Shown here: piece by piece, positions 1 through 64,000 of the stretch
Layout of the letters: the number at the start of each line of letters is the position of its first letter
How positions within the stretch are numbered: position 1 is the stretch's first letter
DNA from: Thermoproteota archaeon
GTDB taxonomy: Archaea; Thermoproteota; Methanomethylicia; Methanomethylicales; Methanomethylicaceae
NCBI GenBank assembly: GCA_020832905.1
Contig: JAJHRG010000002.1
Location: forward strand, 124,001 to 188,000
DNA: 64,000 nt
Reading direction: 5' to 3'
Program-made: the position numbers and the translations under genes
Notes under the pieces: model-generated
What the model was told of the DNA's origin: nothing
Seen by the model: only the letters and a program-made list of their open reading frames with translations
Databases searched by the model: none

Positions 1-2
1 TA

Positions 3-683
3 GATCATCCACCAAGAGAAGAATGTGAAAGAAAATTAATTAAAATTCTTAATGAAGTTATTGAAGGAGGAGGAAGAGTTTTAATTCCTGCATTTTCAGT
101 AGGAAGAACTCAAGAAATTTTATGTGTTTTAAAAAAACATAATTTCAAATATCCAGTAGTAATAGATGGAATGAGTAGAGCAGCTACAAAAATTATAGCA
201 AAATGGCCAAATGAATTAAGAGATTATAAACTATTAAAAAGTGCTATGTCAAAAGCTTTTTGGATAAAAGGTCAAAAAGATAGAGATAGAGTACTAAAAA
301 GACCATGTGTTATAATAACTTCATCTGGAATGCTAACAGGAGGAGCATCAGCATATTATATGGATATTATGAGAAATAATGAAAAAGATTGTGTAGTATT
401 AGTATCATATCAAATTCCTGGTACTCCTGGAAGAACTTTATTAGATGAAAAAGTATATGGATTAAATAAAGAAAAAGTAAAATGTAGAGTAGAGTGGATT
501 GATTTTTCATCTCATTGTGGAAGAAGTGAATTATTAAAAATAATAAAATCACTTAAAGGAAATCCAGAAGTTTTATGTATTCATGGTGATGAAAATTCAT
601 GTGAAGGTTTGGCTAATGAAATAAAACAAGAAATAGGATTAAAAGCTTATGCACCTTCACCAGGTGAGTCATTTATTATCTGA
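3..683 (+). CDS. beta-CASP/metallo-beta-lactamase ribonuclease (aCPSF/RNase J-like), 5' truncated by the window edge
   Basis: Frame open from base 3 (DHPPREECERKLIKIL...GGGRVLIPAFSVGRTQEIL) into ORF 171..683; GRTQE, SSGMLTGG and SSHCGR motifs typical of beta-CASP nucleases. Confidence 0.85.
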   Translation, partial: DHPPREECERKLIKILNEVIEGGGRVLIPAFSVGRTQEILCVLKKHNFKYPVVIDGMSRAATKIIAKWPNELRDYKLLKSAMSKAFWIKGQKDRDRVLKRPCVIITSSGMLTGGASAYYMDIMRNNEKDCVVLVSYQIPGTPGRTLLDEKVYGLNKEKVKCRVEWIDFSSHCGRSELLKIIKSLKGNPEVLCIHGDENSCEGLANEIKQEIGLKAYAPSPGESFII

Positions 684-722
684 TAATATATTTAGAAAAA
701 TTTTTGAATTATAAGTAAAAAT

Positions 723-2213
723 CTATGGAGTCATAGCTTTGATTACAGGAGTAATTAAGGCTACTAAAGATTCAGGATATATACCTAATATAAATGAGAT
801 AAACATTAACATGAAGAGTGGTAATGTCATAGTAAGAGGTGCTTCTTTTACATTTTCTAATTCAGATGGTAAAGGTCCAAAGAATACTCTTATTACTGGC
901 CAGAATGTATATATAACAGTAAGAAATGTTGCAAATATTGCAACTAAAGCTACTATTAATCCCATAAAAGATCCTGCTTCCTTAAAAACTCCTACAAACA
1001 TTATCCATTCTCCTTGAAAACCACTAAGTGGTGGAAAAGCTGATAGTACCATAGAACCTAGAATACATAATGTTGCAGTTAATGGCATTTTTCTTGCTAA
1101 TCCTCCAAGTTTTCTCATATCTCTTATTCCTGTTTGACATAGAACAATACCTGCTACAGAGAATAAAACACATTTTCCTAATATATGGCTTAAGAAATAG
1201 AAAATACCACCTACTACCCCCATTACAGTTAAAGTTGCTATACCTAAAATAGAATAAGCAGTTTGGCTTATAGTAGAACAAGCATAAAGACGTTTCATAT
1301 CATCTTGAGCTATTGATAAGAAACCTCCATATATCATAGTTATAATTGCAATAATTAGAAGTGGTATACTGAAGATCTTAAATACTGAAAATAATTCGCC
1401 ATATAATAATCTTACAATAACATAATTACCTAAACCTACTATAGTAGCAATAATAGCTGCAATAGAAGTTGGATGTTCTCCATGAGCCCATGGTAACCAT
1501 ACATGAAAACCAAAAACTGCCATTTTAACTAACCAACCAACTAAAATAAAGAAACATACCCATATAGCAAAATTATTGCCAATTAAATTTCTTAAAGCAA
1601 ATACTTCAAAACTTCCAGTTCCAATATAAGCAAGAGTAATACCAATTAAAAACATTGCAGCTCCAATATGATTCCAAATAAAATACATCATTGCAATTCT
1701 ATGTCTATCTACATATCCAAATAAATCAATCATAATATAAGATGGTATAAGAGTTAATTCTGTAAATACATACATTTGAGCTAAATTTGTAGAAAGAGCT
1801 ACTCCAACTAAACCTACAGCAAATAATAAGTATATTGAGAAGTAAACAACATACATTCCCTTTCTCTCCTCTCCATAAAGTTGTTCTATTCTGTGTTCCA
1901 TATAATGTATAGAGTATAAGGCACAAGCAGCACAAATCATATTCATAATTAAAGCTACAGGTAAGCTAAGACCATCTGCTAAAAATCCAAATTTAATATT
2001 AAATAATGCTGTACTCCAGTAATATTCTTCATAATAAGGACCTATACCATTCCAAAGATCTATACCTATTTTTATCATTATTAAACTTGTATAAGTTAAT
2101 GTTGCAAAAGCAATCCATCCTAATCTTTTACCAAGATTACCAAGAAAAATAGATAAGAATGCAACTATTATAGGAACTAATATTACTTGAAGTAGAGGAT
2201 ATGGAATCATCAT
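723..2213 (-). CDS. NuoM/FpoM-like antiporter subunit of membrane-bound hydrogenase/complex-I-like complex
   Basis: 496 aa multi-TM; FTELTLIPSYIMI, HVWLPWAHGEHPTSIAAI; part of the contiguous J-K-N-L-M cluster. Confidence 0.85.
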   Translation of the reverse strand: MMIPYPLLQVILVPIIVAFLSIFLGNLGKRLGWIAFATLTYTSLIMIKIGIDLWNGIGPYYEEYYWSTALFNIKFGFLADGLSLPVALIMNMICAACALYSIHYMEHRIEQLYGEERKGMYVVYFSIYLLFAVGLVGVALSTNLAQMYVFTELTLIPSYIMIDLFGYVDRHRIAMMYFIWNHIGAAMFLIGITLAYIGTGSFEVFALRNLIGNNFAIWVCFFILVGWLVKMAVFGFHVWLPWAHGEHPTSIAAIIATIVGLGNYVIVRLLYGELFSVFKIFSIPLLIIAIITMIYGGFLSIAQDDMKRLYACSTISQTAYSILGIATLTVMGVVGGIFYFLSHILGKCVLFSVAGIVLCQTGIRDMRKLGGLARKMPLTATLCILGSMVLSAFPPLSGFQGEWIMFVGVFKEAGSFMGLIVALVAIFATFLTVIYTFWPVIRVFFGPLPSELENVKEAPLTMTLPLFMLMFISFILGIYPESLVALITPVIKAMTP

Positions 2214-2214
2214 T

Positions 2215-4230
2215 TCACATCACCCCAAATATTATGAATATGAACATAAGAAAAACTGCAAATATCATAATATAAATCATATTAATTGATAAAATACCTG
2301 TTTGAAGTTTTCTTATATTATTATTTATAAATTCAAAAAGCTTAGGAATACCTATGTTTAAACCATAATCCATTCCAGCTTCAATATATTTTGCTACTGG
2401 TTCTCTTGATGCTAATATGGGATATGCAAATATTTTATTAAAAGCACTATCAATATACCAACGATTCCATAAGAATTTATGAAATGCTTTTAATATACCA
2501 TACCTTTCAATTATACTAATTGAACTTAGTTTATTAGCAATATAAACATAATATGCAGGAAAACCACCAATTACTATCATAATAATAGAGAGAATTGTTG
2601 GAATAATACTTTCGTGAGCAATAGATAATGTGTGAAATTCTAATAAGTGAATATCATAAAATTCTTTAGCAAAAAATTCATGTAATAGATCCTTTATCCA
2701 TGGACCAACTATACCTATTATAACTGTTAGAATTGCTAAAATTCCATATGGAATTAACATAATCTTTGAGGCTTCTCCATGTTCATGATGTTTATTTGAA
2801 TTATTTTCATTTGGAGAATGGAATGTAATACCCATAAGTCTTATTACATAAAAGCTTGTAACTGCTACAGTTAAAACAGAAAGAATGAATATCCAATATT
2901 GTCCACTTATATAGCATGAAGATAAAATTCCTTCTTTACTCCAAAAACCTGAAAGTGGAGGAATACCAATTAAAGCTAATGAAGAAATCCACATAAATAT
3001 CCATGTAAATTTCATAGTCTTTGGAGATAATTTCATATCTGTTATGTATATTGAACCTGAGGCATGAATTAATACACCAGCACAAAGGAATAAAGCTGCT
3101 TTGAATATACCATGATTTATTAAGTGAAATATTGATGAAGTAAATCCTTCTATTAAAGTTTCAGAAGATATTCCAGCAATTCCCAATCCAAGCATCATAT
3201 ATCCTATAACACTCATTGTTGAATATGCTAATACTTTCTTAAGTTCAATAGCAACCATGGCTTGTGTAGCAGCAAGAAAAGCAGTAAATCCTCCAATAAT
3301 TGCAACTATTAAGAAGAAATTATATGCTTCTTTAATTCCTAAAATCCAAGTACCAAAGTAAAATATTGGTAAAACTCTTGCAACTAAGTAAACTCCAGCT
3401 TTTACCATTGTTGCAGCATGTATTAAAGCTGAAACTGGAGTAGGACCTGACATAGCTTCTGGTAACCATTCATGAAATGGGAATTGTGCTGATTTTGAAA
3501 ATGGACCACATAAGAATAATAGAATAGTAATAGTTAATAATCCAGGAGTTTTAGCAATTTCACTCATCCATATATTTACATTTTCATATAATTTCATAAA
3601 GCTAAATGTTCCTGAATATAAGTAAATAATTATTATACTAGCAAGTAAAGCAACATCTCCTAATGTTGTTACAAATAAAGCTTTTAATCCACATCTAGAT
3701 GGTTTTTGAAATGGATAAGGCTCAGGTCCACCTATCCAGTATTTTCTTTCATCACTATAGTAATGAGAAATAAGTGCAAAACTACAAAGACCTACAATCT
3801 TCCAACCAATAAAGAAGAATATTAAATTATTAGCTAATATCAAAATAAGCATTCCACCTACAAATAATGACATGAAGAACCAGTATCTATCCTCTCCTGG
3901 TTCTCCTTCCATATATTTGTATGAGTAAATCAATATTAGTAAGCTGAGAAAAGCAACTAAATTTGTAAGAATTATACTTAAATTATCAATTAATATAGCA
4001 AATTCTACATAATTTCCATCAGGAAGAGATAGCCATATACCACCAATTTCTTTATAGCCATGAATTGGTAATAATGGAAGCATAGTAATTGCCATAATAA
4101 AAGCAATAAATGTAAAGCTTATTGTTACTATGTATCTTTTCCTTCCAATTCTTTTTGGTAATAAATAATGAACTATTGAGCCAATAGTTGGCATAATCCA
4201 ACATAACCAAGGTGCTAAATCTATCATCAC
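2215..4230 (-). CDS. NuoL/FpoL-like antiporter subunit
   Basis: 671 aa; FFIGWKIVGLCSFALISHYY, QFPFHEWLPEAMSGPTPVSALIHAATMVKAGVYLVAR. Confidence 0.9.
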   Translation of the reverse strand: MMIDLAPWLCWIMPTIGSIVHYLLPKRIGRKRYIVTISFTFIAFIMAITMLPLLPIHGYKEIGGIWLSLPDGNYVEFAILIDNLSIILTNLVAFLSLLILIYSYKYMEGEPGEDRYWFFMSLFVGGMLILILANNLIFFFIGWKIVGLCSFALISHYYSDERKYWIGGPEPYPFQKPSRCGLKALFVTTLGDVALLASIIIIYLYSGTFSFMKLYENVNIWMSEIAKTPGLLTITILLFLCGPFSKSAQFPFHEWLPEAMSGPTPVSALIHAATMVKAGVYLVARVLPIFYFGTWILGIKEAYNFFLIVAIIGGFTAFLAATQAMVAIELKKVLAYSTMSVIGYMMLGLGIAGISSETLIEGFTSSIFHLINHGIFKAALFLCAGVLIHASGSIYITDMKLSPKTMKFTWIFMWISSLALIGIPPLSGFWSKEGILSSCYISGQYWIFILSVLTVAVTSFYVIRLMGITFHSPNENNSNKHHEHGEASKIMLIPYGILAILTVIIGIVGPWIKDLLHEFFAKEFYDIHLLEFHTLSIAHESIIPTILSIIMIVIGGFPAYYVYIANKLSSISIIERYGILKAFHKFLWNRWYIDSAFNKIFAYPILASREPVAKYIEAGMDYGLNIGIPKLFEFINNNIRKLQTGILSINMIYIMIFAVFLMFIFIIFGVM

Positions 4231-5636
4231 ATAACACCTCTTAATAATTCATATGCAGCACTTTTAGCATAATTCATTAAACCATCAGGCCAAATTCCAA
4301 AGACTATAATTAAAATTGCTAATGATACAAGTGGAATTAACATAATAATTGGACCTTCTTTTACTTTTTTAATATTTTCTAAGGTTATTGGCTGAAGGAA
4401 TGCTTTTAATATTCTTAAATAATAAGCAGCAGATATTATACTATTAATAATTATACAAATACCAAGCCAAATCATATTAACTTCTATTGATGCTAATATT
4501 ATAGTTAATTCACTTATAAAACCATTTAATGGAGGCATTCCAGATAATGCAAATAATGATATAAATAATGTTGTTGTGGTAATTGGCATTCTTCTTCCAA
4601 CACCTAACATTTCTCTCATATCTCTAGTTTCTAATTGATAAAGTATTACTCCTGAGCAAAGAAATGCTAAGCCTTTCATTATAGCATGATTAAATATATG
4701 CATTAAAGCACCTGTAAGTCCAAGAATAGTACCAGTTGAAATACCTGCTAACATATATCCTATATGAGCTATAGTTGAATATGCAAGTAATCTCTTTATA
4801 TCAGTTTGAAGTAATGGAGTTAAATTACCAATAAACATTGTAAATATACTTAAGATAGCAATTACTTCTAACCATTTAATACATGAAAATATTGAAAATC
4901 CTATTCTACAAATTGCATAAACTCCTGTTTCTACAACAACACCAGAAAGCATTGCAGATATAGGAGATGGAGCAGCAGAATGTGCATCAGGAAGCCATGT
5001 ATGAAGAGGAAATATTGCACTTTTTACTCCAAGACCAATAAATACAAAAATTGATGCTATATAGACCCAAATATTTGGTTCTGTAAGAATTCTAGATATT
5101 TCAGTAAAACTCAATGTTCCACACATACCATAGATTAATGACATTCCAAATAATATAGAAGCAGAACCTGCTGAGCTCATTATTAAGTATTTAAATGAGG
5201 CTTCAATAGGTTCCCATTTTTCTTTTCTAAAAGCAACTAATGTATATGAAGAAATACACATCATTTCCCAAAATACAAAAAATGTAAAGAAATCACTAGC
5301 AAAAACCGCTCCAATCATACCAATTATCATTAATATTAATAAAGTATAAAATAATGGAATACCAGTATCTCTTTCTAAATATTTCATAGAAAATATAGAA
5401 GCAAAAATTCCTAGCATTAAAAATGTTATAGCCATGAAGCCACTTAATTGATCAATTGAAAATTGTGAAATTTTAATTGGGAATTTCATTAATAAAACTT
5501 GCCATAAAGCTATTGCTAAACCTATAGTAGTATATATTCCACATAAATATGGTCTTTTTATTTTTTCACATAACCATCCTAAAATTGGTGTAGTTATAGC
5601 AAAGAATAGTAATAAATCAATTATTGGAGCTATCAT
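4227..5636 (-). CDS. NuoN/MrpD-like antiporter subunit
   Basis: 469 aa; FPLHTWLPDAHSAAPSPISAMLSGVVVETGVYAICR. Confidence 0.85.
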   Translation of the reverse strand: MIAPIIDLLLFFAITTPILGWLCEKIKRPYLCGIYTTIGLAIALWQVLLMKFPIKISQFSIDQLSGFMAITFLMLGIFASIFSMKYLERDTGIPLFYTLLILMIIGMIGAVFASDFFTFFVFWEMMCISSYTLVAFRKEKWEPIEASFKYLIMSSAGSASILFGMSLIYGMCGTLSFTEISRILTEPNIWVYIASIFVFIGLGVKSAIFPLHTWLPDAHSAAPSPISAMLSGVVVETGVYAICRIGFSIFSCIKWLEVIAILSIFTMFIGNLTPLLQTDIKRLLAYSTIAHIGYMLAGISTGTILGLTGALMHIFNHAIMKGLAFLCSGVILYQLETRDMREMLGVGRRMPITTTTLFISLFALSGMPPLNGFISELTIILASIEVNMIWLGICIIINSIISAAYYLRILKAFLQPITLENIKKVKEGPIIMLIPLVSLAILIIVFGIWPDGLMNYAKSAAYELLRGVM

Positions 5637-5638
5637 AT

Positions 5639-5941
5639 TTATCCTCTCAATCTTCTTAATTCTCTAACATCAAGAGTACCATAATGACGATAAGCATATA
5701 CTAAGATTACAATTGCTACTGCTGTTACTGAAGCTGCAATACCAATAGAAATAGTAACAACAGAAAGAGGTAATAAATCAATAAATCCAGATATATTTCT
5801 AGAAAAAGCTATAAAATTAAAATTAGCAGCATTGATGAGAATTTCTATTCCTAAAAGCAATCTTATCATATTTCTTTTTGTAACAAGACAATAGATCCCA
5901 ATAGCATATAATACTAAAGAGAACATTATGTAAATATTCAT
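5639..5941 (-). CDS. NuoK/FpoK-like subunit
   Basis: 100 aa, 3 TM, LLGIEILINAANFNFIAF. Confidence 0.85.
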   Translation of the reverse strand: MNIYIMFSLVLYAIGIYCLVTKRNMIRLLLGIEILINAANFNFIAFSRNISGFIDLLPLSVVTISIGIAASVTAVAIVILVYAYRHYGTLDVRELRRLRG

Positions 5942-6204
5942 TTTTCTTTTACCTCCTTTCTAAAAATAGTAATACATGAAATAGCTGCAACAAACATTAA
6001 AAATGCTTGAGCAATAAGATCTTGAGCTCTTTTCTCCCATAAGAATTGACTATATTCTTTCATAGGTTCTAATTCAATACTTACAAAATGAGAATAATCT
6101 TTTGGATTTTGAAAAGAAGGAAATGGAATATTTTCTAGACTATAAATTACTAAGAAAATAAATATTATTGTAACTATTAATCCAAATATTGATATTTTAT
6201 CCAT
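5938..6204 (-). CDS. NuoJ-like subunit, C-terminal half (split J); start corrected from ORF track to ATG at 6204
   Basis: MDKISIFGLIV...; upstream 50 aa of the called 138-aa ORF overlap the upstream gene out of frame; start overlaps upstream stop by 1 nt. Confidence 0.7.
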   Translation of the reverse strand: MDKISIFGLIVTIIFIFLVIYSLENIPFPSFQNPKDYSHFVSIELEPMKEYSQFLWEKRAQDLIAQAFLMFVAAISCITIFRKEVKEK

Positions 6205-6452
6205 TATTTCCTCTCCTCTTTTAATGATGTTAAGGTAATGGCAGCAATAAATAATGCTACAATACCACCTGCATATACAAGAATTTGATAAATAGCAATA
6301 TAATGAGCTCCTAAAAGCCAATAAAGAATTCCAATACAAATACACATAGCACAAAAAGATAAAACTGCATATAATAACTTCTTAACTTCAACTGTTCCTA
6401 TGGCGAAAATAATTGTAAGTAGCATTAATGCAATCTGAAGTTCTTCGTTCAT
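6204..6452 (-). CDS. NuoJ-like subunit, N-terminal half
   Basis: 82 aa; YIAIYQILVYAGGIVALFIAAITLTS typical of NuoJ. Confidence 0.8.
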   Translation of the reverse strand: MNEELQIALMLLTIIFAIGTVEVKKLLYAVLSFCAMCICIGILYWLLGAHYIAIYQILVYAGGIVALFIAAITLTSLKEERK

Positions 6453-6524
6453 TGGATTCTCCCTACAAAAAACTTATATTAGTAGGTTATATATAAAAAT
6501 TTTAGTATTCATTCAGGTGAGTAT

Positions 6525-6842
6525 ATGAATATTGTCATTGCAATAGTAGTAGCACTAGTAATAATATTATCGATATTTTTCATTGGAAAGAAATTTTCTC
6601 AAAAACAAAAATATGATAAAGAAAAGTTTTTACCTTATGCTTGTGGAGAAGATTTACCAGTAGAAGAAGTAAGAATTAATTTAGAGAAGTTTCTTATTTT
6701 TGCTCTTTACTTCTTAATTTTTGATGTAATAACATATATTATTGCAGTTTCCTTCTTTGAAAGAGGAATTCTTCCTGCTATATATTCAATTATAGCTTTA
6801 GCTTCAGTATTAGTACTTATATTTGGAGGATGGCATAAATAA
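6525..6842 (+). CDS. NuoA/FpoA-like subunit
   Basis: 105 aa; YACGEDLPVEEVRINLEKFLIFALYFLIFDVITYIIA resembles the NuoA core. Confidence 0.8.
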   Translation: MNIVIAIVVALVIILSIFFIGKKFSQKQKYDKEKFLPYACGEDLPVEEVRINLEKFLIFALYFLIFDVITYIIAVSFFERGILPAIYSIIALASVLVLIFGGWHK

Positions 6843-7261
6843 TGTCAATAAAAAAATGGGCAAGAATAAGATCTCCATGGCTTATACACTTTAATACTGG
6901 AGGATGTAATGGTTGTGATATTGAATTTGTTGCAGCTATTACTCCAAGATATGATGTAGAAAGATTTGGAATTTTACTTAAAGGAACTCCTAGACAAGCT
7001 GATATACTTGCTGTAACAGGACCAATAACTATGCAAGTAGCTCATAGAGTTTTAAGAGTTTATAAACAAATGCCAGAACCAAAATTTGTTGTTGCAATAG
7101 GAACTTGTGCTACAAGTGGAGGAGCATTTAAAGATTGCTATAGTGTATATGGAGGAGTTGATACAATATTACCTGTAGATGTATATATTCCAGGATGTCC
7201 TCCAAAACCTGAAGCAATAATAAATGGAATTATTAAGCTTATAGAAAAAATAAAAAGGTGA
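6842..7261 (+). CDS. group-4 [NiFe] hydrogenase small subunit / NuoB-like
   Basis: 139 aa; NTGGCNGCDIEFVAAITPRYDVERFGI, GTCATSGG, PGCPPKPE. Confidence 0.9.
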   Translation: MSIKKWARIRSPWLIHFNTGGCNGCDIEFVAAITPRYDVERFGILLKGTPRQADILAVTGPITMQVAHRVLRVYKQMPEPKFVVAIGTCATSGGAFKDCYSVYGGVDTILPVDVYIPGCPPKPEAIINGIIKLIEKIKR

Positions 7262-7265
7262 AAAA

Positions 7266-7718
7266 ATGGAAGATCTTATTAAGAAAATTGAATCTTTTGG
7301 AGTTTTAGAATTTAAAAGACCAAAAGAAAGAAGAATTTTTATTCGGATAAAATCTGAATTCTTAAGGGATTTAATTTCATTTTTAATTAAAGAATATGAT
7401 TTAAGACATTTATCTACAATAACAGGAATAGATTTAGGAGAAGAAATAGAATTACTATATCATTTCGCATATAAACATTCAATTGAAATAACAATAGGAA
7501 TAAAAGTTCCAAAATCATCATTAAAAGTTCCTACAATTACAGATCTTATACCTGGTGCAATATTTTATGAAAAAGAAGTTCATGATATGTTAGGAGTAGT
7601 ATTTGAAGGTCATCCTGATTTATCTCCATTAATATTACCTGAAAATTGGCCAGAAGGTGTTCATCCATTAAGAAAAGATTATAGTATTGAAAAACTTAAG
7701 GAGTTGATTAAAAAATGA
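7266..7718 (+). CDS. NuoC-like subunit (30 kDa family)
   Basis: 150 aa; LIPGAIFYEKEVHDMLGVVFEGHPDLSPLILPENWPEGVHPLRKDY. Confidence 0.9.
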   Translation: MEDLIKKIESFGVLEFKRPKERRIFIRIKSEFLRDLISFLIKEYDLRHLSTITGIDLGEEIELLYHFAYKHSIEITIGIKVPKSSLKVPTITDLIPGAIFYEKEVHDMLGVVFEGHPDLSPLILPENWPEGVHPLRKDYSIEKLKELIKK

Positions 7719-8827
7719 GATATGGAACTACTATTAAAGTACCTTTTGGTCCACAACATCCAGCACTTAAAGAACCTGAATACTTTTTATTTGAAGTAGA
7801 AGGAGATTTTGTAGTAAATGTAAAACCAAGAATAGGATATGTACATAGAGGACTTGAAAAAGCTTTTGAAAATAATACTTACATGCATGGTTTATATCTT
7901 GCTGAAAGAATTTGTGGTATATGCTCTCATGCACATACAGTAGCTTTTACACAAGCAGTAGAAGGATTAGTCTCTTTAGAAATACCTCAAAGAGCACAGT
8001 ATATAAGATTAATAATGGCAGAATTAGAAAGACTTCATAGTCATTCCTTATGGGTTGGTATTGTAGCTCATGAAGCTGGATTTGATACTATGTTTATGTA
8101 TTTATGGAGAGATAGAGAAATGATTATGGATTTAATGGAAGAAATTTCTGGTAATAGAGTTCTACATGCTATAAATACTATAGGAGGAGTAAGAAGAGAT
8201 ATAAATGATGAACAAGCTAATAAAATAAGAAAATACTTAGATAAATTTGAAGAAAATATAAAGAATTATATAAAGATTTTAGAAACTGAAAATACTTTTC
8301 TAAAGAGAACAGTAGGTGTTGGAATTTTAAAGCCAAGTGATGCTATAGCATTATGTGCTGTAGGACCAACTTTAAGAGCAAGTGGAATTAAAAATGATGT
8401 AAGAAAAGATGATCCTTATTTAGTATATGATGAAATACCTTTTGAAGTAATTACACATGATGGATGTGATGTTTTTGCAAGAACAATTGTAAGATGTGAA
8501 GAAATGCTTGAAAGTATAAAGATAATAAGATATGCTTTAGATCATATGCCAAAAGGTGAATTAAAAGTAAAAGCTCCAAGAACATTTCCTCCAAATGAAT
8601 CAATAGGAAGAGTAGAAGCACCAAGAGGTGAATTAATCCATTATACTAAATCAAATGGAACTTCTAAGCCTGAAAGATATAAAGTAAGAAGTCCAACACT
8701 TGGAAATTTAGCTTCAGTATGTAAAACTTTAATTGGTGCACATATTGCTGATATACCAATAATACTTGCAGGAATTGATCCATGTTTTTCATGTATGGAT
8801 AGAATTTTAATAAAAAAGAGGTCTTGA
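7715..8827 (+). CDS. group-4 [NiFe] hydrogenase large subunit (NuoD-like fold)
   Basis: 370 aa; both CxxC motifs present: ERICGICSHAH and DPCFSCMDR. Confidence 0.92.
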   Translation: MRYGTTIKVPFGPQHPALKEPEYFLFEVEGDFVVNVKPRIGYVHRGLEKAFENNTYMHGLYLAERICGICSHAHTVAFTQAVEGLVSLEIPQRAQYIRLIMAELERLHSHSLWVGIVAHEAGFDTMFMYLWRDREMIMDLMEEISGNRVLHAINTIGGVRRDINDEQANKIRKYLDKFEENIKNYIKILETENTFLKRTVGVGILKPSDAIALCAVGPTLRASGIKNDVRKDDPYLVYDEIPFEVITHDGCDVFARTIVRCEEMLESIKIIRYALDHMPKGELKVKAPRTFPPNESIGRVEAPRGELIHYTKSNGTSKPERYKVRSPTLGNLASVCKTLIGAHIADIPIILAGIDPCFSCMDRILIKKRS

Positions 8828-9777
8828 ATATGTTTGAGATAATATTTGAAATTATTAGCTTAATAGGATTTATAGTATTTATTATATTACTTGCATTTTT
8901 CTATGAATGGATAGATAGAAAATTTTATGCAAGAATTCAAAATAGATATGGACCACTTTATACAGGTCCTTCAGGAATTCTTCAACCAATTGCAGATTTT
9001 ATAAAATTATTATTAAAAGAAGATATTGTTCCAGAAGCAAGTGAAAAAAGAATATTTTCATTAATACCAATTGTTTATGTTTTACTACCAATTTTAGCAT
9101 TACTTATAATTCCTGTAAATGGTAAAGGAATTATAAGTTTTGAAGGAGATCTTATATTTTTAATGTTTTTATCTGCAATGATAACATTATCAGTATTTCT
9201 TGCTGGATGGAGTTCTGCATGTAATTTTAGTAGAATAGGAGGAATAAGAGCTGCTCTTCAAATGTTAAGCTATGAAATACCTTTTGGTTTATCACTTATA
9301 GGTCCTGCAATAGTAGCAAATTCATTATGTATTACAAAAATATCTGAATGGCAAATTGCTAATTCTACAGCATTTATACTTTTACAACCTATAGGATTTG
9401 CAGTAATTATGATTAGTTTATTAGCAGAATTAGAATTAATTCCTTTTGATGTTCCTGAAGCTGAAACAGAAATAGTTGCAGGCTGGACTACAGAATATGG
9501 AGGAGGAAGATATGCATTGATTAGACTTGGAAAAGATTTAGAGCTTGTTATGGCATCAATGTTAGTATCTTCATTATATCTTGGAGGAATTAGTCAAGTA
9601 TTTTTCATTCCACCTATAGTAATAGCTATTATAAAAAGTATAGTAATACTATTGTTAATGTCTCTTATAAGAGCATTATTTGCAAGATATAGAATAGATC
9701 AAGTTATTTCAGGTATGTGGAAATATTTATTTCCACTAATGATATTACAAATCATAATTATACAATTTATAGGGTGA
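8824..9777 (+). CDS. NuoH/EchB-like membrane subunit
   Basis: 317 aa; RIQNRYGPLYTGPSGILQPIADFIKLLLKED, ELIPFDVPEAETEIVAGWTTEYGG. Confidence 0.92.
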   Translation: MNMFEIIFEIISLIGFIVFIILLAFFYEWIDRKFYARIQNRYGPLYTGPSGILQPIADFIKLLLKEDIVPEASEKRIFSLIPIVYVLLPILALLIIPVNGKGIISFEGDLIFLMFLSAMITLSVFLAGWSSACNFSRIGGIRAALQMLSYEIPFGLSLIGPAIVANSLCITKISEWQIANSTAFILLQPIGFAVIMISLLAELELIPFDVPEAETEIVAGWTTEYGGGRYALIRLGKDLELVMASMLVSSLYLGGISQVFFIPPIVIAIIKSIVILLLMSLIRALFARYRIDQVISGMWKYLFPLMILQIIIIQFIG

Positions 9778-9781
9778 AAAT

Positions 9782-10126
9782 ATGAGTCTCTTTAAAGAGG
9801 CAATAAAGCAAATTCCTAAAAAACCTGTAACAATAAAATATCCATTTGAGCCTGGCATTATTCCTCCTGGATTAAGAGGATTACCTATTTGGGATATGAG
9901 TAAATGTATATTATGTGTATTATGTCAAAATGCATGTCCAGTATCTGCAATAAAAATGATTCCAAAAGGACCTGATGCTGGAATTATTTATGATCTTAGT
10001 AGATGTATTTTTTGTGCTGAATGTGCTGATGCATGTCCAAAGAAGGCAATTACTATTACAAATAAGTTTGAATTAGCAACAACATCAAAATCAGAACTTA
10101 TTTTTCACTATAAAAAATCTCAATAA
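9782..10126 (+). CDS. NuoI-like polyferredoxin subunit
   Basis: 114 aa; two CxxCxxCxxxCP 4Fe-4S motifs. Confidence 0.9.
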   Translation: MSLFKEAIKQIPKKPVTIKYPFEPGIIPPGLRGLPIWDMSKCILCVLCQNACPVSAIKMIPKGPDAGIIYDLSRCIFCAECADACPKKAITITNKFELATTSKSELIFHYKKSQ

Positions 10127-12018
10127 TTTTCATTTTGAAATTCTTCTTCAATAGTTTTAATCTCTACATTACCTTTTTCATAATCTTCTAGTATATTATC
10201 AACAATTTTAGCAATATCAGAAAGACTAGAAATAATATTATTCTTATCCTTATATGAGGAAACAATAAATTTAATTGGTAAAGAATATTTTTGACTTTCT
10301 TTATAGCATTGTATAACATTACTAGGATTTATGTATACAATGAATCTTTTTGAAAAATCCCAAATTTTAGGATCAATTTTCCAATTTTTTAAATACTTTA
10401 CAGGATAAACAATAACATCTGGAAAATTTGATTTCATTATTTTATTTACAATACAATAAAAACCCTTCATTCTTTCTCTTCTTACGTATTTTCCTAATAT
10501 TTGTATATTAATTTCTCTTCCTAATGGTATATCTTTAAATTTTGATATTGCTATTTCTGTAAGTAAATATAATCCATTATTCATATAAATAAATCCATCA
10601 TATAGTAATTCCTTTATTGCTTCTTTTAACTCATACGAATTAAAACCTTTTAATTGAGATTCTATCATGGAAAAAGGAGTAGGTTCTTGAAGTCTTTTGT
10701 AATATAAAAATGAAAGAATAGAAAAACATACTGGAGAAATATCAGGAGCTGGAAGATTTTCTTTTTCATAATTTTTTACTTCTCTTCCATAAATACTTAA
10801 TGAATGTTTTATAACATCTTCAGGATTAGAAATCTTCATATTTGATATATCAATACACATACCTGTATTTACAATTCTTGTTCCTTCTTTTCTTATTAAA
10901 AAAGCCATTTGATGCTTCATTAATGTCATTAAAGTTTCTTTTGTAAAATAACGACATACTGATTTAAAATATTGTTCAAGAGCTTCTGCAGTTTCTGCAC
11001 CTACAGAAAATACTATTAAAGTATCACATAATTGAGGTATTGCATTAGTTATAGTTTTATCTTTTCCTCCATCTCTATCAAATTGTCCTAAATATTGAGC
11101 AGATAATGTTAAATATACTTTATATTTTCTTAATGCTTGAAGTATATCTTTTAATGATTCTGTAACAAATCTATATGCTTCATCTACATATACATAAAAT
11201 GGTCTTCTTTCATTTTCAGGAATATCTTCTCTTGCCATACCTTCTTGATAAATCTTATTAAGTAAAAGAGCTCCAAGAAAATTTGCAACTTCAGTTGTTA
11301 ATCTTCCTTCAGATAAATTAACTAATATGATTTTTCCACTTTCCATACATTCTCTTAAATCTATAGAAGATTTTGGACTATCAAACATAGAAGCTACTAA
11401 TTTTTCTTGAATAAGTCTATATACTTTATTAGTTACAACAGTAGGAGCTTCATCTTTTAATAATGGAAATTCACTTATCCAATACTTTATAACATTTTCA
11501 TCTCTTACATTTGCAAGAAGTCTTCTTCTTTTATCAGGATCAATAAGAATATCATATAAATAACTTAATCTTGGATCTGGTTGCTCCATTACTGCATATA
11601 CTGCATTTAATAATATTCTTTCTAATCTTGGACCCCAAAATTCACCATATAATTTTTTCATTGAATCAACAAAACCCATAGCAATTAGTGCTTTTTTTGA
11701 TGGATCATTACATTCAAGTAAAGAAATTTTGACTACTCTTCCATATTTAATACTTGTTGTTGGATCAATGTATACAACTTTATCCCATTTTTCCTTTGGA
11801 ATTATGGATAATACTTTTTTTACTAAATCTCCATGAGGATCTATTACACATACACCTTCATCATTTTTTATATGTTGATATATTTGAAAGAGCATAAATG
11901 TTGATTTACCAGAACCTGGCATACCAAAAATTGCCATATGTACTCTATCTTCTTTATTTAGTAATATTAATTGATCATTTTCGCTTTTACATAGTATAAA
12001 GCTATCTTTATTATTCAT
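10120..12018 (-). CDS. TraG/VirD4-like (TraD/HerA-type) DNA-transfer ATPase with C-terminal winged-helix-like region
   Basis: 632 aa; Walker A FGMPGSGKST, GVCVIDPHGDL, Walker B YVYVDEAYRFV, LSAQYLGQF. Confidence 0.85.
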   Translation of the reverse strand: MNNKDSFILCKSENDQLILLNKEDRVHMAIFGMPGSGKSTFMLFQIYQHIKNDEGVCVIDPHGDLVKKVLSIIPKEKWDKVVYIDPTTSIKYGRVVKISLLECNDPSKKALIAMGFVDSMKKLYGEFWGPRLERILLNAVYAVMEQPDPRLSYLYDILIDPDKRRRLLANVRDENVIKYWISEFPLLKDEAPTVVTNKVYRLIQEKLVASMFDSPKSSIDLRECMESGKIILVNLSEGRLTTEVANFLGALLLNKIYQEGMAREDIPENERRPFYVYVDEAYRFVTESLKDILQALRKYKVYLTLSAQYLGQFDRDGGKDKTITNAIPQLCDTLIVFSVGAETAEALEQYFKSVCRYFTKETLMTLMKHQMAFLIRKEGTRIVNTGMCIDISNMKISNPEDVIKHSLSIYGREVKNYEKENLPAPDISPVCFSILSFLYYKRLQEPTPFSMIESQLKGFNSYELKEAIKELLYDGFIYMNNGLYLLTEIAISKFKDIPLGREINIQILGKYVRRERMKGFYCIVNKIMKSNFPDVIVYPVKYLKNWKIDPKIWDFSKRFIVYINPSNVIQCYKESQKYSLPIKFIVSSYKDKNNIISSLSDIAKIVDNILEDYEKGNVEIKTIEEEFQNENY

Positions 12019-13012
12019 TTCTTATTCTCACCATTTTCTGAATTGATAATGGTCTTTTCAATGGAATTTCTGGACTTGGAAAGGAAAATATAGATGCTAA
12101 TTCATAATCACTTAATCCAATAGTTTTATATTCCTTTGTAATAATAAGAAATATAAAAGATAATAATGATGCTATAGAACAAGTTATTATTTCATTAGGA
12201 ATAGTTTTAAGAAGAAGTAACTCAAGTATAGAATTAATATTTGATTTTAATAATATTGGTAAAATAAGAATAGAAAGTGGAATATATTTAATGAGAATAG
12301 ATTTATATTTTTGAATATAATGATTTGAAATAGAATACTTAAATTTCCATTTCTTACATTCTTTAATAGAATATTCAATTAAATAATTCATAGATGTTTT
12401 TGAGAAGGATGCAAGAGTTGCTCTTACTGCTTCTTTTGTATTACCATATATGAATATATTACATTTAAAAAGTCTAGAAAGAGATTTTTCATAAATCATT
12501 TCTATTTTCTTTGAATTTATATTTTTCAATTTTGATAAATAAGATGAAATTTCTCTTGAAATTTTTTCACTTGGAGATGCAAATATTTCAACAGCAGTAC
12601 CAAGGGTTAATATAGATGTCATTAGAGAATCTGATGGTATTAATGGATACATATTTGTTTGATTTAATGATTCAGAAAAGCTTTTAGAAATAGGATATGA
12701 AAAATGATTTGCTAAAGTTGCTTCAAGTCTATATCGATATTTTAAATTTGGAGGTTTAGTTTTATGAACTGAAGCTTTTAGTAAAGTACTTGCATATTCT
12801 GCAAAAGGTAGAGCAAAATTATCATCAATTTCTATTAATAATCTAATACAGTATTCCTCATCTCTTTCTATAAATAAACGGAATTTTGTTGGAATAATAG
12901 AAAATAATTGTGAAAAATATTTTGGAGAAAAGTATAATGGATCATTTAAAATTGTTGTATTTGGTAGAATTTCAAGCCACATATTATCACCTCTTATTAT
13001 AAATAAAAGCAA
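12011..13012 (-). CDS. membrane protein of the DNA-transfer locus (likely start ATG 12982)
   Basis: 333 aa, C-terminal TM segments; translationally coupled to the TraG-like gene. Confidence 0.55.
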   Translation of the reverse strand: MLLFIIRGDNMWLEILPNTTILNDPLYFSPKYFSQLFSIIPTKFRLFIERDEEYCIRLLIEIDDNFALPFAEYASTLLKASVHKTKPPNLKYRYRLEATLANHFSYPISKSFSESLNQTNMYPLIPSDSLMTSILTLGTAVEIFASPSEKISREISSYLSKLKNINSKKIEMIYEKSLSRLFKCNIFIYGNTKEAVRATLASFSKTSMNYLIEYSIKECKKWKFKYSISNHYIQKYKSILIKYIPLSILILPILLKSNINSILELLLLKTIPNEIITCSIASLLSFIFLIITKEYKTIGLSDYELASIFSFPSPEIPLKRPLSIQKMVRIRNE

Positions 13013-13616
13013 TTAAATGACCAATAGACATAAGAGTTAAAGTAGAAACAAGAGAAAATTTACTTATGATTATAGAAATAGCATATGTAACTATTATTAT
13101 ACCAGGTATTTCCCATAGTAAAACTATCATAATTGATGCTTTAATAAAACTATACTTTCTTAATAAGAAATTCATTACTGGATTTTTTTCTTCTTCAGTT
13201 TTATAAAACTCCTTTGTGGAATATAGATCCATGAATAAGAAAATACAATAAATAAAAATCATAGGTATAATAAGCCAGTCCATTTTGCTTATTGATAAAG
13301 CAAATAAAAGAGAAAATAAGTTTAGTAGTTTAATTTTATAGTTAGCATTCTTTCCATACTGATAACCTCCATATATTAAACCAAAGAGAATAGCTACTGC
13401 TCCTATAGTTTGAACCATTAGTATTATTTTTTCTATTATTGCTCCAAGTCCTGCTGGTAAGTAGGGATTTGATGAAAGATTTGTAATATTTTGATTTGTA
13501 ATAAAGCTAACTATAGAAGGAGATAAGGATAGTAATATTCCAAATATAAAACATCCTTTTATTATTTCTATACCTCTTTCTTTGGATGCTTCATCTCCCT
13601 TCATTTTTACTCCCAT
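12987..13616 (-). CDS. polytopic membrane protein with VirB2/TrbC-like hydrophobic hairpin
   Basis: 209 aa; GAIIEKIILMVQTIGAVAILFGLIYGGYQYGKNANYKIKLLNLFSLLFAL. Confidence 0.45.
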   Translation of the reverse strand: MGVKMKGDEASKERGIEIIKGCFIFGILLSLSPSIVSFITNQNITNLSSNPYLPAGLGAIIEKIILMVQTIGAVAILFGLIYGGYQYGKNANYKIKLLNLFSLLFALSISKMDWLIIPMIFIYCIFLFMDLYSTKEFYKTEEEKNPVMNFLLRKYSFIKASIMIVLLWEIPGIIIVTYAISIIISKFSLVSTLTLMSIGHLIAFIYNKR

Positions 13617-13721
13617 AATATTTTTGATATAGAGAATTTTATAAACCAGGAAAGCATGATAAGGAAAGATTTATTTACTTTTTTCATTTCCTCTTATTAG
13701 AAATAAAAAGTTGGGAATATA

Positions 13722-14135
13722 ATGAATAAAAAAATTGAAGAGTTAAGTCCTGGATCTAGAGGAATAAACCTATTAGTAAAAGTACTAGAAGTAAATCCAA
13801 GTAAGGAAGTAAAAACAAAAGATGGAAAGACTCATAATGTTGCAGAAGTACTTGTTGGTGATGAAACTGGTTGTGTAATATTAAGTCTTTGGGATGAAAA
13901 TATAGAAAAAGTAAAAGTAGGTCAGACAATTTCAATTAAAAATGGTTATGTCTCATTATTCAAAGGATCAATTAGATTAAATATTGGTCGTTATGGAAAA
14001 TTAGAAGTATCAACAGAAGATTTACCATATATAAATAAGGAAAATAATATTTCTAGTAGACCATATGGTCAAAGAATACCAAGATTTAAACCATTATTTG
14101 AAAATAATTTCAGTAAAAAGAGAAGAAGACATTAA
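13722..14135 (+). CDS. OB-fold single-stranded DNA binding protein (crenarchaeal SSB-like)
   Basis: 137 aa; VLEVNPSKEVKTKDGKTHNVAEVLVGDETGCVILSLWDENI, basic tail KKRRRH. Confidence 0.85.
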   Translation: MNKKIEELSPGSRGINLLVKVLEVNPSKEVKTKDGKTHNVAEVLVGDETGCVILSLWDENIEKVKVGQTISIKNGYVSLFKGSIRLNIGRYGKLEVSTEDLPYINKENNISSRPYGQRIPRFKPLFENNFSKKRRRH

Positions 14136-14162
14136 TTTCTTTCTTCTTTTTTATTGTTATTA

Positions 14163-16013
14163 TTAGAAAGTTTCAGATGGCTTAGAAGTAAAAAGTTGAT
14201 ATTCTTCATCTGAAGTTGCTAAGAATTGAACTCTTATATGTGTATTATCAGTAATAAGTAATCCCTCTCCTTGAGGAAGTTCTACTACAATATCAGCTTC
14301 TTGATCACTTAATCCAAATACTTCTTTTATAAGAGACTTATTAGAATCATCTTGTCTCATTAATATTTTTGTTGAAGAATTCTCTAAAATTGTTCTTCCA
14401 GCTTTAATTTCTGAATGTGTACCTAACATATCAGCTGGTCTTTGTGTATTTATAATTAATATACAATTTCTTTTTCTTCCAAGTCTTGCTACTTTTTCTA
14501 AAAATGTAGCAGCTGATGGTATTTCCATGTATAACCAAGCTTCATCAATAAGAACTAATCTTGGTGTTGCTTTTGTTATTCCAAAAATATTAGGTTTTGA
14601 AATTATTTGCCATATTTTTCCAAAAATAAGCAAAGAAAGAATTTGCTTAATTAGTTTAGATTCTATTTTCCTCATGTTAAATGACATTCTTGAAGTAAAG
14701 ATAATAGGTTCTCCTCTGAATATAAAAGATTCAGGTCCTCTTTTTATTGATGAAAACTTCTCATAAAGATCTTGAGGAAGCTTATTAAAGAGTTCACTTA
14801 AATTTTGAGATGACATTACAATATCACGAATACGAGAAATATCTTTTCTATCATTAAGACCTACAATATCACAAATTATATCTGCTGCTTCACCTTTTTC
14901 AAATAGTATAAGAGGATCAAGTCCAAGTTCCATATTTTCATCTACATGAATTACTTCTCCTCCTAACCACTCAACAAGATAAGTATATTCACCTTCAGGA
15001 TCTATTATATAAAATGGAATATCAGGATAATTTTCAATTAATCTTTTCAATAATATTTTTGATAAAAAAGATTTTCCTGAGCCTGATGTTCCAATTATAC
15101 TAATGTTACTATTCTGTCTTAATAAAGGATTATAAATTACTGGAGCACCAGAGATAACATTAATTCCTAAGAATACTCCTCCAGATTCAATAACTTCACC
15201 AGATACAAAAGGATAGAAAGCACTTAGTGTACTTGTATTCATATAAATAAACTTTCCCTTTCCTTCATAGATTAATCCTTGTATTATTTTAGGAGAATCT
15301 ACTTTAATAAGACGAGAATTAAGTCTATTTATAAGTATTTTAGATTTTTCTTTAAGTTCTTTTTGTGAAGAAGCAATAATTATAAAGTTTATAGAAACTT
15401 TAAATAATTTAGAAATACCCATTATCATTTCATTAATTGTTTTTTCAGCTATTTCTTTTTTTAATAATATTTCTTGATTTGGAGATTTTCTCTTACTTAT
15501 AAAAGATGAAATAATTGCATTTAGTGTTCTCTTATAATTTTCTATTCTTTTTATTGCTTCTTCAGAATCAATAGGAATTATCATAACTTTAATTATATCA
15601 GCAATATCATATGTTTCTGATAAGAAGCCAATAGGAAGTAAAGCAGGAAGCTCATATACAGTAAAACACTTTGCTAATCTTCCATCTTCTAATACTAAAG
15701 AATTCCATTTCTCTATTCTTATATTTGGAATTGGAATTTTTTCTAATTTTTGAAAAATAAAATGATTTGCTTCAAGAATATCATCTATTGGATTATTACT
15801 CTCAATAAAAAAACTAGGATATTCAATTGTTACTATTTTATTATTAATCATAATACCATGCTTTTTCTTCATCATAATTATTTTTATTGGAGAGGATAAG
15901 GAATTAAGTAATAAAATAAAATAATTAATTAATTCATCTTGTTGTCTTTCTGAAAGCATTATGAAATTAGTAGGAATAATTTCATAAAGTACCATTATTA
16001 TTACCTCTAACAT
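14163..16013 (-). CDS. VirB4/CedB-like conjugation ATPase
   Basis: 616 aa; IIGTSGSGKSFLSKILLKRL, PFYIIDPEGEYTYLVEWLGGEV, LVLIDEAWLYM, INTQRPADML. Confidence 0.88.
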   Translation of the reverse strand: MLEVIIMVLYEIIPTNFIMLSERQQDELINYFILLLNSLSSPIKIIMMKKKHGIMINNKIVTIEYPSFFIESNNPIDDILEANHFIFQKLEKIPIPNIRIEKWNSLVLEDGRLAKCFTVYELPALLPIGFLSETYDIADIIKVMIIPIDSEEAIKRIENYKRTLNAIISSFISKRKSPNQEILLKKEIAEKTINEMIMGISKLFKVSINFIIIASSQKELKEKSKILINRLNSRLIKVDSPKIIQGLIYEGKGKFIYMNTSTLSAFYPFVSGEVIESGGVFLGINVISGAPVIYNPLLRQNSNISIIGTSGSGKSFLSKILLKRLIENYPDIPFYIIDPEGEYTYLVEWLGGEVIHVDENMELGLDPLILFEKGEAADIICDIVGLNDRKDISRIRDIVMSSQNLSELFNKLPQDLYEKFSSIKRGPESFIFRGEPIIFTSRMSFNMRKIESKLIKQILSLLIFGKIWQIISKPNIFGITKATPRLVLIDEAWLYMEIPSAATFLEKVARLGRKRNCILIINTQRPADMLGTHSEIKAGRTILENSSTKILMRQDDSNKSLIKEVFGLSDQEADIVVELPQGEGLLITDNTHIRVQFLATSDEEYQLFTSKPSETF

Positions 16014-16635
16014 TAATTAAAATAGAATCTATTGGTGTATCAAATCCCTTAACTGCAATAAGCATATGATATGATCCAATACCACTTGGATAAAACTTTA
16101 TAGAATATACTCCTTTCTCATTAGATTTAGATATAAATATCTTATTATCAATTAATGCATAAAATTTTGTATTTAAAAGTGGAACTTTTGTTTTTGGATT
16201 TTTTAAGATCTCACTTATAGTTACAGATCCATCATTATTCATTACTACTGATATTGATTTATTAGGTGGAATAAATTTACTTAATACCTTTTTTATCTCT
16301 CTTGGTACATCTTCAATAAGTAACATTTGTGAATTATTATATTGCTTTTTTCTTTGTCTTTTTAATTTTAAAAGAATTATTACATATTGCTCTAGTGGAA
16401 TTGTTTTTACTTTTTTCATAGAAATTAATAAAAAGAATAATAAAGGAATTATACTAAGTCCTATTTTAATTTCCATATTAAATGGAATTATCTTATATGA
16501 GAAATAGCTTATAATTATACCAAAAACAATTAAGAGAAATTGTCTTAATGTCATTATGCCTATGGGTGTATCTATAAATGGTTGATTAAAAATAGAAATT
16601 GATTCAAACCAAAGAGTTTGAACTACTTTTACCAT
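15982..16635 (-). CDS. PrgI/VirB3-like membrane protein with C-terminal extracellular-type domain
   Basis: 217 aa; N-terminal TM pair, immediately upstream of and overlapping the VirB4-like gene. Confidence 0.5.
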   Translation of the reverse strand: MVKVVQTLWFESISIFNQPFIDTPIGIMTLRQFLLIVFGIIISYFSYKIIPFNMEIKIGLSIIPLLFFLLISMKKVKTIPLEQYVIILLKLKRQRKKQYNNSQMLLIEDVPREIKKVLSKFIPPNKSISVVMNNDGSVTISEILKNPKTKVPLLNTKFYALIDNKIFISKSNEKGVYSIKFYPSGIGSYHMLIAVKGFDTPIDSILINVRGNNNGTL

Positions 16636-16722
16636 TTTATCACCTTAGAATTTTCTTCTTAAAATGAAGAAAATTCATTCTCTAATACTATATAGAATCC
16701 TGAATTTTATAAAGAAGGAAAA

Positions 16723-18387
16723 TTAGTTATTTATTTCTCTTCTTTTTTGAATAAATTCTACTATTTTATCTGCATTAATTTTTCTATTCTTTAGTGCCAT
16801 AGTCTTTGTTATTGGACTAATTCCATTTAATTCATTAACTAGTGTATTCTGAATTTCTACTTTATCTTCTTTTTTCATATTAATTGTATATTTTTTCCAT
16901 GATTCATATGCTCTTCCTATTCTAGAAAGTAAAATATTTTGTGCTTCAGGATTATCTTTTGTTATTTCTATGATTTGACGTATTCTTTCCTGTATTCTTC
17001 TTCCTACTTCTTCTCTTTCTTTAGGTGTAAGCTTTGTTCTTGTCATTAATTCATATTCTTTTCCAATTATTTCAGGTGGTTTTATTAATAGATTTGTTTT
17101 TACATTTTTAGCAAGAATTTCTACTGCTCTAGAATCTCCTTCAAGTTCATGTGGAATAGTAGCTGCATATAAAATAAGACTATCTGCATATTCTGCTTCA
17201 CTTGTTTTATATTTATTAATAATATTCATTACTTTTCCTGATGATACTATAGGTATATTATGAGAACTAGGTAACACATGTTTAATTGATTCACTTAATG
17301 CTGTAGTAGCACCTATAGTAGAAGCACTTACTTCTTTTAAAATAGCACCTTTAAGTGATAATTCACCAGTTTTAATAGCTGTAGAAAGAGTAGGTAAAAC
17401 TCTTAATCCAGCTATAGTAGAACCTGTAATAACTCCAATACCACTCATTATAGCACCTGTAGTTGCTCCAGTTATTGTACTAGATATAGAAATTACTAAG
17501 GAGCCTAAATGTGGAATTAAAATAGTCATAATTAAAGAGCTAATAAGAAGAATTCCTAATGATATTAATGTCTTCATTAATTCAGATATAGAAGCATTAG
17601 TAATAACACTATATCCAAAAGTAAAGAAGAAAGCAACAATTACTGATGCTAATATTCCACCTATTAATACTTGTATAAGTAAATCTGCAATTCTATCAAC
17701 ATAAGGTATTAATCTCATAACAATTAAAATAGGAATAAGAGCATAAATTATACCTATAAGGAAAATTCTAAAAATTCCCATTATTATTATGCTTATATAT
17801 GTAATTAAAACATAAATAAATAAAAATATATTCATTATTCCTGCTGCTAATATTGATGATGGATCACTTTCTAAAGTCCATTTTACTGATGATGCATAAC
17901 TAAGAATTTCTTCTATGGCATTAGAAGGAATTATTCCATTAGGTGATGGAAATGTTATATAGTTTATTATAGCAGCTATTGCATCATATATTATTGGAAA
18001 TAAATAAATTAATATAATTGATGTAATTGTACCTGTAAGAATTCTAAAAGCAGTTCCTTCACTTATAAGCTTAAAGTTTTGTAGTAAAAAAGAAAAAGCT
18101 GCAATAATTATAAGAAAAGCAAGAAGATAAAAAGCAACAATTCTTGATCCAGCATAAAGATATGTCATAGATTTACCTATCATAAAGTTATAACTACTAT
18201 TAGTAAGAGGAGAAAATCCATAAATACTTTCATCCCAAAATGGACGAGGAATTTCAATTAAAAGTAAATAAATAGATTGTGGTAAATTTAATGCATTTAT
18301 TATTCCTTCAACTAAAGATGGAAAAGCTAAATTTATTATACTTATTATTATAGTAATGATTGGAATAATTGCTAAAAGAGATAACAT
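16723..18387 (-). CDS. VirB6/TrbL/CedA-like polytopic membrane channel protein
   Basis: 554 aa; N-terminal ~330 aa multi-TM, C-terminal soluble charged region; neighbours VirB4-like gene. Confidence 0.65.
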   Translation of the reverse strand: MLSLLAIIPIITIIISIINLAFPSLVEGIINALNLPQSIYLLLIEIPRPFWDESIYGFSPLTNSSYNFMIGKSMTYLYAGSRIVAFYLLAFLIIIAAFSFLLQNFKLISEGTAFRILTGTITSIILIYLFPIIYDAIAAIINYITFPSPNGIIPSNAIEEILSYASSVKWTLESDPSSILAAGIMNIFLFIYVLITYISIIIMGIFRIFLIGIIYALIPILIVMRLIPYVDRIADLLIQVLIGGILASVIVAFFFTFGYSVITNASISELMKTLISLGILLISSLIMTILIPHLGSLVISISSTITGATTGAIMSGIGVITGSTIAGLRVLPTLSTAIKTGELSLKGAILKEVSASTIGATTALSESIKHVLPSSHNIPIVSSGKVMNIINKYKTSEAEYADSLILYAATIPHELEGDSRAVEILAKNVKTNLLIKPPEIIGKEYELMTRTKLTPKEREEVGRRIQERIRQIIEITKDNPEAQNILLSRIGRAYESWKKYTINMKKEDKVEIQNTLVNELNGISPITKTMALKNRKINADKIVEFIQKRREINN

Positions 18388-18405
18388 TTTCTCATTATTA
18401 TTATA

Positions 18406-20148
18406 TTATTTCAAAAATTTAAAGGAGAATTTTCTTAATAAATTATAAGTAATGATTATTACCATTAGTAATAATACTATAATGAAAATTTCATTATTAA
18501 TAGATTCATTAGAATAAAAAGAAATCTCTCCAATTTTTATAATAAGTGAATTTCCCCAAACATCTATAATTTCTGCAAAAATTGTAGTATTTTTATAAAT
18601 ATTTTGAGGTTTTTTAATCCATAGATGATAATTATTTTCTTTAGAATATTTTTGTGTCCAATTTTTATCATAAAAAATAATTTTTGAGTTATTATCCATA
18701 TAAAATAATGATAATTTTTTAATTGCTTGATTTGTAGTTATGTTTATTTCAAACCAAGATGAATAATCTTTAAAATCATTTATTTGAGCTTTTAAATTCA
18801 TATCAATATTAAATTCTTCTTTATTAAAATCAATATAAACAGGTACCCAGCTATTTGTATTAATGATAGTAAAGTTATAAGTACATGATAAAGTTCTTGG
18901 TATAAGAATAAATATTTGAGAGCTATTTGTTTTAATGATTATATCTGTAATATTTATATAATCTTTATTCCATTCTTGAATAAACCATTCATCATTTTCT
19001 GGTGGATTAAAAAGCTCATTAAAGAACTTATCATCATTATAAATTTTAGTTATTAAAATATGAGTTTCATTAAATGAAGAAAAAATATTAGTAGGCATTC
19101 TAATCTTTAAGTAAGGAAGATTAATAGAAGCATTTCTAGTTATAAAGGGAAATTTTGACCAGTAAAGTATTATATTTACATCAAGTTCTTGAATATTAAG
19201 TTTTTCAATATTATAATCAAGTGAAAATAAGAATTTAGCATATCTATTCTTTGATGTAAATACTTTTTCCTCAAAATTTTTAGCTATTGGACCATATTCT
19301 GAACAATTTATATATGCTATATAAATTGATGATTTATTTAAAATAATATTAGTAATAGATTTAATCCAAGATGTTGCATTATCAATAATATCATCTAATG
19401 TAATAGATCTAATATCATAAAACCCCTTTGTAGAAAGTAATTGAAAATCTTTAGATGAATTTATAAAAAGAATAGATTTTCCAATTGTTTTTACTAAATA
19501 TTTATCAATAATAGCTCTTTGTTTTAAATTATGATTAGGACCATTACCATCATATCTTATTAATAATGCTAAATCCATTCTATATGTTGTAATTGCATCT
19601 CCTTTTAAAACTGGATATAATATAAGAGTAAAATTAGGATTATATTCAACAACTTCTAATTGAAATGATTTAGTAATTTTTAATGAATAAGAATCCCAAT
19701 AAATTTTCCATCTCCAATCATAACCTATAATACTTTCATTTTCATATAATGGATATGTTTCATTTAGCCAATATTGATAATGATAAGTAATATAAAAAAT
19801 AATGTTAACTGTATAAATACCAGATGGAATATTTGCAATTGTACAAATTATTTCATTATTTGAAAAATTTACATTACTTATACATTCACTTAAAACTTCA
19901 ATTTTTTCTAATGTATAATAATAATGACATAAGTTTCCATTACTATCATAAAATGTACCATTAGATGGAATAGAATACATTATAATAAAAGAATCTCCTG
20001 GATAAAATGTACCATCTTCATTATTAGTAATAGGAATAATTGAAATTTTTATATCATCTTTATTACAATTAACAAATTGAATTAAATTAAAAATTATTAT
20101 TAAGAAGGAAATAATGAAAATAATTTTATATAATTTCATAAAGATCAT
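18406..20148 (-). CDS. secreted, C-terminally membrane-anchored surface protein
   Basis: 580 aa; N-terminal signal, many N-x-S/T sequons, C-terminal TM plus basic tail. Confidence 0.6.
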   Translation of the reverse strand: MIFMKLYKIIFIISFLIIIFNLIQFVNCNKDDIKISIIPITNNEDGTFYPGDSFIIMYSIPSNGTFYDSNGNLCHYYYTLEKIEVLSECISNVNFSNNEIICTIANIPSGIYTVNIIFYITYHYQYWLNETYPLYENESIIGYDWRWKIYWDSYSLKITKSFQLEVVEYNPNFTLILYPVLKGDAITTYRMDLALLIRYDGNGPNHNLKQRAIIDKYLVKTIGKSILFINSSKDFQLLSTKGFYDIRSITLDDIIDNATSWIKSITNIILNKSSIYIAYINCSEYGPIAKNFEEKVFTSKNRYAKFLFSLDYNIEKLNIQELDVNIILYWSKFPFITRNASINLPYLKIRMPTNIFSSFNETHILITKIYNDDKFFNELFNPPENDEWFIQEWNKDYINITDIIIKTNSSQIFILIPRTLSCTYNFTIINTNSWVPVYIDFNKEEFNIDMNLKAQINDFKDYSSWFEINITTNQAIKKLSLFYMDNNSKIIFYDKNWTQKYSKENNYHLWIKKPQNIYKNTTIFAEIIDVWGNSLIIKIGEISFYSNESINNEIFIIVLLLMVIIITYNLLRKFSFKFLK

Positions 20149-21776
20149 CTAAATCCAAATAGAAGATTTATTAATTTCATATCTCTTAAAATAAATATAG
20201 TAATAATTGCTATTGTAATACATATAATAGATGATTTTAATCCATCTACAACTGAGCCACCATTTGAAATTTTTCCTCCTAAAAGTCCTAATAAATAAGC
20301 ATTTAGTATTACACAAGAATATGCTATAAGAGATAATAAAGGTACACTTTCTAGTTTAATAATTTCTATTCCAAAATAATAAGCATTTAATTCAATAGAT
20401 ATATTAGTAAAAATTCTAATAATAACATCTACTATTATTGTTATGGAAAATGGTAGTATTACTGAATTTATATAACATGAAAATTTGAAAAGTGATGTTT
20501 GAGATTCAAGTTCTTTCATACTTGTATAAATATTATTCATAAGATCTGAAAGAGCACTCATTGACTTTGCATTTGCTCCTATCTCTTCAGCTTTTTCTAA
20601 AATTTCAAAATAAATTTTAGCAATCCATGGCATTTTTAAGTAGGATATAGTTCTACTAATAGAATATCCAATACTAATATGAGAAGCAATTCTTTTTAGT
20701 AAATTATTGAAAAAAGAAGATGATGAATTTTCAGAAAGTAAAATAATTGCTCTAGATGGAGAATTTCCTTTTTTTACTTCTTCTGCAATTGATCTAGAAA
20801 AAGATGGAAGAAGAGAAAGAATTTGTTTAGTTTTTCTTCTTTCTCTTTCATATAAAATAGTAATTGGTAATGAAAATAATATAATTGTAATTGCAAGAAG
20901 ATAATCAAAACTTATTGCTTTTGTACTATAGTATAAGATAATAGCAACTGGAAAAGAAATAAGAGATAATAAAAAGTACTTTATGTTTATAGGTTCTGAA
21001 AGTTCTTTTGGATAATATGAGTCAATAATCATAGAAATTATTAGTGCAAAAATACATGGTAATACAATACAAGAAAGAAAAATATGCTTTATTTCAATAA
21101 TACTTGAAAAGATAATACTAATAGTTATTACTGCCATTGGAATAACTATAAATACTATCATTTGAGCTGAAGCTATTATAGAAAATTTATCTGACATTAT
21201 TTTTAATCTTGATAAGAGATATGAAAATGATTTAATGAGTTCATCTCTCATTATTAAAAATGGAGATTCTCCAGATCTTTCTGCAGTTACTATAGATGAA
21301 AATAATTCTCTTACAGCTTGAGATGGATGGAAATTTGATTCAAAAATAATAGCTTCAATTGGACTTAAAGCATAAAGTCTTCTAATTCTATCTATTCTTT
21401 CAGCTTCTTTCTTAAAAGCTTTAAGAAAATTAAAACTAGATAAGTTTAGTACAGCTTTTGATATAGAGTAAGAAGATGCTGCAGCAATTGTTAAATAAGT
21501 AATAACAAATGGTAATTCTTGTTCACATAATAATTTTCTTTTTCTTACTGAAAATATAGGATAGCATATATAAATTATGGGAATTATTATTACAAAAATA
21601 CTAAGAATTATATTAAATAATGCAAGTAATATAGCAGAAATTAAAGATACTAAAATAATTATCATAAGCTTAGATATGTAATCTTGTGGTGTAATATTAA
21701 GCTCAGATGAATATATTATTTTACTAAACTTTTTAATTAAAAATAATTTAAAAAAATCAATTATTTTTCTATTCAA
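20145..21776 (-). CDS. type IV pilus/archaellum platform protein (TadC/GspF/ArlJ-like)
   Basis: 543 aa; two GspF-like halves with repeated long TM segments; adjacent to secretion ATPase. Confidence 0.85.
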   Translation of the reverse strand: MNRKIIDFFKLFLIKKFSKIIYSSELNITPQDYISKLMIIILVSLISAILLALFNIILSIFVIIIPIIYICYPIFSVRKRKLLCEQELPFVITYLTIAAASSYSISKAVLNLSSFNFLKAFKKEAERIDRIRRLYALSPIEAIIFESNFHPSQAVRELFSSIVTAERSGESPFLIMRDELIKSFSYLLSRLKIMSDKFSIIASAQMIVFIVIPMAVITISIIFSSIIEIKHIFLSCIVLPCIFALIISMIIDSYYPKELSEPINIKYFLLSLISFPVAIILYYSTKAISFDYLLAITIILFSLPITILYERERRKTKQILSLLPSFSRSIAEEVKKGNSPSRAIILLSENSSSSFFNNLLKRIASHISIGYSISRTISYLKMPWIAKIYFEILEKAEEIGANAKSMSALSDLMNNIYTSMKELESQTSLFKFSCYINSVILPFSITIIVDVIIRIFTNISIELNAYYFGIEIIKLESVPLLSLIAYSCVILNAYLLGLLGGKISNGGSVVDGLKSSIICITIAIITIFILRDMKLINLLFGFR

Positions 21777-23328
21777 TTAACTGAACCTCGGGAATAAGTA
21801 ATTCCTCAGGTATATCTTCATATTCATATAATTTCCAAACTAATTCTGTTACTTTAGTATGTAAAGTAAGTTCAGGTTTTTTATATCCTAGTAAATATAA
21901 TAATTGTAGAAATTTTGTATAAAGTTTATATTCTTCAATTAGTTTTTCTCTAGGAATAAACTCCATAATTTTACTAGCAGTATTAGATTCAAATGGATCT
22001 CTTACTTTAATAAAAGAATCACTTTCTAAGTTATATTTAAATAAACAAATTGGTTTAATTGATGAATTAATATCATAAATTCCCATTACTCTTTTTACTT
22101 TAATTTTTTCTCCCATATTTTTAATGTAAAGTGACTTCATAATAACAATAGTTGATAACTCTTTAAGAGAACCTTCTGCTACATTTATGGGATCACTTTT
22201 AAGTCTCTCTATAGCACCTTCTGGAGTTTCTGCATGTAATGATGTTATTCCTCCATGACCAGTAGCAATTGCTTGTGCCCAAACTCTTCCTTCTTCTCCT
22301 CTTATTTCTCCTACTATTATGTAACTAGCAGGATATCTAAGTGCATGTTTAACTAAATCAAACATTCTTATTTCTCCTTCTTCTTCTACTGTAGATGATT
22401 CTCTTGTAATTAATGAAATCCAATTTTGTCTTGCTAATTTTAATTCAGGAGTATCTTCACATGTTACAACTATTTGATCTGCAGGAATAAGAGAACATAA
22501 AGCATTTATTAGTGAAGTTTTTCCTGAACCAACAGGTCCACAAACTAAAATAGCTTTTTTATATTTAACTAAAAGCATTAACCATGCTGCCATTTCTGGA
22601 CTAATTGTTTTCATCATCATTATAGATGTTATTGACCAAGGTTGCTTTGGAAATTTTCTTATACTAAAAGATGGCTTATCAGAAACTTCTCTTGAATATG
22701 TTACTGTTAATCTATCATTTGTAGGTAATCTAATAGATATTATGGGATTATGAAGAGATATTGATTTTCCTGATAAATATACAAGTCTTTCAATATATTT
22801 ATTAAATTCTGATTCTGACATGGATATATTGACTTTTAATGATCCAAAAAGCTTATGATTACATGTTGTTCCATCTGGCCATGCAGTAATATCTTCAATA
22901 TTATCATCTTGTATTAAAACATCATAAACTCCATATCCTAATATTTCTCTTCTTAAAAAATAATAAAGTACTTCATTATTTACTCCAAGTTTTTCAATAT
23001 ATTTTCTAAAGAGATTTTCATCTTTAAGTGCAGATGTAGGTATTGAAAAAAGAAGTTGAGAAGAAATTTTCTCTAATTGCTCTTTTTCTTCTTCAGAAAT
23101 AAATGGATCATTTATTATATATTGATCATCAACAATTGTTACTGTACTTAATCCAACATTATATTGAGCTCTTATTATTCCATCAGGAATAGGAGAATTT
23201 ATTATATTTATCTTTAAGATTGGAAAATCTAAAGAGTTATTATTTTTACTAATAGCTAATGACTTATTTATTTTAATTAGCTTACGAATTTTACTTATTA
23301 TTATCTTATTAATATAATTTCTTAACAT
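21769..23328 (-). CDS. type II/IV secretion system ATPase (GspE/PilT/TadA-like)
   Basis: 519 aa; AILVCGPVGSGKTSLINAL, SYIIVGEIRGEEGRVWAQAIATGHGGITSLHAETPEGAIERL. Confidence 0.95.
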   Translation of the reverse strand: MLRNYINKIIISKIRKLIKINKSLAISKNNNSLDFPILKINIINSPIPDGIIRAQYNVGLSTVTIVDDQYIINDPFISEEEKEQLEKISSQLLFSIPTSALKDENLFRKYIEKLGVNNEVLYYFLRREILGYGVYDVLIQDDNIEDITAWPDGTTCNHKLFGSLKVNISMSESEFNKYIERLVYLSGKSISLHNPIISIRLPTNDRLTVTYSREVSDKPSFSIRKFPKQPWSITSIMMMKTISPEMAAWLMLLVKYKKAILVCGPVGSGKTSLINALCSLIPADQIVVTCEDTPELKLARQNWISLITRESSTVEEEGEIRMFDLVKHALRYPASYIIVGEIRGEEGRVWAQAIATGHGGITSLHAETPEGAIERLKSDPINVAEGSLKELSTIVIMKSLYIKNMGEKIKVKRVMGIYDINSSIKPICLFKYNLESDSFIKVRDPFESNTASKIMEFIPREKLIEEYKLYTKFLQLLYLLGYKKPELTLHTKVTELVWKLYEYEDIPEELLIPEVQLIE

Positions 23329-23357
23329 AATCTCACTTCAATAAAAAAAGAAAAAAA

Positions 23358-23756
23358 TTATTGACAAATTGCTGAGAATTGATAAGTACCAGCACTACTT
23401 ACTATTATTCCATTGTAAATTTTACCTGATTCAAAAGTACCACCAATACTAATAGGTTTGCTATAAACTTCATTAGCACCTATTATAATACTAGAATTAT
23501 ATAGACTATTACCAATTCTTATATATTCTATTGTTGTATTTACATTACCAATATTTTTAATAGTAATATATAATGTTCCATCAGTAGTAATAGTTGGTGT
23601 TCCAATAATAACTAATGATCCTTGTGATACTGCTTTTGAACTAATAGAAGACATCCATGCTATAGTTACTCCAGTAATAGAAAGAGCTGCTACTGTAATT
23701 AGTATAACAATTATAGGTGATGAGATATCTCCCTTATTATTTAGGATTTTTCTCAT
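23358..23756 (-). CDS. pilin-like protein (class III signal peptide)
   Basis: 132 aa; MRKILNNKGDISSPIIVILITVAALSITGVTIAW. Confidence 0.75.
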   Translation of the reverse strand: MRKILNNKGDISSPIIVILITVAALSITGVTIAWMSSISSKAVSQGSLVIIGTPTITTDGTLYITIKNIGNVNTTIEYIRIGNSLYNSSIIIGANEVYSKPISIGGTFESGKIYNGIIVSSAGTYQFSAICQ

Positions 23757-23859
23757 TTTTATACACCTTCCAATTGCTATAATTTTTAGTAAATTTATAA
23801 AGGAGGAACATGAGGAAAATTATTAAAATTAAAAATCTTATTCTTAGAAAGTTCAATTA

Positions 23860-26700
23860 CTAATTTTGTAAATCATTAAGAAAACCCACTAAACATATAC
23901 CTGAATAAGGATCACAAGCAGTAATAGTAACTTTTATTGGTGATATTAATCTCCAAGTATAATTATCAATTCTTTCAATATCTACTAAAATACCATTAAT
24001 AGCAATCTTAGGCTTTACTTCAGGAAGAAGAATATTATTTTCATATGTTTTAAATGTAAAAGTAATAGAATATAAAGTAGAAAAGTGCATTGGAAGAATT
24101 CTTGAAGAAATAATTTTAAGTTCAACTCTATACTTATAATTTACTGTACTTACTTCATAGTAAATTGTATCTATTATAGGATTATACTCTATTATTGTTT
24201 TAATATAGTAAATTTTACCTAATTCAAAAGTATTCTTATAAAATTCTGAATATGGATAAATGAAAATATTACTTGTAAGAGGCCATGTTGTTATATTAAT
24301 TGGTATAATTACTTCACCTAAAGAATTTGCCCAAAATGTATAATTATCTATTACTACTCTCCATCCAGGATTAAGACCAATTATTTTTACACCAGAATAA
24401 TCATCAGGAACTTTTAAGTAATTTATACGAATATAATCTACTCTTCCCCATTGTGGACTAGAATATAAAGCATAACCACTTGGTCCACAACCATAAGTAT
24501 GAAAAACAATTACTATCTTATCAATTTTAGAAACATTATAAGGAAATAGAGTTATAGTAACATTAAGAAGAGGATTTTCTGATTTATTACTTTGTACTAT
24601 AAGATACCAATTATTTTTTTGAATATAATAAACTAGTATTTCGCCCCATGATTCATAAACATAACCAGCTGCAGAATAATAATGAAAATATCCATCAGTT
24701 AATAGTGATATTGTAAAATTCTTACCTATAGAATTAACATCATATATTAAGTAATACCATGCTTCCATTCTTGGTGCTTCATCTCCATAAGGACCAGAAT
24801 AATAACTTAGAGAATTCTCATAAAATATAACATAGCCATTACTTGAAGAAAATGATGGTGTAGTTCCACCAGTTACAAGATTATAAGAAAAACTCCATCC
24901 ATCTATTGAGTTACATTCACTTCCTTTAAATGCTTGTTGTAATTGTATATTAGTAACAGATTTTACAAGAATACCATTAGAATATGTTAACATATAATTC
25001 CAATCTATAGCTTCTGAATACTTTACTAAAGGACGTAAATAATCTCTACTTATTACAGTTATATAACCTTCAAAAGGTTGAGGAATTTCAATTGGTGATA
25101 TAATAATATCAGAACCATTACTAATTATACTCTTTTTTAGTAAATTATTTTGATAAATATTTACAATATCATTTTCTGGAATTCCTTTTATTGTTAATCC
25201 TAAATTACCATAATATGTAATACTTACATTATCAATGTATAAATAAAATGAATAATAATAAGAACCTGAAGAATACCAATTAAATTTTATACTAGTAATA
25301 ATTTGAGATTCATTAAAGCTGATATTATATGAAAGAAGATACCATTGTTGATCTGATATATTAAAATTATCATCTATATTAATATAACTTCCATTTAGTA
25401 ATTTAATAGAAATTCCTTTAAAATAACATCCAAAAGTATTTCCAAAATATTTGTAAAATCTAGTATTGAAGCTAATATTAATTGAAGTACAATAAATAGA
25501 AACATTTCTTTCTATCCATGGATACCATGATGAAAAACCAGTATTTACTGCTCCACAATATTCATAAATTAATGATCCTGAACAACCAAATGAGGCATAT
25601 TGATATGAATTTAATTGTCCTTTTAATCCATTCCAATTATCTATTGAATCACATGAATCAAAAATTGAAATAGTAATAGGTTTATTTTGTAGAGATGAAA
25701 AAATACCAGAATTATAAATAATAGTAGTATTTGCATAGAATTTATCCTTATAAGTATATGTATAATTAATTAAGCCTACTAACATTCCATCTAACTTATT
25801 TGAATAAGAAATTTCACATCCATGTATATTAGAAATTATATTCTTGATAATATTTCCATTATTATCTAGTAAATACCAATCTCCAGCAGATAATCCTGAA
25901 ATTTTAAAATTAGAAGATAATGGTTTTAAGATAATTTTATCAATATTAACCCAATACTCATAATCAGAATATGGTTGAATATTATTATATTCCCATATGT
26001 AAAATCTAATTTCAATTTTTGAGGGTTCAGTATATAGCATACCAGAGCCTATAATAGTTGTTCCATTATTATATGAAAAATATGCACCAGTTGAATTTTG
26101 CCATAATTTACATTGTATAGAATATGTATTAAGAGTTTTAATTGTTTCATTATTGTAAAAAGATACTTTAATTTCTTTAATATAATAGTCTTGAGTTATT
26201 GTGAAAGAGAATATTTTGGTATTAGAAGAATCATATAGTGATATAGTAATATAGAGAGGTGGTGCTCCTGCTATACCACTAGAAACTGCTCTTCCTATAC
26301 TTATAGGAATATATAATTCAAATTCTTTTCCTACAGTATTAAATTCTTTCCACATTTTAAAATCATAAATAGCTCCTCCTATACTATGAAGCCAATTATG
26401 CCATTGTAAATATCCATTTGAAGTTATACCACACCATAAATATCCCCACCAAGATGGACATGTTCCAGAATAAGACCAATTATTATTAATTGCCCATTGA
26501 TCTGCAGAAGTATAAGGTGGATTTGAAAATTCTTCTACAATAATATCATAATCAATATAATTTAATTCCTTAATGATATTCTTACTTTTACTTAAGGATA
26601 TAATGGCATTTTCTCCACTATAATAATTAAAATAACTTGAACTTGATACTAATAGAATAATAATGGGTAAAATTTTAAGGAATATATAAATAAACATCAC
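23860..26700 (-). CDS. large secreted adhesin-like protein
   Basis: 946 aa; N-terminal hydrophobic segment, Tyr/Asn/Ser-rich beta-type sequence with many sequons. Confidence 0.65.
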   Translation of the reverse strand: MMFIYIFLKILPIIILLVSSSSYFNYYSGENAIISLSKSKNIIKELNYIDYDIIVEEFSNPPYTSADQWAINNNWSYSGTCPSWWGYLWCGITSNGYLQWHNWLHSIGGAIYDFKMWKEFNTVGKEFELYIPISIGRAVSSGIAGAPPLYITISLYDSSNTKIFSFTITQDYYIKEIKVSFYNNETIKTLNTYSIQCKLWQNSTGAYFSYNNGTTIIGSGMLYTEPSKIEIRFYIWEYNNIQPYSDYEYWVNIDKIILKPLSSNFKISGLSAGDWYLLDNNGNIIKNIISNIHGCEISYSNKLDGMLVGLINYTYTYKDKFYANTTIIYNSGIFSSLQNKPITISIFDSCDSIDNWNGLKGQLNSYQYASFGCSGSLIYEYCGAVNTGFSSWYPWIERNVSIYCTSINISFNTRFYKYFGNTFGCYFKGISIKLLNGSYINIDDNFNISDQQWYLLSYNISFNESQIITSIKFNWYSSGSYYYSFYLYIDNVSITYYGNLGLTIKGIPENDIVNIYQNNLLKKSIISNGSDIIISPIEIPQPFEGYITVISRDYLRPLVKYSEAIDWNYMLTYSNGILVKSVTNIQLQQAFKGSECNSIDGWSFSYNLVTGGTTPSFSSSNGYVIFYENSLSYYSGPYGDEAPRMEAWYYLIYDVNSIGKNFTISLLTDGYFHYYSAAGYVYESWGEILVYYIQKNNWYLIVQSNKSENPLLNVTITLFPYNVSKIDKIVIVFHTYGCGPSGYALYSSPQWGRVDYIRINYLKVPDDYSGVKIIGLNPGWRVVIDNYTFWANSLGEVIIPINITTWPLTSNIFIYPYSEFYKNTFELGKIYYIKTIIEYNPIIDTIYYEVSTVNYKYRVELKIISSRILPMHFSTLYSITFTFKTYENNILLPEVKPKIAINGILVDIERIDNYTWRLISPIKVTITACDPYSGICLVGFLNDLQN

Positions 26701-27460
26701 CTCTAGATATATCTGAATTTATCCATGCTATTGGATACCAAAGAACTAATCTTCCTGTAAATGGCATTCCTGATGGATTTAAAACTAAAAATGAAGAAGA
26801 TAGATCTTTTACTTTAATTGATTTTAATTCATTATCTTGAAATAATTGAACCAATGATAATTGAGGTAAACCATATATAAATATTTGTGAAAATCCTGAA
26901 GGTGGAGACCATGAATTAATAGTTATAGTAAAATCTTGATTAATTGTATAATTGTAATATGGTGAAATTGTTAGATTATATTCATAAATTTTCTCATAAA
27001 TTATTAACCATCCATTTTTTACATCACTTATATTTACATAATTTCCATTTGAATAACCTATTATTCTGAACTTATTATCTGTTATTACAGCTAGATAATC
27101 TCTAGGAAGATTATTTATAATAATATAATTTCCATCAGTTTTATTTTCTAATTTTATAATAGAATTTGATGGAAAATTATATGGAATTGAAAAACCTTTT
27201 CCTGTTCCATTTATTATATTAACAAAATTATTGATATTAGATAGAGATAAAATATAATTAACATAATCATCTGGTGATTTACTTGATGATGCAGTAAATA
27301 GTAAAGATTTAGTTATTTGATTTTTAATTGCAAAAGAATCATTTTCTCTTATAGATATTATAATTGGTAATGTACGAATAATAAGAATAGAGGAAATTAA
27401 AGTAATTACTATAATTAAAGAAGTTATAGTAAATGTAAAGCCTTTTTTAGAAGTTAACAT
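26675..27460 (-). CDS. pilin-like/minor pseudopilin with C-terminal domain
   Basis: MLTSKKGFTFTITSLIIVITLISSILIIR. Confidence 0.65.
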   Translation of the reverse strand: MLTSKKGFTFTITSLIIVITLISSILIIRTLPIIISIRENDSFAIKNQITKSLLFTASSSKSPDDYVNYILSLSNINNFVNIINGTGKGFSIPYNFPSNSIIKLENKTDGNYIIINNLPRDYLAVITDNKFRIIGYSNGNYVNISDVKNGWLIIYEKIYEYNLTISPYYNYTINQDFTITINSWSPPSGFSQIFIYGLPQLSLVQLFQDNELKSIKVKDLSSSFLVLNPSGMPFTGRLVLWYPIAWINSDISRGDVYLYIP

Positions 27461-27872
27461 AAACTTTCACCGAATTATCTATTTCTTTAGAAATTGTTAC
27501 TGAATGTAATCCAGCAGGTATAATAAAGTCATTAATCTTAATATTATAGGTAATAATAATTAAATCATTTTCTATTACTATGTTTGAAATTATATTCATA
27601 GGATCTGGAAAATCAAAAATATAAGATGAAAAATAAATTGTACTATTATTACAAATAATAGATCTTGGCTCATTTATTAATATAGTAATGGAAGTTCCAG
27701 GATTTGATGCATATATTTCTTCTATAATCATATGAATAATATTTGATGATGAAGTTTTGTTAATAGATGATATAAACATTATTGACTTAATTGAAATTAA
27801 TGTAGTTATTAATATAAGAAATGATGTAAGAATTATAACATTCATTGGTAAAGAAAATCCTTTTCTTCTCAT
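27447..27872 (-). CDS. minor pilin-like protein
   Basis: MRRKGFSLPMNVIILTSFLILITTLISIK. Confidence 0.65.
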   Translation of the reverse strand: MRRKGFSLPMNVIILTSFLILITTLISIKSIMFISSINKTSSSNIIHMIIEEIYASNPGTSITILINEPRSIICNNSTIYFSSYIFDFPDPMNIISNIVIENDLIIITYNIKINDFIIPAGLHSVTISKEIDNSVKVYVNF

Positions 27873-27876
27873 TATA

Positions 27877-28278
27877 TCACCTAGAAATGATTAGTATTAC
27901 AATACAAGGATTAGGAATTCCTTGAAATCCACTTAGAAAATATGGATGAGAAGAAATTGTATTCTTTTCATTAAATAAAAGTGAAGAATATGACCAAATT
28001 AAATTCCAATCTAAGGAATACACTTTTATGCAATAGCCAGTATTAGGTAAAAGATTATCAAGAAAATAAGATATTCTATTTATATCTTTTGTATAAATAC
28101 AAGAAGCTAAAACTCTATTAGAATCTAACCAGATTAAAATATTATCTAGGCTTTGATAATCTCTATCTAATGTTATTGAGGAATAAGGAATAAATGTTAC
28201 AATAATTGATATGCCAATAATTAAAATTAAAAAAGCAAATACTAAGTCATAAATTATTGTTATTCCTTTTTTATTCAT
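27877..28278 (-). CDS. minor pilin-like protein
   Basis: MNKKGITIIYDLVFAFLILIIGISIIVTF. Confidence 0.65.
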   Translation of the reverse strand: MNKKGITIIYDLVFAFLILIIGISIIVTFIPYSSITLDRDYQSLDNILIWLDSNRVLASCIYTKDINRISYFLDNLLPNTGYCIKVYSLDWNLIWSYSSLLFNEKNTISSHPYFLSGFQGIPNPCIVILIISR

Positions 28279-28673
28279 CTTACTTTCACCTCTAATCTTA
28301 TGGCATTTCCATTATCTAAAATTATAAATCGATAAGCTTCTCCTACACTATCATTTATTATAAATCCATTTGATTTACTCCATAATTTTAATAATTCTCC
28401 ATTTTTAATTGAAAAACATGTAATATTTACATAATAGGAAATATTATCTAGAAAATCATAATCTATTAATAAGGAATATGATTCCCATGAGTTAGAAGAT
28501 ACTCCATTTTGAATTAATATAATTGAAGCTATAATAGAAGCTAAAGAATTCTTTATTGAATAAAGCTGATTATTTATATAGGATGAGCATAAAATTGATG
28601 TTGTAAAAATTACAAGAGAGAATACAATTATAAAAATAGACATTGCAATAGCTGCTTCTAAGGCTTGATCCAT
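28275..28673 (-). CDS. pilin-like small membrane-anchored protein
   Basis: MDQALEAAIAMSIFIIVFSLVIFTTS; coupled to neighbours. Confidence 0.5.
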   Translation of the reverse strand: MDQALEAAIAMSIFIIVFSLVIFTTSILCSSYINNQLYSIKNSLASIIASIILIQNGVSSNSWESYSLLIDYDFLDNISYYVNITCFSIKNGELLKLWSKSNGFIINDSVGEAYRFIILDNGNAIRLEVKVR

Positions 28674-29065
28674 TATTTCACCTTAATGATTTTAATTGTA
28701 CCATTTGGATATGCAGTTATATTCAATGCTAAAATAGTAGTACGTATAGGTGTAATAGATATATTAATTGGAATTTTAATTGAATAATTTGTACTTCCTA
28801 CACCTACAGTAACTCTATTTTCTTCAACTATTAGTAATACAGATTGACTTAGTAAAATAGAAGAAGAGGATTCTTTACCTTTAATTTTAGCATTTGCTAA
28901 TGATGAAAGAATATTTTCAGTAATGGTATAAGCAATAGATTTTGCTGATGCATATTGAAAACTTTCTATAAGATTTTTTCCATAATAATACGTATAAAAA
29001 GAAAATAATGTAGAAATAGCTAACATTGATCCAATAATTAGTAAGCGTATAATAGGCTTTATCAT
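28673..29065 (-). CDS. small N-terminally anchored extracellular protein
   Basis: 130 aa; single N-terminal TM, operon context. Confidence 0.5.
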   Translation of the reverse strand: MIKPIIRLLIIGSMLAISTLFSFYTYYYGKNLIESFQYASAKSIAYTITENILSSLANAKIKGKESSSSILLSQSVLLIVEENRVTVGVGSTNYSIKIPINISITPIRTTILALNITAYPNGTIKIIKVK

Positions 29066-29101
29066 ATTCTCAAATTAATGATATTTAGGAGAAAATTTAA
29101 A

Positions 29102-29761
29102 CTAGAAAAATTGCAGTAATTGAATTTCTTTATAATTAATAATAATTCTAATTTTTTCTCCTGATTTAACTAAAAAAGAAGTTTTTTGTTCTTCATCAAT
29201 ATAAAATGTAAAAATACCATCTTTATTCATATTTCTTGATATTTCTAATGTTTCTATTTTTTCAATTTTTTTAATATTGAATACTCCTAAAGCTGAAAAT
29301 CCTTCTTGAATTGATATTATTGATAGCTTAATAATATAAGTCTTTATACCTAATTCTTCTGTAATAGCAATATCTATGTATGGCTTAGGAATAATAATAG
29401 TTCCTTCTTCTAATGGAATAATAGCTATTTTATCATCATTATATGGAATAGTTAATGATAATTTTGATATTAATAATGCTGTTTTATTAATACTAATGAA
29501 TTGATCTCCCTCTGGAAGAGAAACTCTAATAATAAAAGAATTCATTTTAATTGATTTTATTATAAAATCTCCAGTAGAAACTCCATAAACAACACTTCTT
29601 TTATCTAATAATAAATCAATAATTTCTATGATTTTATCTTGAATAGATGAAATTGTTGCACTTGGAATTTGTACTAAATAATAGTAAAGATTACTTGATA
29701 TTCCTATTGATAAAACTATTGATAATGAAATAATAATTATAGCTGTAATAATGTAATGCAA
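29102..29761 (-). CDS. N-terminally anchored extracellular protein
   Basis: 219 aa; single N-terminal TM, operon context. Confidence 0.5.
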   Translation of the reverse strand: MHYIITAIIIISLSIVLSIGISSNLYYYLVQIPSATISSIQDKIIEIIDLLLDKRSVVYGVSTGDFIIKSIKMNSFIIRVSLPEGDQFISINKTALLISKLSLTIPYNDDKIAIIPLEEGTIIIPKPYIDIAITEELGIKTYIIKLSIISIQEGFSALGVFNIKKIEKIETLEISRNMNKDGIFTFYIDEEQKTSFLVKSGEKIRIIINYKEIQLLQFF

Positions 29762-29765
29762 AATA

Positions 29766-32700
29766 TCACCTTATAAATATTAATTTTCTTCCTTCTTTTA
29801 TTGGATTATATAGAATATTTACTGAATGTCCTGGAATAATTTGAAGCCAAATATTTTCTACATTAGGAGTTTTAATAAGTATTCCCTTAATTTGAGCTAA
29901 ATCAATTGGTATCTTTATTTGTTCTCTTATTGGTAATAGTAAAAATGATGAGTTAATAGAGAAATTCATATAAATTTTATCATGACATCTATAAAGTAGT
30001 ATAGATTTTGAAGGACCAAAAATCTCTCCATTACTTGTATTATTAGAATATACATAAACATATGCTCCTTCAATAGGACTTAAATTATTTCTATCACCCC
30101 AATCAAATGGTTCTACTACAATAAAATTAGAATTAATAAAATAAAACATAGGAGCAATTACTGTATATGTAATATTATTTTTAATTGCATGAGTAATAGG
30201 ATATAATGAAGAATTTTCATAAGCATAAATACTTATGGAAATATTTGTTCTTAGTATTGAATTATTAAGCCAAGAATAAGGAATCCATAAATAAGAAAAA
30301 CCATTTTCATCACAAGGAGAAGAAAATCTTTCTTTTAGAAGATTATCATTCCATATTTCATATACACCATCAAGAGTAGCTACATAAAATTCCTTTCTTC
30401 CTTTTACTAAACTTCCATCACTTAAATATCTAAATTTAAATGTAGCATTTATTCCTGTTAAATTATAATCAAATTCAGTAGTTGCCATTATATTATCTAT
30501 TTTCCAAGTACTATTGTAGAAATAGACTTTATCATTTACTCTAATTTCAGCATATGCAAAATATTTAGAACCAATAGAAGCATTTCTATTTGTAGAGTAA
30601 AAAACATCATCTAATGATCCAAAAAGAATTGAGATATATCCTGAGCTATCTGTTGTTACTGTTTTTGTAAATTTATAAATAGTTGACTTAAATGTACATG
30701 AATTTTTATCCCACCATACTACTCCTAAAGGATCTAACCATGCTGTAACATTTACTTGAGTTGGAGATGAAATTCCTGGAATTCTTACAGTTACATTTAC
30801 TCCTATATTCTCATATAGAATTACTCTTTTTAGCATTCTTCCATCTTTAAGAGATGCAGGACCAACATTTTCTATAATATCTGTATCAAAAATTGCAATT
30901 ACTTCATGATCACTATCCATATAAATGGTTATTTTATTATAATCTACTACTTTTTTCCCATCTATAATCCAATTGGAGAAGTAATAATTTGGATCATTTG
31001 TATATGCAATTATAGATTGATAGGAATATCTAGGAACTTCATATATTCCTGGTGCTGGAATTGTAGTACCATTTCCTTCTACTTTTATAGTAAGTCTAGA
31101 TGTTGGAGGATTAGCTGAAAAGTAAACTATAATATTATAAGGCTTTGTAATATTTTCTATAGTAACAATATTATCATAAAAGATTTTTTCATCTTGAGAA
31201 TTAGGATTAATTACTATTTTATCAAAATAATATCCTGCATATGGATATGCTTTTATTTTTATATTATATGAATAATCTACATAATAAATTCCAAATCCAT
31301 TACTATAGTTATAAATAAACCAACTAGGAGAATTTGATTCTACAATTACATAACCCCAATTTTTATTTGATGTAATATTTACAGGAAAATCAATTAATTT
31401 TATATTTAATCTTAACATATGAGTTTGTGAAGGAATAAGAATTGCTTCATAATATGATGGATAAATAATTGATGGTATTGAAAATTCACTATTTCCTATT
31501 ATATAATAAGCAGAATAAATTTTAACTTTTGATTCTCCTCCCCATTGAGAAAGAAGTTTTCCTTGTAAATTTATTGGATCAAAATAAATAGGTACATTTT
31601 CTACATTTGAAATCATTAACTGTAATGTATAAGGAGAACTAGGAACTATTATAGAATTATTAAAGTAAATTAATCCATATTCACTATAATCACCTTGTAT
31701 CCAACTACCATACCATGGATATCTAATATCAAAAATAATTGTAGTTAATTGATATTGTGGTTTCTTTTTAAATATTGCTTTTAATGTATAATTTGAATTC
31801 ATAGTAATTGAGATTATATCATTAGAAGAATAATCATTACCATTTAATTGCCATTTATCAAATAAATAATCACTATTAGGATATGCAGAAATAGTTACAA
31901 TTGTTCCAGCTGGATATGCATATACACCTGGTGGAGGATTTGTTATTCCTCCTTCTGATGATTCTATATTAAGATAATAAATTTGTTGAGTGATATTAAT
32001 ATAAACATCTACATAATGAGATAAATTTCCTGATTTTCCTATTACTCTACATATATAAACACCAATAGAATCTCCAGCTAGAAATATTAGTAAAGAAGAA
32101 CCATTAGTTATAATAGATTGTGGTATAATAGAAATACATGAATTGGTAGGTACTTTTCCAATCCATTCAATTGATAATTGAATAGGTATAATTTGATTTG
32201 AATTTACATATATAATAGAAGTTCCTAATTCTCCTGGTCTTAGAAAAATATCATTAGATTTATAAATAATAAAATCAATAGATGAATTTACATAAATATT
32301 AACATATGCATATCCTTTTCTTCCTATAGAATCACTTACAGTTACTATAGCATTATATTTACCAGGTTGAGAATATACATGTACAGGATTTTGTTCATTA
32401 GATACTCCCATATCTCCAAAATTCCATAAAAAACTATATGGTGGATTTCCTCCTGAAACTATACAGTAAAATTGAACTGAAAGAGGAGCTTCTCCATATG
32501 TTACATTTGAATATGCAGTTACTGTAAGCTCTTGAGTAAAAATAGCTTTTAAAGTATGATTTGTATTCATTACTATACTAATAGGATTATTTGAACTTAA
32601 TATAATTCCATCTAATTCCCATTTATCTAATACATATCCTGATGAAGGATATGCATAAACATTAACTTTTTCTCCTATTGAATATTCATGTAATCCTGGA

Positions 32701-33608
32701 GGAGGATATGTAGTTCCACCTAATGTTGTTTCTATATTAAGATAAATACTACTAACATTAACTAATATCCATTTTATATCACTTAATCCCATGGAATCGA
32801 TTACTTTACATGTTACATTATGTAAGCCAGAATTTTGAAAAGCAAAATAAGTATATGATGTTAAAATATCACCAATATCTCCATAAACTACTTCAGTATA
32901 ATTATATTGTTCATCAAAATACCAATAAATAGTATATGGTGGAACACCATCTTTGATAATAGCTATAAACTGTACATTTTGTCCTTTCCATGCATTTATA
33001 GGAAAAGCATTAATATCTAATTGAGGCCAATAAAAATTCAATTCTACATTTTTAATTGAAAATTCTATATCTATACTAGCATAATCATGAATTACTTCAC
33101 TATTAGGATACCAATAATCTGCAATAACATAAAAATAAGCAATATCAATAGAGAATTCTTTACTTCCAGAAAGTTTAATATTATTAACATGATAACTATA
33201 ATTTACAAAACCCATATCAGATGGAGGTTTATGTAATGATATTACATTTATATTAATGTTAGGCTTAATTTTAACATAACTAAATGGATTAGAAAAAGTT
33301 CCATTATAGGAAATAACTGAAGTAATATTAACATTAGGTCTATAAGCTTGTGAAACACCTTTAGGTACTTCTACATATGCTTGACAATGAATTATTCCAG
33401 TTTCAGAATTCCATTCAACCGAATTATATCTAATAGGATGATTTTCATAAAATCCTTCTTGTTGACCTGGATCATTTCCAGCAGGAGAATAATAATATTG
33501 AAAAGAAAATTGTGAAGAAGGAATAACTTGTTGAAAGCTATAAGCACTTACTTGATTTATACAAAAAATAGGAATAATAAGAAATAATAAGTAATAATAT
33601 CTTTTCAT
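29766..33608 (-). CDS. giant secreted protein with three InlB-B-like repeats and a PKD domain
   Basis: 1280 aa; signal peptide; YLNIETTLGGTTYPPPG...KAIF repeated three times; PLSVQFYCIVSGGNPPYSFLWNFGD PKD motif. Confidence 0.75.
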   Translation of the reverse strand: MKRYYYLLFLIIPIFCINQVSAYSFQQVIPSSQFSFQYYYSPAGNDPGQQEGFYENHPIRYNSVEWNSETGIIHCQAYVEVPKGVSQAYRPNVNITSVISYNGTFSNPFSYVKIKPNININVISLHKPPSDMGFVNYSYHVNNIKLSGSKEFSIDIAYFYVIADYWYPNSEVIHDYASIDIEFSIKNVELNFYWPQLDINAFPINAWKGQNVQFIAIIKDGVPPYTIYWYFDEQYNYTEVVYGDIGDILTSYTYFAFQNSGLHNVTCKVIDSMGLSDIKWILVNVSSIYLNIETTLGGTTYPPPGLHEYSIGEKVNVYAYPSSGYVLDKWELDGIILSSNNPISIVMNTNHTLKAIFTQELTVTAYSNVTYGEAPLSVQFYCIVSGGNPPYSFLWNFGDMGVSNEQNPVHVYSQPGKYNAIVTVSDSIGRKGYAYVNIYVNSSIDFIIYKSNDIFLRPGELGTSIIYVNSNQIIPIQLSIEWIGKVPTNSCISIIPQSIITNGSSLLIFLAGDSIGVYICRVIGKSGNLSHYVDVYINITQQIYYLNIESSEGGITNPPPGVYAYPAGTIVTISAYPNSDYLFDKWQLNGNDYSSNDIISITMNSNYTLKAIFKKKPQYQLTTIIFDIRYPWYGSWIQGDYSEYGLIYFNNSIIVPSSPYTLQLMISNVENVPIYFDPINLQGKLLSQWGGESKVKIYSAYYIIGNSEFSIPSIIYPSYYEAILIPSQTHMLRLNIKLIDFPVNITSNKNWGYVIVESNSPSWFIYNYSNGFGIYYVDYSYNIKIKAYPYAGYYFDKIVINPNSQDEKIFYDNIVTIENITKPYNIIVYFSANPPTSRLTIKVEGNGTTIPAPGIYEVPRYSYQSIIAYTNDPNYYFSNWIIDGKKVVDYNKITIYMDSDHEVIAIFDTDIIENVGPASLKDGRMLKRVILYENIGVNVTVRIPGISSPTQVNVTAWLDPLGVVWWDKNSCTFKSTIYKFTKTVTTDSSGYISILFGSLDDVFYSTNRNASIGSKYFAYAEIRVNDKVYFYNSTWKIDNIMATTEFDYNLTGINATFKFRYLSDGSLVKGRKEFYVATLDGVYEIWNDNLLKERFSSPCDENGFSYLWIPYSWLNNSILRTNISISIYAYENSSLYPITHAIKNNITYTVIAPMFYFINSNFIVVEPFDWGDRNNLSPIEGAYVYVYSNNTSNGEIFGPSKSILLYRCHDKIYMNFSINSSFLLLPIREQIKIPIDLAQIKGILIKTPNVENIWLQIIPGHSVNILYNPIKEGRKLIFIR

Positions 33609-34366
33609 TATAAATTCACCATTATTTTATGATAAATAGGAATAAAGAAAATACTTCCTTGAAGATTAATTGTAATATTACCATGTATAGGTTCATTTAA
33701 TCTTATTACTCCTCCTTCTGCTATGTAAAAAGTATTATTAATTATAGCAGATATAATTCTCATATTTGCTATAGAATATAATCCTGAAGTCTTAATGGAT
33801 AATATAGTGTGATTATAAGTATAAATATGAGTAAGATCATGATAAGTAAATAATCCTACAACAGTTAAATCTTCTGCTGTTTTTCCTAAAAATTTAAGAG
33901 CTAAATCAAAATCAGATAATGTAAAAATTACAAAAGCATATCCACCATTATCTATTTGATATTTTATTAAAGGATAAGGTCTAGTAGTACCACATTCTAT
34001 TATAGGTATATTTTTCCATGGTTCTATATTTATTTCTCTTGTACGTATATATTCAACTTCAGAAACTTTTGAGATTAAAAGAGCTAATATTTTTCCTGAG
34101 CTATCTGCTACCCATAATCCTATAGCTAATGTATCTTTACCTGATGGATTTGGAGCTCGTAATACTTTACTTACATTAGCATATAATACTGATAAGCTAA
34201 TATTCTTAGGAATTGATATAAATAAAGAATTAGCAGGAGGAAATATTCCAAGATCTAATGCTTCATAATTTTTAATTTCTATACTAATTGATCCATATGT
34301 GAAGTTTAATACTATTAGTAATAATAAGATTGTAATGGTAGATATTATTATCTTCTTCATTCTCAA
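33608..34366 (-). CDS. secreted protein of unknown function
   Basis: 252 aa; N-terminal signal; overlaps next gene by 1 nt. Confidence 0.55.
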   Translation of the reverse strand: MRMKKIIISTITILLLLIVLNFTYGSISIEIKNYEALDLGIFPPANSLFISIPKNISLSVLYANVSKVLRAPNPSGKDTLAIGLWVADSSGKILALLISKVSEVEYIRTREINIEPWKNIPIIECGTTRPYPLIKYQIDNGGYAFVIFTLSDFDLALKFLGKTAEDLTVVGLFTYHDLTHIYTYNHTILSIKTSGLYSIANMRIISAIINNTFYIAEGGVIRLNEPIHGNITINLQGSIFFIPIYHKIMVNL

Positions 34367-34407
34367 TAATATAAAATTCTTATGAATTTATAAAAGAGGA
34401 AAAATAG

Positions 34408-35016
34408 CTAAATAAATCTCCAAGAAGAAAGCCAACCAGTTATTCCATCATATAAAAGCTGAGCTGCAAATGCAGCAATTATAATTGTCATAAATCTACC
34501 CATTGCTCTTACACCATTTATTCCAAGTATTTTTACTAATAACTGAGATCCTCTAAGTAATAAGTAAGTAATTATAGTAACAACTACAATACTAATTAAT
34601 AAGTATATAAGAGGAATAGTTCTAGACAGTACAATTATTGTTGTTATTGTTCCTGGTCCTACTAAAAGAGGAGTAGCAATAGGAACAATAGCAATTTCCT
34701 CTTCATTTTCAACTTGTTTTGTTCTTGGCATTCCACCAAGCATATCTATTGCAATAACAATTAAAATAATTCCTCCACCAATTTGTAGACTATAGATACT
34801 AATTTTTAGAAAATCTAAAATTATACTACCAGCAATAGCTAATAAAACCATTAGTAAAAATATAGTAATAGTAGATTGATTTATTATTTTACATCTTTTT
34901 GATGAATCCATTTCATGAGTTAAAGCTAAAAATGTTGGAATAACACTAATTGGATTTAAAATAGCAAATATTTGACTTATAGTAGTAATTAATATTAATA
35001 TAACTGATGTATCCAT
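34408..35016 (-). CDS. MarC-family integral membrane protein
   Basis: 202 aa; NPISVIPTFLALT, PLLVGPGTITTIIVLS. Confidence 0.85.
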   Translation of the reverse strand: MDTSVILILITTISQIFAILNPISVIPTFLALTHEMDSSKRCKIINQSTITIFLLMVLLAIAGSIILDFLKISIYSLQIGGGIILIVIAIDMLGGMPRTKQVENEEEIAIVPIATPLLVGPGTITTIIVLSRTIPLIYLLISIVVVTIITYLLLRGSQLLVKILGINGVRAMGRFMTIIIAAFAAQLLYDGITGWLSSWRFI

Positions 35017-35058
35017 ATTATTACAAAAATAGAAAAAGAATAAAAAAATTTTGAATAA

Positions 35059-36000
35059 TTATGTAAGAGCTAGTTCTACTTTATTAATTATATGTGAATT
35101 AATTATTTTCATTAATTGATCCTCATTAATTCTCTTATTGATAATTTCTTTTATATTTGCAATAATTTTTTTCTCTATTTCCATTGGTATTTTATATTCA
35201 TCTATTATTTTAAAGATTTTACCAATAATTTCTTTATTTAATTTTAAGTCTCTTAACCATTTCTTTAATTTCTTTAAAGATAATCCAATTTTCTTAAAAT
35301 CTTCTTCTCTTAAAGTATTATTATAATCAGCAACAATAATAGCTAAAATTGCTTCTTTTAAATTTCTTGGCTTTTCAATTAATAGAGATGCTCTTCTTAC
35401 TAAGTATTTTGGAAATATTGTTGATAATCTTCCCCAATACCATTCTCCTCTATCTGGAAGTTTTCCATAATACTTATGAATATATTGAATTACTTGCATT
35501 AATTTTATTGGTCTATGTTCTCCACTTGCACTAGCTCTTCCAGGTTTTCTTAAATCTAATTTCTTTAAAATTTCATCCCATTCCTCAGGTAATCTTGAGT
35601 GAGGAGGACCAAAATGTGTACTAGAGTATACTATAGCTGCAAAAACATGAAGAAAACTATTTAGATATGATTGATCATTAATTCTCCAAGTTCTTAAAGC
35701 TCTTCTAATTGCATCTTCTAAAACAATATTTGAAATTTTTGCTATTTGACATATAGTATAACCAATATTATAGAATTTTGTTTTAATTTTTTCTTTATTT
35801 GTCATGTAAATTAATGGAAATTTTATAGAAAATTCAGAATTTAGTGGTATACTATAATTAGTAGATAAATTATTGGAGAGAGATAATGCTAATGTAGGAC
35901 CATGTTCAAGACCACATTTCTTACATACATATAATCCATTATGAACTATACATTCTCCTTTACATTCATCACATAAAAAATAATCATTCAAATATATCAC
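35059..36000 (-). CDS. TFIIB-like protein (divergent), N-terminal zinc ribbon
   Basis: 313 aa; CDECKGECIVHNGLYVCKKCGLEHGP then an all-helical region. Confidence 0.5.
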   Translation of the reverse strand: MIYLNDYFLCDECKGECIVHNGLYVCKKCGLEHGPTLALSLSNNLSTNYSIPLNSEFSIKFPLIYMTNKEKIKTKFYNIGYTICQIAKISNIVLEDAIRRALRTWRINDQSYLNSFLHVFAAIVYSSTHFGPPHSRLPEEWDEILKKLDLRKPGRASASGEHRPIKLMQVIQYIHKYYGKLPDRGEWYWGRLSTIFPKYLVRRASLLIEKPRNLKEAILAIIVADYNNTLREEDFKKIGLSLKKLKKWLRDLKLNKEIIGKIFKIIDEYKIPMEIEKKIIANIKEIINKRINEDQLMKIINSHIINKVELALT

Positions 36001-36151
36001 TCCAATTCACCTCTTCAGCAATAACTCCATGGCATTTTTTTAAGTGAATTGCAAGACCACTCCAAGATCTACAATGTTTTCCACATCCACGATATAGACA
36101 TTTTACTGAACCATTAGATAGTTCTCTTCCTAAATCCTTAATTTGAACCAT
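35984..36151 (-). CDS. 55-aa C2H2 zinc-finger protein (not in ORF track)
   Basis: MVQIKDLGRELSNGSVKCLYRGCGKHCRSWSGLAIHLKKCHGVIAEEVNWSDIFE; C-x4-C-x12-H-x4-H; overlaps the TFIIB-like start. Confidence 0.65.
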   Translation of the reverse strand: MVQIKDLGRELSNGSVKCLYRGCGKHCRSWSGLAIHLKKCHGVIAEEVNWSDIFE

Positions 36152-36277
36152 TATTTCACCAAAAAGTAAATTTGTATGGGTGGTTAAAAGAATAATCCAA
36201 AAGTTATTACATAGAGAGAGAAGACCGAAAATATTTATGATAAAGTTTTTTAGAGTCTAAATATTTATTATCAAATA

Positions 36278-36355
36278 GGGCCGGTAGTCTAGCCTGGTTA
36301 GGACGCTGCCTTGACGCGGCAGAGGTCTCCGGTTCAAATCCGGACCGGCCCACCA
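36278..36355 (+). tRNA. tRNA-Val (GAC), CCA encoded
   Basis: Acceptor GGGCCGG/CCGGCCC, anticodon arm CTGCC-TTGACGC-GGCAG, GGTTCAAATCC T arm. Confidence 0.95.
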
Positions 36356-36420
36356 AATAATTGTTATGAAGAAGAATATTTAAAAGTGCTAATGTATAGT
36401 AAAACTTACTACTATTCTAG

Positions 36421-37569
36421 GTGATATACATGAGCATCTTAGAGAATATTAAGCCTTTAACATCAGGACAGGAGGAAATGTATAAAGCATTAAAAAATAA
36501 GACTTATGAAATATTAGGATTTTTTGGACCTACAGGAACAGGAAAATCAATGTTTAGTTTAGCCTATGGTATTGATAGTATTATAAATAATGAGTATGCA
36601 AGATTTATAGTTATAAGACCAGTAGTAGATATCGTTACAGGACAAGAACTTGATATATCTAAAGGTCATGATGCCTTCATTAATACTATGAAAAACTATA
36701 TTCGTGATATTATTAGTAATTATGTAGAATGGAGTAAAATAGAATCATTAATAAATGATGGAAAAATTGTATTAGCAGATCCTAAATATCTTAGAGGTAG
36801 ATCTTTTGATAATTCAATTATATTCTTAGATGATATACAATTAATGAGACCTGAAAGTATTATAGAAGCTGTTATTAGAGTTGGTAGAAATAGCAGACTT
36901 ATTGTAGCTGGAGATCCTGTATTTCAAGCACTTAGAGAAGTTAGTCATGATCCTGCAGCAGTAATAAGAGAAGTTATGTTAAGTGAAGAAAAATCTCATG
37001 TTGTAGATTTAGGAATAAAGGATATTATTAGAGATGGTGCTAAAAGAGGTTTAAGATTTTTACTAGAGTACAAATTAAGATCTAGAAATTTAACTGAAGA
37101 AGAAAAACATATATATGAGGTAGTAAAAGCAAAATCACCAGATGCTGATGTAATAACAATTACTGATTTAGTTAATTCTAAAAAGAGCTATGAAATTTCT
37201 CAAGAATATGTACCAGATGCTCTTATAATAGTTAAGCAAGGCCATATGGGAAGACTTGTAGGAAAAGGTGGAGAGAGAATAAATAATGCAGAAAAAGAAC
37301 TTGGAAAAAGACTTAGAGGTATTGAATTAAATCTTGATTTTAAAGAAATGATTAGAGCAATGCATCCAACATCATGGATATGGAAGCATATAGCAGAAGT
37401 AGATTTTGCAGGACCAAGCTTACAAATAAAGGTGTATGAGGATGTAATGGGAGCAGCAGTAGGACAAAAAGGTGCTTATGTTAAATTCATAGATACAATA
37501 TTTAGAAAATTATTTGGTGTTGGAGTAAAAGTTGTACCTGTTGAAAGAGAAAAACAAGAAAAGAAATAA
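36421..37569 (+). CDS. PhoH-like P-loop ATPase fused to KH domain (alternative ATG at 36430)
   Basis: GFFGPTGTGKSMFSLAYG, FLDDIQLM, RLIVAGDP; C-terminal GHMGRLVGKGGERINNAEKELG and GAAVGQKGAYVKFI. Confidence 0.8.
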   Translation: MIYMSILENIKPLTSGQEEMYKALKNKTYEILGFFGPTGTGKSMFSLAYGIDSIINNEYARFIVIRPVVDIVTGQELDISKGHDAFINTMKNYIRDIISNYVEWSKIESLINDGKIVLADPKYLRGRSFDNSIIFLDDIQLMRPESIIEAVIRVGRNSRLIVAGDPVFQALREVSHDPAAVIREVMLSEEKSHVVDLGIKDIIRDGAKRGLRFLLEYKLRSRNLTEEEKHIYEVVKAKSPDADVITITDLVNSKKSYEISQEYVPDALIIVKQGHMGRLVGKGGERINNAEKELGKRLRGIELNLDFKEMIRAMHPTSWIWKHIAEVDFAGPSLQIKVYEDVMGAAVGQKGAYVKFIDTIFRKLFGVGVKVVPVEREKQEKK

Positions 37570-37620
37570 CAATATTTTTATGAAAATTTTGAACTTAATA
37601 GTTTTCTTATTTCTCTTAAG

Positions 37621-38170
37621 CTATTCAAGTGTTTCTCGAATTAAATTTTCATATGAAGTTGTACTAAATAGTAGTTTACTTTTAACAATATTCAATATTA
37701 ATTCTCTTATTTCTATGTATAATAGATGCTTCAGTTCTTCTTTTCATAGGACCACCTCCAGCTGATCCAGTATATCCTGCAGTATAGATATCAACAGCTC
37801 CAATACCAAAGTGTCTAGATATTGGTCCTTGAATTGTATCAATACTCATAATTCTAGAATATGGAACTGCATGACGCATTTTCCACCATACACCTCTTTC
37901 AACTCTTACTTCATTTTCAGTTAAGATGAATTTTATAGATTTATAGTACTTTGGGATCCAATAGCTAATGAATATTGTTATAACAATAATAGGTATAAAG
38001 TATAATATTGAAAAAATGTTAAAATATACCATTCATTTATAATGAATAAATAAAAGAAATTCCTATTCCTAATACCAGTAAAGGTACAATAGCTAAGATT
38101 AAATATGAAAAGAAGAGCTTTTTTCATTTTTGGATCTGGATAAAAATTCTTTTCCAATTTCTACTTTCAT
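37621..38170 (-). pseudogene. PH-domain membrane protein (bPH2/YdbS-like), frameshifted
   Basis: Pieces in different frames: MKVEIGK / NFYPDPKMKK / KLFFSYLILAIVPLLVLGIGISFIYSL / ORF 37682..38032 / IEIRELILNIVKSKLL. Confidence 0.6.
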
Positions 38171-38211
38171 ATATAGCTTATTCTTAAAAATTAATAAATA
38201 ATTTTTTATAT

Positions 38212-38787
38212 TTGATTATGATTATGAAAACTATGGCATTAGAAGCAAATAAAAAATTATGTGGAATTGGTTCAATACTTATTGCTATTGGTTTCTTAAT
38301 ACCATTTCTTGGATTAATAGGCATAATTATTTTATTAATTGGTCTAAAAGGATTATCAAATGATTATAATTCACCAAGTATATTTCAAAATGCACTATAT
38401 GGATTTATCTTTGGAATAATAAGCATAATTATTTTGAGTATTACTATGATTACAATATTTTTTGCAATGCCTTTTATAAAAATATCTACAATAATATCAA
38501 TGAATGGAATGATAATAGGACCATTTAGAATGTTTGGTATAGAGTTAGTTCTAGCATTATTATTACTTATTATTACCTTTGTATTGTTTTTACTAAGTGC
38601 ATTTTTCTATAAGAGATCATTTGATATAATTGCAGAAAAATCAGGAGAGAAATTATTTAATACCATTGGAATTTTATTAATTATAGGTTCAGTATTAATT
38701 ATCTTATTAGTAGGTTATATAATATTAATAGCCACATGGATTATTGCAGCAATAGCATTTTTCTCAATTAGAAGTAGTGTTTCATAA
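38212..38787 (+). CDS. DUF996-like membrane protein
   Basis: 191 aa, multi-TM, LCGIGSILIAIGFLIPFLGLIGIIILLIGLKGLS. Confidence 0.7.
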   Translation: MIMIMKTMALEANKKLCGIGSILIAIGFLIPFLGLIGIIILLIGLKGLSNDYNSPSIFQNALYGFIFGIISIIILSITMITIFFAMPFIKISTIISMNGMIIGPFRMFGIELVLALLLLIITFVLFLLSAFFYKRSFDIIAEKSGEKLFNTIGILLIIGSVLIILLVGYIILIATWIIAAIAFFSIRSSVS

Positions 38788-38837
38788 GAAACATAAGAAA
38801 TATATTAAGAAATTATTTTAGAAATTTCTGATCATAA

Positions 38838-39248
38838 ATGAATAAGAAAATTGGAGTAATTTTAGTAGGACATGGTAGCAATGAAAAATACAATAAAGAA
38901 CTCATAGAATATTGTGCAGAAAAACTAAGAAGCTACTATGATTATGTTACATATGCTTTTATTCAAATAAATGAACCATTACTTAATAATGTATTATCAG
39001 AAGTATTAAAGAAAGATCTTGATGAAATTGTAATACAACCAGTTTTTCTTGCTAGAGGTACTCATGTTGATTATGATATACCAAAGATATTAGGACTTTC
39101 AAAAGGAGAAAAAATAAAAATCATTAACTCTGGAAATAAGAAAGTTAAAATAATATATAGTAATCCTATAGGAAAGGATAATCGTATTGTAGATATTCTT
39201 CATGATAGAATAAAGGAGAGCTTAAAAATTGAAGATTCTAGTAATTGA
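38838..39248 (+). CDS. cfbA: sirohydrochlorin cobalto/nickelochelatase (CfbA/CbiX-short)
   Basis: 136 aa; GVILVGHGSNEKYNKEL...VFLARGTHVDYDIPKIL; first in the F430 cluster. Confidence 0.9.
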   Translation: MNKKIGVILVGHGSNEKYNKELIEYCAEKLRSYYDYVTYAFIQINEPLLNNVLSEVLKKDLDEIVIQPVFLARGTHVDYDIPKILGLSKGEKIKIINSGNKKVKIIYSNPIGKDNRIVDILHDRIKESLKIEDSSN

Positions 39249-40503
39249 TGCAACACATGGTGGATTAATACTTTCAGAAGCATTTACCAAAAGAGGAGAT
39301 AATGTTACTTGTATTGATGTATATAAAACATTAAAAAAAGAAGATATTGAAAAATATTCAAAAGATTTTCAAATTAAACAAGAATTACCAAATTCTTTTA
39401 ATGAATATGATTTAATTGTAGTACCAGTTCACTTTCCTTTTAATAGAAATTCTAATAAAGTAATAACTCATCATGAAGCTGTTAAAATGCTTATTAGTAA
39501 TAATATTGATTTTCCTATTGTTGAAGTAACAGGAAGTTTTGGAAAAACTACTAGTATAAAATGTGCAATTTCTCTCTTGAGAAAGGACTTTTCTATTCTC
39601 TGTTTAATAAGTAATGAAATTTTATTTATAGATAAAAATAATGAAAGTATTTTATTGAGAAACAATAGTACTACTCCTGCAAATATAATTAAAGCCATAG
39701 AATTATGTCCAAAGAAACCAGATATTGCTATATTTGAAGTATCTCTTGGTGGAACAGGATTAGCAGATTTAGGTATAATAAAAAATGTTTATGATAATTA
39801 TCCAATAGCAAAAGGAACTTCTTCTGCATTAGAAGCAAAATTATCTATGATAAGAAATAAAAAGCCAGAAGGAAAAATTCTTCTAAATGCTGATGATCCT
39901 TTATTAAGAAATATTTCAATTAAAAATTGTCAATACTTTTCTACAAATTCTATTTGTGAAATATATGCTAAGGATATTACTATCACTTCAAATATAATAA
40001 AATTTATAGCAAAATTTAATGGTTTTATTACAATTAATGGTCCTTTATATTCAGAAATATTAATAGAAGCTAAAAATAAGCCAATAGGTAAACAACATAT
40101 AGAAAATATAATTGTTGGAGTTTCTATAGCAAAATTTTTTAATAATATTGAAGAAAAAATAGAAATTCCAAGTTATGTATTTGATAATAAAATGGTAATA
40201 GAGAATCCAGATTTTCCTATAATACTAAATAAAAGTCCTGCTATAAATGAAAAAGTTGTAGAAAGATCTATTAAAGATTATTTAGAGTTGTTTCCTCCAA
40301 TAAGATTGGAAATTGGTGGAAAATTAAAAACAACATGTGGATTTATAAATATTGAGAAATTAGCTCAAATTATTAATAATAGTCCATTTGAAGAAGTTTT
40401 TCTCTTTGGTGAAATTGGTGAAATTATAAGACCATTAATGAAAAAGAAAATAGTAGATCATAATAGAAGAAAAGTACCTATACTTCGTATTGAGAGGTCA
40501 TAA
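39229..40503 (+). CDS. cfbE: coenzyme F430 synthetase, MurF-like ligase (CfbE)
   Basis: 424 aa; EVTGSFGKTTSIKCAISLL, LNADDPLL; between cfbA and cfbD. Confidence 0.88.
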   Translation: MKILVIDATHGGLILSEAFTKRGDNVTCIDVYKTLKKEDIEKYSKDFQIKQELPNSFNEYDLIVVPVHFPFNRNSNKVITHHEAVKMLISNNIDFPIVEVTGSFGKTTSIKCAISLLRKDFSILCLISNEILFIDKNNESILLRNNSTTPANIIKAIELCPKKPDIAIFEVSLGGTGLADLGIIKNVYDNYPIAKGTSSALEAKLSMIRNKKPEGKILLNADDPLLRNISIKNCQYFSTNSICEIYAKDITITSNIIKFIAKFNGFITINGPLYSEILIEAKNKPIGKQHIENIIVGVSIAKFFNNIEEKIEIPSYVFDNKMVIENPDFPIILNKSPAINEKVVERSIKDYLELFPPIRLEIGGKLKTTCGFINIEKLAQIINNSPFEEVFLFGEIGEIIRPLMKKKIVDHNRRKVPILRIERS

Positions 40504-41590
40504 TATGTCAGTAATAATACATCCAAGACCTAGTCCAATTGCTGCTGCAATGTACATGCTTAGAGATTTAGATGTAGATGTAATTATTCTTCATGGACCA
40601 TCTGGTTGTTGTTTTGGTCCAGCTAGATTATTAGAAAAAGATGGTGTAAAAGTTTTTACTACTGCACTTTCAGAAAATGAGTTAATATTTGGTGGAGAAA
40701 AAAGATTAAGAAATATACTTAAGAAAATTAATGAATTATTTAAGCCAAAATTAATTGGTGTTGTTGGTACATGTGCTAGTATGATTATAGGTGAAAATAT
40801 AAAAAGAGTAGTAGAAGAGCTAAATCTAGCTAATAAAACCATATGTTGTAATGTACATAGTGGTTTAGGAGATAATACCATAGGTGCAATAGAAGTTCTT
40901 AAAGAAGCAATGAATTTAGGAATTATAAGTAAAGAAGAATTTGAAAGACAAAAGTACATGTTAGAAATGGCTACTTTATTAGAAAAAACAAGAGGTACTG
41001 CTAGATTAGAATATATACCTAATAGTCCTGGTGATAATCCAAAGAAAGTAGCATATGAAATTATTAATGATATAAGAAATAATAAGGAAGTAGCTTGTAT
41101 TCTTAATGCAAAAAAAGAAACAGCTTTTCTTTTTGCAGATATAATAATAGTTCTAAATGAAATTAAGAAAAAAATTGGAGGAAAAATTAAGTTTATAGCA
41201 AATTTAGATCCAAATATTGGTCTTCCTAGAATAAGAAATTATTCTAAAATTATATTAGAAGAATTAAATAGAAGAGGAATTAATATTGATTTTATTACAG
41301 GAGGATTAGATGAATATCCTATAGCAGGTGAAAAAGCAAAAGAAATTGTTTTAAATTCTTCTACAGAATTAGCAATAATTGCTGGAATACCACATGCAGT
41401 TGCTATAGAAGGAAAGGTAAAGACTATTGCAATAACTTCAGGCTCTAGAGCAACTTCAAATTTAAAATCCTTAGGTTATGATTATGTAGTAAATGAATAT
41501 GGTGCTCATAGAGTAACTTTAGGAAAAAAGTATATTCATAGATCTATTTTAGGAAATGCTATTAGAAAAATAATGAGGGATATTTCTTGA
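40490..41590 (+). CDS. cfbD: Ni-sirohydrochlorin a,c-diamide reductive cyclase, NifD-like (CfbD); likely start ATG 40505
   Basis: 366 aa; HGPSGCCFGPARLLEKDG, GVVGTCASMIIGEN; paired with NifH-like gene. Confidence 0.9.
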   Translation: MRGHNMSVIIHPRPSPIAAAMYMLRDLDVDVIILHGPSGCCFGPARLLEKDGVKVFTTALSENELIFGGEKRLRNILKKINELFKPKLIGVVGTCASMIIGENIKRVVEELNLANKTICCNVHSGLGDNTIGAIEVLKEAMNLGIISKEEFERQKYMLEMATLLEKTRGTARLEYIPNSPGDNPKKVAYEIINDIRNNKEVACILNAKKETAFLFADIIIVLNEIKKKIGGKIKFIANLDPNIGLPRIRNYSKIILEELNRRGINIDFITGGLDEYPIAGEKAKEIVLNSSTELAIIAGIPHAVAIEGKVKTIAITSGSRATSNLKSLGYDYVVNEYGAHRVTLGKKYIHRSILGNAIRKIMRDIS

Positions 41591-42372
41591 GATCTATAGC
41601 AATATATGGTAAAGGAGGAATAGGAAAATCTACTTTAGCATCAAATATAGCTTATGCTCTTAGTAAATTTGGATTAAAAGTTTTATTAATAGGATGTGAT
41701 CCAAAATCTGATTCTACAATAAATATTATTGGAAAACATATACCATCACTTTTAGATATAATGAAAACAAATAAAAATCCTTCTATTGATATGTTTTTAT
41801 TTAAAGGATCAAATAATATATCATGTATTGAAATAGGTGGTCCTGAACCGGGAATTGGATGTGCTGGAAGAGGAATAATAGTAGGAGTTAATTATATTTT
41901 TAAAAATTTAAACATTAATGATTATGATTTTATTATATTTGATGTACCAGCGGATATTGTTTGTGGAGGATTAGCAATTGTTGTAAAAGAAAAATATGCT
42001 GAAGGAGTAATTATAGTAACATCAGATGATTTTATGTCTATATATGCTGCAAATAATATTTGTAGAGGATTAAATACTATTAGAGTAAATGCTTTTGGAA
42101 TTTTATATAATAAATCTACAAAAAATGGTATAAAATATGTAGAAAAATTTTCAAGAAAAGTTAATCTTCCAATAATTGGAATAATACCTTATTCTGAAGA
42201 GATTATAAGTGCTAATAAAATGATGAAAACTGTAATAGAAGTTTATCCAAATTCAAATATTTCAAATATTATTAAATCTATTTCTTTATCTATTTTAAAT
42301 ATCAAAGAAGGAAGAATTCCTAATTGGTTATCAATAAATGAACTTGAGGAGATATTTTATGAAAATTCCTAG
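41587..42372 (+). CDS. cfbC: NifH-like reductase component (CfbC)
   Basis: 261 aa; IYGKGGIGKSTLASNIAYAL, GCDPKSDST, PGIGCAGRG. Confidence 0.92.
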   Translation: MRSIAIYGKGGIGKSTLASNIAYALSKFGLKVLLIGCDPKSDSTINIIGKHIPSLLDIMKTNKNPSIDMFLFKGSNNISCIEIGGPEPGIGCAGRGIIVGVNYIFKNLNINDYDFIIFDVPADIVCGGLAIVVKEKYAEGVIIVTSDDFMSIYAANNICRGLNTIRVNAFGILYNKSTKNGIKYVEKFSRKVNLPIIGIIPYSEEIISANKMMKTVIEVYPNSNISNIIKSISLSILNIKEGRIPNWLSINELEEIFYENS

Positions 42373-43723
42373 AGTTATTATTTCTGCAAATAATAGTGAT
42401 GCTGGAAAGACAATAATTACTTCTGCAATATTAAGAATATTAAAAAATAAAGGCTATAGAGTACAACCATTTAAAATAGGTCCTGATTATATTGATCCAA
42501 TGTATTTAACTAAAGCTTCTGGAAGAGCATGTAGAAATATAGATTCATGGATTATGAGTAAAGATATGATTCTTTATAATTTAATAAAAAGTTATGAAAA
42601 TACTGATTTTATTATAATAGAAGGTGTAAGAGGTCTTTATGAAGGTGCATCACCTATTAGAGATATTGGTAGTACTGCTCATATTGCTAAAATTTTATCT
42701 ACTCCAATAATTTTAGTTATGAATTGTAGAGGATTAACTAAAAGTATAGTTGCTCAAATAATTGGTTTTAAATCTCTTAATAAAAAATTAAGAATTTCAG
42801 GTGTAATATTAAATAATGTAAAAGATAAAATACATGAAGAAAAAATAAAAAAAGCTATTAATTATTATACAAATATTCCAATTATTGGTGTTCTTTATTA
42901 TTCTCCATTATTAAATATAAAAAAACGTCATCTAGGACTTATTACTCCTAATGAGATTAAAGAAATAAATAATGTAATAGAAAATGCTGCTAAATTATTA
43001 GAACCTAATTTAGATATTGATAAATTAATAGAAATAATGAATTCTAGTCCAGAAATTCATAGTGATTTTGAACTTAATTTTTTAAATAATGAAAAAATAA
43101 AAATAGGAGTATTCATGGATTGTGTTTTTTCATTTTATTATTATGAAAATTTAGAAATATTAAGAAAAATGAATGCTGAATTAATTTTCATTAATAGTTT
43201 ATCAGATAAGTACATAAGTGATGAAATTTCTGGTATTTTAATTGGTGGAGGATATCCAGAAGTTTTTGCTGAAGAATTAGAAAAAAATCAACCTCTTTAC
43301 TCTTCTATTAAGAAAAAAGCATTAGATGAAATGCCTATAATAGGAGAATGTGGTGGATTAATGTATTTATGCAAATCAATAAACTATAATGGAAGAAAAT
43401 ATAAAATGATAGGAATTTTTGATGGTGATGTTTATTTTTCTGATAAAGTAGTAGTAAGCTATGTTAAATTAGAAACAAAAATGAATAATATAATATCAAA
43501 AGAAGGAGAAATTATAAAAGGTCATGAATTTCATTATTCCTATATTGAAAATATTTCATCAGATTTTGTATTTTATGTGAAAAGAGGAAAAGGAATTAAA
43601 AATAAAATGGATGGTGCTTTTATTCATAAAACTTTAGGAATGTATACACATCTTCATTATTTATCATGTCCTAATGTGCCTAAGAATTTTATTTTTCATT
43701 GTAAGAATTACATTCATAAATGA
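42359..43723 (+). CDS. cfbB: Ni-sirohydrochlorin a,c-diamide synthase, CobB-like (CfbB)
   Basis: MKIPRVIISANNSDAGKTIITSAILR, FKIGPDYIDPMYLTKASGRACRNIDSWI, GECGGLMYLCKSI; start corrected to ATG 42359. Confidence 0.9.
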   Translation: MKIPRVIISANNSDAGKTIITSAILRILKNKGYRVQPFKIGPDYIDPMYLTKASGRACRNIDSWIMSKDMILYNLIKSYENTDFIIIEGVRGLYEGASPIRDIGSTAHIAKILSTPIILVMNCRGLTKSIVAQIIGFKSLNKKLRISGVILNNVKDKIHEEKIKKAINYYTNIPIIGVLYYSPLLNIKKRHLGLITPNEIKEINNVIENAAKLLEPNLDIDKLIEIMNSSPEIHSDFELNFLNNEKIKIGVFMDCVFSFYYYENLEILRKMNAELIFINSLSDKYISDEISGILIGGGYPEVFAEELEKNQPLYSSIKKKALDEMPIIGECGGLMYLCKSINYNGRKYKMIGIFDGDVYFSDKVVVSYVKLETKMNNIISKEGEIIKGHEFHYSYIENISSDFVFYVKRGKGIKNKMDGAFIHKTLGMYTHLHYLSCPNVPKNFIFHCKNYIHK

Positions 43724-44118
43724 ATAAAATTATTCTTAATTAATATCTTTGAGAAATTATATTTTTGTGAGATTTTATCTAAAGTTTCATTTGTAATTTT
43801 TGCAATATTATTCTTATCAATTTTAATTGCTATGATATTAATAACAAGAATAAATGAATTTTCTGAATTTGATATTGATGAATTTATATTAATTCCATAT
43901 TTTAAATCAATAGTATCTGCACTTAAATATCCACTAGATGTTTTTACATATAATTTTATATGACCAATTTTTGCCTTATTATTAATTAATTCCTTTGCAA
44001 TATTTTCTATTATTTCATGTACTATAGAATAAAATTCACTAGGAGTTATTAATCTATTAAATTGAATTTTTAATTCACATCCATAACCATTTGCTAAAAT
44101 TTCTTCATGAAAATTCAT
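43714..44118 (-). CDS. hypothetical protein coupled to COG0523-like GTPase
   Basis: 134 aa; overlaps the downstream/upstream neighbours by a few nt. Confidence 0.55.
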   Translation of the reverse strand: MNFHEEILANGYGCELKIQFNRLITPSEFYSIVHEIIENIAKELINNKAKIGHIKLYVKTSSGYLSADTIDLKYGININSSISNSENSFILVINIIAIKIDKNNIAKITNETLDKISQKYNFSKILIKNNFIHL

Positions 44119-44711
44119 TTAATCACCATATCAGCAAGTAGTTCAAGACCTATTCCATTTTTTGCAGATATTTTTAAAATAATTGCATTAGGATTAATTG
44201 CTCTTAATAATTCTTCATAGTATTTTATCTTATCTTCATTAATTACATCAATTTTATTTATAGCTATTATATTAGCATTGATTAATTGTCTTTTGATAAA
44301 TTTACTTAATTCATCATCTAATAATAGTTCTTCTCCTCTTTCTCCATCAAAAATTACAATTATTGGACCTTTTTCTATATCATTCTTTATCATTTTAATA
44401 CTATCATCAATAGAAGAAGGAATAGCAACACCTGATGGTTCTATCATTACAATATCTGGATTATAAAATTTTCTTAATTCATCTAAAGTATATACTAAAT
44501 TTACTAAAAGTTCACAACAAATACATCCTCCACCTATTTCTCTAACTTTTAATCCATATTCATTTATAATTCTTGCATCAACTGGTATTTCACCTATTTC
44601 ATTAACAATAATAGCTAATTTCTTATTTTTTCTTGCTATAATATTAGATAGAGCAATAATTGTTGTTGTTTTTCCACTTCCTAGAAATCCAGCTATTTGT
44701 ACTACCTTCAA
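44115..44711 (-). CDS. G3E P-loop GTPase of the CobW/COG0523-like metallochaperone type
   Basis: 198 aa; IAGFLGSGKTTTI, VNEIGEIPVDARI, GGGCICCEL, MIEPSGVA, INKID. Confidence 0.85.
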   Translation of the reverse strand: MKVVQIAGFLGSGKTTTIIALSNIIARKNKKLAIIVNEIGEIPVDARIINEYGLKVREIGGGCICCELLVNLVYTLDELRKFYNPDIVMIEPSGVAIPSSIDDSIKMIKNDIEKGPIIVIFDGERGEELLLDDELSKFIKRQLINANIIAINKIDVINEDKIKYYEELLRAINPNAIILKISAKNGIGLELLADMVIK

Positions 44712-44735
44712 TTTTTATCACATTAATGATTTTAA

Positions 44736-44903
44736 TTATTTTTTATTGAATTTAATTGCATGTTTTGTAATCTCTATTGAGCATGCATTATATTCAGAGC
44801 AAAATTCCTCACATTTTTCTGCATATATTTTTTCCTTATATATGAGTCCACATTCTTCACAAATATAATATAATTCTTCTCCTCTTTTTACTTCTTTTAC
44901 CAT
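44736..44903 (-). CDS. 55-aa zinc-binding small protein (not in ORF track)
   Basis: MVKEVKRGEELYYICEECGLIYKEKIYAEKCEEFCSEYNACSIEITKHAIKFNKK; CxxC plus further Cys/His. Confidence 0.6.
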   Translation of the reverse strand: MVKEVKRGEELYYICEECGLIYKEKIYAEKCEEFCSEYNACSIEITKHAIKFNKK

Positions 44904-44905
44904 AA

Positions 44906-45766
44906 TTAATTCTTAAATTTTCTCATTAATATTTCTTTCATTTTTATAGCATCTACATCAAGAATAGGACTTTCACTAATAATAACTGGAGATAAATTAA
45001 ATTCTTTAATAACTTCAGCTAACATTTCAAAATCAGGACCATAATCTTTTTCATCTAATGTATGATGACATTTCTCTCCTTTATCTGTAAATTCAATTTT
45101 AGTAAAATGACAATGTAAATTCTTTAATTCATTACTTCCAAGTCTATTTTCTATTTCAATTAATACTTTTCTATAATCATCTATAGTTTTAAATCTTCCT
45201 CTATCTCTTGCATGTAAATGTGCCCAATCTATTACTGGTTGAATATTATCTAAATTTTCACATAATGATATTATTTCATCTAATGATCCAAATTGAGAAA
45301 TTTTTCCCATGGTTTCAGGTCCAAGCTTAACATTTATATCTAAACTTTTCATTTCCTCTATTACTTCTTTTAATACATTTAAACATATTTCAAATGCTTC
45401 TTTTGGATTTCTTTCACCATAATATCCAACATGAAAAACTACAGGTTGAGCATTCATCCATTTAGATGCTAAAGCACATGCAATAAGTCTTTTTTTACTT
45501 GCTATTATTGTTTCTTTATCACCACATAAATTAATAAAATAAGATGCATGAAGACTTAATAAAATATCATTTTCTTTTGATTTTAATCCAAATAATTCAG
45601 CATCTTTTTGTTTTATTTGTGGCTTCATACCCCAACGAACTGCTTGATATTCAAAAGCATCAAGATTTTCTTCCTTTAATAATCTAGGAATATCAAATAA
45701 AGATGCTTTCATTTCCTTAAAAGATGGTGGAATTCCTGCAGGTCCAAATCTTGGTCTATCTGCCAT
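44906..45766 (-). CDS. endonuclease IV-like TIM-barrel (AP endonuclease 2 family)
   Basis: 286 aa; LLSLHASYFINLCG, VFHVGYYG, LGPETMGK, VIDWAHLHARDRG, LHCHFTKIE. Confidence 0.85.
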   Translation of the reverse strand: MADRPRFGPAGIPPSFKEMKASLFDIPRLLKEENLDAFEYQAVRWGMKPQIKQKDAELFGLKSKENDILLSLHASYFINLCGDKETIIASKKRLIACALASKWMNAQPVVFHVGYYGERNPKEAFEICLNVLKEVIEEMKSLDINVKLGPETMGKISQFGSLDEIISLCENLDNIQPVIDWAHLHARDRGRFKTIDDYRKVLIEIENRLGSNELKNLHCHFTKIEFTDKGEKCHHTLDEKDYGPDFEMLAEVIKEFNLSPVIISESPILDVDAIKMKEILMRKFKN

Positions 45767-45873
45767 AATATAATATTTAAAAGTAATTACGAATATTTTT
45801 TTCGCAAATAATAATTTTTAATTTAAATTTTATTAATTTTTAATAATTTTCACCATAAAGCTTATTAATTTAG

Positions 45874-46800
45874 ATGAAACATTATAAAATGATGAAGAAG
45901 TTATTACTTGTTTCAATATTACTTTTACTAATAGTAGGAACAGTATTAGCTTATAGTACTACATTTTCTTCAAATCCTATAAAATCTGAAAAAATAAAAG
46001 TTGTTGCTACTTTTTATCCTCTAGCATATTTAGCAGAAAAAATAGGAGGAGAAAGAGTTTCTGTTTATACATTAATACCATATAATGTAGAAGTTCATAA
46101 TTGGCAACCTTCTCCTTCTGATATAATGACTATTGAAAATTCAGATATTATAATATTAAATGGAGCAGGATTAGATTGGTGGTTTGAAAGTGAAATATTA
46201 CCATTAATTAATATAAGTGGAAAAATAATTGTTAATACAACAGAAGGATTACCTCTTATATTACATAATAATCAATATGATCCTCATACTTGGCTATCTC
46301 CATATATGGCAAAACTTCAAGCTGAAAAAATATTATCAGCACTTATTAAGAAAGATCCTTTAGGAGAGAAATATTACAAAGAAAGATTTAAAGAAATTGA
46401 AAGTAAATTAAATGAAATTGATGAAAAATATTTAATAGAATTAAAAAATAAGAAAAGAGATATTATAATTGTATCTCATGAGGCTTTTGGATATTTAGCA
46501 GAAAGATATGGATTTAAGCAAATAGGAATAATTGGAATATCAGCTGAAGAAGAGCCAAATCCTAGATTAATATTAGAAATAATTGAATTAATGAAAAAAT
46601 ATAATTTAACAACACTATATTTTGATCCTATTTATTCAGATAAATATGTAAAGATGATAAAAAATGAATTAGAAAATAAATTAGGAATTAATGTTAATGT
46701 TTTGAAGATTTATTTATGCTTAGGTCCAATAGATAATAAAGATTATTTTGAGCAATTAGAAGAAAATCTTGAATCATTAAAAAAAGGACTTGTAGAGTGA
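45874..46800 (+). CDS. metal ABC transporter substrate-binding protein (ZnuA-like)
   Basis: 308 aa; signal peptide; VVATFYPLAYLAEKIGG, EVHNWQPSPSDI, DPHTWLSPYMAK, SHEAFGYLAERYG. Confidence 0.9.
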   Translation: MKHYKMMKKLLLVSILLLLIVGTVLAYSTTFSSNPIKSEKIKVVATFYPLAYLAEKIGGERVSVYTLIPYNVEVHNWQPSPSDIMTIENSDIIILNGAGLDWWFESEILPLINISGKIIVNTTEGLPLILHNNQYDPHTWLSPYMAKLQAEKILSALIKKDPLGEKYYKERFKEIESKLNEIDEKYLIELKNKKRDIIIVSHEAFGYLAERYGFKQIGIIGISAEEEPNPRLILEIIELMKKYNLTTLYFDPIYSDKYVKMIKNELENKLGINVNVLKIYLCLGPIDNKDYFEQLEENLESLKKGLVE

Positions 46801-46804
46801 GATT

Positions 46805-47575
46805 ATGAAAGTAATAGAAGTAAGAAATTTAAATGTTATGAGAAATGGAAGATTAGTAATAAGAAATGCTAATTTTGAAATTAATAAAGGAGATTATGTA
46901 GGAATAATTGGACCAAATGGTGGAGGAAAAACTACTCTTCTTCTTACAATTCTTGGTCAATTACCTAGATTAAGTGGAACTATAAAATTATTTGAAAAAG
47001 ATATTGAAGAATTTAATGAATGGGAAAAAATTGCTTTTATTCCTCAAGATGCTATAAATTTTGATAATAATTTTCCAATAACAGTAAAAGAATTTGTTTC
47101 TCTTGGAAGATTAGGAAAAAATAAAATTGGAAGAAGATTAAATAAAGAAGATTGGGAGGAAGTAAATAAAGCATTAGAATTCATGGGAATTTCTGATATT
47201 GCAAATAAAAGAATAGGAGAAATTTCTATTGGACAAAAACAAAGAATGTTTTTAGCTATGGCATTAGTTAGAAATCCTGAATTAATAATATTAGATGAGC
47301 CAATATCTAATGTAGATCCTATTACTCAAGAAAAATTCTATAAAAAACTTTCAGATCTTAATTATAAAGAAGGAAAAACAATATTAGTAGTATCTCATGA
47401 TCTTTCTGCAGTATTTTGTAGAATGAATAAAGTAATATGTGTTAATGTGGATGTTAATATTGCAGAAATTAAAGAAAATACTGATATTCAAGGAATTTTA
47501 AGAAAAGCTTATGGTGAACATTTCTATTTTGTTTTTCATAAACATGAATGTAAAGGAGAATTTGAAAATGATTGA
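46805..47575 (+). CDS. metal ABC transporter ATPase (ZnuC-like)
   Basis: 256 aa; GPNGGGKTTLLLTILG, ISIGQKQRMFLAMALVRNPELIILDEP. Confidence 0.92.
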   Translation: MKVIEVRNLNVMRNGRLVIRNANFEINKGDYVGIIGPNGGGKTTLLLTILGQLPRLSGTIKLFEKDIEEFNEWEKIAFIPQDAINFDNNFPITVKEFVSLGRLGKNKIGRRLNKEDWEEVNKALEFMGISDIANKRIGEISIGQKQRMFLAMALVRNPELIILDEPISNVDPITQEKFYKKLSDLNYKEGKTILVVSHDLSAVFCRMNKVICVNVDVNIAEIKENTDIQGILRKAYGEHFYFVFHKHECKGEFEND

Positions 47576-48377
47576 ATTATTAAGCTATCAATTTTTTCAA
47601 AATGCAATTATTGGAGGATGTTTAATAGGAATTATATGTTCATGGATAGGATTATTTTTAGTATTGAGAAGGCAGGTAATGATAGTTGATGGAGCTGCTC
47701 ATACTGCTTTTGGTGGACTTGCTTTAGGATTATTATTAGGAATTGATCCATTTATTACTGCTTTAATAATAGTAATAATTTCAATATTGATAATTAATAA
47801 AATGAAAGCATTTACAGATTCTGCTATAGCATTAATGCTTGCTATAGGTTTTTCTATTGGGTTAATAATAATAAGTATAACAAGAGGATTTAGTATAGAT
47901 ATATTTAGCTATTTATTTGGTTCTATATTAACAATAAGTAGAGAAGAATTGTTAATTATTTCAATTGTTACTATATTTATAGCAATATTTCTTTTATTAT
48001 TTCATAAAGAACTTATTGCAATTACATTTAATGAAAGAAATGCAAGAATAATGGGAATTCCAGTAGATTTAATTTCTAATATTTTTAATTTAATTATAGC
48101 AATTACAATAATTCTTTCAATAAAAATTGTAGGAGTAATTCTTATAGTTGCACTTATTACTATTCCTGCATTAACAGCATTACAAATAAAAACATCTTTT
48201 AATAATACAGTTATTATTTCAGTTTTAATAGGAGTAATAGGAGTAATTCTAGGTATATTTATTTCAGCATTATATAAATTAGCAACATCAGGTGTAATAG
48301 TTTTTATATTAGTTTCTATTTATGCTATAGTTTATTTATACTCAAAAATAGAAATTATAAAGAGGAGAACTTCATGA
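47568..48377 (+). CDS. metal ABC transporter permease (ZnuB-like)
   Basis: MIELLSYQFFQNAIIGGCLIGIICSWIGLFLVLRRQVMIVDGAAHTAFGGLALGLLLG; start corrected from 47511. Confidence 0.9.
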   Translation: MIELLSYQFFQNAIIGGCLIGIICSWIGLFLVLRRQVMIVDGAAHTAFGGLALGLLLGIDPFITALIIVIISILIINKMKAFTDSAIALMLAIGFSIGLIIISITRGFSIDIFSYLFGSILTISREELLIISIVTIFIAIFLLLFHKELIAITFNERNARIMGIPVDLISNIFNLIIAITIILSIKIVGVILIVALITIPALTALQIKTSFNNTVIISVLIGVIGVILGIFISALYKLATSGVIVFILVSIYAIVYLYSKIEIIKRRTS

Positions 48378-48757
48378 TTATAAGTATATCTCTTCCTGAT
48401 GATCTTTTAGAAGAACTTGATAAAATATTAAGTAAGGAGTGGTATGTAAGTAGATCAGAAGCACTTAGACATGCTATAAGAAAGTATATCTATGAGTATA
48501 AAGATTTAGAAAAAATAGAAGGAGAAGTTATTGCTACTCTTACTATTCTTTATGAAAAATTTAGTGAAGAAGATATAAGACATAAATTTATGGACATAAT
48601 AGTAGCATTTATTCATGTCCATATTAATAATAATAAATGTCTTGAGGTAATGGTAGTAAAAGGAAATGCTGAAAAATTAAGAAAAATGATTAGTGAATTA
48701 AAAGCAAGAAAAAATATAGAAAACATTGGAGTTTCAATTATATATAGAGAAATATAA
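48374..48757 (+). CDS. nikR: NikR-family nickel-responsive regulator
   Basis: 127 aa; RHH N-terminus, ACT-like C-terminus with H-x10-H-x-H-x5-C (HKFMDIIVAFIHVHINNNKC). Confidence 0.9.
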   Translation: MIISISLPDDLLEELDKILSKEWYVSRSEALRHAIRKYIYEYKDLEKIEGEVIATLTILYEKFSEEDIRHKFMDIIVAFIHVHINNNKCLEVMVVKGNAEKLRKMISELKARKNIENIGVSIIYREI

Positions 48758-48769
48758 TAATTGATAATT

Positions 48770-49648
48770 ATGTTTACAGAAGAGGAAATAGATTGTATTA
48801 TTAAAGCTGGAAAAATTGTAAGAAATTTACTAAATAGAGTAAGATCTTTTGTAAAAGAAAATATGAGCTTACTAGAATTAAGTGAAAAAATTGAAAATGA
48901 AATAAGAAAACTAAATGGTGAACCTGCTTTTCCATGTAATATTGGAATTGATGAAGTTGCAGCACATTATACACCATCAGTAAATGATAATAAGAAATTA
49001 GCTTATGGATGTTTATTAAAAATAGATATAGGTGCACATATTAATGGATTTATAGCAGATGCTGCAATTACTATATCTCTTGGATCTGAATATGAGGAAA
49101 TGATAGAAGTTGCAAAAGAAGCATTAGATAAAGCATTATCTTCAATAAGTATTGGAGAAAAAATTTCTAATATTGGAGAAATAATTGAAAAAACTATAAA
49201 ATCCTATGGATATAAACCAATATCAAATCTTACTGGTCATAAAATTTCAAGATATATTATACATGCAGGTGTAAGTATACCAAATATTAGTGGAAACGCT
49301 TATGGAAGAATTGAGCCATGGTCTTTATATGCTATTGAGCCTTTTGTAACATTATCAGAAGCTAAAGGAGAAGTTGTAAATGGACCTTTAGGTAATATAT
49401 TACAAATAATTAAAATTAAGGGACCAAAAGATTCTAAATTAAAAGAATTTTTTGATCTCTTATTTAAAAAATATAAAACATTACCTTTTGCAAGAAGATG
49501 GATAGAAAATCAAGAATATTTAGATATTCTTAAAAAAGATAAATTAATCTATGAATATCCAGTACTAATAGAAGCAAGTGGATTTCCAGTCGCTCAAGCA
49601 GAACATACTATATTAACAACAGATAAAGAAGTAATTGTTATTACATAA
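48770..49648 (+). CDS. map: methionine aminopeptidase type II
   Basis: FTEEEIDCIIKAGKIVR, FPCNIGIDEVAAHYTP, KIDIGAHINGFIADAAIT, NLTGHKISRYIIHAG. Confidence 0.93.
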   Translation: MFTEEEIDCIIKAGKIVRNLLNRVRSFVKENMSLLELSEKIENEIRKLNGEPAFPCNIGIDEVAAHYTPSVNDNKKLAYGCLLKIDIGAHINGFIADAAITISLGSEYEEMIEVAKEALDKALSSISIGEKISNIGEIIEKTIKSYGYKPISNLTGHKISRYIIHAGVSIPNISGNAYGRIEPWSLYAIEPFVTLSEAKGEVVNGPLGNILQIIKIKGPKDSKLKEFFDLLFKKYKTLPFARRWIENQEYLDILKKDKLIYEYPVLIEASGFPVAQAEHTILTTDKEVIVIT

Positions 49649-49663
49649 AAAAGAAAAAAAGAA

Positions 49664-49846
49664 TTACTCTTGAACAGTTATGGCTTGAGTTGGACATTGA
49701 GAAACACATGCCATACAAAGTATACAATCTTGTGGTCTTTTAGGAACAGCTTTATTATTTATAAGCTCAAAGACATTAGTTGGACATACTGATATGCAAA
49801 GTCCATCTCCATTACATTTTTCTGGATCTACTATTACTTTTGGCAT
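49664..49846 (-). CDS. 4Fe-4S ferredoxin
   Basis: 60 aa; CNGDGLCISVCP, CILCMACVSQCP. Confidence 0.88.
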   Translation of the reverse strand: MPKVIVDPEKCNGDGLCISVCPTNVFELINNKAVPKRPQDCILCMACVSQCPTQAITVQE

Positions 49847-49891
49847 TTTTAAGACCCTATAACTTGTTAATATAATTATTTTATAAAAACT

Positions 49892-50095
49892 TTATGGTGG
49901 TAAAACTTCACGAAGTTTTTCACTTGCAGGTAATCCAGCAATTCCCCATGATTCTTTTGGAATCTCTATAATTATTACTTCAACAGCTTCTTTTGGTATT
50001 CCAAGATCTGTAAATACCTTTGTTATTCCTTCTATTGTTTTTCTTTTAGCTTCATCTGAAAAACCCTTCCAAACATAAACACATACTACTGGCAT
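49892..50095 (-). CDS. 4-oxalocrotonate tautomerase family protein
   Basis: 67 aa; MPVVCVYVWKGFSDEAKRKTIEGITKVFTDLGIP. Confidence 0.85.
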   Translation of the reverse strand: MPVVCVYVWKGFSDEAKRKTIEGITKVFTDLGIPKEAVEVIIIEIPKESWGIAGLPASEKLREVLPP

Positions 50096-50111
50096 TTTTT
50101 AACCTCACTTA

Positions 50112-50681
50112 TTAATATTCTTCACATAATCTTTGAAAATACATAAATGAATGACCACATGAAGGACATTCTTGAGGAGGAGTTTTTCCAATATGAACAT
50201 AGCCACATTTTCTACATACCCAAACTATTGGTTCATCTCTTTTAAAGAATTTTCCTGATTCTAAAAGCTCTAATAATTTTTTATATCTTTCTTCATGATG
50301 TTTTTCAGCTACTATTATTGCTTCTATTCTTAATGCAATATCATTAAATCCTTCTTCTCTAGCAATTTTTGCAAATTCAGGATAAAGTTCAGAATTTTCA
50401 TAATGTTCTCCTTTAATAGCAGCTTTTAAATTATCAATAGTACTTCCAATAGATAATGGAACTGAAGTTTCAATTTTAATTTCATCTAAATTTCCTTTAA
50501 GTTTTTGAGCTAATTCAAAAAATGTTTCAGCATGTTCTTTCTCATTCATAGCAGTAATTTCAAATATTTCTGCAATTTGTTCATATCCTTCTTTTCTTGC
50601 TATACTTGCATAAAATGTATATCGATTTCTTGCTTGTGATTCTCCTACATATGCTTTTATTAAATTTTCAAAAGTCCTCAT
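50112..50681 (-). CDS. rubrerythrin
   Basis: 189 aa; AYVGESQARNRYTFYA, ITAMNEKEHAETFFELA, rubredoxin-like CRKCGYVHIGKTPPQECPSCGH. Confidence 0.95.
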   Translation of the reverse strand: MRTFENLIKAYVGESQARNRYTFYASIARKEGYEQIAEIFEITAMNEKEHAETFFELAQKLKGNLDEIKIETSVPLSIGSTIDNLKAAIKGEHYENSELYPEFAKIAREEGFNDIALRIEAIIVAEKHHEERYKKLLELLESGKFFKRDEPIVWVCRKCGYVHIGKTPPQECPSCGHSFMYFQRLCEEY

Positions 50682-50759
50682 AAAATAGAATATTAAAAAA
50701 ATGTATTTATAGCTTACTAGAAGGAAAAAATAAAAAACTAGAATTTTAATTAATAACTT

Positions 50760-51284
50760 ATGTGTGTTCTTGGTAAAGATAAATTAATAGAATTAAATAA
50801 GGAATATAGAATAATACATCCATTTAATGAAAATCAATTAGATGGAGATAGCTATATACTTACAGTAGGACAAGATGTAGTATTAAACTATTTAGAACAT
50901 CAAAATATAATATCCTATGAAATAGTATTTACACCACCAAATTATATTGCATACTTAACTGCAAAAAGTAGATATGGAAGAATGGGGCTTTCATTTTTAA
51001 ATGCAGCAAAAGTTCATAGTGGCTTTTGTGGAAGACTTGCACTTGAAGTTGTAAATTTAAATAATGAAAGAAAACCAATAATAATAAGAAAAGGAGATCC
51101 ATTTATGCATATAGAGTTTATAAGAAGAGAAGGAGAACCTTCTCCATACGAAGGAGAATATCAATTTCAATATATGACCGATGAAGAAATAAATGAATAT
51201 ATTCCAATACTAAAAAAAGCAATTCCAAATTTTGATAAATTATTTAAAATATGGATGAGTAAAAGATCACATCAATTTCCATAA
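50760..51284 (+). CDS. dCTP deaminase/dUTPase-like protein
   Basis: 174 aa; AKSRYGRMGLSFLNAAKVHSGFCGRLALEVVN. Confidence 0.8.
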   Translation: MCVLGKDKLIELNKEYRIIHPFNENQLDGDSYILTVGQDVVLNYLEHQNIISYEIVFTPPNYIAYLTAKSRYGRMGLSFLNAAKVHSGFCGRLALEVVNLNNERKPIIIRKGDPFMHIEFIRREGEPSPYEGEYQFQYMTDEEINEYIPILKKAIPNFDKLFKIWMSKRSHQFP

Positions 51285-51743
51285 ATCATCTCCAACATAA
51301 TGTAAGTTTTTTACTGCTTTTCCTTTTCTTTTTTCAAAAATTTCTTTTACATTCATAATCATAATTCCTATGGCAATAGGTTTTTCATGTTTTTCATCCA
51401 CAACTACTACAACTTTTCCAATTTCAGCATTATTTTTAATTTCTTTTATTCCTGGAGCCATTACATCTGCTCCATTAACTATATGAGGTACTGCTCCCAT
51501 ATCTACAATAACTTTTGGAAGTAAATCAAGAACTTCTTTTGGTGATTTTAATGTTGGAATTAAGTTTTCTTCTACTAAAATAGCAATAGGCTTTCCTTCT
51601 TGAAAATATATTTTCTTTCCATTTTTTGTTTCTACTACTTCAATAATTTTCTTTTTATCTAAATCAATAGAATACTTTTCTTTTAAAACTTTTAATAATT
51701 CTTTTTGCTCTTTAGAACTTAATGGATGTCTTTTTTTAATCAT
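51267..51743 (-). CDS. PUA-domain RNA-binding protein
   Basis: 158 aa; PKVIVDMGAVPHIVNGADVMAPGIKEI, AIGIMIMNVKEIFEKRKGKAV. Confidence 0.85.
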   Translation of the reverse strand: MIKKRHPLSSKEQKELLKVLKEKYSIDLDKKKIIEVVETKNGKKIYFQEGKPIAILVEENLIPTLKSPKEVLDLLPKVIVDMGAVPHIVNGADVMAPGIKEIKNNAEIGKVVVVVDEKHEKPIAIGIMIMNVKEIFEKRKGKAVKNLHYVGDDLWKLM

Positions 51744-51840
51744 AATAATTTTTCTTACATTAGTTATTTATTATAAATCTTCCGATAGGCTTAAATAATC
51801 TTTTTCATTATCGAAAAATTGCTTATAGTGGGAGTTCAGT

Positions 51841-52074
51841 ATGAGTGAACATAGTGCAACTGAATTATTAAGTCAATCTATAGGTTCAATAGTCTTAGTA
51901 AAACTAAAAGGAGGAAGAGAAATTAGAGGATTAATAAAAAGTTTTGATCAACACTTAAATTTAGTATTAGAGAATGCAGAAGAATTAGTAGGAGAAAATA
52001 AAGAACCAAGAAAATTAGGAACAGTAATAGTAAGAGGAGATAATGTAGTTTTAATCTCTCCATCTCCAAGGTGA
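51841..52074 (+). CDS. LSm/Sm-like archaeal protein
   Basis: 77 aa; IVLVKLKGGREIRGLIKSFDQHLNLVLENAEE, TVIVRGDNVVLISP. Confidence 0.95.
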   Translation: MSEHSATELLSQSIGSIVLVKLKGGREIRGLIKSFDQHLNLVLENAEELVGENKEPRKLGTVIVRGDNVVLISPSPR

Positions 52075-52079
52075 TTTAA

Positions 52080-52223
52080 ATGAAAGGAACACCATCAATG
52101 GGAAGAAGATCAAGAGGAAAAACACATATTACATGTAGAAGATGTGGTCGTCATAGTTATCATGTAAGAAAAAAGAAATGTGCAGCATGTGGATATGGAA
52201 GATCAGCAAAAAGAAATGATTAG
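52080..52223 (+). CDS. rpl37e: 50S ribosomal protein L37e (not in ORF track)
   Basis: [47 protein letters not shown]; CxxC...CxxC; adjacent to LSm. Confidence 0.95.
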
Positions 52224-52266
52224 AAATAAAATTAAAATAATAGAAGTAAAATAAATAAAAAGAGAA

Positions 52267-52357
52267 GGGCCGGTAGCTCAGTGGCAGAGCGCCCGCTTGG
52301 CGTTATAAAATACCAGAATGCGGGAGATCGAGGGTTCAAATCCCTCCCGGTCCACCA
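52267..52357 (+). tRNA. tRNA-Ala (GGC) with 16-nt intron at 52303-52318, CCA encoded
   Basis: Acceptor GGGCCGG/CCGGTCC; exons CCCGC-TTGGCG and T-GCGGG; intron TTATAAAATACCAGAA after position 37 with bulge-helix-bulge geometry. Confidence 0.9.
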
Positions 52358-52586
52358 TTATTTTATACAATCATTAATAATGAATTGATCTTCTTATCTT
52401 AAAGGATAAGACTTTTAATTGCAAACATAATTTAACATTAATTGAAGATTATAATTATATTGCTTGCATAGTGAACTATTTTCATAGCTAAGTTAGAAAC
52501 TCTTTCACAATTGTATATTAATACACTTATTATGAACTTATAGATTTACCAAATCTTTTTATACATAAATACGTATATACATATTT

Positions 52587-52877
52587 ATGGCAAAAAAGAA
52601 GCTCACTTTAAGTATTGATGAAGATTTATTGAAAGAAGCTAAAAGAATTTCTGCTCTTGAAGGAAATAGTTTGAGTAGTATTGTTGAGGAGTATTTTGAA
52701 GGATTAGTATTTGAAAAGTGGATTAAAGAGCTTTGTAATGATCTAAGTTTTAAAGATATTAAACCTGTAATAGAGTCAGAGATTCCAAAAAATAGACCCA
52801 AGGGATTAGAAGCTTCAAAAATAATAAGAGAATTAAGAGATGAGCAAATGAGGAGAATATTTAATGCTAAAGAGTGA
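52587..52877 (+). CDS. antitoxin-like protein of VapBC pair
   Basis: 96 aa; MAKKKLTLSIDEDLLKEAKRISALEGNSLSSIVEEYFEGL; overlaps PIN gene. Confidence 0.75.
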   Translation: MAKKKLTLSIDEDLLKEAKRISALEGNSLSSIVEEYFEGLVFEKWIKELCNDLSFKDIKPVIESEIPKNRPKGLEASKIIRELRDEQMRRIFNAKE

Positions 52878-53325
52878 AGAGATACTATATTTAGATACTA
52901 GTGCTTTAGTGAAGAGATATATTGAAGAGTCTGGAAGTGATGTTGTAGATGAGATCTTTAGAGATTCATATAAGGGAATTAAAACACTAGCATTTTCCTA
53001 CTGGAATCTTGCTGAAGCTATAGTTGCATTTGATAAATATGAAAAGAAGTTAGGTCTTAATGCAAAAGAGATTATGAAAAACATGCTAAGAGAAATTACT
53101 ACTCTTTCAAGATTGCATAGATTAATTATTGTTAATATAACTCCTTCTCTCTTACGAAAATCCATAAATCTTATACTAAAATATCATATTTATGTAGCAG
53201 ATGCTCTTCAAATTGCTACAGCTAAGAAAATTAAAAGCTCTATAATTGTTACAGGAGATAAAGAATTAGCAAACATAGCTCAAGCTGAAGGTTTAAAAGT
53301 TTTTTATCTAACCCCTTCATTCTAA
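52864..53325 (+). CDS. PIN-domain toxin VapC
   Basis: 153 aa; LYLDTSALVKRYIEESG, NLAEAI, VADALQIATA, IIVTGDKELANIAQ. Confidence 0.85.
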   Translation: MLKSEEILYLDTSALVKRYIEESGSDVVDEIFRDSYKGIKTLAFSYWNLAEAIVAFDKYEKKLGLNAKEIMKNMLREITTLSRLHRLIIVNITPSLLRKSINLILKYHIYVADALQIATAKKIKSSIIVTGDKELANIAQAEGLKVFYLTPSF

Positions 53326-53327
53326 AA

Positions 53328-53480
53328 CTGATTTCCTCTAGTCCTAAAGGACAAGGGTTCTCTGCATTTATTCGGATTTACATCTTTCATTTGCAAGACA
53401 TTCAGGAAAATTAGAGTCCCTACATCTTAATTTGTTTAAGTAATTGCCAATTCTGCATTCATGTGTCTAGGACAATCACT
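53328..53480 (-). mobile_element. IS200/IS605-type right-end remnant (omegaRNA-like), inner boundary approximate
   Basis: Reverse complement ...ATGCAGAGAACCCTTGTCCTTTAGGACTAGAGGAAATCAG, same layout as the RE of the intact element (GGAACCC...TTTAGGGCGGGGAGGAGGTCAG). Confidence 0.6.
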
Positions 53481-53620
53481 AGTCATCAATTAATATTGAA
53501 AGAATTTATAAGTTTTCTCTTATTCTTGCCATTTATGACAAGAATTTCGGTTGTAAGATATTTTGATATTTAAAAAGCTAGTCATTAAAACTAATGGACT
53601 TATCCTTTAGAATGAAATAG

Positions 53621-54033
53621 TCAGATGTATAATACTTTAACATTAAGTTTTTGTGCTATTTTATATTGATTTTCATCTGAAGTAATAAGAACTGCTTGTT
53701 TATTTATTGCTTGAGTAATGAAAAGTGTATCATATATAGGTATTTTGTTTTCAATAGCTATTCTAAGTGCTTGATTTAAATATAGATCTTGTTCTTCTAC
53801 TATGAGTAATGTATTCTTTAGTTTTAATAAATCATCTAATAATACAAAGGCTTCTCAATGCTTATATTTCCTAATAATATAGTTCTTCTCCAAATTGCAT
53901 TTGCAACTTCCTTAAGAGCTAAGTCAAGAGTATATGGTTTCTCAATAATGATTTCTTTAACTTTTCTCCATTCTTCTTCTTTTAATAGAAATTTTGCTAT
54001 AGTGGAAGAATCAATGACAAAAACGAACGACAA
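53621..54033 (-). pseudogene. PIN-domain toxin (VapC-like), frameshifted near 53850 and abutting an IS element at its 5' end
   Basis: FVFVIDSSTIAKFLLKEEEW...RRTILLGNISIE then frame change to AFVLLDDLLKLKN...IPIYDTLFITQAINKQAVLITSDENQYKIAQKLNVKVLYI*. Confidence 0.75.
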
Positions 54034-55546
54034 GCCTCGCCCTTCAGCGCGGGGTTAGGTTTATAAGCTACTGCCTGCTATTTCTGTTGTATGCCTGCTA
54101 CTGAACCGATTAGAATCGGGAAGGATACTAAGGAGGAATTGAAGAGGCTGAAAATACATCCTAGGGAAACCTACGACGATGTAATTAAGAGACTCATTGA
54201 GGAGCATAAGAGGCGTAAGCATGAGAAGAACTAACGTGGTTAAACTAGTAGTGGATAAGGAAACACATAAGAAGCTGAAGGAACTAGGCATAATCACAGC
54301 AAAATGTTGGAACGAAGTGAACTGGTTGAGGATGCAACAGTTCAAGAAGGGAGAAAGGGTAAACTTTGTTGAGACCGAAAAGGAGGTATACGAGAAGTAC
54401 AAGCATGTGTTAAAGGTCAATGCGCAACAGGTTGCTAGGAAGAACGCCGAAACATGGAAAAGCTTCTTCTCCTTAATTAAGGAGAAAAAGGAGGGAAGGT
54501 TACCAAAGTGGTTCAAACCAAGACCTCCAGGTTACTGGAGGGATGAGAGTGGAAAATATAGGTTGATAATCGTCATTAGGAACGACCGTTACGAGGTGGA
54601 TGAAAACAAGAGGACCATCTATTTGAAGGACTTCAAGCTAGCCTTGGATTTTAAAGGGAAACTCAAGTGGCGTGGAAAACAGGGTAGGCTAGAGATAATT
54701 TACAATGAGGCTAGAAGGGTTTGGTATGCCCACATCCCTGTAGAGGTCGAGAATGTAGCCAAAGCCAAGGGCAACCTGAGGGCTGGAGTGGACTTGGGAA
54801 TTGTTAATTTGGCTACTGTTTACGTCGAGGACGGCTCTTGGTATGTTTTCAAGGGTGGTGGTGTTCTCTCTCGATACGAGCATTATAGTAAAAGGATAAG
54901 CGCAGTTCAGAAAGTTTTAGCTAGACATAGACAAAGGAGGAGTAGAAGACTTAAACTCCTTTATGATAAGAGGAGAAGGTTTTTGAAGCATGCGTTGAAC
55001 AGCATGGTTAGAAAAATAATGGAGGAGCTGAAGGATAAGGGAGTGGGTGAAATTATCGTAGGTTATCCTAAAGAGATATCTAGGAATCACGGTAATAAGC
55101 TCATGGTGAACTTTTGGAATTATGGTTACGTAATCAAGCGCTTCAAGGAGATTGGTGAGGAGTTGGGAATTAGGGTGATTGATGTTGATGAACAGAACAC
55201 CTCTAAGACTTGCTCCCTGTGCGGGGAGGCCCACGAAAATGAGCGCGTTAAACGCGGTCTCTTCAAGTGTCCCTGCATAGGGAAGGTCATAAATGCAGAC
55301 CTAAACGGGGCAATAAACATCCTACATATCCCTGAGTCCCTAGGATCTAGGAGCAGGGGGCAACTCTTAGGAAGGGATAGGGGTAACGGGCTGAAGACCC
55401 AGCCTGTGGTCTACCGCTGGACGAATGGAGCGGGGTGGGTGCGAACCTCACCTACCAGCTATGAAGTGATGAAAATGAAGGTAGTAAACCACAAACCTAT
55501 GAATCGCCTAGGGAACCCTCGTACTTTAGGGCGGGGAGGAGGTCAG
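54030..55546 (+). mobile_element. IS200/IS605-type element with TnpB only (no tnpA); ends approximate
   Basis: LE hairpin CCTCGCCCTTCAGCGCGGGG and RE CCCTCGTACTTTAGGGCGGGGAGGAGGTCAG; clearly higher GC than flanks. Confidence 0.8.
54091..54234 (+). CDS. 47-aa VapB-like/DUF7557-type protein upstream of tnpB
   Basis: MPATEPIRIGKDTKEELKRLKIHPRETYDDVIKRLIEEHKRRKHEKN; overlaps tnpB start ATG 54221. Confidence 0.65.
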   Translation: MPATEPIRIGKDTKEELKRLKIHPRETYDDVIKRLIEEHKRRKHEKN

Positions 55547-55564
55547 TTTCTCTGTCAATTCTAA
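54221..55564 (+). CDS. tnpB: RNA-guided nuclease TnpB (likely start ATG 54221)
   Basis: RuvC motifs AGVDLGIVNLATV, VIDVDEQNTSKTCSLCG, INADLNGAINIL; Zn finger CSLC...CPC. Confidence 0.92.
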   Translation: MRRTNVVKLVVDKETHKKLKELGIITAKCWNEVNWLRMQQFKKGERVNFVETEKEVYEKYKHVLKVNAQQVARKNAETWKSFFSLIKEKKEGRLPKWFKPRPPGYWRDESGKYRLIIVIRNDRYEVDENKRTIYLKDFKLALDFKGKLKWRGKQGRLEIIYNEARRVWYAHIPVEVENVAKAKGNLRAGVDLGIVNLATVYVEDGSWYVFKGGGVLSRYEHYSKRISAVQKVLARHRQRRSRRLKLLYDKRRRFLKHALNSMVRKIMEELKDKGVGEIIVGYPKEISRNHGNKLMVNFWNYGYVIKRFKEIGEELGIRVIDVDEQNTSKTCSLCGEAHENERVKRGLFKCPCIGKVINADLNGAINILHIPESLGSRSRGQLLGRDRGNGLKTQPVVYRWTNGAGWVRTSPTSYEVMKMKVVNHKPMNRLGNPRTLGRGGGQFLCQF

Positions 55565-55766
55565 TCCACCTAGATATAGTACCTGCAGGAAGTTCTGGAA
55601 TATCTTTTAAATCTTCTTCAATTTTTCTTAAAAGCTCCTCAGCTTCTAATTGAGTTACAGTATTCTCAATAAATCTTCTTATTAATTCACTCCAGTTAAT
55701 ATTATGAAATTTTTGCATTCTTTCTTTTAATTTCTTAGGAATTCTAACACATACAATAGTAGACAT
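55497..55766 (-). CDS. VapB-like RHH antitoxin, C-terminus replaced by IS right end
   Basis: MSTIVCVRIPKKLKERMQKFHNINWSELIRRFIEN...DIPELPAGTISRWIRIDRE then IS-derived TDLLPALKYEGSLGDS. Confidence 0.75.
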   Translation of the reverse strand: MSTIVCVRIPKKLKERMQKFHNINWSELIRRFIENTVTQLEAEELLRKIEEDLKDIPELPAGTISRWIRIDRETDLLPALKYEGSLGDS

Positions 55767-55915
55767 ATAATAATCGTAAAACAAAAATGTAAAACAAAAA
55801 TATAAATATATCTGTAATACTTTAATCTTTAAATTAAATTTAATTAATTTTTAATTAAAATTAAAGCAATAAACTATATATAACATTAAAATGATATTTA
55901 AAATCAAGTGATATT

Positions 55916-56047
55916 ATGAAAGTAATTTTACATGAAGATCTTTTATCCATATGGAATAGATGTTTGAGAAAATTATTAAAAATTAGAAAAGCATTCTTAA
56001 GAATAAATACATTTCATTTAGAAATAGAAGATAAAATTGATGCTTAA
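55916..56047 (+). CDS. short hypothetical ORF (43 aa)
   Basis: MKVILHEDLLSIWNRCLRKLLKIRKAFLRINTFHLEIEDKIDA just upstream of the glycosyltransferase. Confidence 0.3.
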   Translation: MKVILHEDLLSIWNRCLRKLLKIRKAFLRINTFHLEIEDKIDA

Positions 56048-56059
56048 GAGGATGAAATA

Positions 56060-57289
56060 TTGAATCCTCTTTACATTTTATTTCTTATTACACTTTTTAT
56101 AGTTTTTATTTGGAGTACTTATAATGGCTTAATTTCAGTTACTGGTATTTTTCATTCAAAATTTTTACATAGAAAAATTTCATATGAAGTAAAAAATTAT
56201 CCTATGATTTCAATTATTATCCCAGTAAAAAATGAAGAAAAAGTTATAGGAAGATGCTTAGATGCTTTTTTAAAAATTGATTATCCTCATGATAAAATGG
56301 AAATTATAATTGTTGAAGATGGCTCAATAGATAAAACTATTGATATATGTATGAAATATACTGAAAAATATCCTAATTTAATAAAGTTTTTACAAAAATC
56401 AATATCTAATGGAAAGCCATCAGCTTTAAATTTTGGACTTAAGTATACAAAAGGAGAAATTATTGGAATTTTTGATGCAGATAGTGTACCTGAATCTGAT
56501 ATATTAAAGAAAGTTGCTTTTTATTTTAATGTATTAAAAGTAGATGTTTTACAAGGAAAAACTCTTCCAATAAATACTAATGAAAATATATTAACTAAGA
56601 TTATATCATATGAAGATTTTATTAAATATGAGGGAAGAATTAAAGGTAAAGAAATTTTGAAGTTATTTGTTCCATTAACTGGAAGTTGTTATTTTATTAA
56701 GAAAAAATTAATATTGGATATTGGTGGATGGAATGAAAATTGCTTATCTGAAGATACAGAATTAGCAATTAAACTATTAGAAAAAGGAATTAAAATAAAA
56801 TATGCAGATGATATAATATGTTGGCAAGAAAATCCATCAAAAATTAAAGCTTTTTATAAGCAAAGAAAAAGATGGCTTAGGGGAACAATGGAAGCTGCAA
56901 TTAAATATGGAAAACTTATTAGAAGATTAAGTAAAGAAAGTATAGATGCTGAAATGACATTAATAGGACCATTTATTTCCATACCATATTTATTAAGTTA
57001 TTTATTAGCAATTTATTTTATTATATTTCCATCTGAAGAAATAATAGTGATATTAGCTCAATTATTCATAATAGCTAGTATGGTAGCATCAATTATTGCA
57101 GGTATTATTTTGAGTATTATTATTAAGCCAAGAAAAAAATATGATATTCTTTTAATACCTTTTATTTATGTTTATTGGATTATTCAAACAATTATTGCTT
57201 TACATTCATTTATTGATATAATTCTTAAAAAACCTATTAAATGGGAAAGAACAGAAAAGTCAGGAATAAGTACTATTATCTCATTTTAA
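56060..57289 (+). CDS. family 2 glycosyltransferase, membrane-anchored
   Basis: 409 aa; ISIIIPVKNEEKVIGRCLDAFLKIDYP, GIFDADSVPE, QRKRWLRG, C-terminal TMs. Confidence 0.9.
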   Translation: MNPLYILFLITLFIVFIWSTYNGLISVTGIFHSKFLHRKISYEVKNYPMISIIIPVKNEEKVIGRCLDAFLKIDYPHDKMEIIIVEDGSIDKTIDICMKYTEKYPNLIKFLQKSISNGKPSALNFGLKYTKGEIIGIFDADSVPESDILKKVAFYFNVLKVDVLQGKTLPINTNENILTKIISYEDFIKYEGRIKGKEILKLFVPLTGSCYFIKKKLILDIGGWNENCLSEDTELAIKLLEKGIKIKYADDIICWQENPSKIKAFYKQRKRWLRGTMEAAIKYGKLIRRLSKESIDAEMTLIGPFISIPYLLSYLLAIYFIIFPSEEIIVILAQLFIIASMVASIIAGIILSIIIKPRKKYDILLIPFIYVYWIIQTIIALHSFIDIILKKPIKWERTEKSGISTIISF

Positions 57290-57419
57290 ATTCAATTAAT
57301 AATATAGCACTAATATTCTTTTTATTAAGTATAGTTTAATATTAAAAAATTATGTAAAAATATCATTATTGAATAAAGTTTATAAGATGTCATTATAAAA
57401 AGAAATTAAGGGATTATTC

Positions 57420-57896
57420 TTGATTATATTACCTAAGAAAATAGAGGAAAAATTAAAAGAAGAATCTAAGAGAATTGGAATTTCAGAAGAAGAATTAATA
57501 TTAGAAGCTTTATCAAAAATTCTTAATGAACCTATTGATCCAGAAACAAAAATTGAAATGCATTTAAAACTTTCAGAAAAATATCTCAAGGATGCTGAAG
57601 ATTTTCTAGTTAAAAAGGATTATGTTCAAGCATCTGAAAAAGCTTGGGGAGCTGCTTCTCAAATAGTTAAAGCTTTAGCTATGAAAGAAGGAATAGAAGT
57701 TAGAAGTCATGGAGAATTACATAAATATATTACAGAATTAAGCAAAAAAAGAGAAGATAAAGAAATTATAACACTTTGGTTTTCAGCAATTTCTCTTCAT
57801 CAAAATTTTTATGAAAATTGGCTTCCTGAAGAAGCTATAAAAAGTGGAATAGAAAACGTTAGAAAGCTTATTGAAAAATTAAGAAAGCTTTTATGA
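57420..57896 (+). CDS. PaREP1/HEPN-like family protein
   Basis: 158 aa; KYLKDAEDFLVKKDYVQASEKAWGAASQIVKALAMKEG. Confidence 0.7.
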   Translation: MIILPKKIEEKLKEESKRIGISEEELILEALSKILNEPIDPETKIEMHLKLSEKYLKDAEDFLVKKDYVQASEKAWGAASQIVKALAMKEGIEVRSHGELHKYITELSKKREDKEIITLWFSAISLHQNFYENWLPEEAIKSGIENVRKLIEKLRKLL

Positions 57897-58039
57897 TTTT
57901 AAATTTTGAAATAACTTTTATTAATAGACTAATTATTATATAAGATAAAGATTTCTAAGAGTTGATATTTTAGAAACACTAATTATTAAATTATATGTTT
58001 TGATAATCTACAAATTTAAAAATTAGAAGAAAATAAATT

Positions 58040-58428
58040 ATGGAAATTTTACATTTTGATTGTGAAAAGTTGCCCGTTGATTTAGATATTATTAAAAAGG
58101 AAATTGATAATATTAAATGAACTATAAATGAATTACAAAGACTTACATTTAAGGAATTTATAGAATTAAGCATTGATGAAAAATATGCTATTCGCTCTAA
58201 TATGAAAGTTTTGAAAAAAGACCTAGTTCTTATAGGGAAACAGTACGTTTTATTGCAGAAAGATTAAATATAAAATGTATAAGTGATATTGAATTATTAG
58301 TTGGACTTAGAAATCTTCTTATTCATCAATATTGGAATATTGATGATAGGAAAATATATCAAGATATAAAAACTAATTTTAAATGTATTAAAGAATTTTT
58401 AAGTAAAATAGAAGAGTTTTTGAAATGA
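58040..58428 (+). pseudogene. HepT-like HEPN toxin, in-frame stop and internal deletion/frameshift
   Basis: MEILHFDCEKLPVDLDIIKKEIDNIK*TINELQRLTFKEFIEL...; then EKRPSSYRETVRFIAERLN...LLVGLRNLLIHQYWNIDDRKIYQDI (R-x4-H). Confidence 0.7.
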
Positions 58429-58743
58429 TTATAAAGTATTATGAAGTTTCTCTTGAATCTATTATAAATAATCTTAAAATTAATTTAAAAAATACCAAAT
58501 CTTATTATTGCCATTCTTTTTGGCTCAATATTAAGGAGAAAATTTATTAGAGATATTGATATTGCAGTTTATTTTAAATCAGAAGAAAGCTTAAAAGAAA
58601 TAATTAATTTAATAAATACAATTGAAGAGAATTTAGGATTACCTGTTGATATTATTCCTATTCGAAATATACCTCCAAAATTTAAGCTTAAAATTTTATT
58701 AGATGGAATTAAAATTATTGTAAAAAATAATCAACTTTATTAG
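58425..58743 (+). pseudogene. MNT-type nucleotidyltransferase antitoxin, frameshifted
   Basis: Shifted frame reads IPNLIIAILFGSILRRKFIRDIDIAVYFKSEESLKEIINLINTIEENLGLPVDIIPI...; start overlaps HepT stop. Confidence 0.7.
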
Positions 58744-58930
58744 TCATTAGTATCTCAAACATTTTCAGAAGTTTCGGATATGGAATTAAAATATTTGAAA
58801 ATTAGAAATTTTAAAATACTCTAGCATGAATTACATCACTAATACTATTAAGAGCTAAATTTCATTATATTTCTCAAATTATTTTAAGAAAAAATATTAA
58901 TTTTTAAGTCTAATATATAATGGAGATACT

Positions 58931-59293
58931 ATGGGGCATACTTTTGCAAAAGTAAGTTTATATAATCCTAATGATTTATCAAGAGTTTTAGATCTAAATC
59001 TCATAGTTGATACTGGATCTACTTATACATGGGTTAAAAAAACAAAGCTAAATAATTTAGGAATTAAACCAATAGGTAAAAGAGTTTTTAAAACTATTGA
59101 AGGAAGACTTATTGAAAGAGAAATAGGTGAGGCTATTATTGAATATGAAAATGAAAAAATTACAACAATAGTTGTTTTTGCTGAAGAAGAAGATGTTGAA
59201 GTTTTAGGTATATATGCTTTAGAAGGTTTAGGTTTAGAAATTGATCCAATAACAAGAAAATTAAAAAAATCACAAGCAATATTGGCACTTTAG
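58931..59293 (+). CDS. retropepsin-like aspartyl protease-fold protein
   Basis: 120 aa; LNLIVDTGSTYTWVKKTKLNNLGI; DTGS motif. Confidence 0.7.
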   Translation: MGHTFAKVSLYNPNDLSRVLDLNLIVDTGSTYTWVKKTKLNNLGIKPIGKRVFKTIEGRLIEREIGEAIIEYENEKITTIVVFAEEEDVEVLGIYALEGLGLEIDPITRKLKKSQAILAL

Positions 59294-59316
59294 TTTAATA
59301 ATAAAATCTAATTAAA

Positions 59317-59697
59317 TTAAGAATAATTTTTTGAAAAAATAACAATACCATTTTTTATAGCATCTACATAGAATTCTCTATTTTCCTTAATTGCTTTTTC
59401 TAATTCATATTTAGAAACAATAGTTATTTCTACATTAGTATCTTTTAATGATGTAAATAAAAATCTCTTATTATTTGAAATCTCATAATCTATAATAACT
59501 AATATATCAATATCACTAAGACCTCTTACAAATTTTCCTTTAGCTAAAGATCCTGAAATTATTACTTTAATAGGTTTTAAATCATTTATAAGATTTTCCA
59601 AAAGATCTCCTAAAGGTTCTATTAAATCCTTAACATTAGGATTATTAAGAATTTCTCTCAATTTCTCTTTTAACAAATTCAATAACCTCTTCTGCAA
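59317..59697 (-). CDS. MNT-type nucleotidyltransferase
   Basis: 126 aa; KVIISGSLAKGKFVRGLSDIDILVIID. Confidence 0.8.
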   Translation of the reverse strand: MQKRLLNLLKEKLREILNNPNVKDLIEPLGDLLENLINDLKPIKVIISGSLAKGKFVRGLSDIDILVIIDYEISNNKRFLFTSLKDTNVEITIVSKYELEKAIKENREFYVDAIKNGIVIFSKNYS

Positions 59698-60049
59698 TTC
59701 TTAATGCTTCTTCAGCATCATCTTTATTATAATGCTTATATGGTGGTAAAGCTGGCCATGCATTAGGATATCTAGTAGGAATATAATATCTATCAAGCTT
59801 TCCTGCTTTTATAACTAATTCTTCAGATATTTTAATAGTTTTTTTAATTTCTTCTAATATTTTTGTAATACTATGAGTATGTAGAAATATACCTAATTTT
59901 TTAATACATAATGCTTTAAGAGATTTTTCAATAGCTTGATGTGAGAAAAAACATACTTTACTCCATTTACATAATTGAAAAAGTCCCTTAGCAGCATCAA
60001 GATCATCAATAGCTTCTTCAAACCAATCTCTATATCTTTCATAACTCAA
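59645..60049 (-). CDS. HEPN-domain protein paired with MNT
   Basis: 134 aa; WFEEAIDDLDAAKGLFQLCKWSKVCFFSHQAIEKSLKALCIKKLG; overlaps MNT gene. Confidence 0.8.
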   Translation of the reverse strand: MSYERYRDWFEEAIDDLDAAKGLFQLCKWSKVCFFSHQAIEKSLKALCIKKLGIFLHTHSITKILEEIKKTIKISEELVIKAGKLDRYYIPTRYPNAWPALPPYKHYNKDDAEEALRIAEEVIEFVKREIERNS

Positions 60050-60202
60050 ATTTTAAACCTCAAAATTTTTTATTAGATTTTATAATAAAAATCTATTCAA
60101 AAATTGAAATATATAAAACTATCATAGGAAAATATCTTAAAGATAGTGAATATTAATTAAGAAATCTTCAGAGGCTATAAAATAATTTAATAATTAAATA
60201 AA

Positions 60203-60511
60203 CTACTTTTGTATGATTATTTCTCTACCTTCAATTAATGCTCTAACTATTTTTTCTCTTGCAGATTTAACTATTCTCCAAACAGTATTTCTAGAAGTAT
60301 TCATTCTCAATCCAGCTTCTTCAAATGTTAAATTTTCTAAATCTATAAGCTTTAAAGCTTCTAATTCCACAACATCTAAATAAACTGGTTCTTTATTAAC
60401 TTGTGGAACTGGATTAAATTTTTCTACTAATGGTTCTATCGATACTTTTAATGGCATTGGTTTTCTACCAATGATACCACATCTTCTTCTCATACACCAA
60501 CGATAGCACAT
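60203..60511 (-). CDS. DUF134/UPF0251 HTH DNA-binding protein
   Basis: 102 aa; RRRCGIIGRKP, VYLDVVELEALKLIDLENLTFEEAGLRMNTSRNTVWRIVKSAREKIVRAL. Confidence 0.88.
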   Translation of the reverse strand: MCYRWCMRRRCGIIGRKPMPLKVSIEPLVEKFNPVPQVNKEPVYLDVVELEALKLIDLENLTFEEAGLRMNTSRNTVWRIVKSAREKIVRALIEGREIIIQK

Positions 60512-60533
60512 ATTTTATGATATTTCACAAAAT
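60512..60533. promoter_or_regulatory. imperfect palindromic operator ATTTTATGATATTTCACAAAAT
   Basis: 20 of 22 positions match the perfect palindrome at 60557-60578; centres 45 bp apart. Confidence 0.55.
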
Positions 60534-60556
60534 TTATATATATGTTTCTACTTAAT

Positions 60557-60578
60557 ATTTTGTGAAATTTCACAAAAT
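60557..60578. promoter_or_regulatory. perfect 22-bp palindromic operator ATTTTGTGAAATTTCACAAAAT
   Basis: Exact dyad in the divergent intergenic region between DUF134 gene and the ORF at 60588. Confidence 0.65.
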
Positions 60579-60587
60579 GGTGAGAAT

Positions 60588-60812
60588 ATGGGATATAGAT
60601 GGAGAATTTGGAGTAGATATTGGTGGTATAAGGGATGTTGGTGTCCAAGACATCTATGGCCTCCTCCATGGGCGTTAATGTATCCAGAACCAGTTTTAGA
60701 TCCTAGTGAAGAATACAAATTATTGGAAGAAGAATATAAACGATTAGAAGATGAGCTTAAAGAAATAAAAAATAGAATGGATGAACTTAAAAAGATAATG
60801 GAGAAAAAGTAA
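60588..60812 (+). CDS. DUF5320-like small protein with C-terminal coiled coil
   Basis: 74 aa; N-terminal WRIWSRYWWYKGCWCPRHLWPPPW, C-terminal EEEYKRLEDELKEIKNRMDELKKIMEKK. Confidence 0.65.
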   Translation: MGYRWRIWSRYWWYKGCWCPRHLWPPPWALMYPEPVLDPSEEYKLLEEEYKRLEDELKEIKNRMDELKKIMEKK

Positions 60813-60815
60813 GAA

Positions 60816-61157
60816 ACGACAATAAAAAGAATTGCAATAGCCACATTAAATAATAAAGGACTTGATGATATTGTTTCTAATACATTTGGATATTCAAAAA
60901 CCTTCACAATAATTGATATTGAAGATGGAAATATAAAAGATATAAAAATCATAGATAATCCAGCTGGGTCTATGACTCATGGTAGAAGACCAGTAATAGC
61001 AAAGAAATTATCAGATATGAATGTAGAAATAGTTATTTCAAGTGAATTTGGACCATGTGTCTTAGAAATATTAAAAGAATTTGGAATATCAATTATTAAT
61101 GTTAAGCCAGGATTAAGAGTTTTAGAAGTACTAAAGGAACATGGACTAATAAAATAA
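60816..61157 (+). CDS. NifX/dinitrogenase Fe-Mo cofactor biosynthesis-like protein; no ATG/GTG/TTG at the domain start
   Basis: TIKRIAIATLNNKGLDDIVSNTFGYSKTFTIIDIEDG...GSMTHGRRPVIAKKLSDMNVEIVISSEFGPCVLEILKEFGI; domain begins at ACG 60816, track start is the internal ATG 60972. Confidence 0.65.
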   Translation, partial: TTIKRIAIATLNNKGLDDIVSNTFGYSKTFTIIDIEDGNIKDIKIIDNPAGSMTHGRRPVIAKKLSDMNVEIVISSEFGPCVLEILKEFGISIINVKPGLRVLEVLKEHGLIK

Positions 61158-61272
61158 TTTTTTATAATATTTTTATGAAATTAAGATGAACTATTTGCTT
61201 TTTATTTCTCATTTTTGATTCTTATAATTTTTCTAAAAGCTCTTATTATGAATAATCAATATTTAAAAACTT

Positions 61273-62472
61273 TTATATAAATATTTTAAAGAAAATGTAA
61301 GTAATAATAAAGATTATACTTGAAATTAAAAATAAATAAGAAAAACCAAATAACTGAACAATAATAGGACTAATAAGTGAACCAACTCCACTACCAATTC
61401 TTTCACATGTATTAAATAAACCAACTTTACCTTTTGATAAAATTCCTACAGAAATAGAAATAACATTAACTAAATAAATAACATATAAAAATCCAAATAA
61501 TGTTAAAATCACTGTAACAAATAAAATACTATATAATGATGGTTTTATAGTTAAAATGAGAAGAAAAGCAAGAAGAGATCGAAATAGTATAGCTCTTCTA
61601 ATACTTACAATTTCACTCATATTTTCTTTTTTCATTATGAATAGAGCTCCTATAACAATACCAAGTGTATTCATAATATAGACTATGTAAACAATACTTG
61701 ATGAAAGTCCTATGGCTTCAGCCATATTATTAATAAAAATTGGCATAAGAGTAAAAAGCATAGTAGTAGATAAGGAAAAGAAAGTAATTCCAAAGAGAAA
61801 AGCTATCATATTTTCTCTTTTTAATTTTCCAACTTCAGATCTACCACTTATAATCTTAGATAATATCATAAATCCTTTACATATGAAGTCTACTGTTCTT
61901 TCTATTACAAATCTTCTTCTTTCAATAATTAAAATAGGATCTTCAAGTAAGAAAATTGAAGTAAGAAATGCTAAAAATAAAAATCCACTACAAATTAATA
62001 GTATAAATTTTGAACTAAAACCATAATTTAAAGCTAAAAACCCAAAAAATAATCCAATAATAAAACCAGTATCTGTAAAACCTTCATAAAATGCATAAGC
62101 TTTTTTCCATTCTTCATAAGGATATAATTCAGCTATGAGTATATTTTTTGATGGTTCATATGCTATATCAAATATTCCAACCATAATTACATAAAGAATA
62201 ACTAAAATAATAACTTGATTTGTAAGAGTAAAAAAATAAAGAAGTATTGATGAAAATAAAAATGAAATAAGTACAAATATTTTATAACGTCTTATTCTAT
62301 CACATAAATATCCCCAAAGAAAAGAAGAAGGAATAGATAAAAACATAGCCATAGCACTCATTATTCCAACCCATAAAAGAGATCCAGAAATAAAGAAAAT
62401 ATACAATGGTAAAAATACTGATAGTAATCCAAATGCTATATCATGAAAGAAGAAACCTATTATCCATTTCAT
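61273..62472 (-). CDS. MFS transporter
   Basis: 399 aa, 12-TM-like; SSFLWGYLCDRIRRYKIFVLISFLFSS. Confidence 0.85.
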   Translation of the reverse strand: MKWIIGFFFHDIAFGLLSVFLPLYIFFISGSLLWVGIMSAMAMFLSIPSSFLWGYLCDRIRRYKIFVLISFLFSSILLYFFTLTNQVIILVILYVIMVGIFDIAYEPSKNILIAELYPYEEWKKAYAFYEGFTDTGFIIGLFFGFLALNYGFSSKFILLICSGFLFLAFLTSIFLLEDPILIIERRRFVIERTVDFICKGFMILSKIISGRSEVGKLKRENMIAFLFGITFFSLSTTMLFTLMPIFINNMAEAIGLSSSIVYIVYIMNTLGIVIGALFIMKKENMSEIVSIRRAILFRSLLAFLLILTIKPSLYSILFVTVILTLFGFLYVIYLVNVISISVGILSKGKVGLFNTCERIGSGVGSLISPIIVQLFGFSYLFLISSIIFIITYIFFKIFI

Positions 62473-62615
62473 AATTATAGGAATAAATAAGATTAAAAAT
62501 AAGATTTTCTACAAGTCTTTTTGCAATTTTTTCCTAATATTCTGTTATTAATGGATTAAATGATTTTTAATAGTTGAACTTTCGTAGTTTCTCAAAGAAT
62601 CTAAGAAATTAATAA

Positions 62616-62700
62616 TGCGGGGGGTGGGATTTGAACCCACGAAGGCCTACGCCACAAGGTCCTAAGCCTTGCGCCTTTGACCTGGCTTGGCTACCCCCGC
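62616..62700 (-). tRNA. tRNA-Leu (TAG)
   Basis: Acceptor GCGGGGG, anticodon arm CAAGG-CTTAGGA-CCTTG, long variable arm, GGGTTCAAATCCC. Confidence 0.93.
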
Positions 62701-62758
62701 TTAACGTAATATTATAAATAATTAGATTCTATTAATTTTTACTCAAAAAATTAAAAAA

Positions 62759-62783
62759 GGAGCTTATCCTAAATTTATGATAA

Positions 62784-62788
<5 letters not shown>
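62759..62788. repeat. 10-bp perfect inverted repeat overlapping the tRNA-Glu 5' end
   Basis: GGAGCTTATC-10 nt-GATAAGCTCC; right arm includes the first 5 nt of the tRNA. Confidence 0.7.
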
Positions 62789-62861
<73 letters not shown>

Positions 62862-62902
62862 TTTAATTTTTATATTTTTTTATTTTTGAAAATATTGAGA
62901 AA

Positions 62903-63406
62903 ATGTGGAGTATTATTAAAAAATATTTTGAAGATTATCCTGAAAGACTTAGAGTTGTTAGAATACTAGTAGATAATGGTCTTAGTATTAGAAATGGAAA
63001 AATATTTTTAAATGAAATTGAAATTCCTATAGTTCGTATTGCAAGAGTTGCTAATGTTGATAGAAGAACAGTTATTGAAACAATATCAATGATAGAGAAA
63101 ATAGAAGAATTAAGAAAAATATTTTATTATTTAAGATCTGCAGGTCATTCTCTTAAAGAAGTTGCACGTTATTTAAATTTTGGAGTATTAGAAATAACAC
63201 CAGAAGATGCAAGAATGCCAGGTATTTTAGCTAATGCTGCTATGATATTAGCAAATCATGGTATTAGTATAAGACAAGCAATAGTTGATGATCCTGAACT
63301 TTCTCCTGAGCCTAAATTAGTACTTATTACTGAAAAGAAAATTCCTGGTGAATTAATATCAGAATTCTTAAAAATAAAAGGTGTCGCTAAGGTTTCAATT
63401 TATTAG
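62903..63406 (+). CDS. ACT-domain regulatory protein (predicted amino-acid metabolism regulator)
   Basis: 167 aa; N-terminal HTH-like IARVANVDRRTVIETISMI, ACT-like C-terminus MPGILANAAMILANHGISIRQAIVDDPEL. Confidence 0.8.
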   Translation: MWSIIKKYFEDYPERLRVVRILVDNGLSIRNGKIFLNEIEIPIVRIARVANVDRRTVIETISMIEKIEELRKIFYYLRSAGHSLKEVARYLNFGVLEITPEDARMPGILANAAMILANHGISIRQAIVDDPELSPEPKLVLITEKKIPGELISEFLKIKGVAKVSIY

Positions 63407-64000
63407 CAATAGAAATTATTTTATTTACAACATCTATAGCATTTTTTCCAAATATTCTTATCATTGGTTCTTTTCCAATATCACCTAAATCATAAATAGC
63501 ATCTGGAACTCTTCCAATTCTTTTTACTGCTTGTTCAATTCCCCATGGTAATGATGCTCCTTCTTTTAATTTTATTTCTAATGGTTCTTCTTTTCTATCA
63601 AAATATGATATAGTAAAATTAAGTTCCTTCATTATTTTTAATATTTCTTCAGAATATTTTATATTTACAGCAGCTCTAATATTACTATCATATTCCATTA
63701 TTTTTAATAATACTCTTGCCATATGAGATGATACTCCAAATTCAGGTGGAGATACTGCTTTTACTCTATTTTTTATTTTTACTATTCTTCCTGGAATTCC
63801 TGCAATATCATTTATATCTTTTGCATATGGAATTGCCATTACTAAATTCATTTGAACTTCTGGAATTAAATTAGCTATTTTTTCATTAGATTCAATAATT
63901 TCAATAGCTTTTTTCATTTCCTCAATTACTTTATATTTTTCATAAGGAATATATATCCAAGCTATAGGATTTACAGGACCATGACCTTTTCCTATAGGTA
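63387..64000 (-). CDS. ThiN-domain protein (thiamine-phosphate synthase or ThiR-type regulator), 5' end beyond window
   Basis: Frame stays open past the called start (GKGHGPVNPIAWIYIPYEKYKVIEEMKKAIE...); IPGRIVKIKNRVKAVSPPEFGVSSHMARVLL ... YDLGDIGKEPMIRIFG. Confidence 0.75.
   Translation of the reverse strand, partial: PIGKGHGPVNPIAWIYIPYEKYKVIEEMKKAIEIIESNEKIANLIPEVQMNLVMAIPYAKDINDIAGIPGRIVKIKNRVKAVSPPEFGVSSHMARVLLKIMEYDSNIRAAVNIKYSEEILKIMKELNFTISYFDRKEEPLEIKLKEGASLPWGIEQAVKRIGRVPDAIYDLGDIGKEPMIRIFGKNAIDVVNKIISIANKLKP

Follow-up and report, generated by a model that had tools for sequence, protein, structure and literature searches.

The pairing of a VirB-type channel with a type IV pilus has a precedent in Ced, which acts with Ups in the Sulfolobales (PMC11868833), and a chromosomal T4SS core has one in Ted of the Thermoproteales, whose components show high sequence divergence (PMC9905601). 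The same gene pairing has already been published for thaumarchaeal integrative-conjugative elements (ICEs), whose transfer region comprises VirB4, VirD4, VirB6, VirB3, a TadC-type platform, a FlaI-type ATPase and pilins (Krupovic et al. 2019, PMC6563490); recognisable relaxases are absent from archaeal conjugative elements (PMC6563490). The Sulfolobus conjugative plasmid pNOB8 and its kin carry VirB4 with an adjoining VirB3-like gene; pNOB8 has an integrase and ParA/ParB, and an ArlI/UpsF homologue is absent from the 37-kb stretch scanned.

The locus described here belongs to a methane-metabolising archaeon of the Methanomethylicota, which encodes MCR, as an earlier note on this DNA had supposed. 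It lies in a window of 64,000 nucleotides (the whole stretch of DNA that was analysed) from a MAG-type assembly (92% complete, 21 contigs). It encodes a T4SS-like core, with VirB3, VirB4, VirB6, a VirB2-type pilin domain and a split VirD4 coupling protein, and a pilus engine, with an ArlI-type ATPase, a UpsF-type platform, a pilin, minor pilins and large surface proteins (Table 1). All 19 minus-strand genes of the earlier note and its one plus-strand SSB gene were found in place, mostly spaced by -32 to +103 bp. What is new is the setting, a resident chromosomal locus in two genera, rather than the pairing of T4SS and type IV pilus (T4P).

Table 1. Features of the locus and of one neighbouring gene, in order of position in the window.
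Feature	Coordinates	Strand	Matches and remarks
Locus, 19 ORFs: T4SS-like core and type IV pilus engine	10120-34366	-	
VirD4/TraG-type coupling ATPase, soluble half	10120-12018	-	TrwB_AAD_bind 1.3e-7, above cut-off
333-aa membrane protein, coupling-ATPase partner	12011-13012	-	TM segments 236-294
209-aa fusion: VirB2/T4SS-pilin-type hairpin and C-terminal multi-TM domain	12987-13616	-	
Single-stranded DNA-binding protein (archaeal Ssb)	13722-14135	+	Ssb-like_OB 1.2e-21
VirB4 ATPase	14163-16013	-	P-loop_TraG 9.5e-15, VirB4_plasma 5.6e-45
VirB3/PrgI-like membrane protein	15982-16635	-	PrgI 2.6e-4, below cut-off
VirB6/CedA-like membrane channel protein	16723-18387	-	fold match
580-aa extracellular protein	18406-20148	-	N-terminal signal, C-terminal TM anchor; TM 1-30, 547-576
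T4P platform, UpsF/TadC/ArlJ-like	20145-21776	-	T2SSF 2.2e-6, UpsF 3.3e-38
T4P assembly ATPase, ArlI/GspE-like	21769-23328	-	T2SSE 3.4e-27, FlaI 3.7e-78
Probable major type IV pilin	23358-23756	-	NKGDISSPIIV motif, one TM
946-aa secreted surface protein	23860-26700	-	ortholog 47% in G007
Minor-pilin-like	26675-27460	-	KKGFT motif
Minor-pilin-like	27447-27872	-	RKGFS motif
Minor-pilin-like	27877-28278	-	KKGIT motif
Minor-pilin-like	28275-28673	-	N-terminal TM
Minor-pilin-like	28673-29065	-	N-terminal TM
219-aa protein	29102-29761	-	N-terminal TM; dN/dS 0.59
1280-aa secreted protein, PKD and InlB-type repeats	29766-33608	-	Flg_new_2 6.1e-24, PKD 5.7e-12
252-aa secreted protein, first gene of run	33608-34366	-	
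Zinc-ribbon protein	35059-36000	-	CxxC..CxxC pattern; kept near locus in G001, G007, G011

The T4SS-like core

The VirB4 ATPase has full-length homologues in the pNOB8-type plasmids (98% cover, ~30% identity), and the VirB4 scan found no relatives in viral contigs; designated earlier as VirB4/CedB-like, it is a VirB4 of the full-length conjugative kind. Homologues of the VirB3-like protein adjoin VirB4 in many loci. The coupling ATPase, read earlier as TraG/VirD4-like and backed by its TrwB_AAD_bind match, has zero predicted TM segments in a TM scan and a dN/dS of 0.15; we infer that the 333-aa membrane protein, which has homologues in other T4SS loci and whose family has zero matches in Pfam, is the split N-terminal half of the VirD4 coupling protein. 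The VirD4 half forms a separate transcription unit, and in G011 it lies 8 kb distant. The SSB gene, the sole plus-strand gene within the run, adjoins the locus also in G001, G007 and G011.

The VirB6/CedA-like channel protein, which had been called by eye, now has a fold match: the top folds for its AlphaFold model are those of R388 VirB6 (Foldseek probability 0.99 and 0.98, at an E of only 0.1). The window protein has zero matches in Pfam, and a PDB profile search with VirB6 gave nothing useful; among its homologues, one matches TrbL (0.0023) and two match NF046089 (5.6e-4). Homologues of the 580-aa protein stand next to VirB6 or VirB4 in other loci, and its family has zero Pfam matches.

The VirB2-type domain is newly recognised, being absent from the earlier note. 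Unfused homologues of the 209-aa protein, 84-149 aa in length, match Pfam T4SS_pilin (4.6e-8; 9/33 members); in its own genome the protein is the only T4SS-pilin match, and a free VirB2-type pilin subunit was not found there. With its one recognised T4SS pilin joined to a multi-TM domain, the cell may lack a mating pilus like those of CedA1 or TedC. The model of the 209-aa protein (pLDDT 87) gave zero matches in a fold search, and a PDB profile search with its family gave nothing useful.

The type IV pilus and the surface proteins

An assembly ATPase, a platform protein and class III signal-type pilins (called from motif and hydrophobic stretch, by eye and hydropathy), by which a type IV pilus is recognised, are all present. 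The ATPase matches FlaI in the PDB (4ii7, 4.3e-59), and the profiles of ATPase and platform (T2SSE/FlaI and T2SSF/UpsF) agree with their earlier reading as GspE/PilT-like and TadC/GspF-like. The engine had been called complete, which applies to these three components; within the locus it is not quite so, since the only prepilin peptidase found (G000:C16:96156) is encoded elsewhere in the genome, outside the window. The probable major pilin is kept in G001, G007 and G011, is duplicated in G011, and has a relative beside ArlI in the sister genera g2 and g5. Of the large surface proteins, the 1280-aa repeat protein is, by its sequence, a candidate adhesin; the 946-aa protein has zero matches in Pfam.

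Comparison with Ced, Ups and Ted

Like Ced and Ups, the locus is chromosomal and combines VirB6- and VirB4-related proteins with a type IV pilus (PMC11868833); unlike them, it has a full-length VirB4 in place of CedB/CedD, a VirD4-type partner, and both halves in one locus, where ups is a separate operon. The CedD model scores only 22 bits against the coupling ATPase at 10120 (cut-off 600) and the UpsF model 132 bits against the platform (cut-off 400); FlaI is likewise far below its equivalog cut-off. With its full-length VirB4, and UpsF and FlaI so far below these cut-offs, the locus is thus not Ced or Ups proper. With Ted it shares, by component description, a chromosomal T4SS core and VirB4- and VirB6-like proteins (PMC9905601), whereas neither ParA/MinD nor HerA was recognised in the locus and the VirB2-type protein is a fusion. 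A TedC candidate in locus L139 was dropped, having no PDB match.

Chromosomal setting and conservation

From the PKD protein to VirB4 the order of genes, for which a synteny check had been proposed earlier, is held in related genomes: it is unbroken in G001 and G007, and in G011 it extends over two contigs, which is far from chance. Locus proteins are 30-65% identical in the other genus, and the same flanks, an Ech-type hydrogenase and a metal ABC transporter, enclose the locus in g1 and g7, at one chromosomal site across two genera. In two sister genera (G014 and G002) the flanks lie close together and T4SS/T4P genes are absent between them; G002 has a homologue (40%) of the 252-aa protein there, the rest of the locus being missing. 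Archaeal ICEs are also marked by a TFIIB homologue close to their transfer genes. Here the zinc-ribbon protein, which tentatively belongs with the locus, resembles TFIIB in the CxxC..CxxC pattern alone; it has no Pfam or PDB match, and its identity as TFIIB is unconfirmed. A promoter scan was run with a Sigma-70 type model, which is not meaningful for archaea.

The locus could be an ICE of the thaumarchaeal kind or its stranded remains, with transfer genes that serve or served the element. Its gene content equals the published transfer region (PMC6563490), with VirB4, VirD4, VirB6, VirB3, TadC, FlaI and pilins all found, and in both no relaxase is recognised (here, none among the Pfam matches of the locus proteins); f10 genomes that each have two or three copies of VirB4, on short contigs, belong to the sister set in the VirB4 tree, and silent divergence is higher in the locus than in its flanks. 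Yet integrase and att repeats, by which an archaeal ICE is also known, are lacking: tyrosine integrase PF00589 is absent from the whole assembly, extending the earlier observation of no integrase, att repeats are absent at tRNA-Val and elsewhere between the flanks, and neither ParB nor a replication gene was seen among the locus ORFs. The locus further differs from the thaumarchaeal ICE in having no local prepilin peptidase, a pilin domain that is part of a multi-TM fusion, a large PKD surface protein, a T4P engine from a separate branch, and the same site in two genera. All its genes are under purifying selection (dN/dS 0.15-0.59 in every gene), and an ICE, whole or stranded, is unlikely.

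Histories of the channel and the pilus engine

In its tree, VirB4 groups with other conjugation modules, whereas the pilus engine shares a common branch with the T4SS-free pili of sister genera; the VirB4 and ArlI/UpsF trees disagree over the placement of this lineage. We hold to the weaker claim that, as read from these trees, the two halves appear to disagree on this placement; branching differently, they have partly different histories. The unrooted ArlI tree speaks against a single clade of hybrid ATPases that excludes the T4SS-free sisters (AU p 3.5e-5). Independent recruitment of the pilus engine by convergence, which this result had suggested, was dropped, since hybrid ATPases and T4SS-free sisters form one clade (97/90) in the CpaF-rooted tree with long branches removed.

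The closest relatives of the locus pilin, ATPase and platform form stand-alone operons in g2 and g5 (L219, L221, L222), with zero T4SS genes around, so that the pilus can work alone. This trio and the conflict between the trees favour the reading that an adhesion pilus and a DNA-transfer channel are unrelated machines that happen to be neighbours. It is, however, very unlikely that they are unrelated, given overlapping genes in one run, an order kept in two genera, a rooted tree in which the ATPase and other T4SS-linked ATPases share a clade (97/90), and the recurrence of the pairing outside the family, in 12 of the 21 VirB4-carrying genera and 20/39 VirB4 loci (~2% expected per locus). The same counts rule out a genome-unique fusion: that both functions are fused in one locus is true of this chromosomal locus, but is nothing special to this genome, the pairing having also been published for thaumarchaeal ICEs (PMC6563490).

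Proposed function

The locus is probably a resident, chromosomally fixed DNA-exchange machine, predicted to derive from an archaeal conjugation module. The pilus, with the PKD and 946-aa proteins at its top, would be extended by ArlI and the platform, bind a suitable cell and pull it near. A membrane pore made of VirB6, VirB3 and the VirB2-domain protein would be powered by VirB4; the split VirD4 would bring DNA to it in a donor, with SSB protecting single strands. Weighing against this reading are the fused state of the one T4SS pilin found, the pilus trio that stands apart from T4SS genes in sister genera, the VirD4 half as a transcription unit of its own, and the incomplete assembly. As for the earlier suggestion of a DNA-exchange or import machine with its own pilus, a division of labour like that of Ced and Ups is the likeliest use of this chromosomal locus, which may export DNA, import it or do both. 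The presence of a VirD4-type partner, a component that the Ced list lacks, inclines the reading towards a capacity for export.

The abundance of large secreted proteins (the one with PKD/InlB repeats and those of 946 and 580 aa) would also suit an apparatus for protein secretion or cell adhesion, its T4SS parts exporting surface proteins or effectors and its pilus attaching cells to surfaces or partners; T4SSs elsewhere are able to carry protein. This use is quite unlikely, as VirB4 is kin to the VirB4s of DNA-transfer systems, SSB is kept beside the locus, and no candidate effector was recognised. For the DNA-exchange machine preferred here, a further step is conceivable, if doubtful: that the type IV pilus replaced the mating pilus in this methanogen family, the T4SS pilin persisting as a fused domain only and the VirB4/VirB6 pore being held to a partner cell by the resident pilus for DNA exchange, with engine and channel from different sources.

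Ced, in the Sulfolobales and other Crenarchaeota, and Ted, in the Thermoproteales, have been described as domesticated conjugation machines. Since the pairing occurs in 12/21 VirB4-carrying genera outside the family, a general reliance of archaeal conjugation on pili is testable in culturable relatives. Another such machine, found among the MCR-encoding Methanomethylicota and physically linked to a pilus of its own, would point to repeated domestication, with pilus and channel working as a unit.

Gene content of the locus

As the earlier note had it, the locus comprises 19 minus-strand genes, mostly overlapping or nearly abutting, and a single plus-strand SSB gene; the assembly around it is 1.16 Mb long and 92.5% complete, and encodes MCR alpha. 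Profile searches back the identities proposed for VirB4, VirD4, the ArlI-type ATPase and the UpsF/TadC-type platform. VirB3 matches PrgI below threshold, a call strengthened by its position next to VirB4 in many genomes. VirB6 of the window has no match among family models, and of its homologues (n=25) one matches TrbL and two weakly match a mobilome membrane-protein family; the proposed identity is favored by its AlphaFold model (pLDDT 73, residues 307-394 poorly modelled), whose top two folds are R388 TrwI/VirB6 (probability 0.99 and 0.98, E-value only 0.1).

The 209-aa protein, absent from the genes named in the earlier note, is the genome's sole T4SS-pilin match: the first half is assigned to Pfam T4SS_pilin (4.6e-8; 9/33 sequences in the joint alignment). 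Other genomes encode the two halves as separate genes; they are fused in the window genome, in G001 of the same genus, and in G007 and G011 of genus g7. The pilus engine, previously taken as complete, lacks a prepilin peptidase within the locus, the only one found lying 28 kb outside the window; two more ArlI-type ATPases are encoded elsewhere in the genome, in other pilus or archaellum-like loci. On a contig of 54% GC in G014 (genus g6), an archaellum-like gene set adjoins a VirB3-like gene and a C-terminal fragment of VirB6 whose open frame contains stops.

Coordinates of the locus and of features discussed in the text
Feature	Sequence	Position	Strand
Hydrogenase-side gene	window	723-2213	
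Locus	window	10120-34366	- (except SSB)
VirD4	window	10120	-
333-aa protein	window	12011	-
209-aa protein	window	12987	-
SSB	window	13722-14135	+
VirB4	window	14163	-
VirB6	window	16723	-
Platform	window	20145	-
ArlI-type ATPase	window	21769	-
tRNA-Val	window	36278	
Metal ABC transporter	window	45874-48757	
MCPsignal protein (6.4e-39)	L036, g7	14614-15210	
MCPsignal protein (1.2e-37)	L037, g7	13106-14104	
109-aa protein	L139	11577-11906	-
VirB6 fragment, VirB3-like gene	L069, G014:C45	10757-13652	

Chromosomal site and conservation

Of the marks of an integrated conjugative element that the earlier note named, an integrase and attachment sites were looked for and not found: the assembly contains no tyrosine integrase (PF00589), no direct repeats of at least 16 bp were found between the flanks, and tRNA-Val has no duplicate copy. 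The locus is bracketed by a hydrogenase on the left and a metal ABC transporter on the right; in g7, matching flanks are joined to its two halves. In G014 and in G002 (genus g2) the flanks lie ~7 kb and ~5 kb apart, respectively, and neither interval contains T4SS or T4P genes; all that G002 has there is an unrelated ORF and a relative of the 252-aa protein. What varies is the presence or absence of the locus at a single chromosomal site, for which one gain in the g1/g7 ancestor or losses elsewhere could account.

The whole region is colinear in G001, and the closest named public relative, Candidatus Methanomethylicota (Verstraetearchaeota) WYZ-LMO11 (contig QNVI01000040.1), has a VirB4 90% identical. 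G007 contiguously encodes, at 30-65% identity, the PKD protein, minor pilins, 946-aa protein, pilin, ArlI, platform, 580-aa protein, VirB6, VirB3 and VirB4, an order kept in G011 over two contigs. In each of the four genomes, the genes for VirD4 and the 333-aa and 209-aa proteins form a second unit, which adjoins the operon of an Ech-type hydrogenase. Against G001, dN/dS is 0.15-0.59 across all locus genes; no locus gene is therefore decaying.

Median dS against G001 is 0.32 over 10120-36000 vs 0.137 in flanking genes (2.3 times; Mann-Whitney P 4e-6), which could stem from lower expression or from exchange with divergent alleles. A gene by the hydrogenase operon is 58% identical to its G001 copy (dS 1.3) vs 80-81% to g6 copies, suggesting gene replacement. 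In g7, a protein with a chemotaxis-receptor signalling domain follows VirB4.

Distribution and history of the pairing

VirB4 profiles match in 51/398 genomes of the phylum. Outside the family, an ArlI or platform homolog lies within ~10 kb in 20/39 VirB4 loci and 12/21 genera, where chance, from the density of such ATPases, predicts ~2% per locus (binomial P ~1e-23 by locus; 5e-12 by genus, with chance doubled); these counts, which score the long-branch ATPases of L138, L144 and L146 as positive, are approximate, because the presence table was hand-compiled and some contigs are short. The same gene set occurs in transfer regions of thaumarchaeal ICEs (VirB4, VirD4, VirB6, VirB3, TadC, FlaI, prepilin peptidase and pilins; PMC6563490). 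The locus is real and was correctly described, but the uniqueness of its fusion of DNA-transfer ATPases and pilus was over-claimed. Homologs of VirB4 and VirB3 also occur in pNOB8, but the part of it that was scanned has none of the T4P engine.

In four loci of family f44 (L077, L079, L080, L082), genes for VirB4, a 580-aa-like protein, VirB6, VirB3, a VirB2 pair, a 333-aa-like protein and VirD4 are arranged in a near-identical way and there is no pilus engine, possibly a second domesticated system. In L139, the genes for VirB4, VirB3, platform and ArlI have as a neighbor one for a 109-aa protein with a signal peptide and two TM segments; its build is TedC-like, but without a PDB match it was rejected as TedC.

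VirB4 of the locus group is sister to that of G389 and family f10 (support 100/97 and 98/96 in two trees), and its ArlI ATPase to that of a g2/g5 pilin-ArlI-platform operon (100/100) with no T4SS genes around. This compact operon (L219, L221, L222; G002, G005, G012) has as neighbors a gene for a secreted beta-propeller protein (PF09826 in L219) and genes that resemble those of histidine biosynthesis. AU tests, on groups picked after inspecting trees from the same analysis, reject placing the locus and g2/g5 ATPases with those of G389 and f10 (p 0.004), reject the equivalent platform grouping (p 5.6e-5), and mildly reject the ATPase topology for VirB4 (p 0.02). In a CpaF-rooted tree with long branches removed, all T4SS-linked and the g2/g5 ATPases form one clade (97/90). 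The engine therefore falls within a broad lineage linked to T4SS, but has accompanied this VirB4 only part of the way; with history partly shared, independent origins of the pairing are therefore not claimed.

Proposed function

We infer DNA as the substrate and joint action of pilus and channel: most likely, the type IV pilus makes specific contact between cells and a VirB3/B4/B6 pore with the VirB2-domain protein would pass DNA, a split VirD4 serving as putative coupling protein and SSB probably acting on the cytoplasmic side. Ced imports DNA and relies on Ups for contact (PMC11868833); a VirD4-type partner leaves room for export. The fused pilin could mean that a mating pilus is perhaps not made and that cells are bridged by the type IV pilus alone. 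The best reading of the locus is that of a domesticated relative, in Methanomethylicota, of the thaumarchaeal ICE transfer module.
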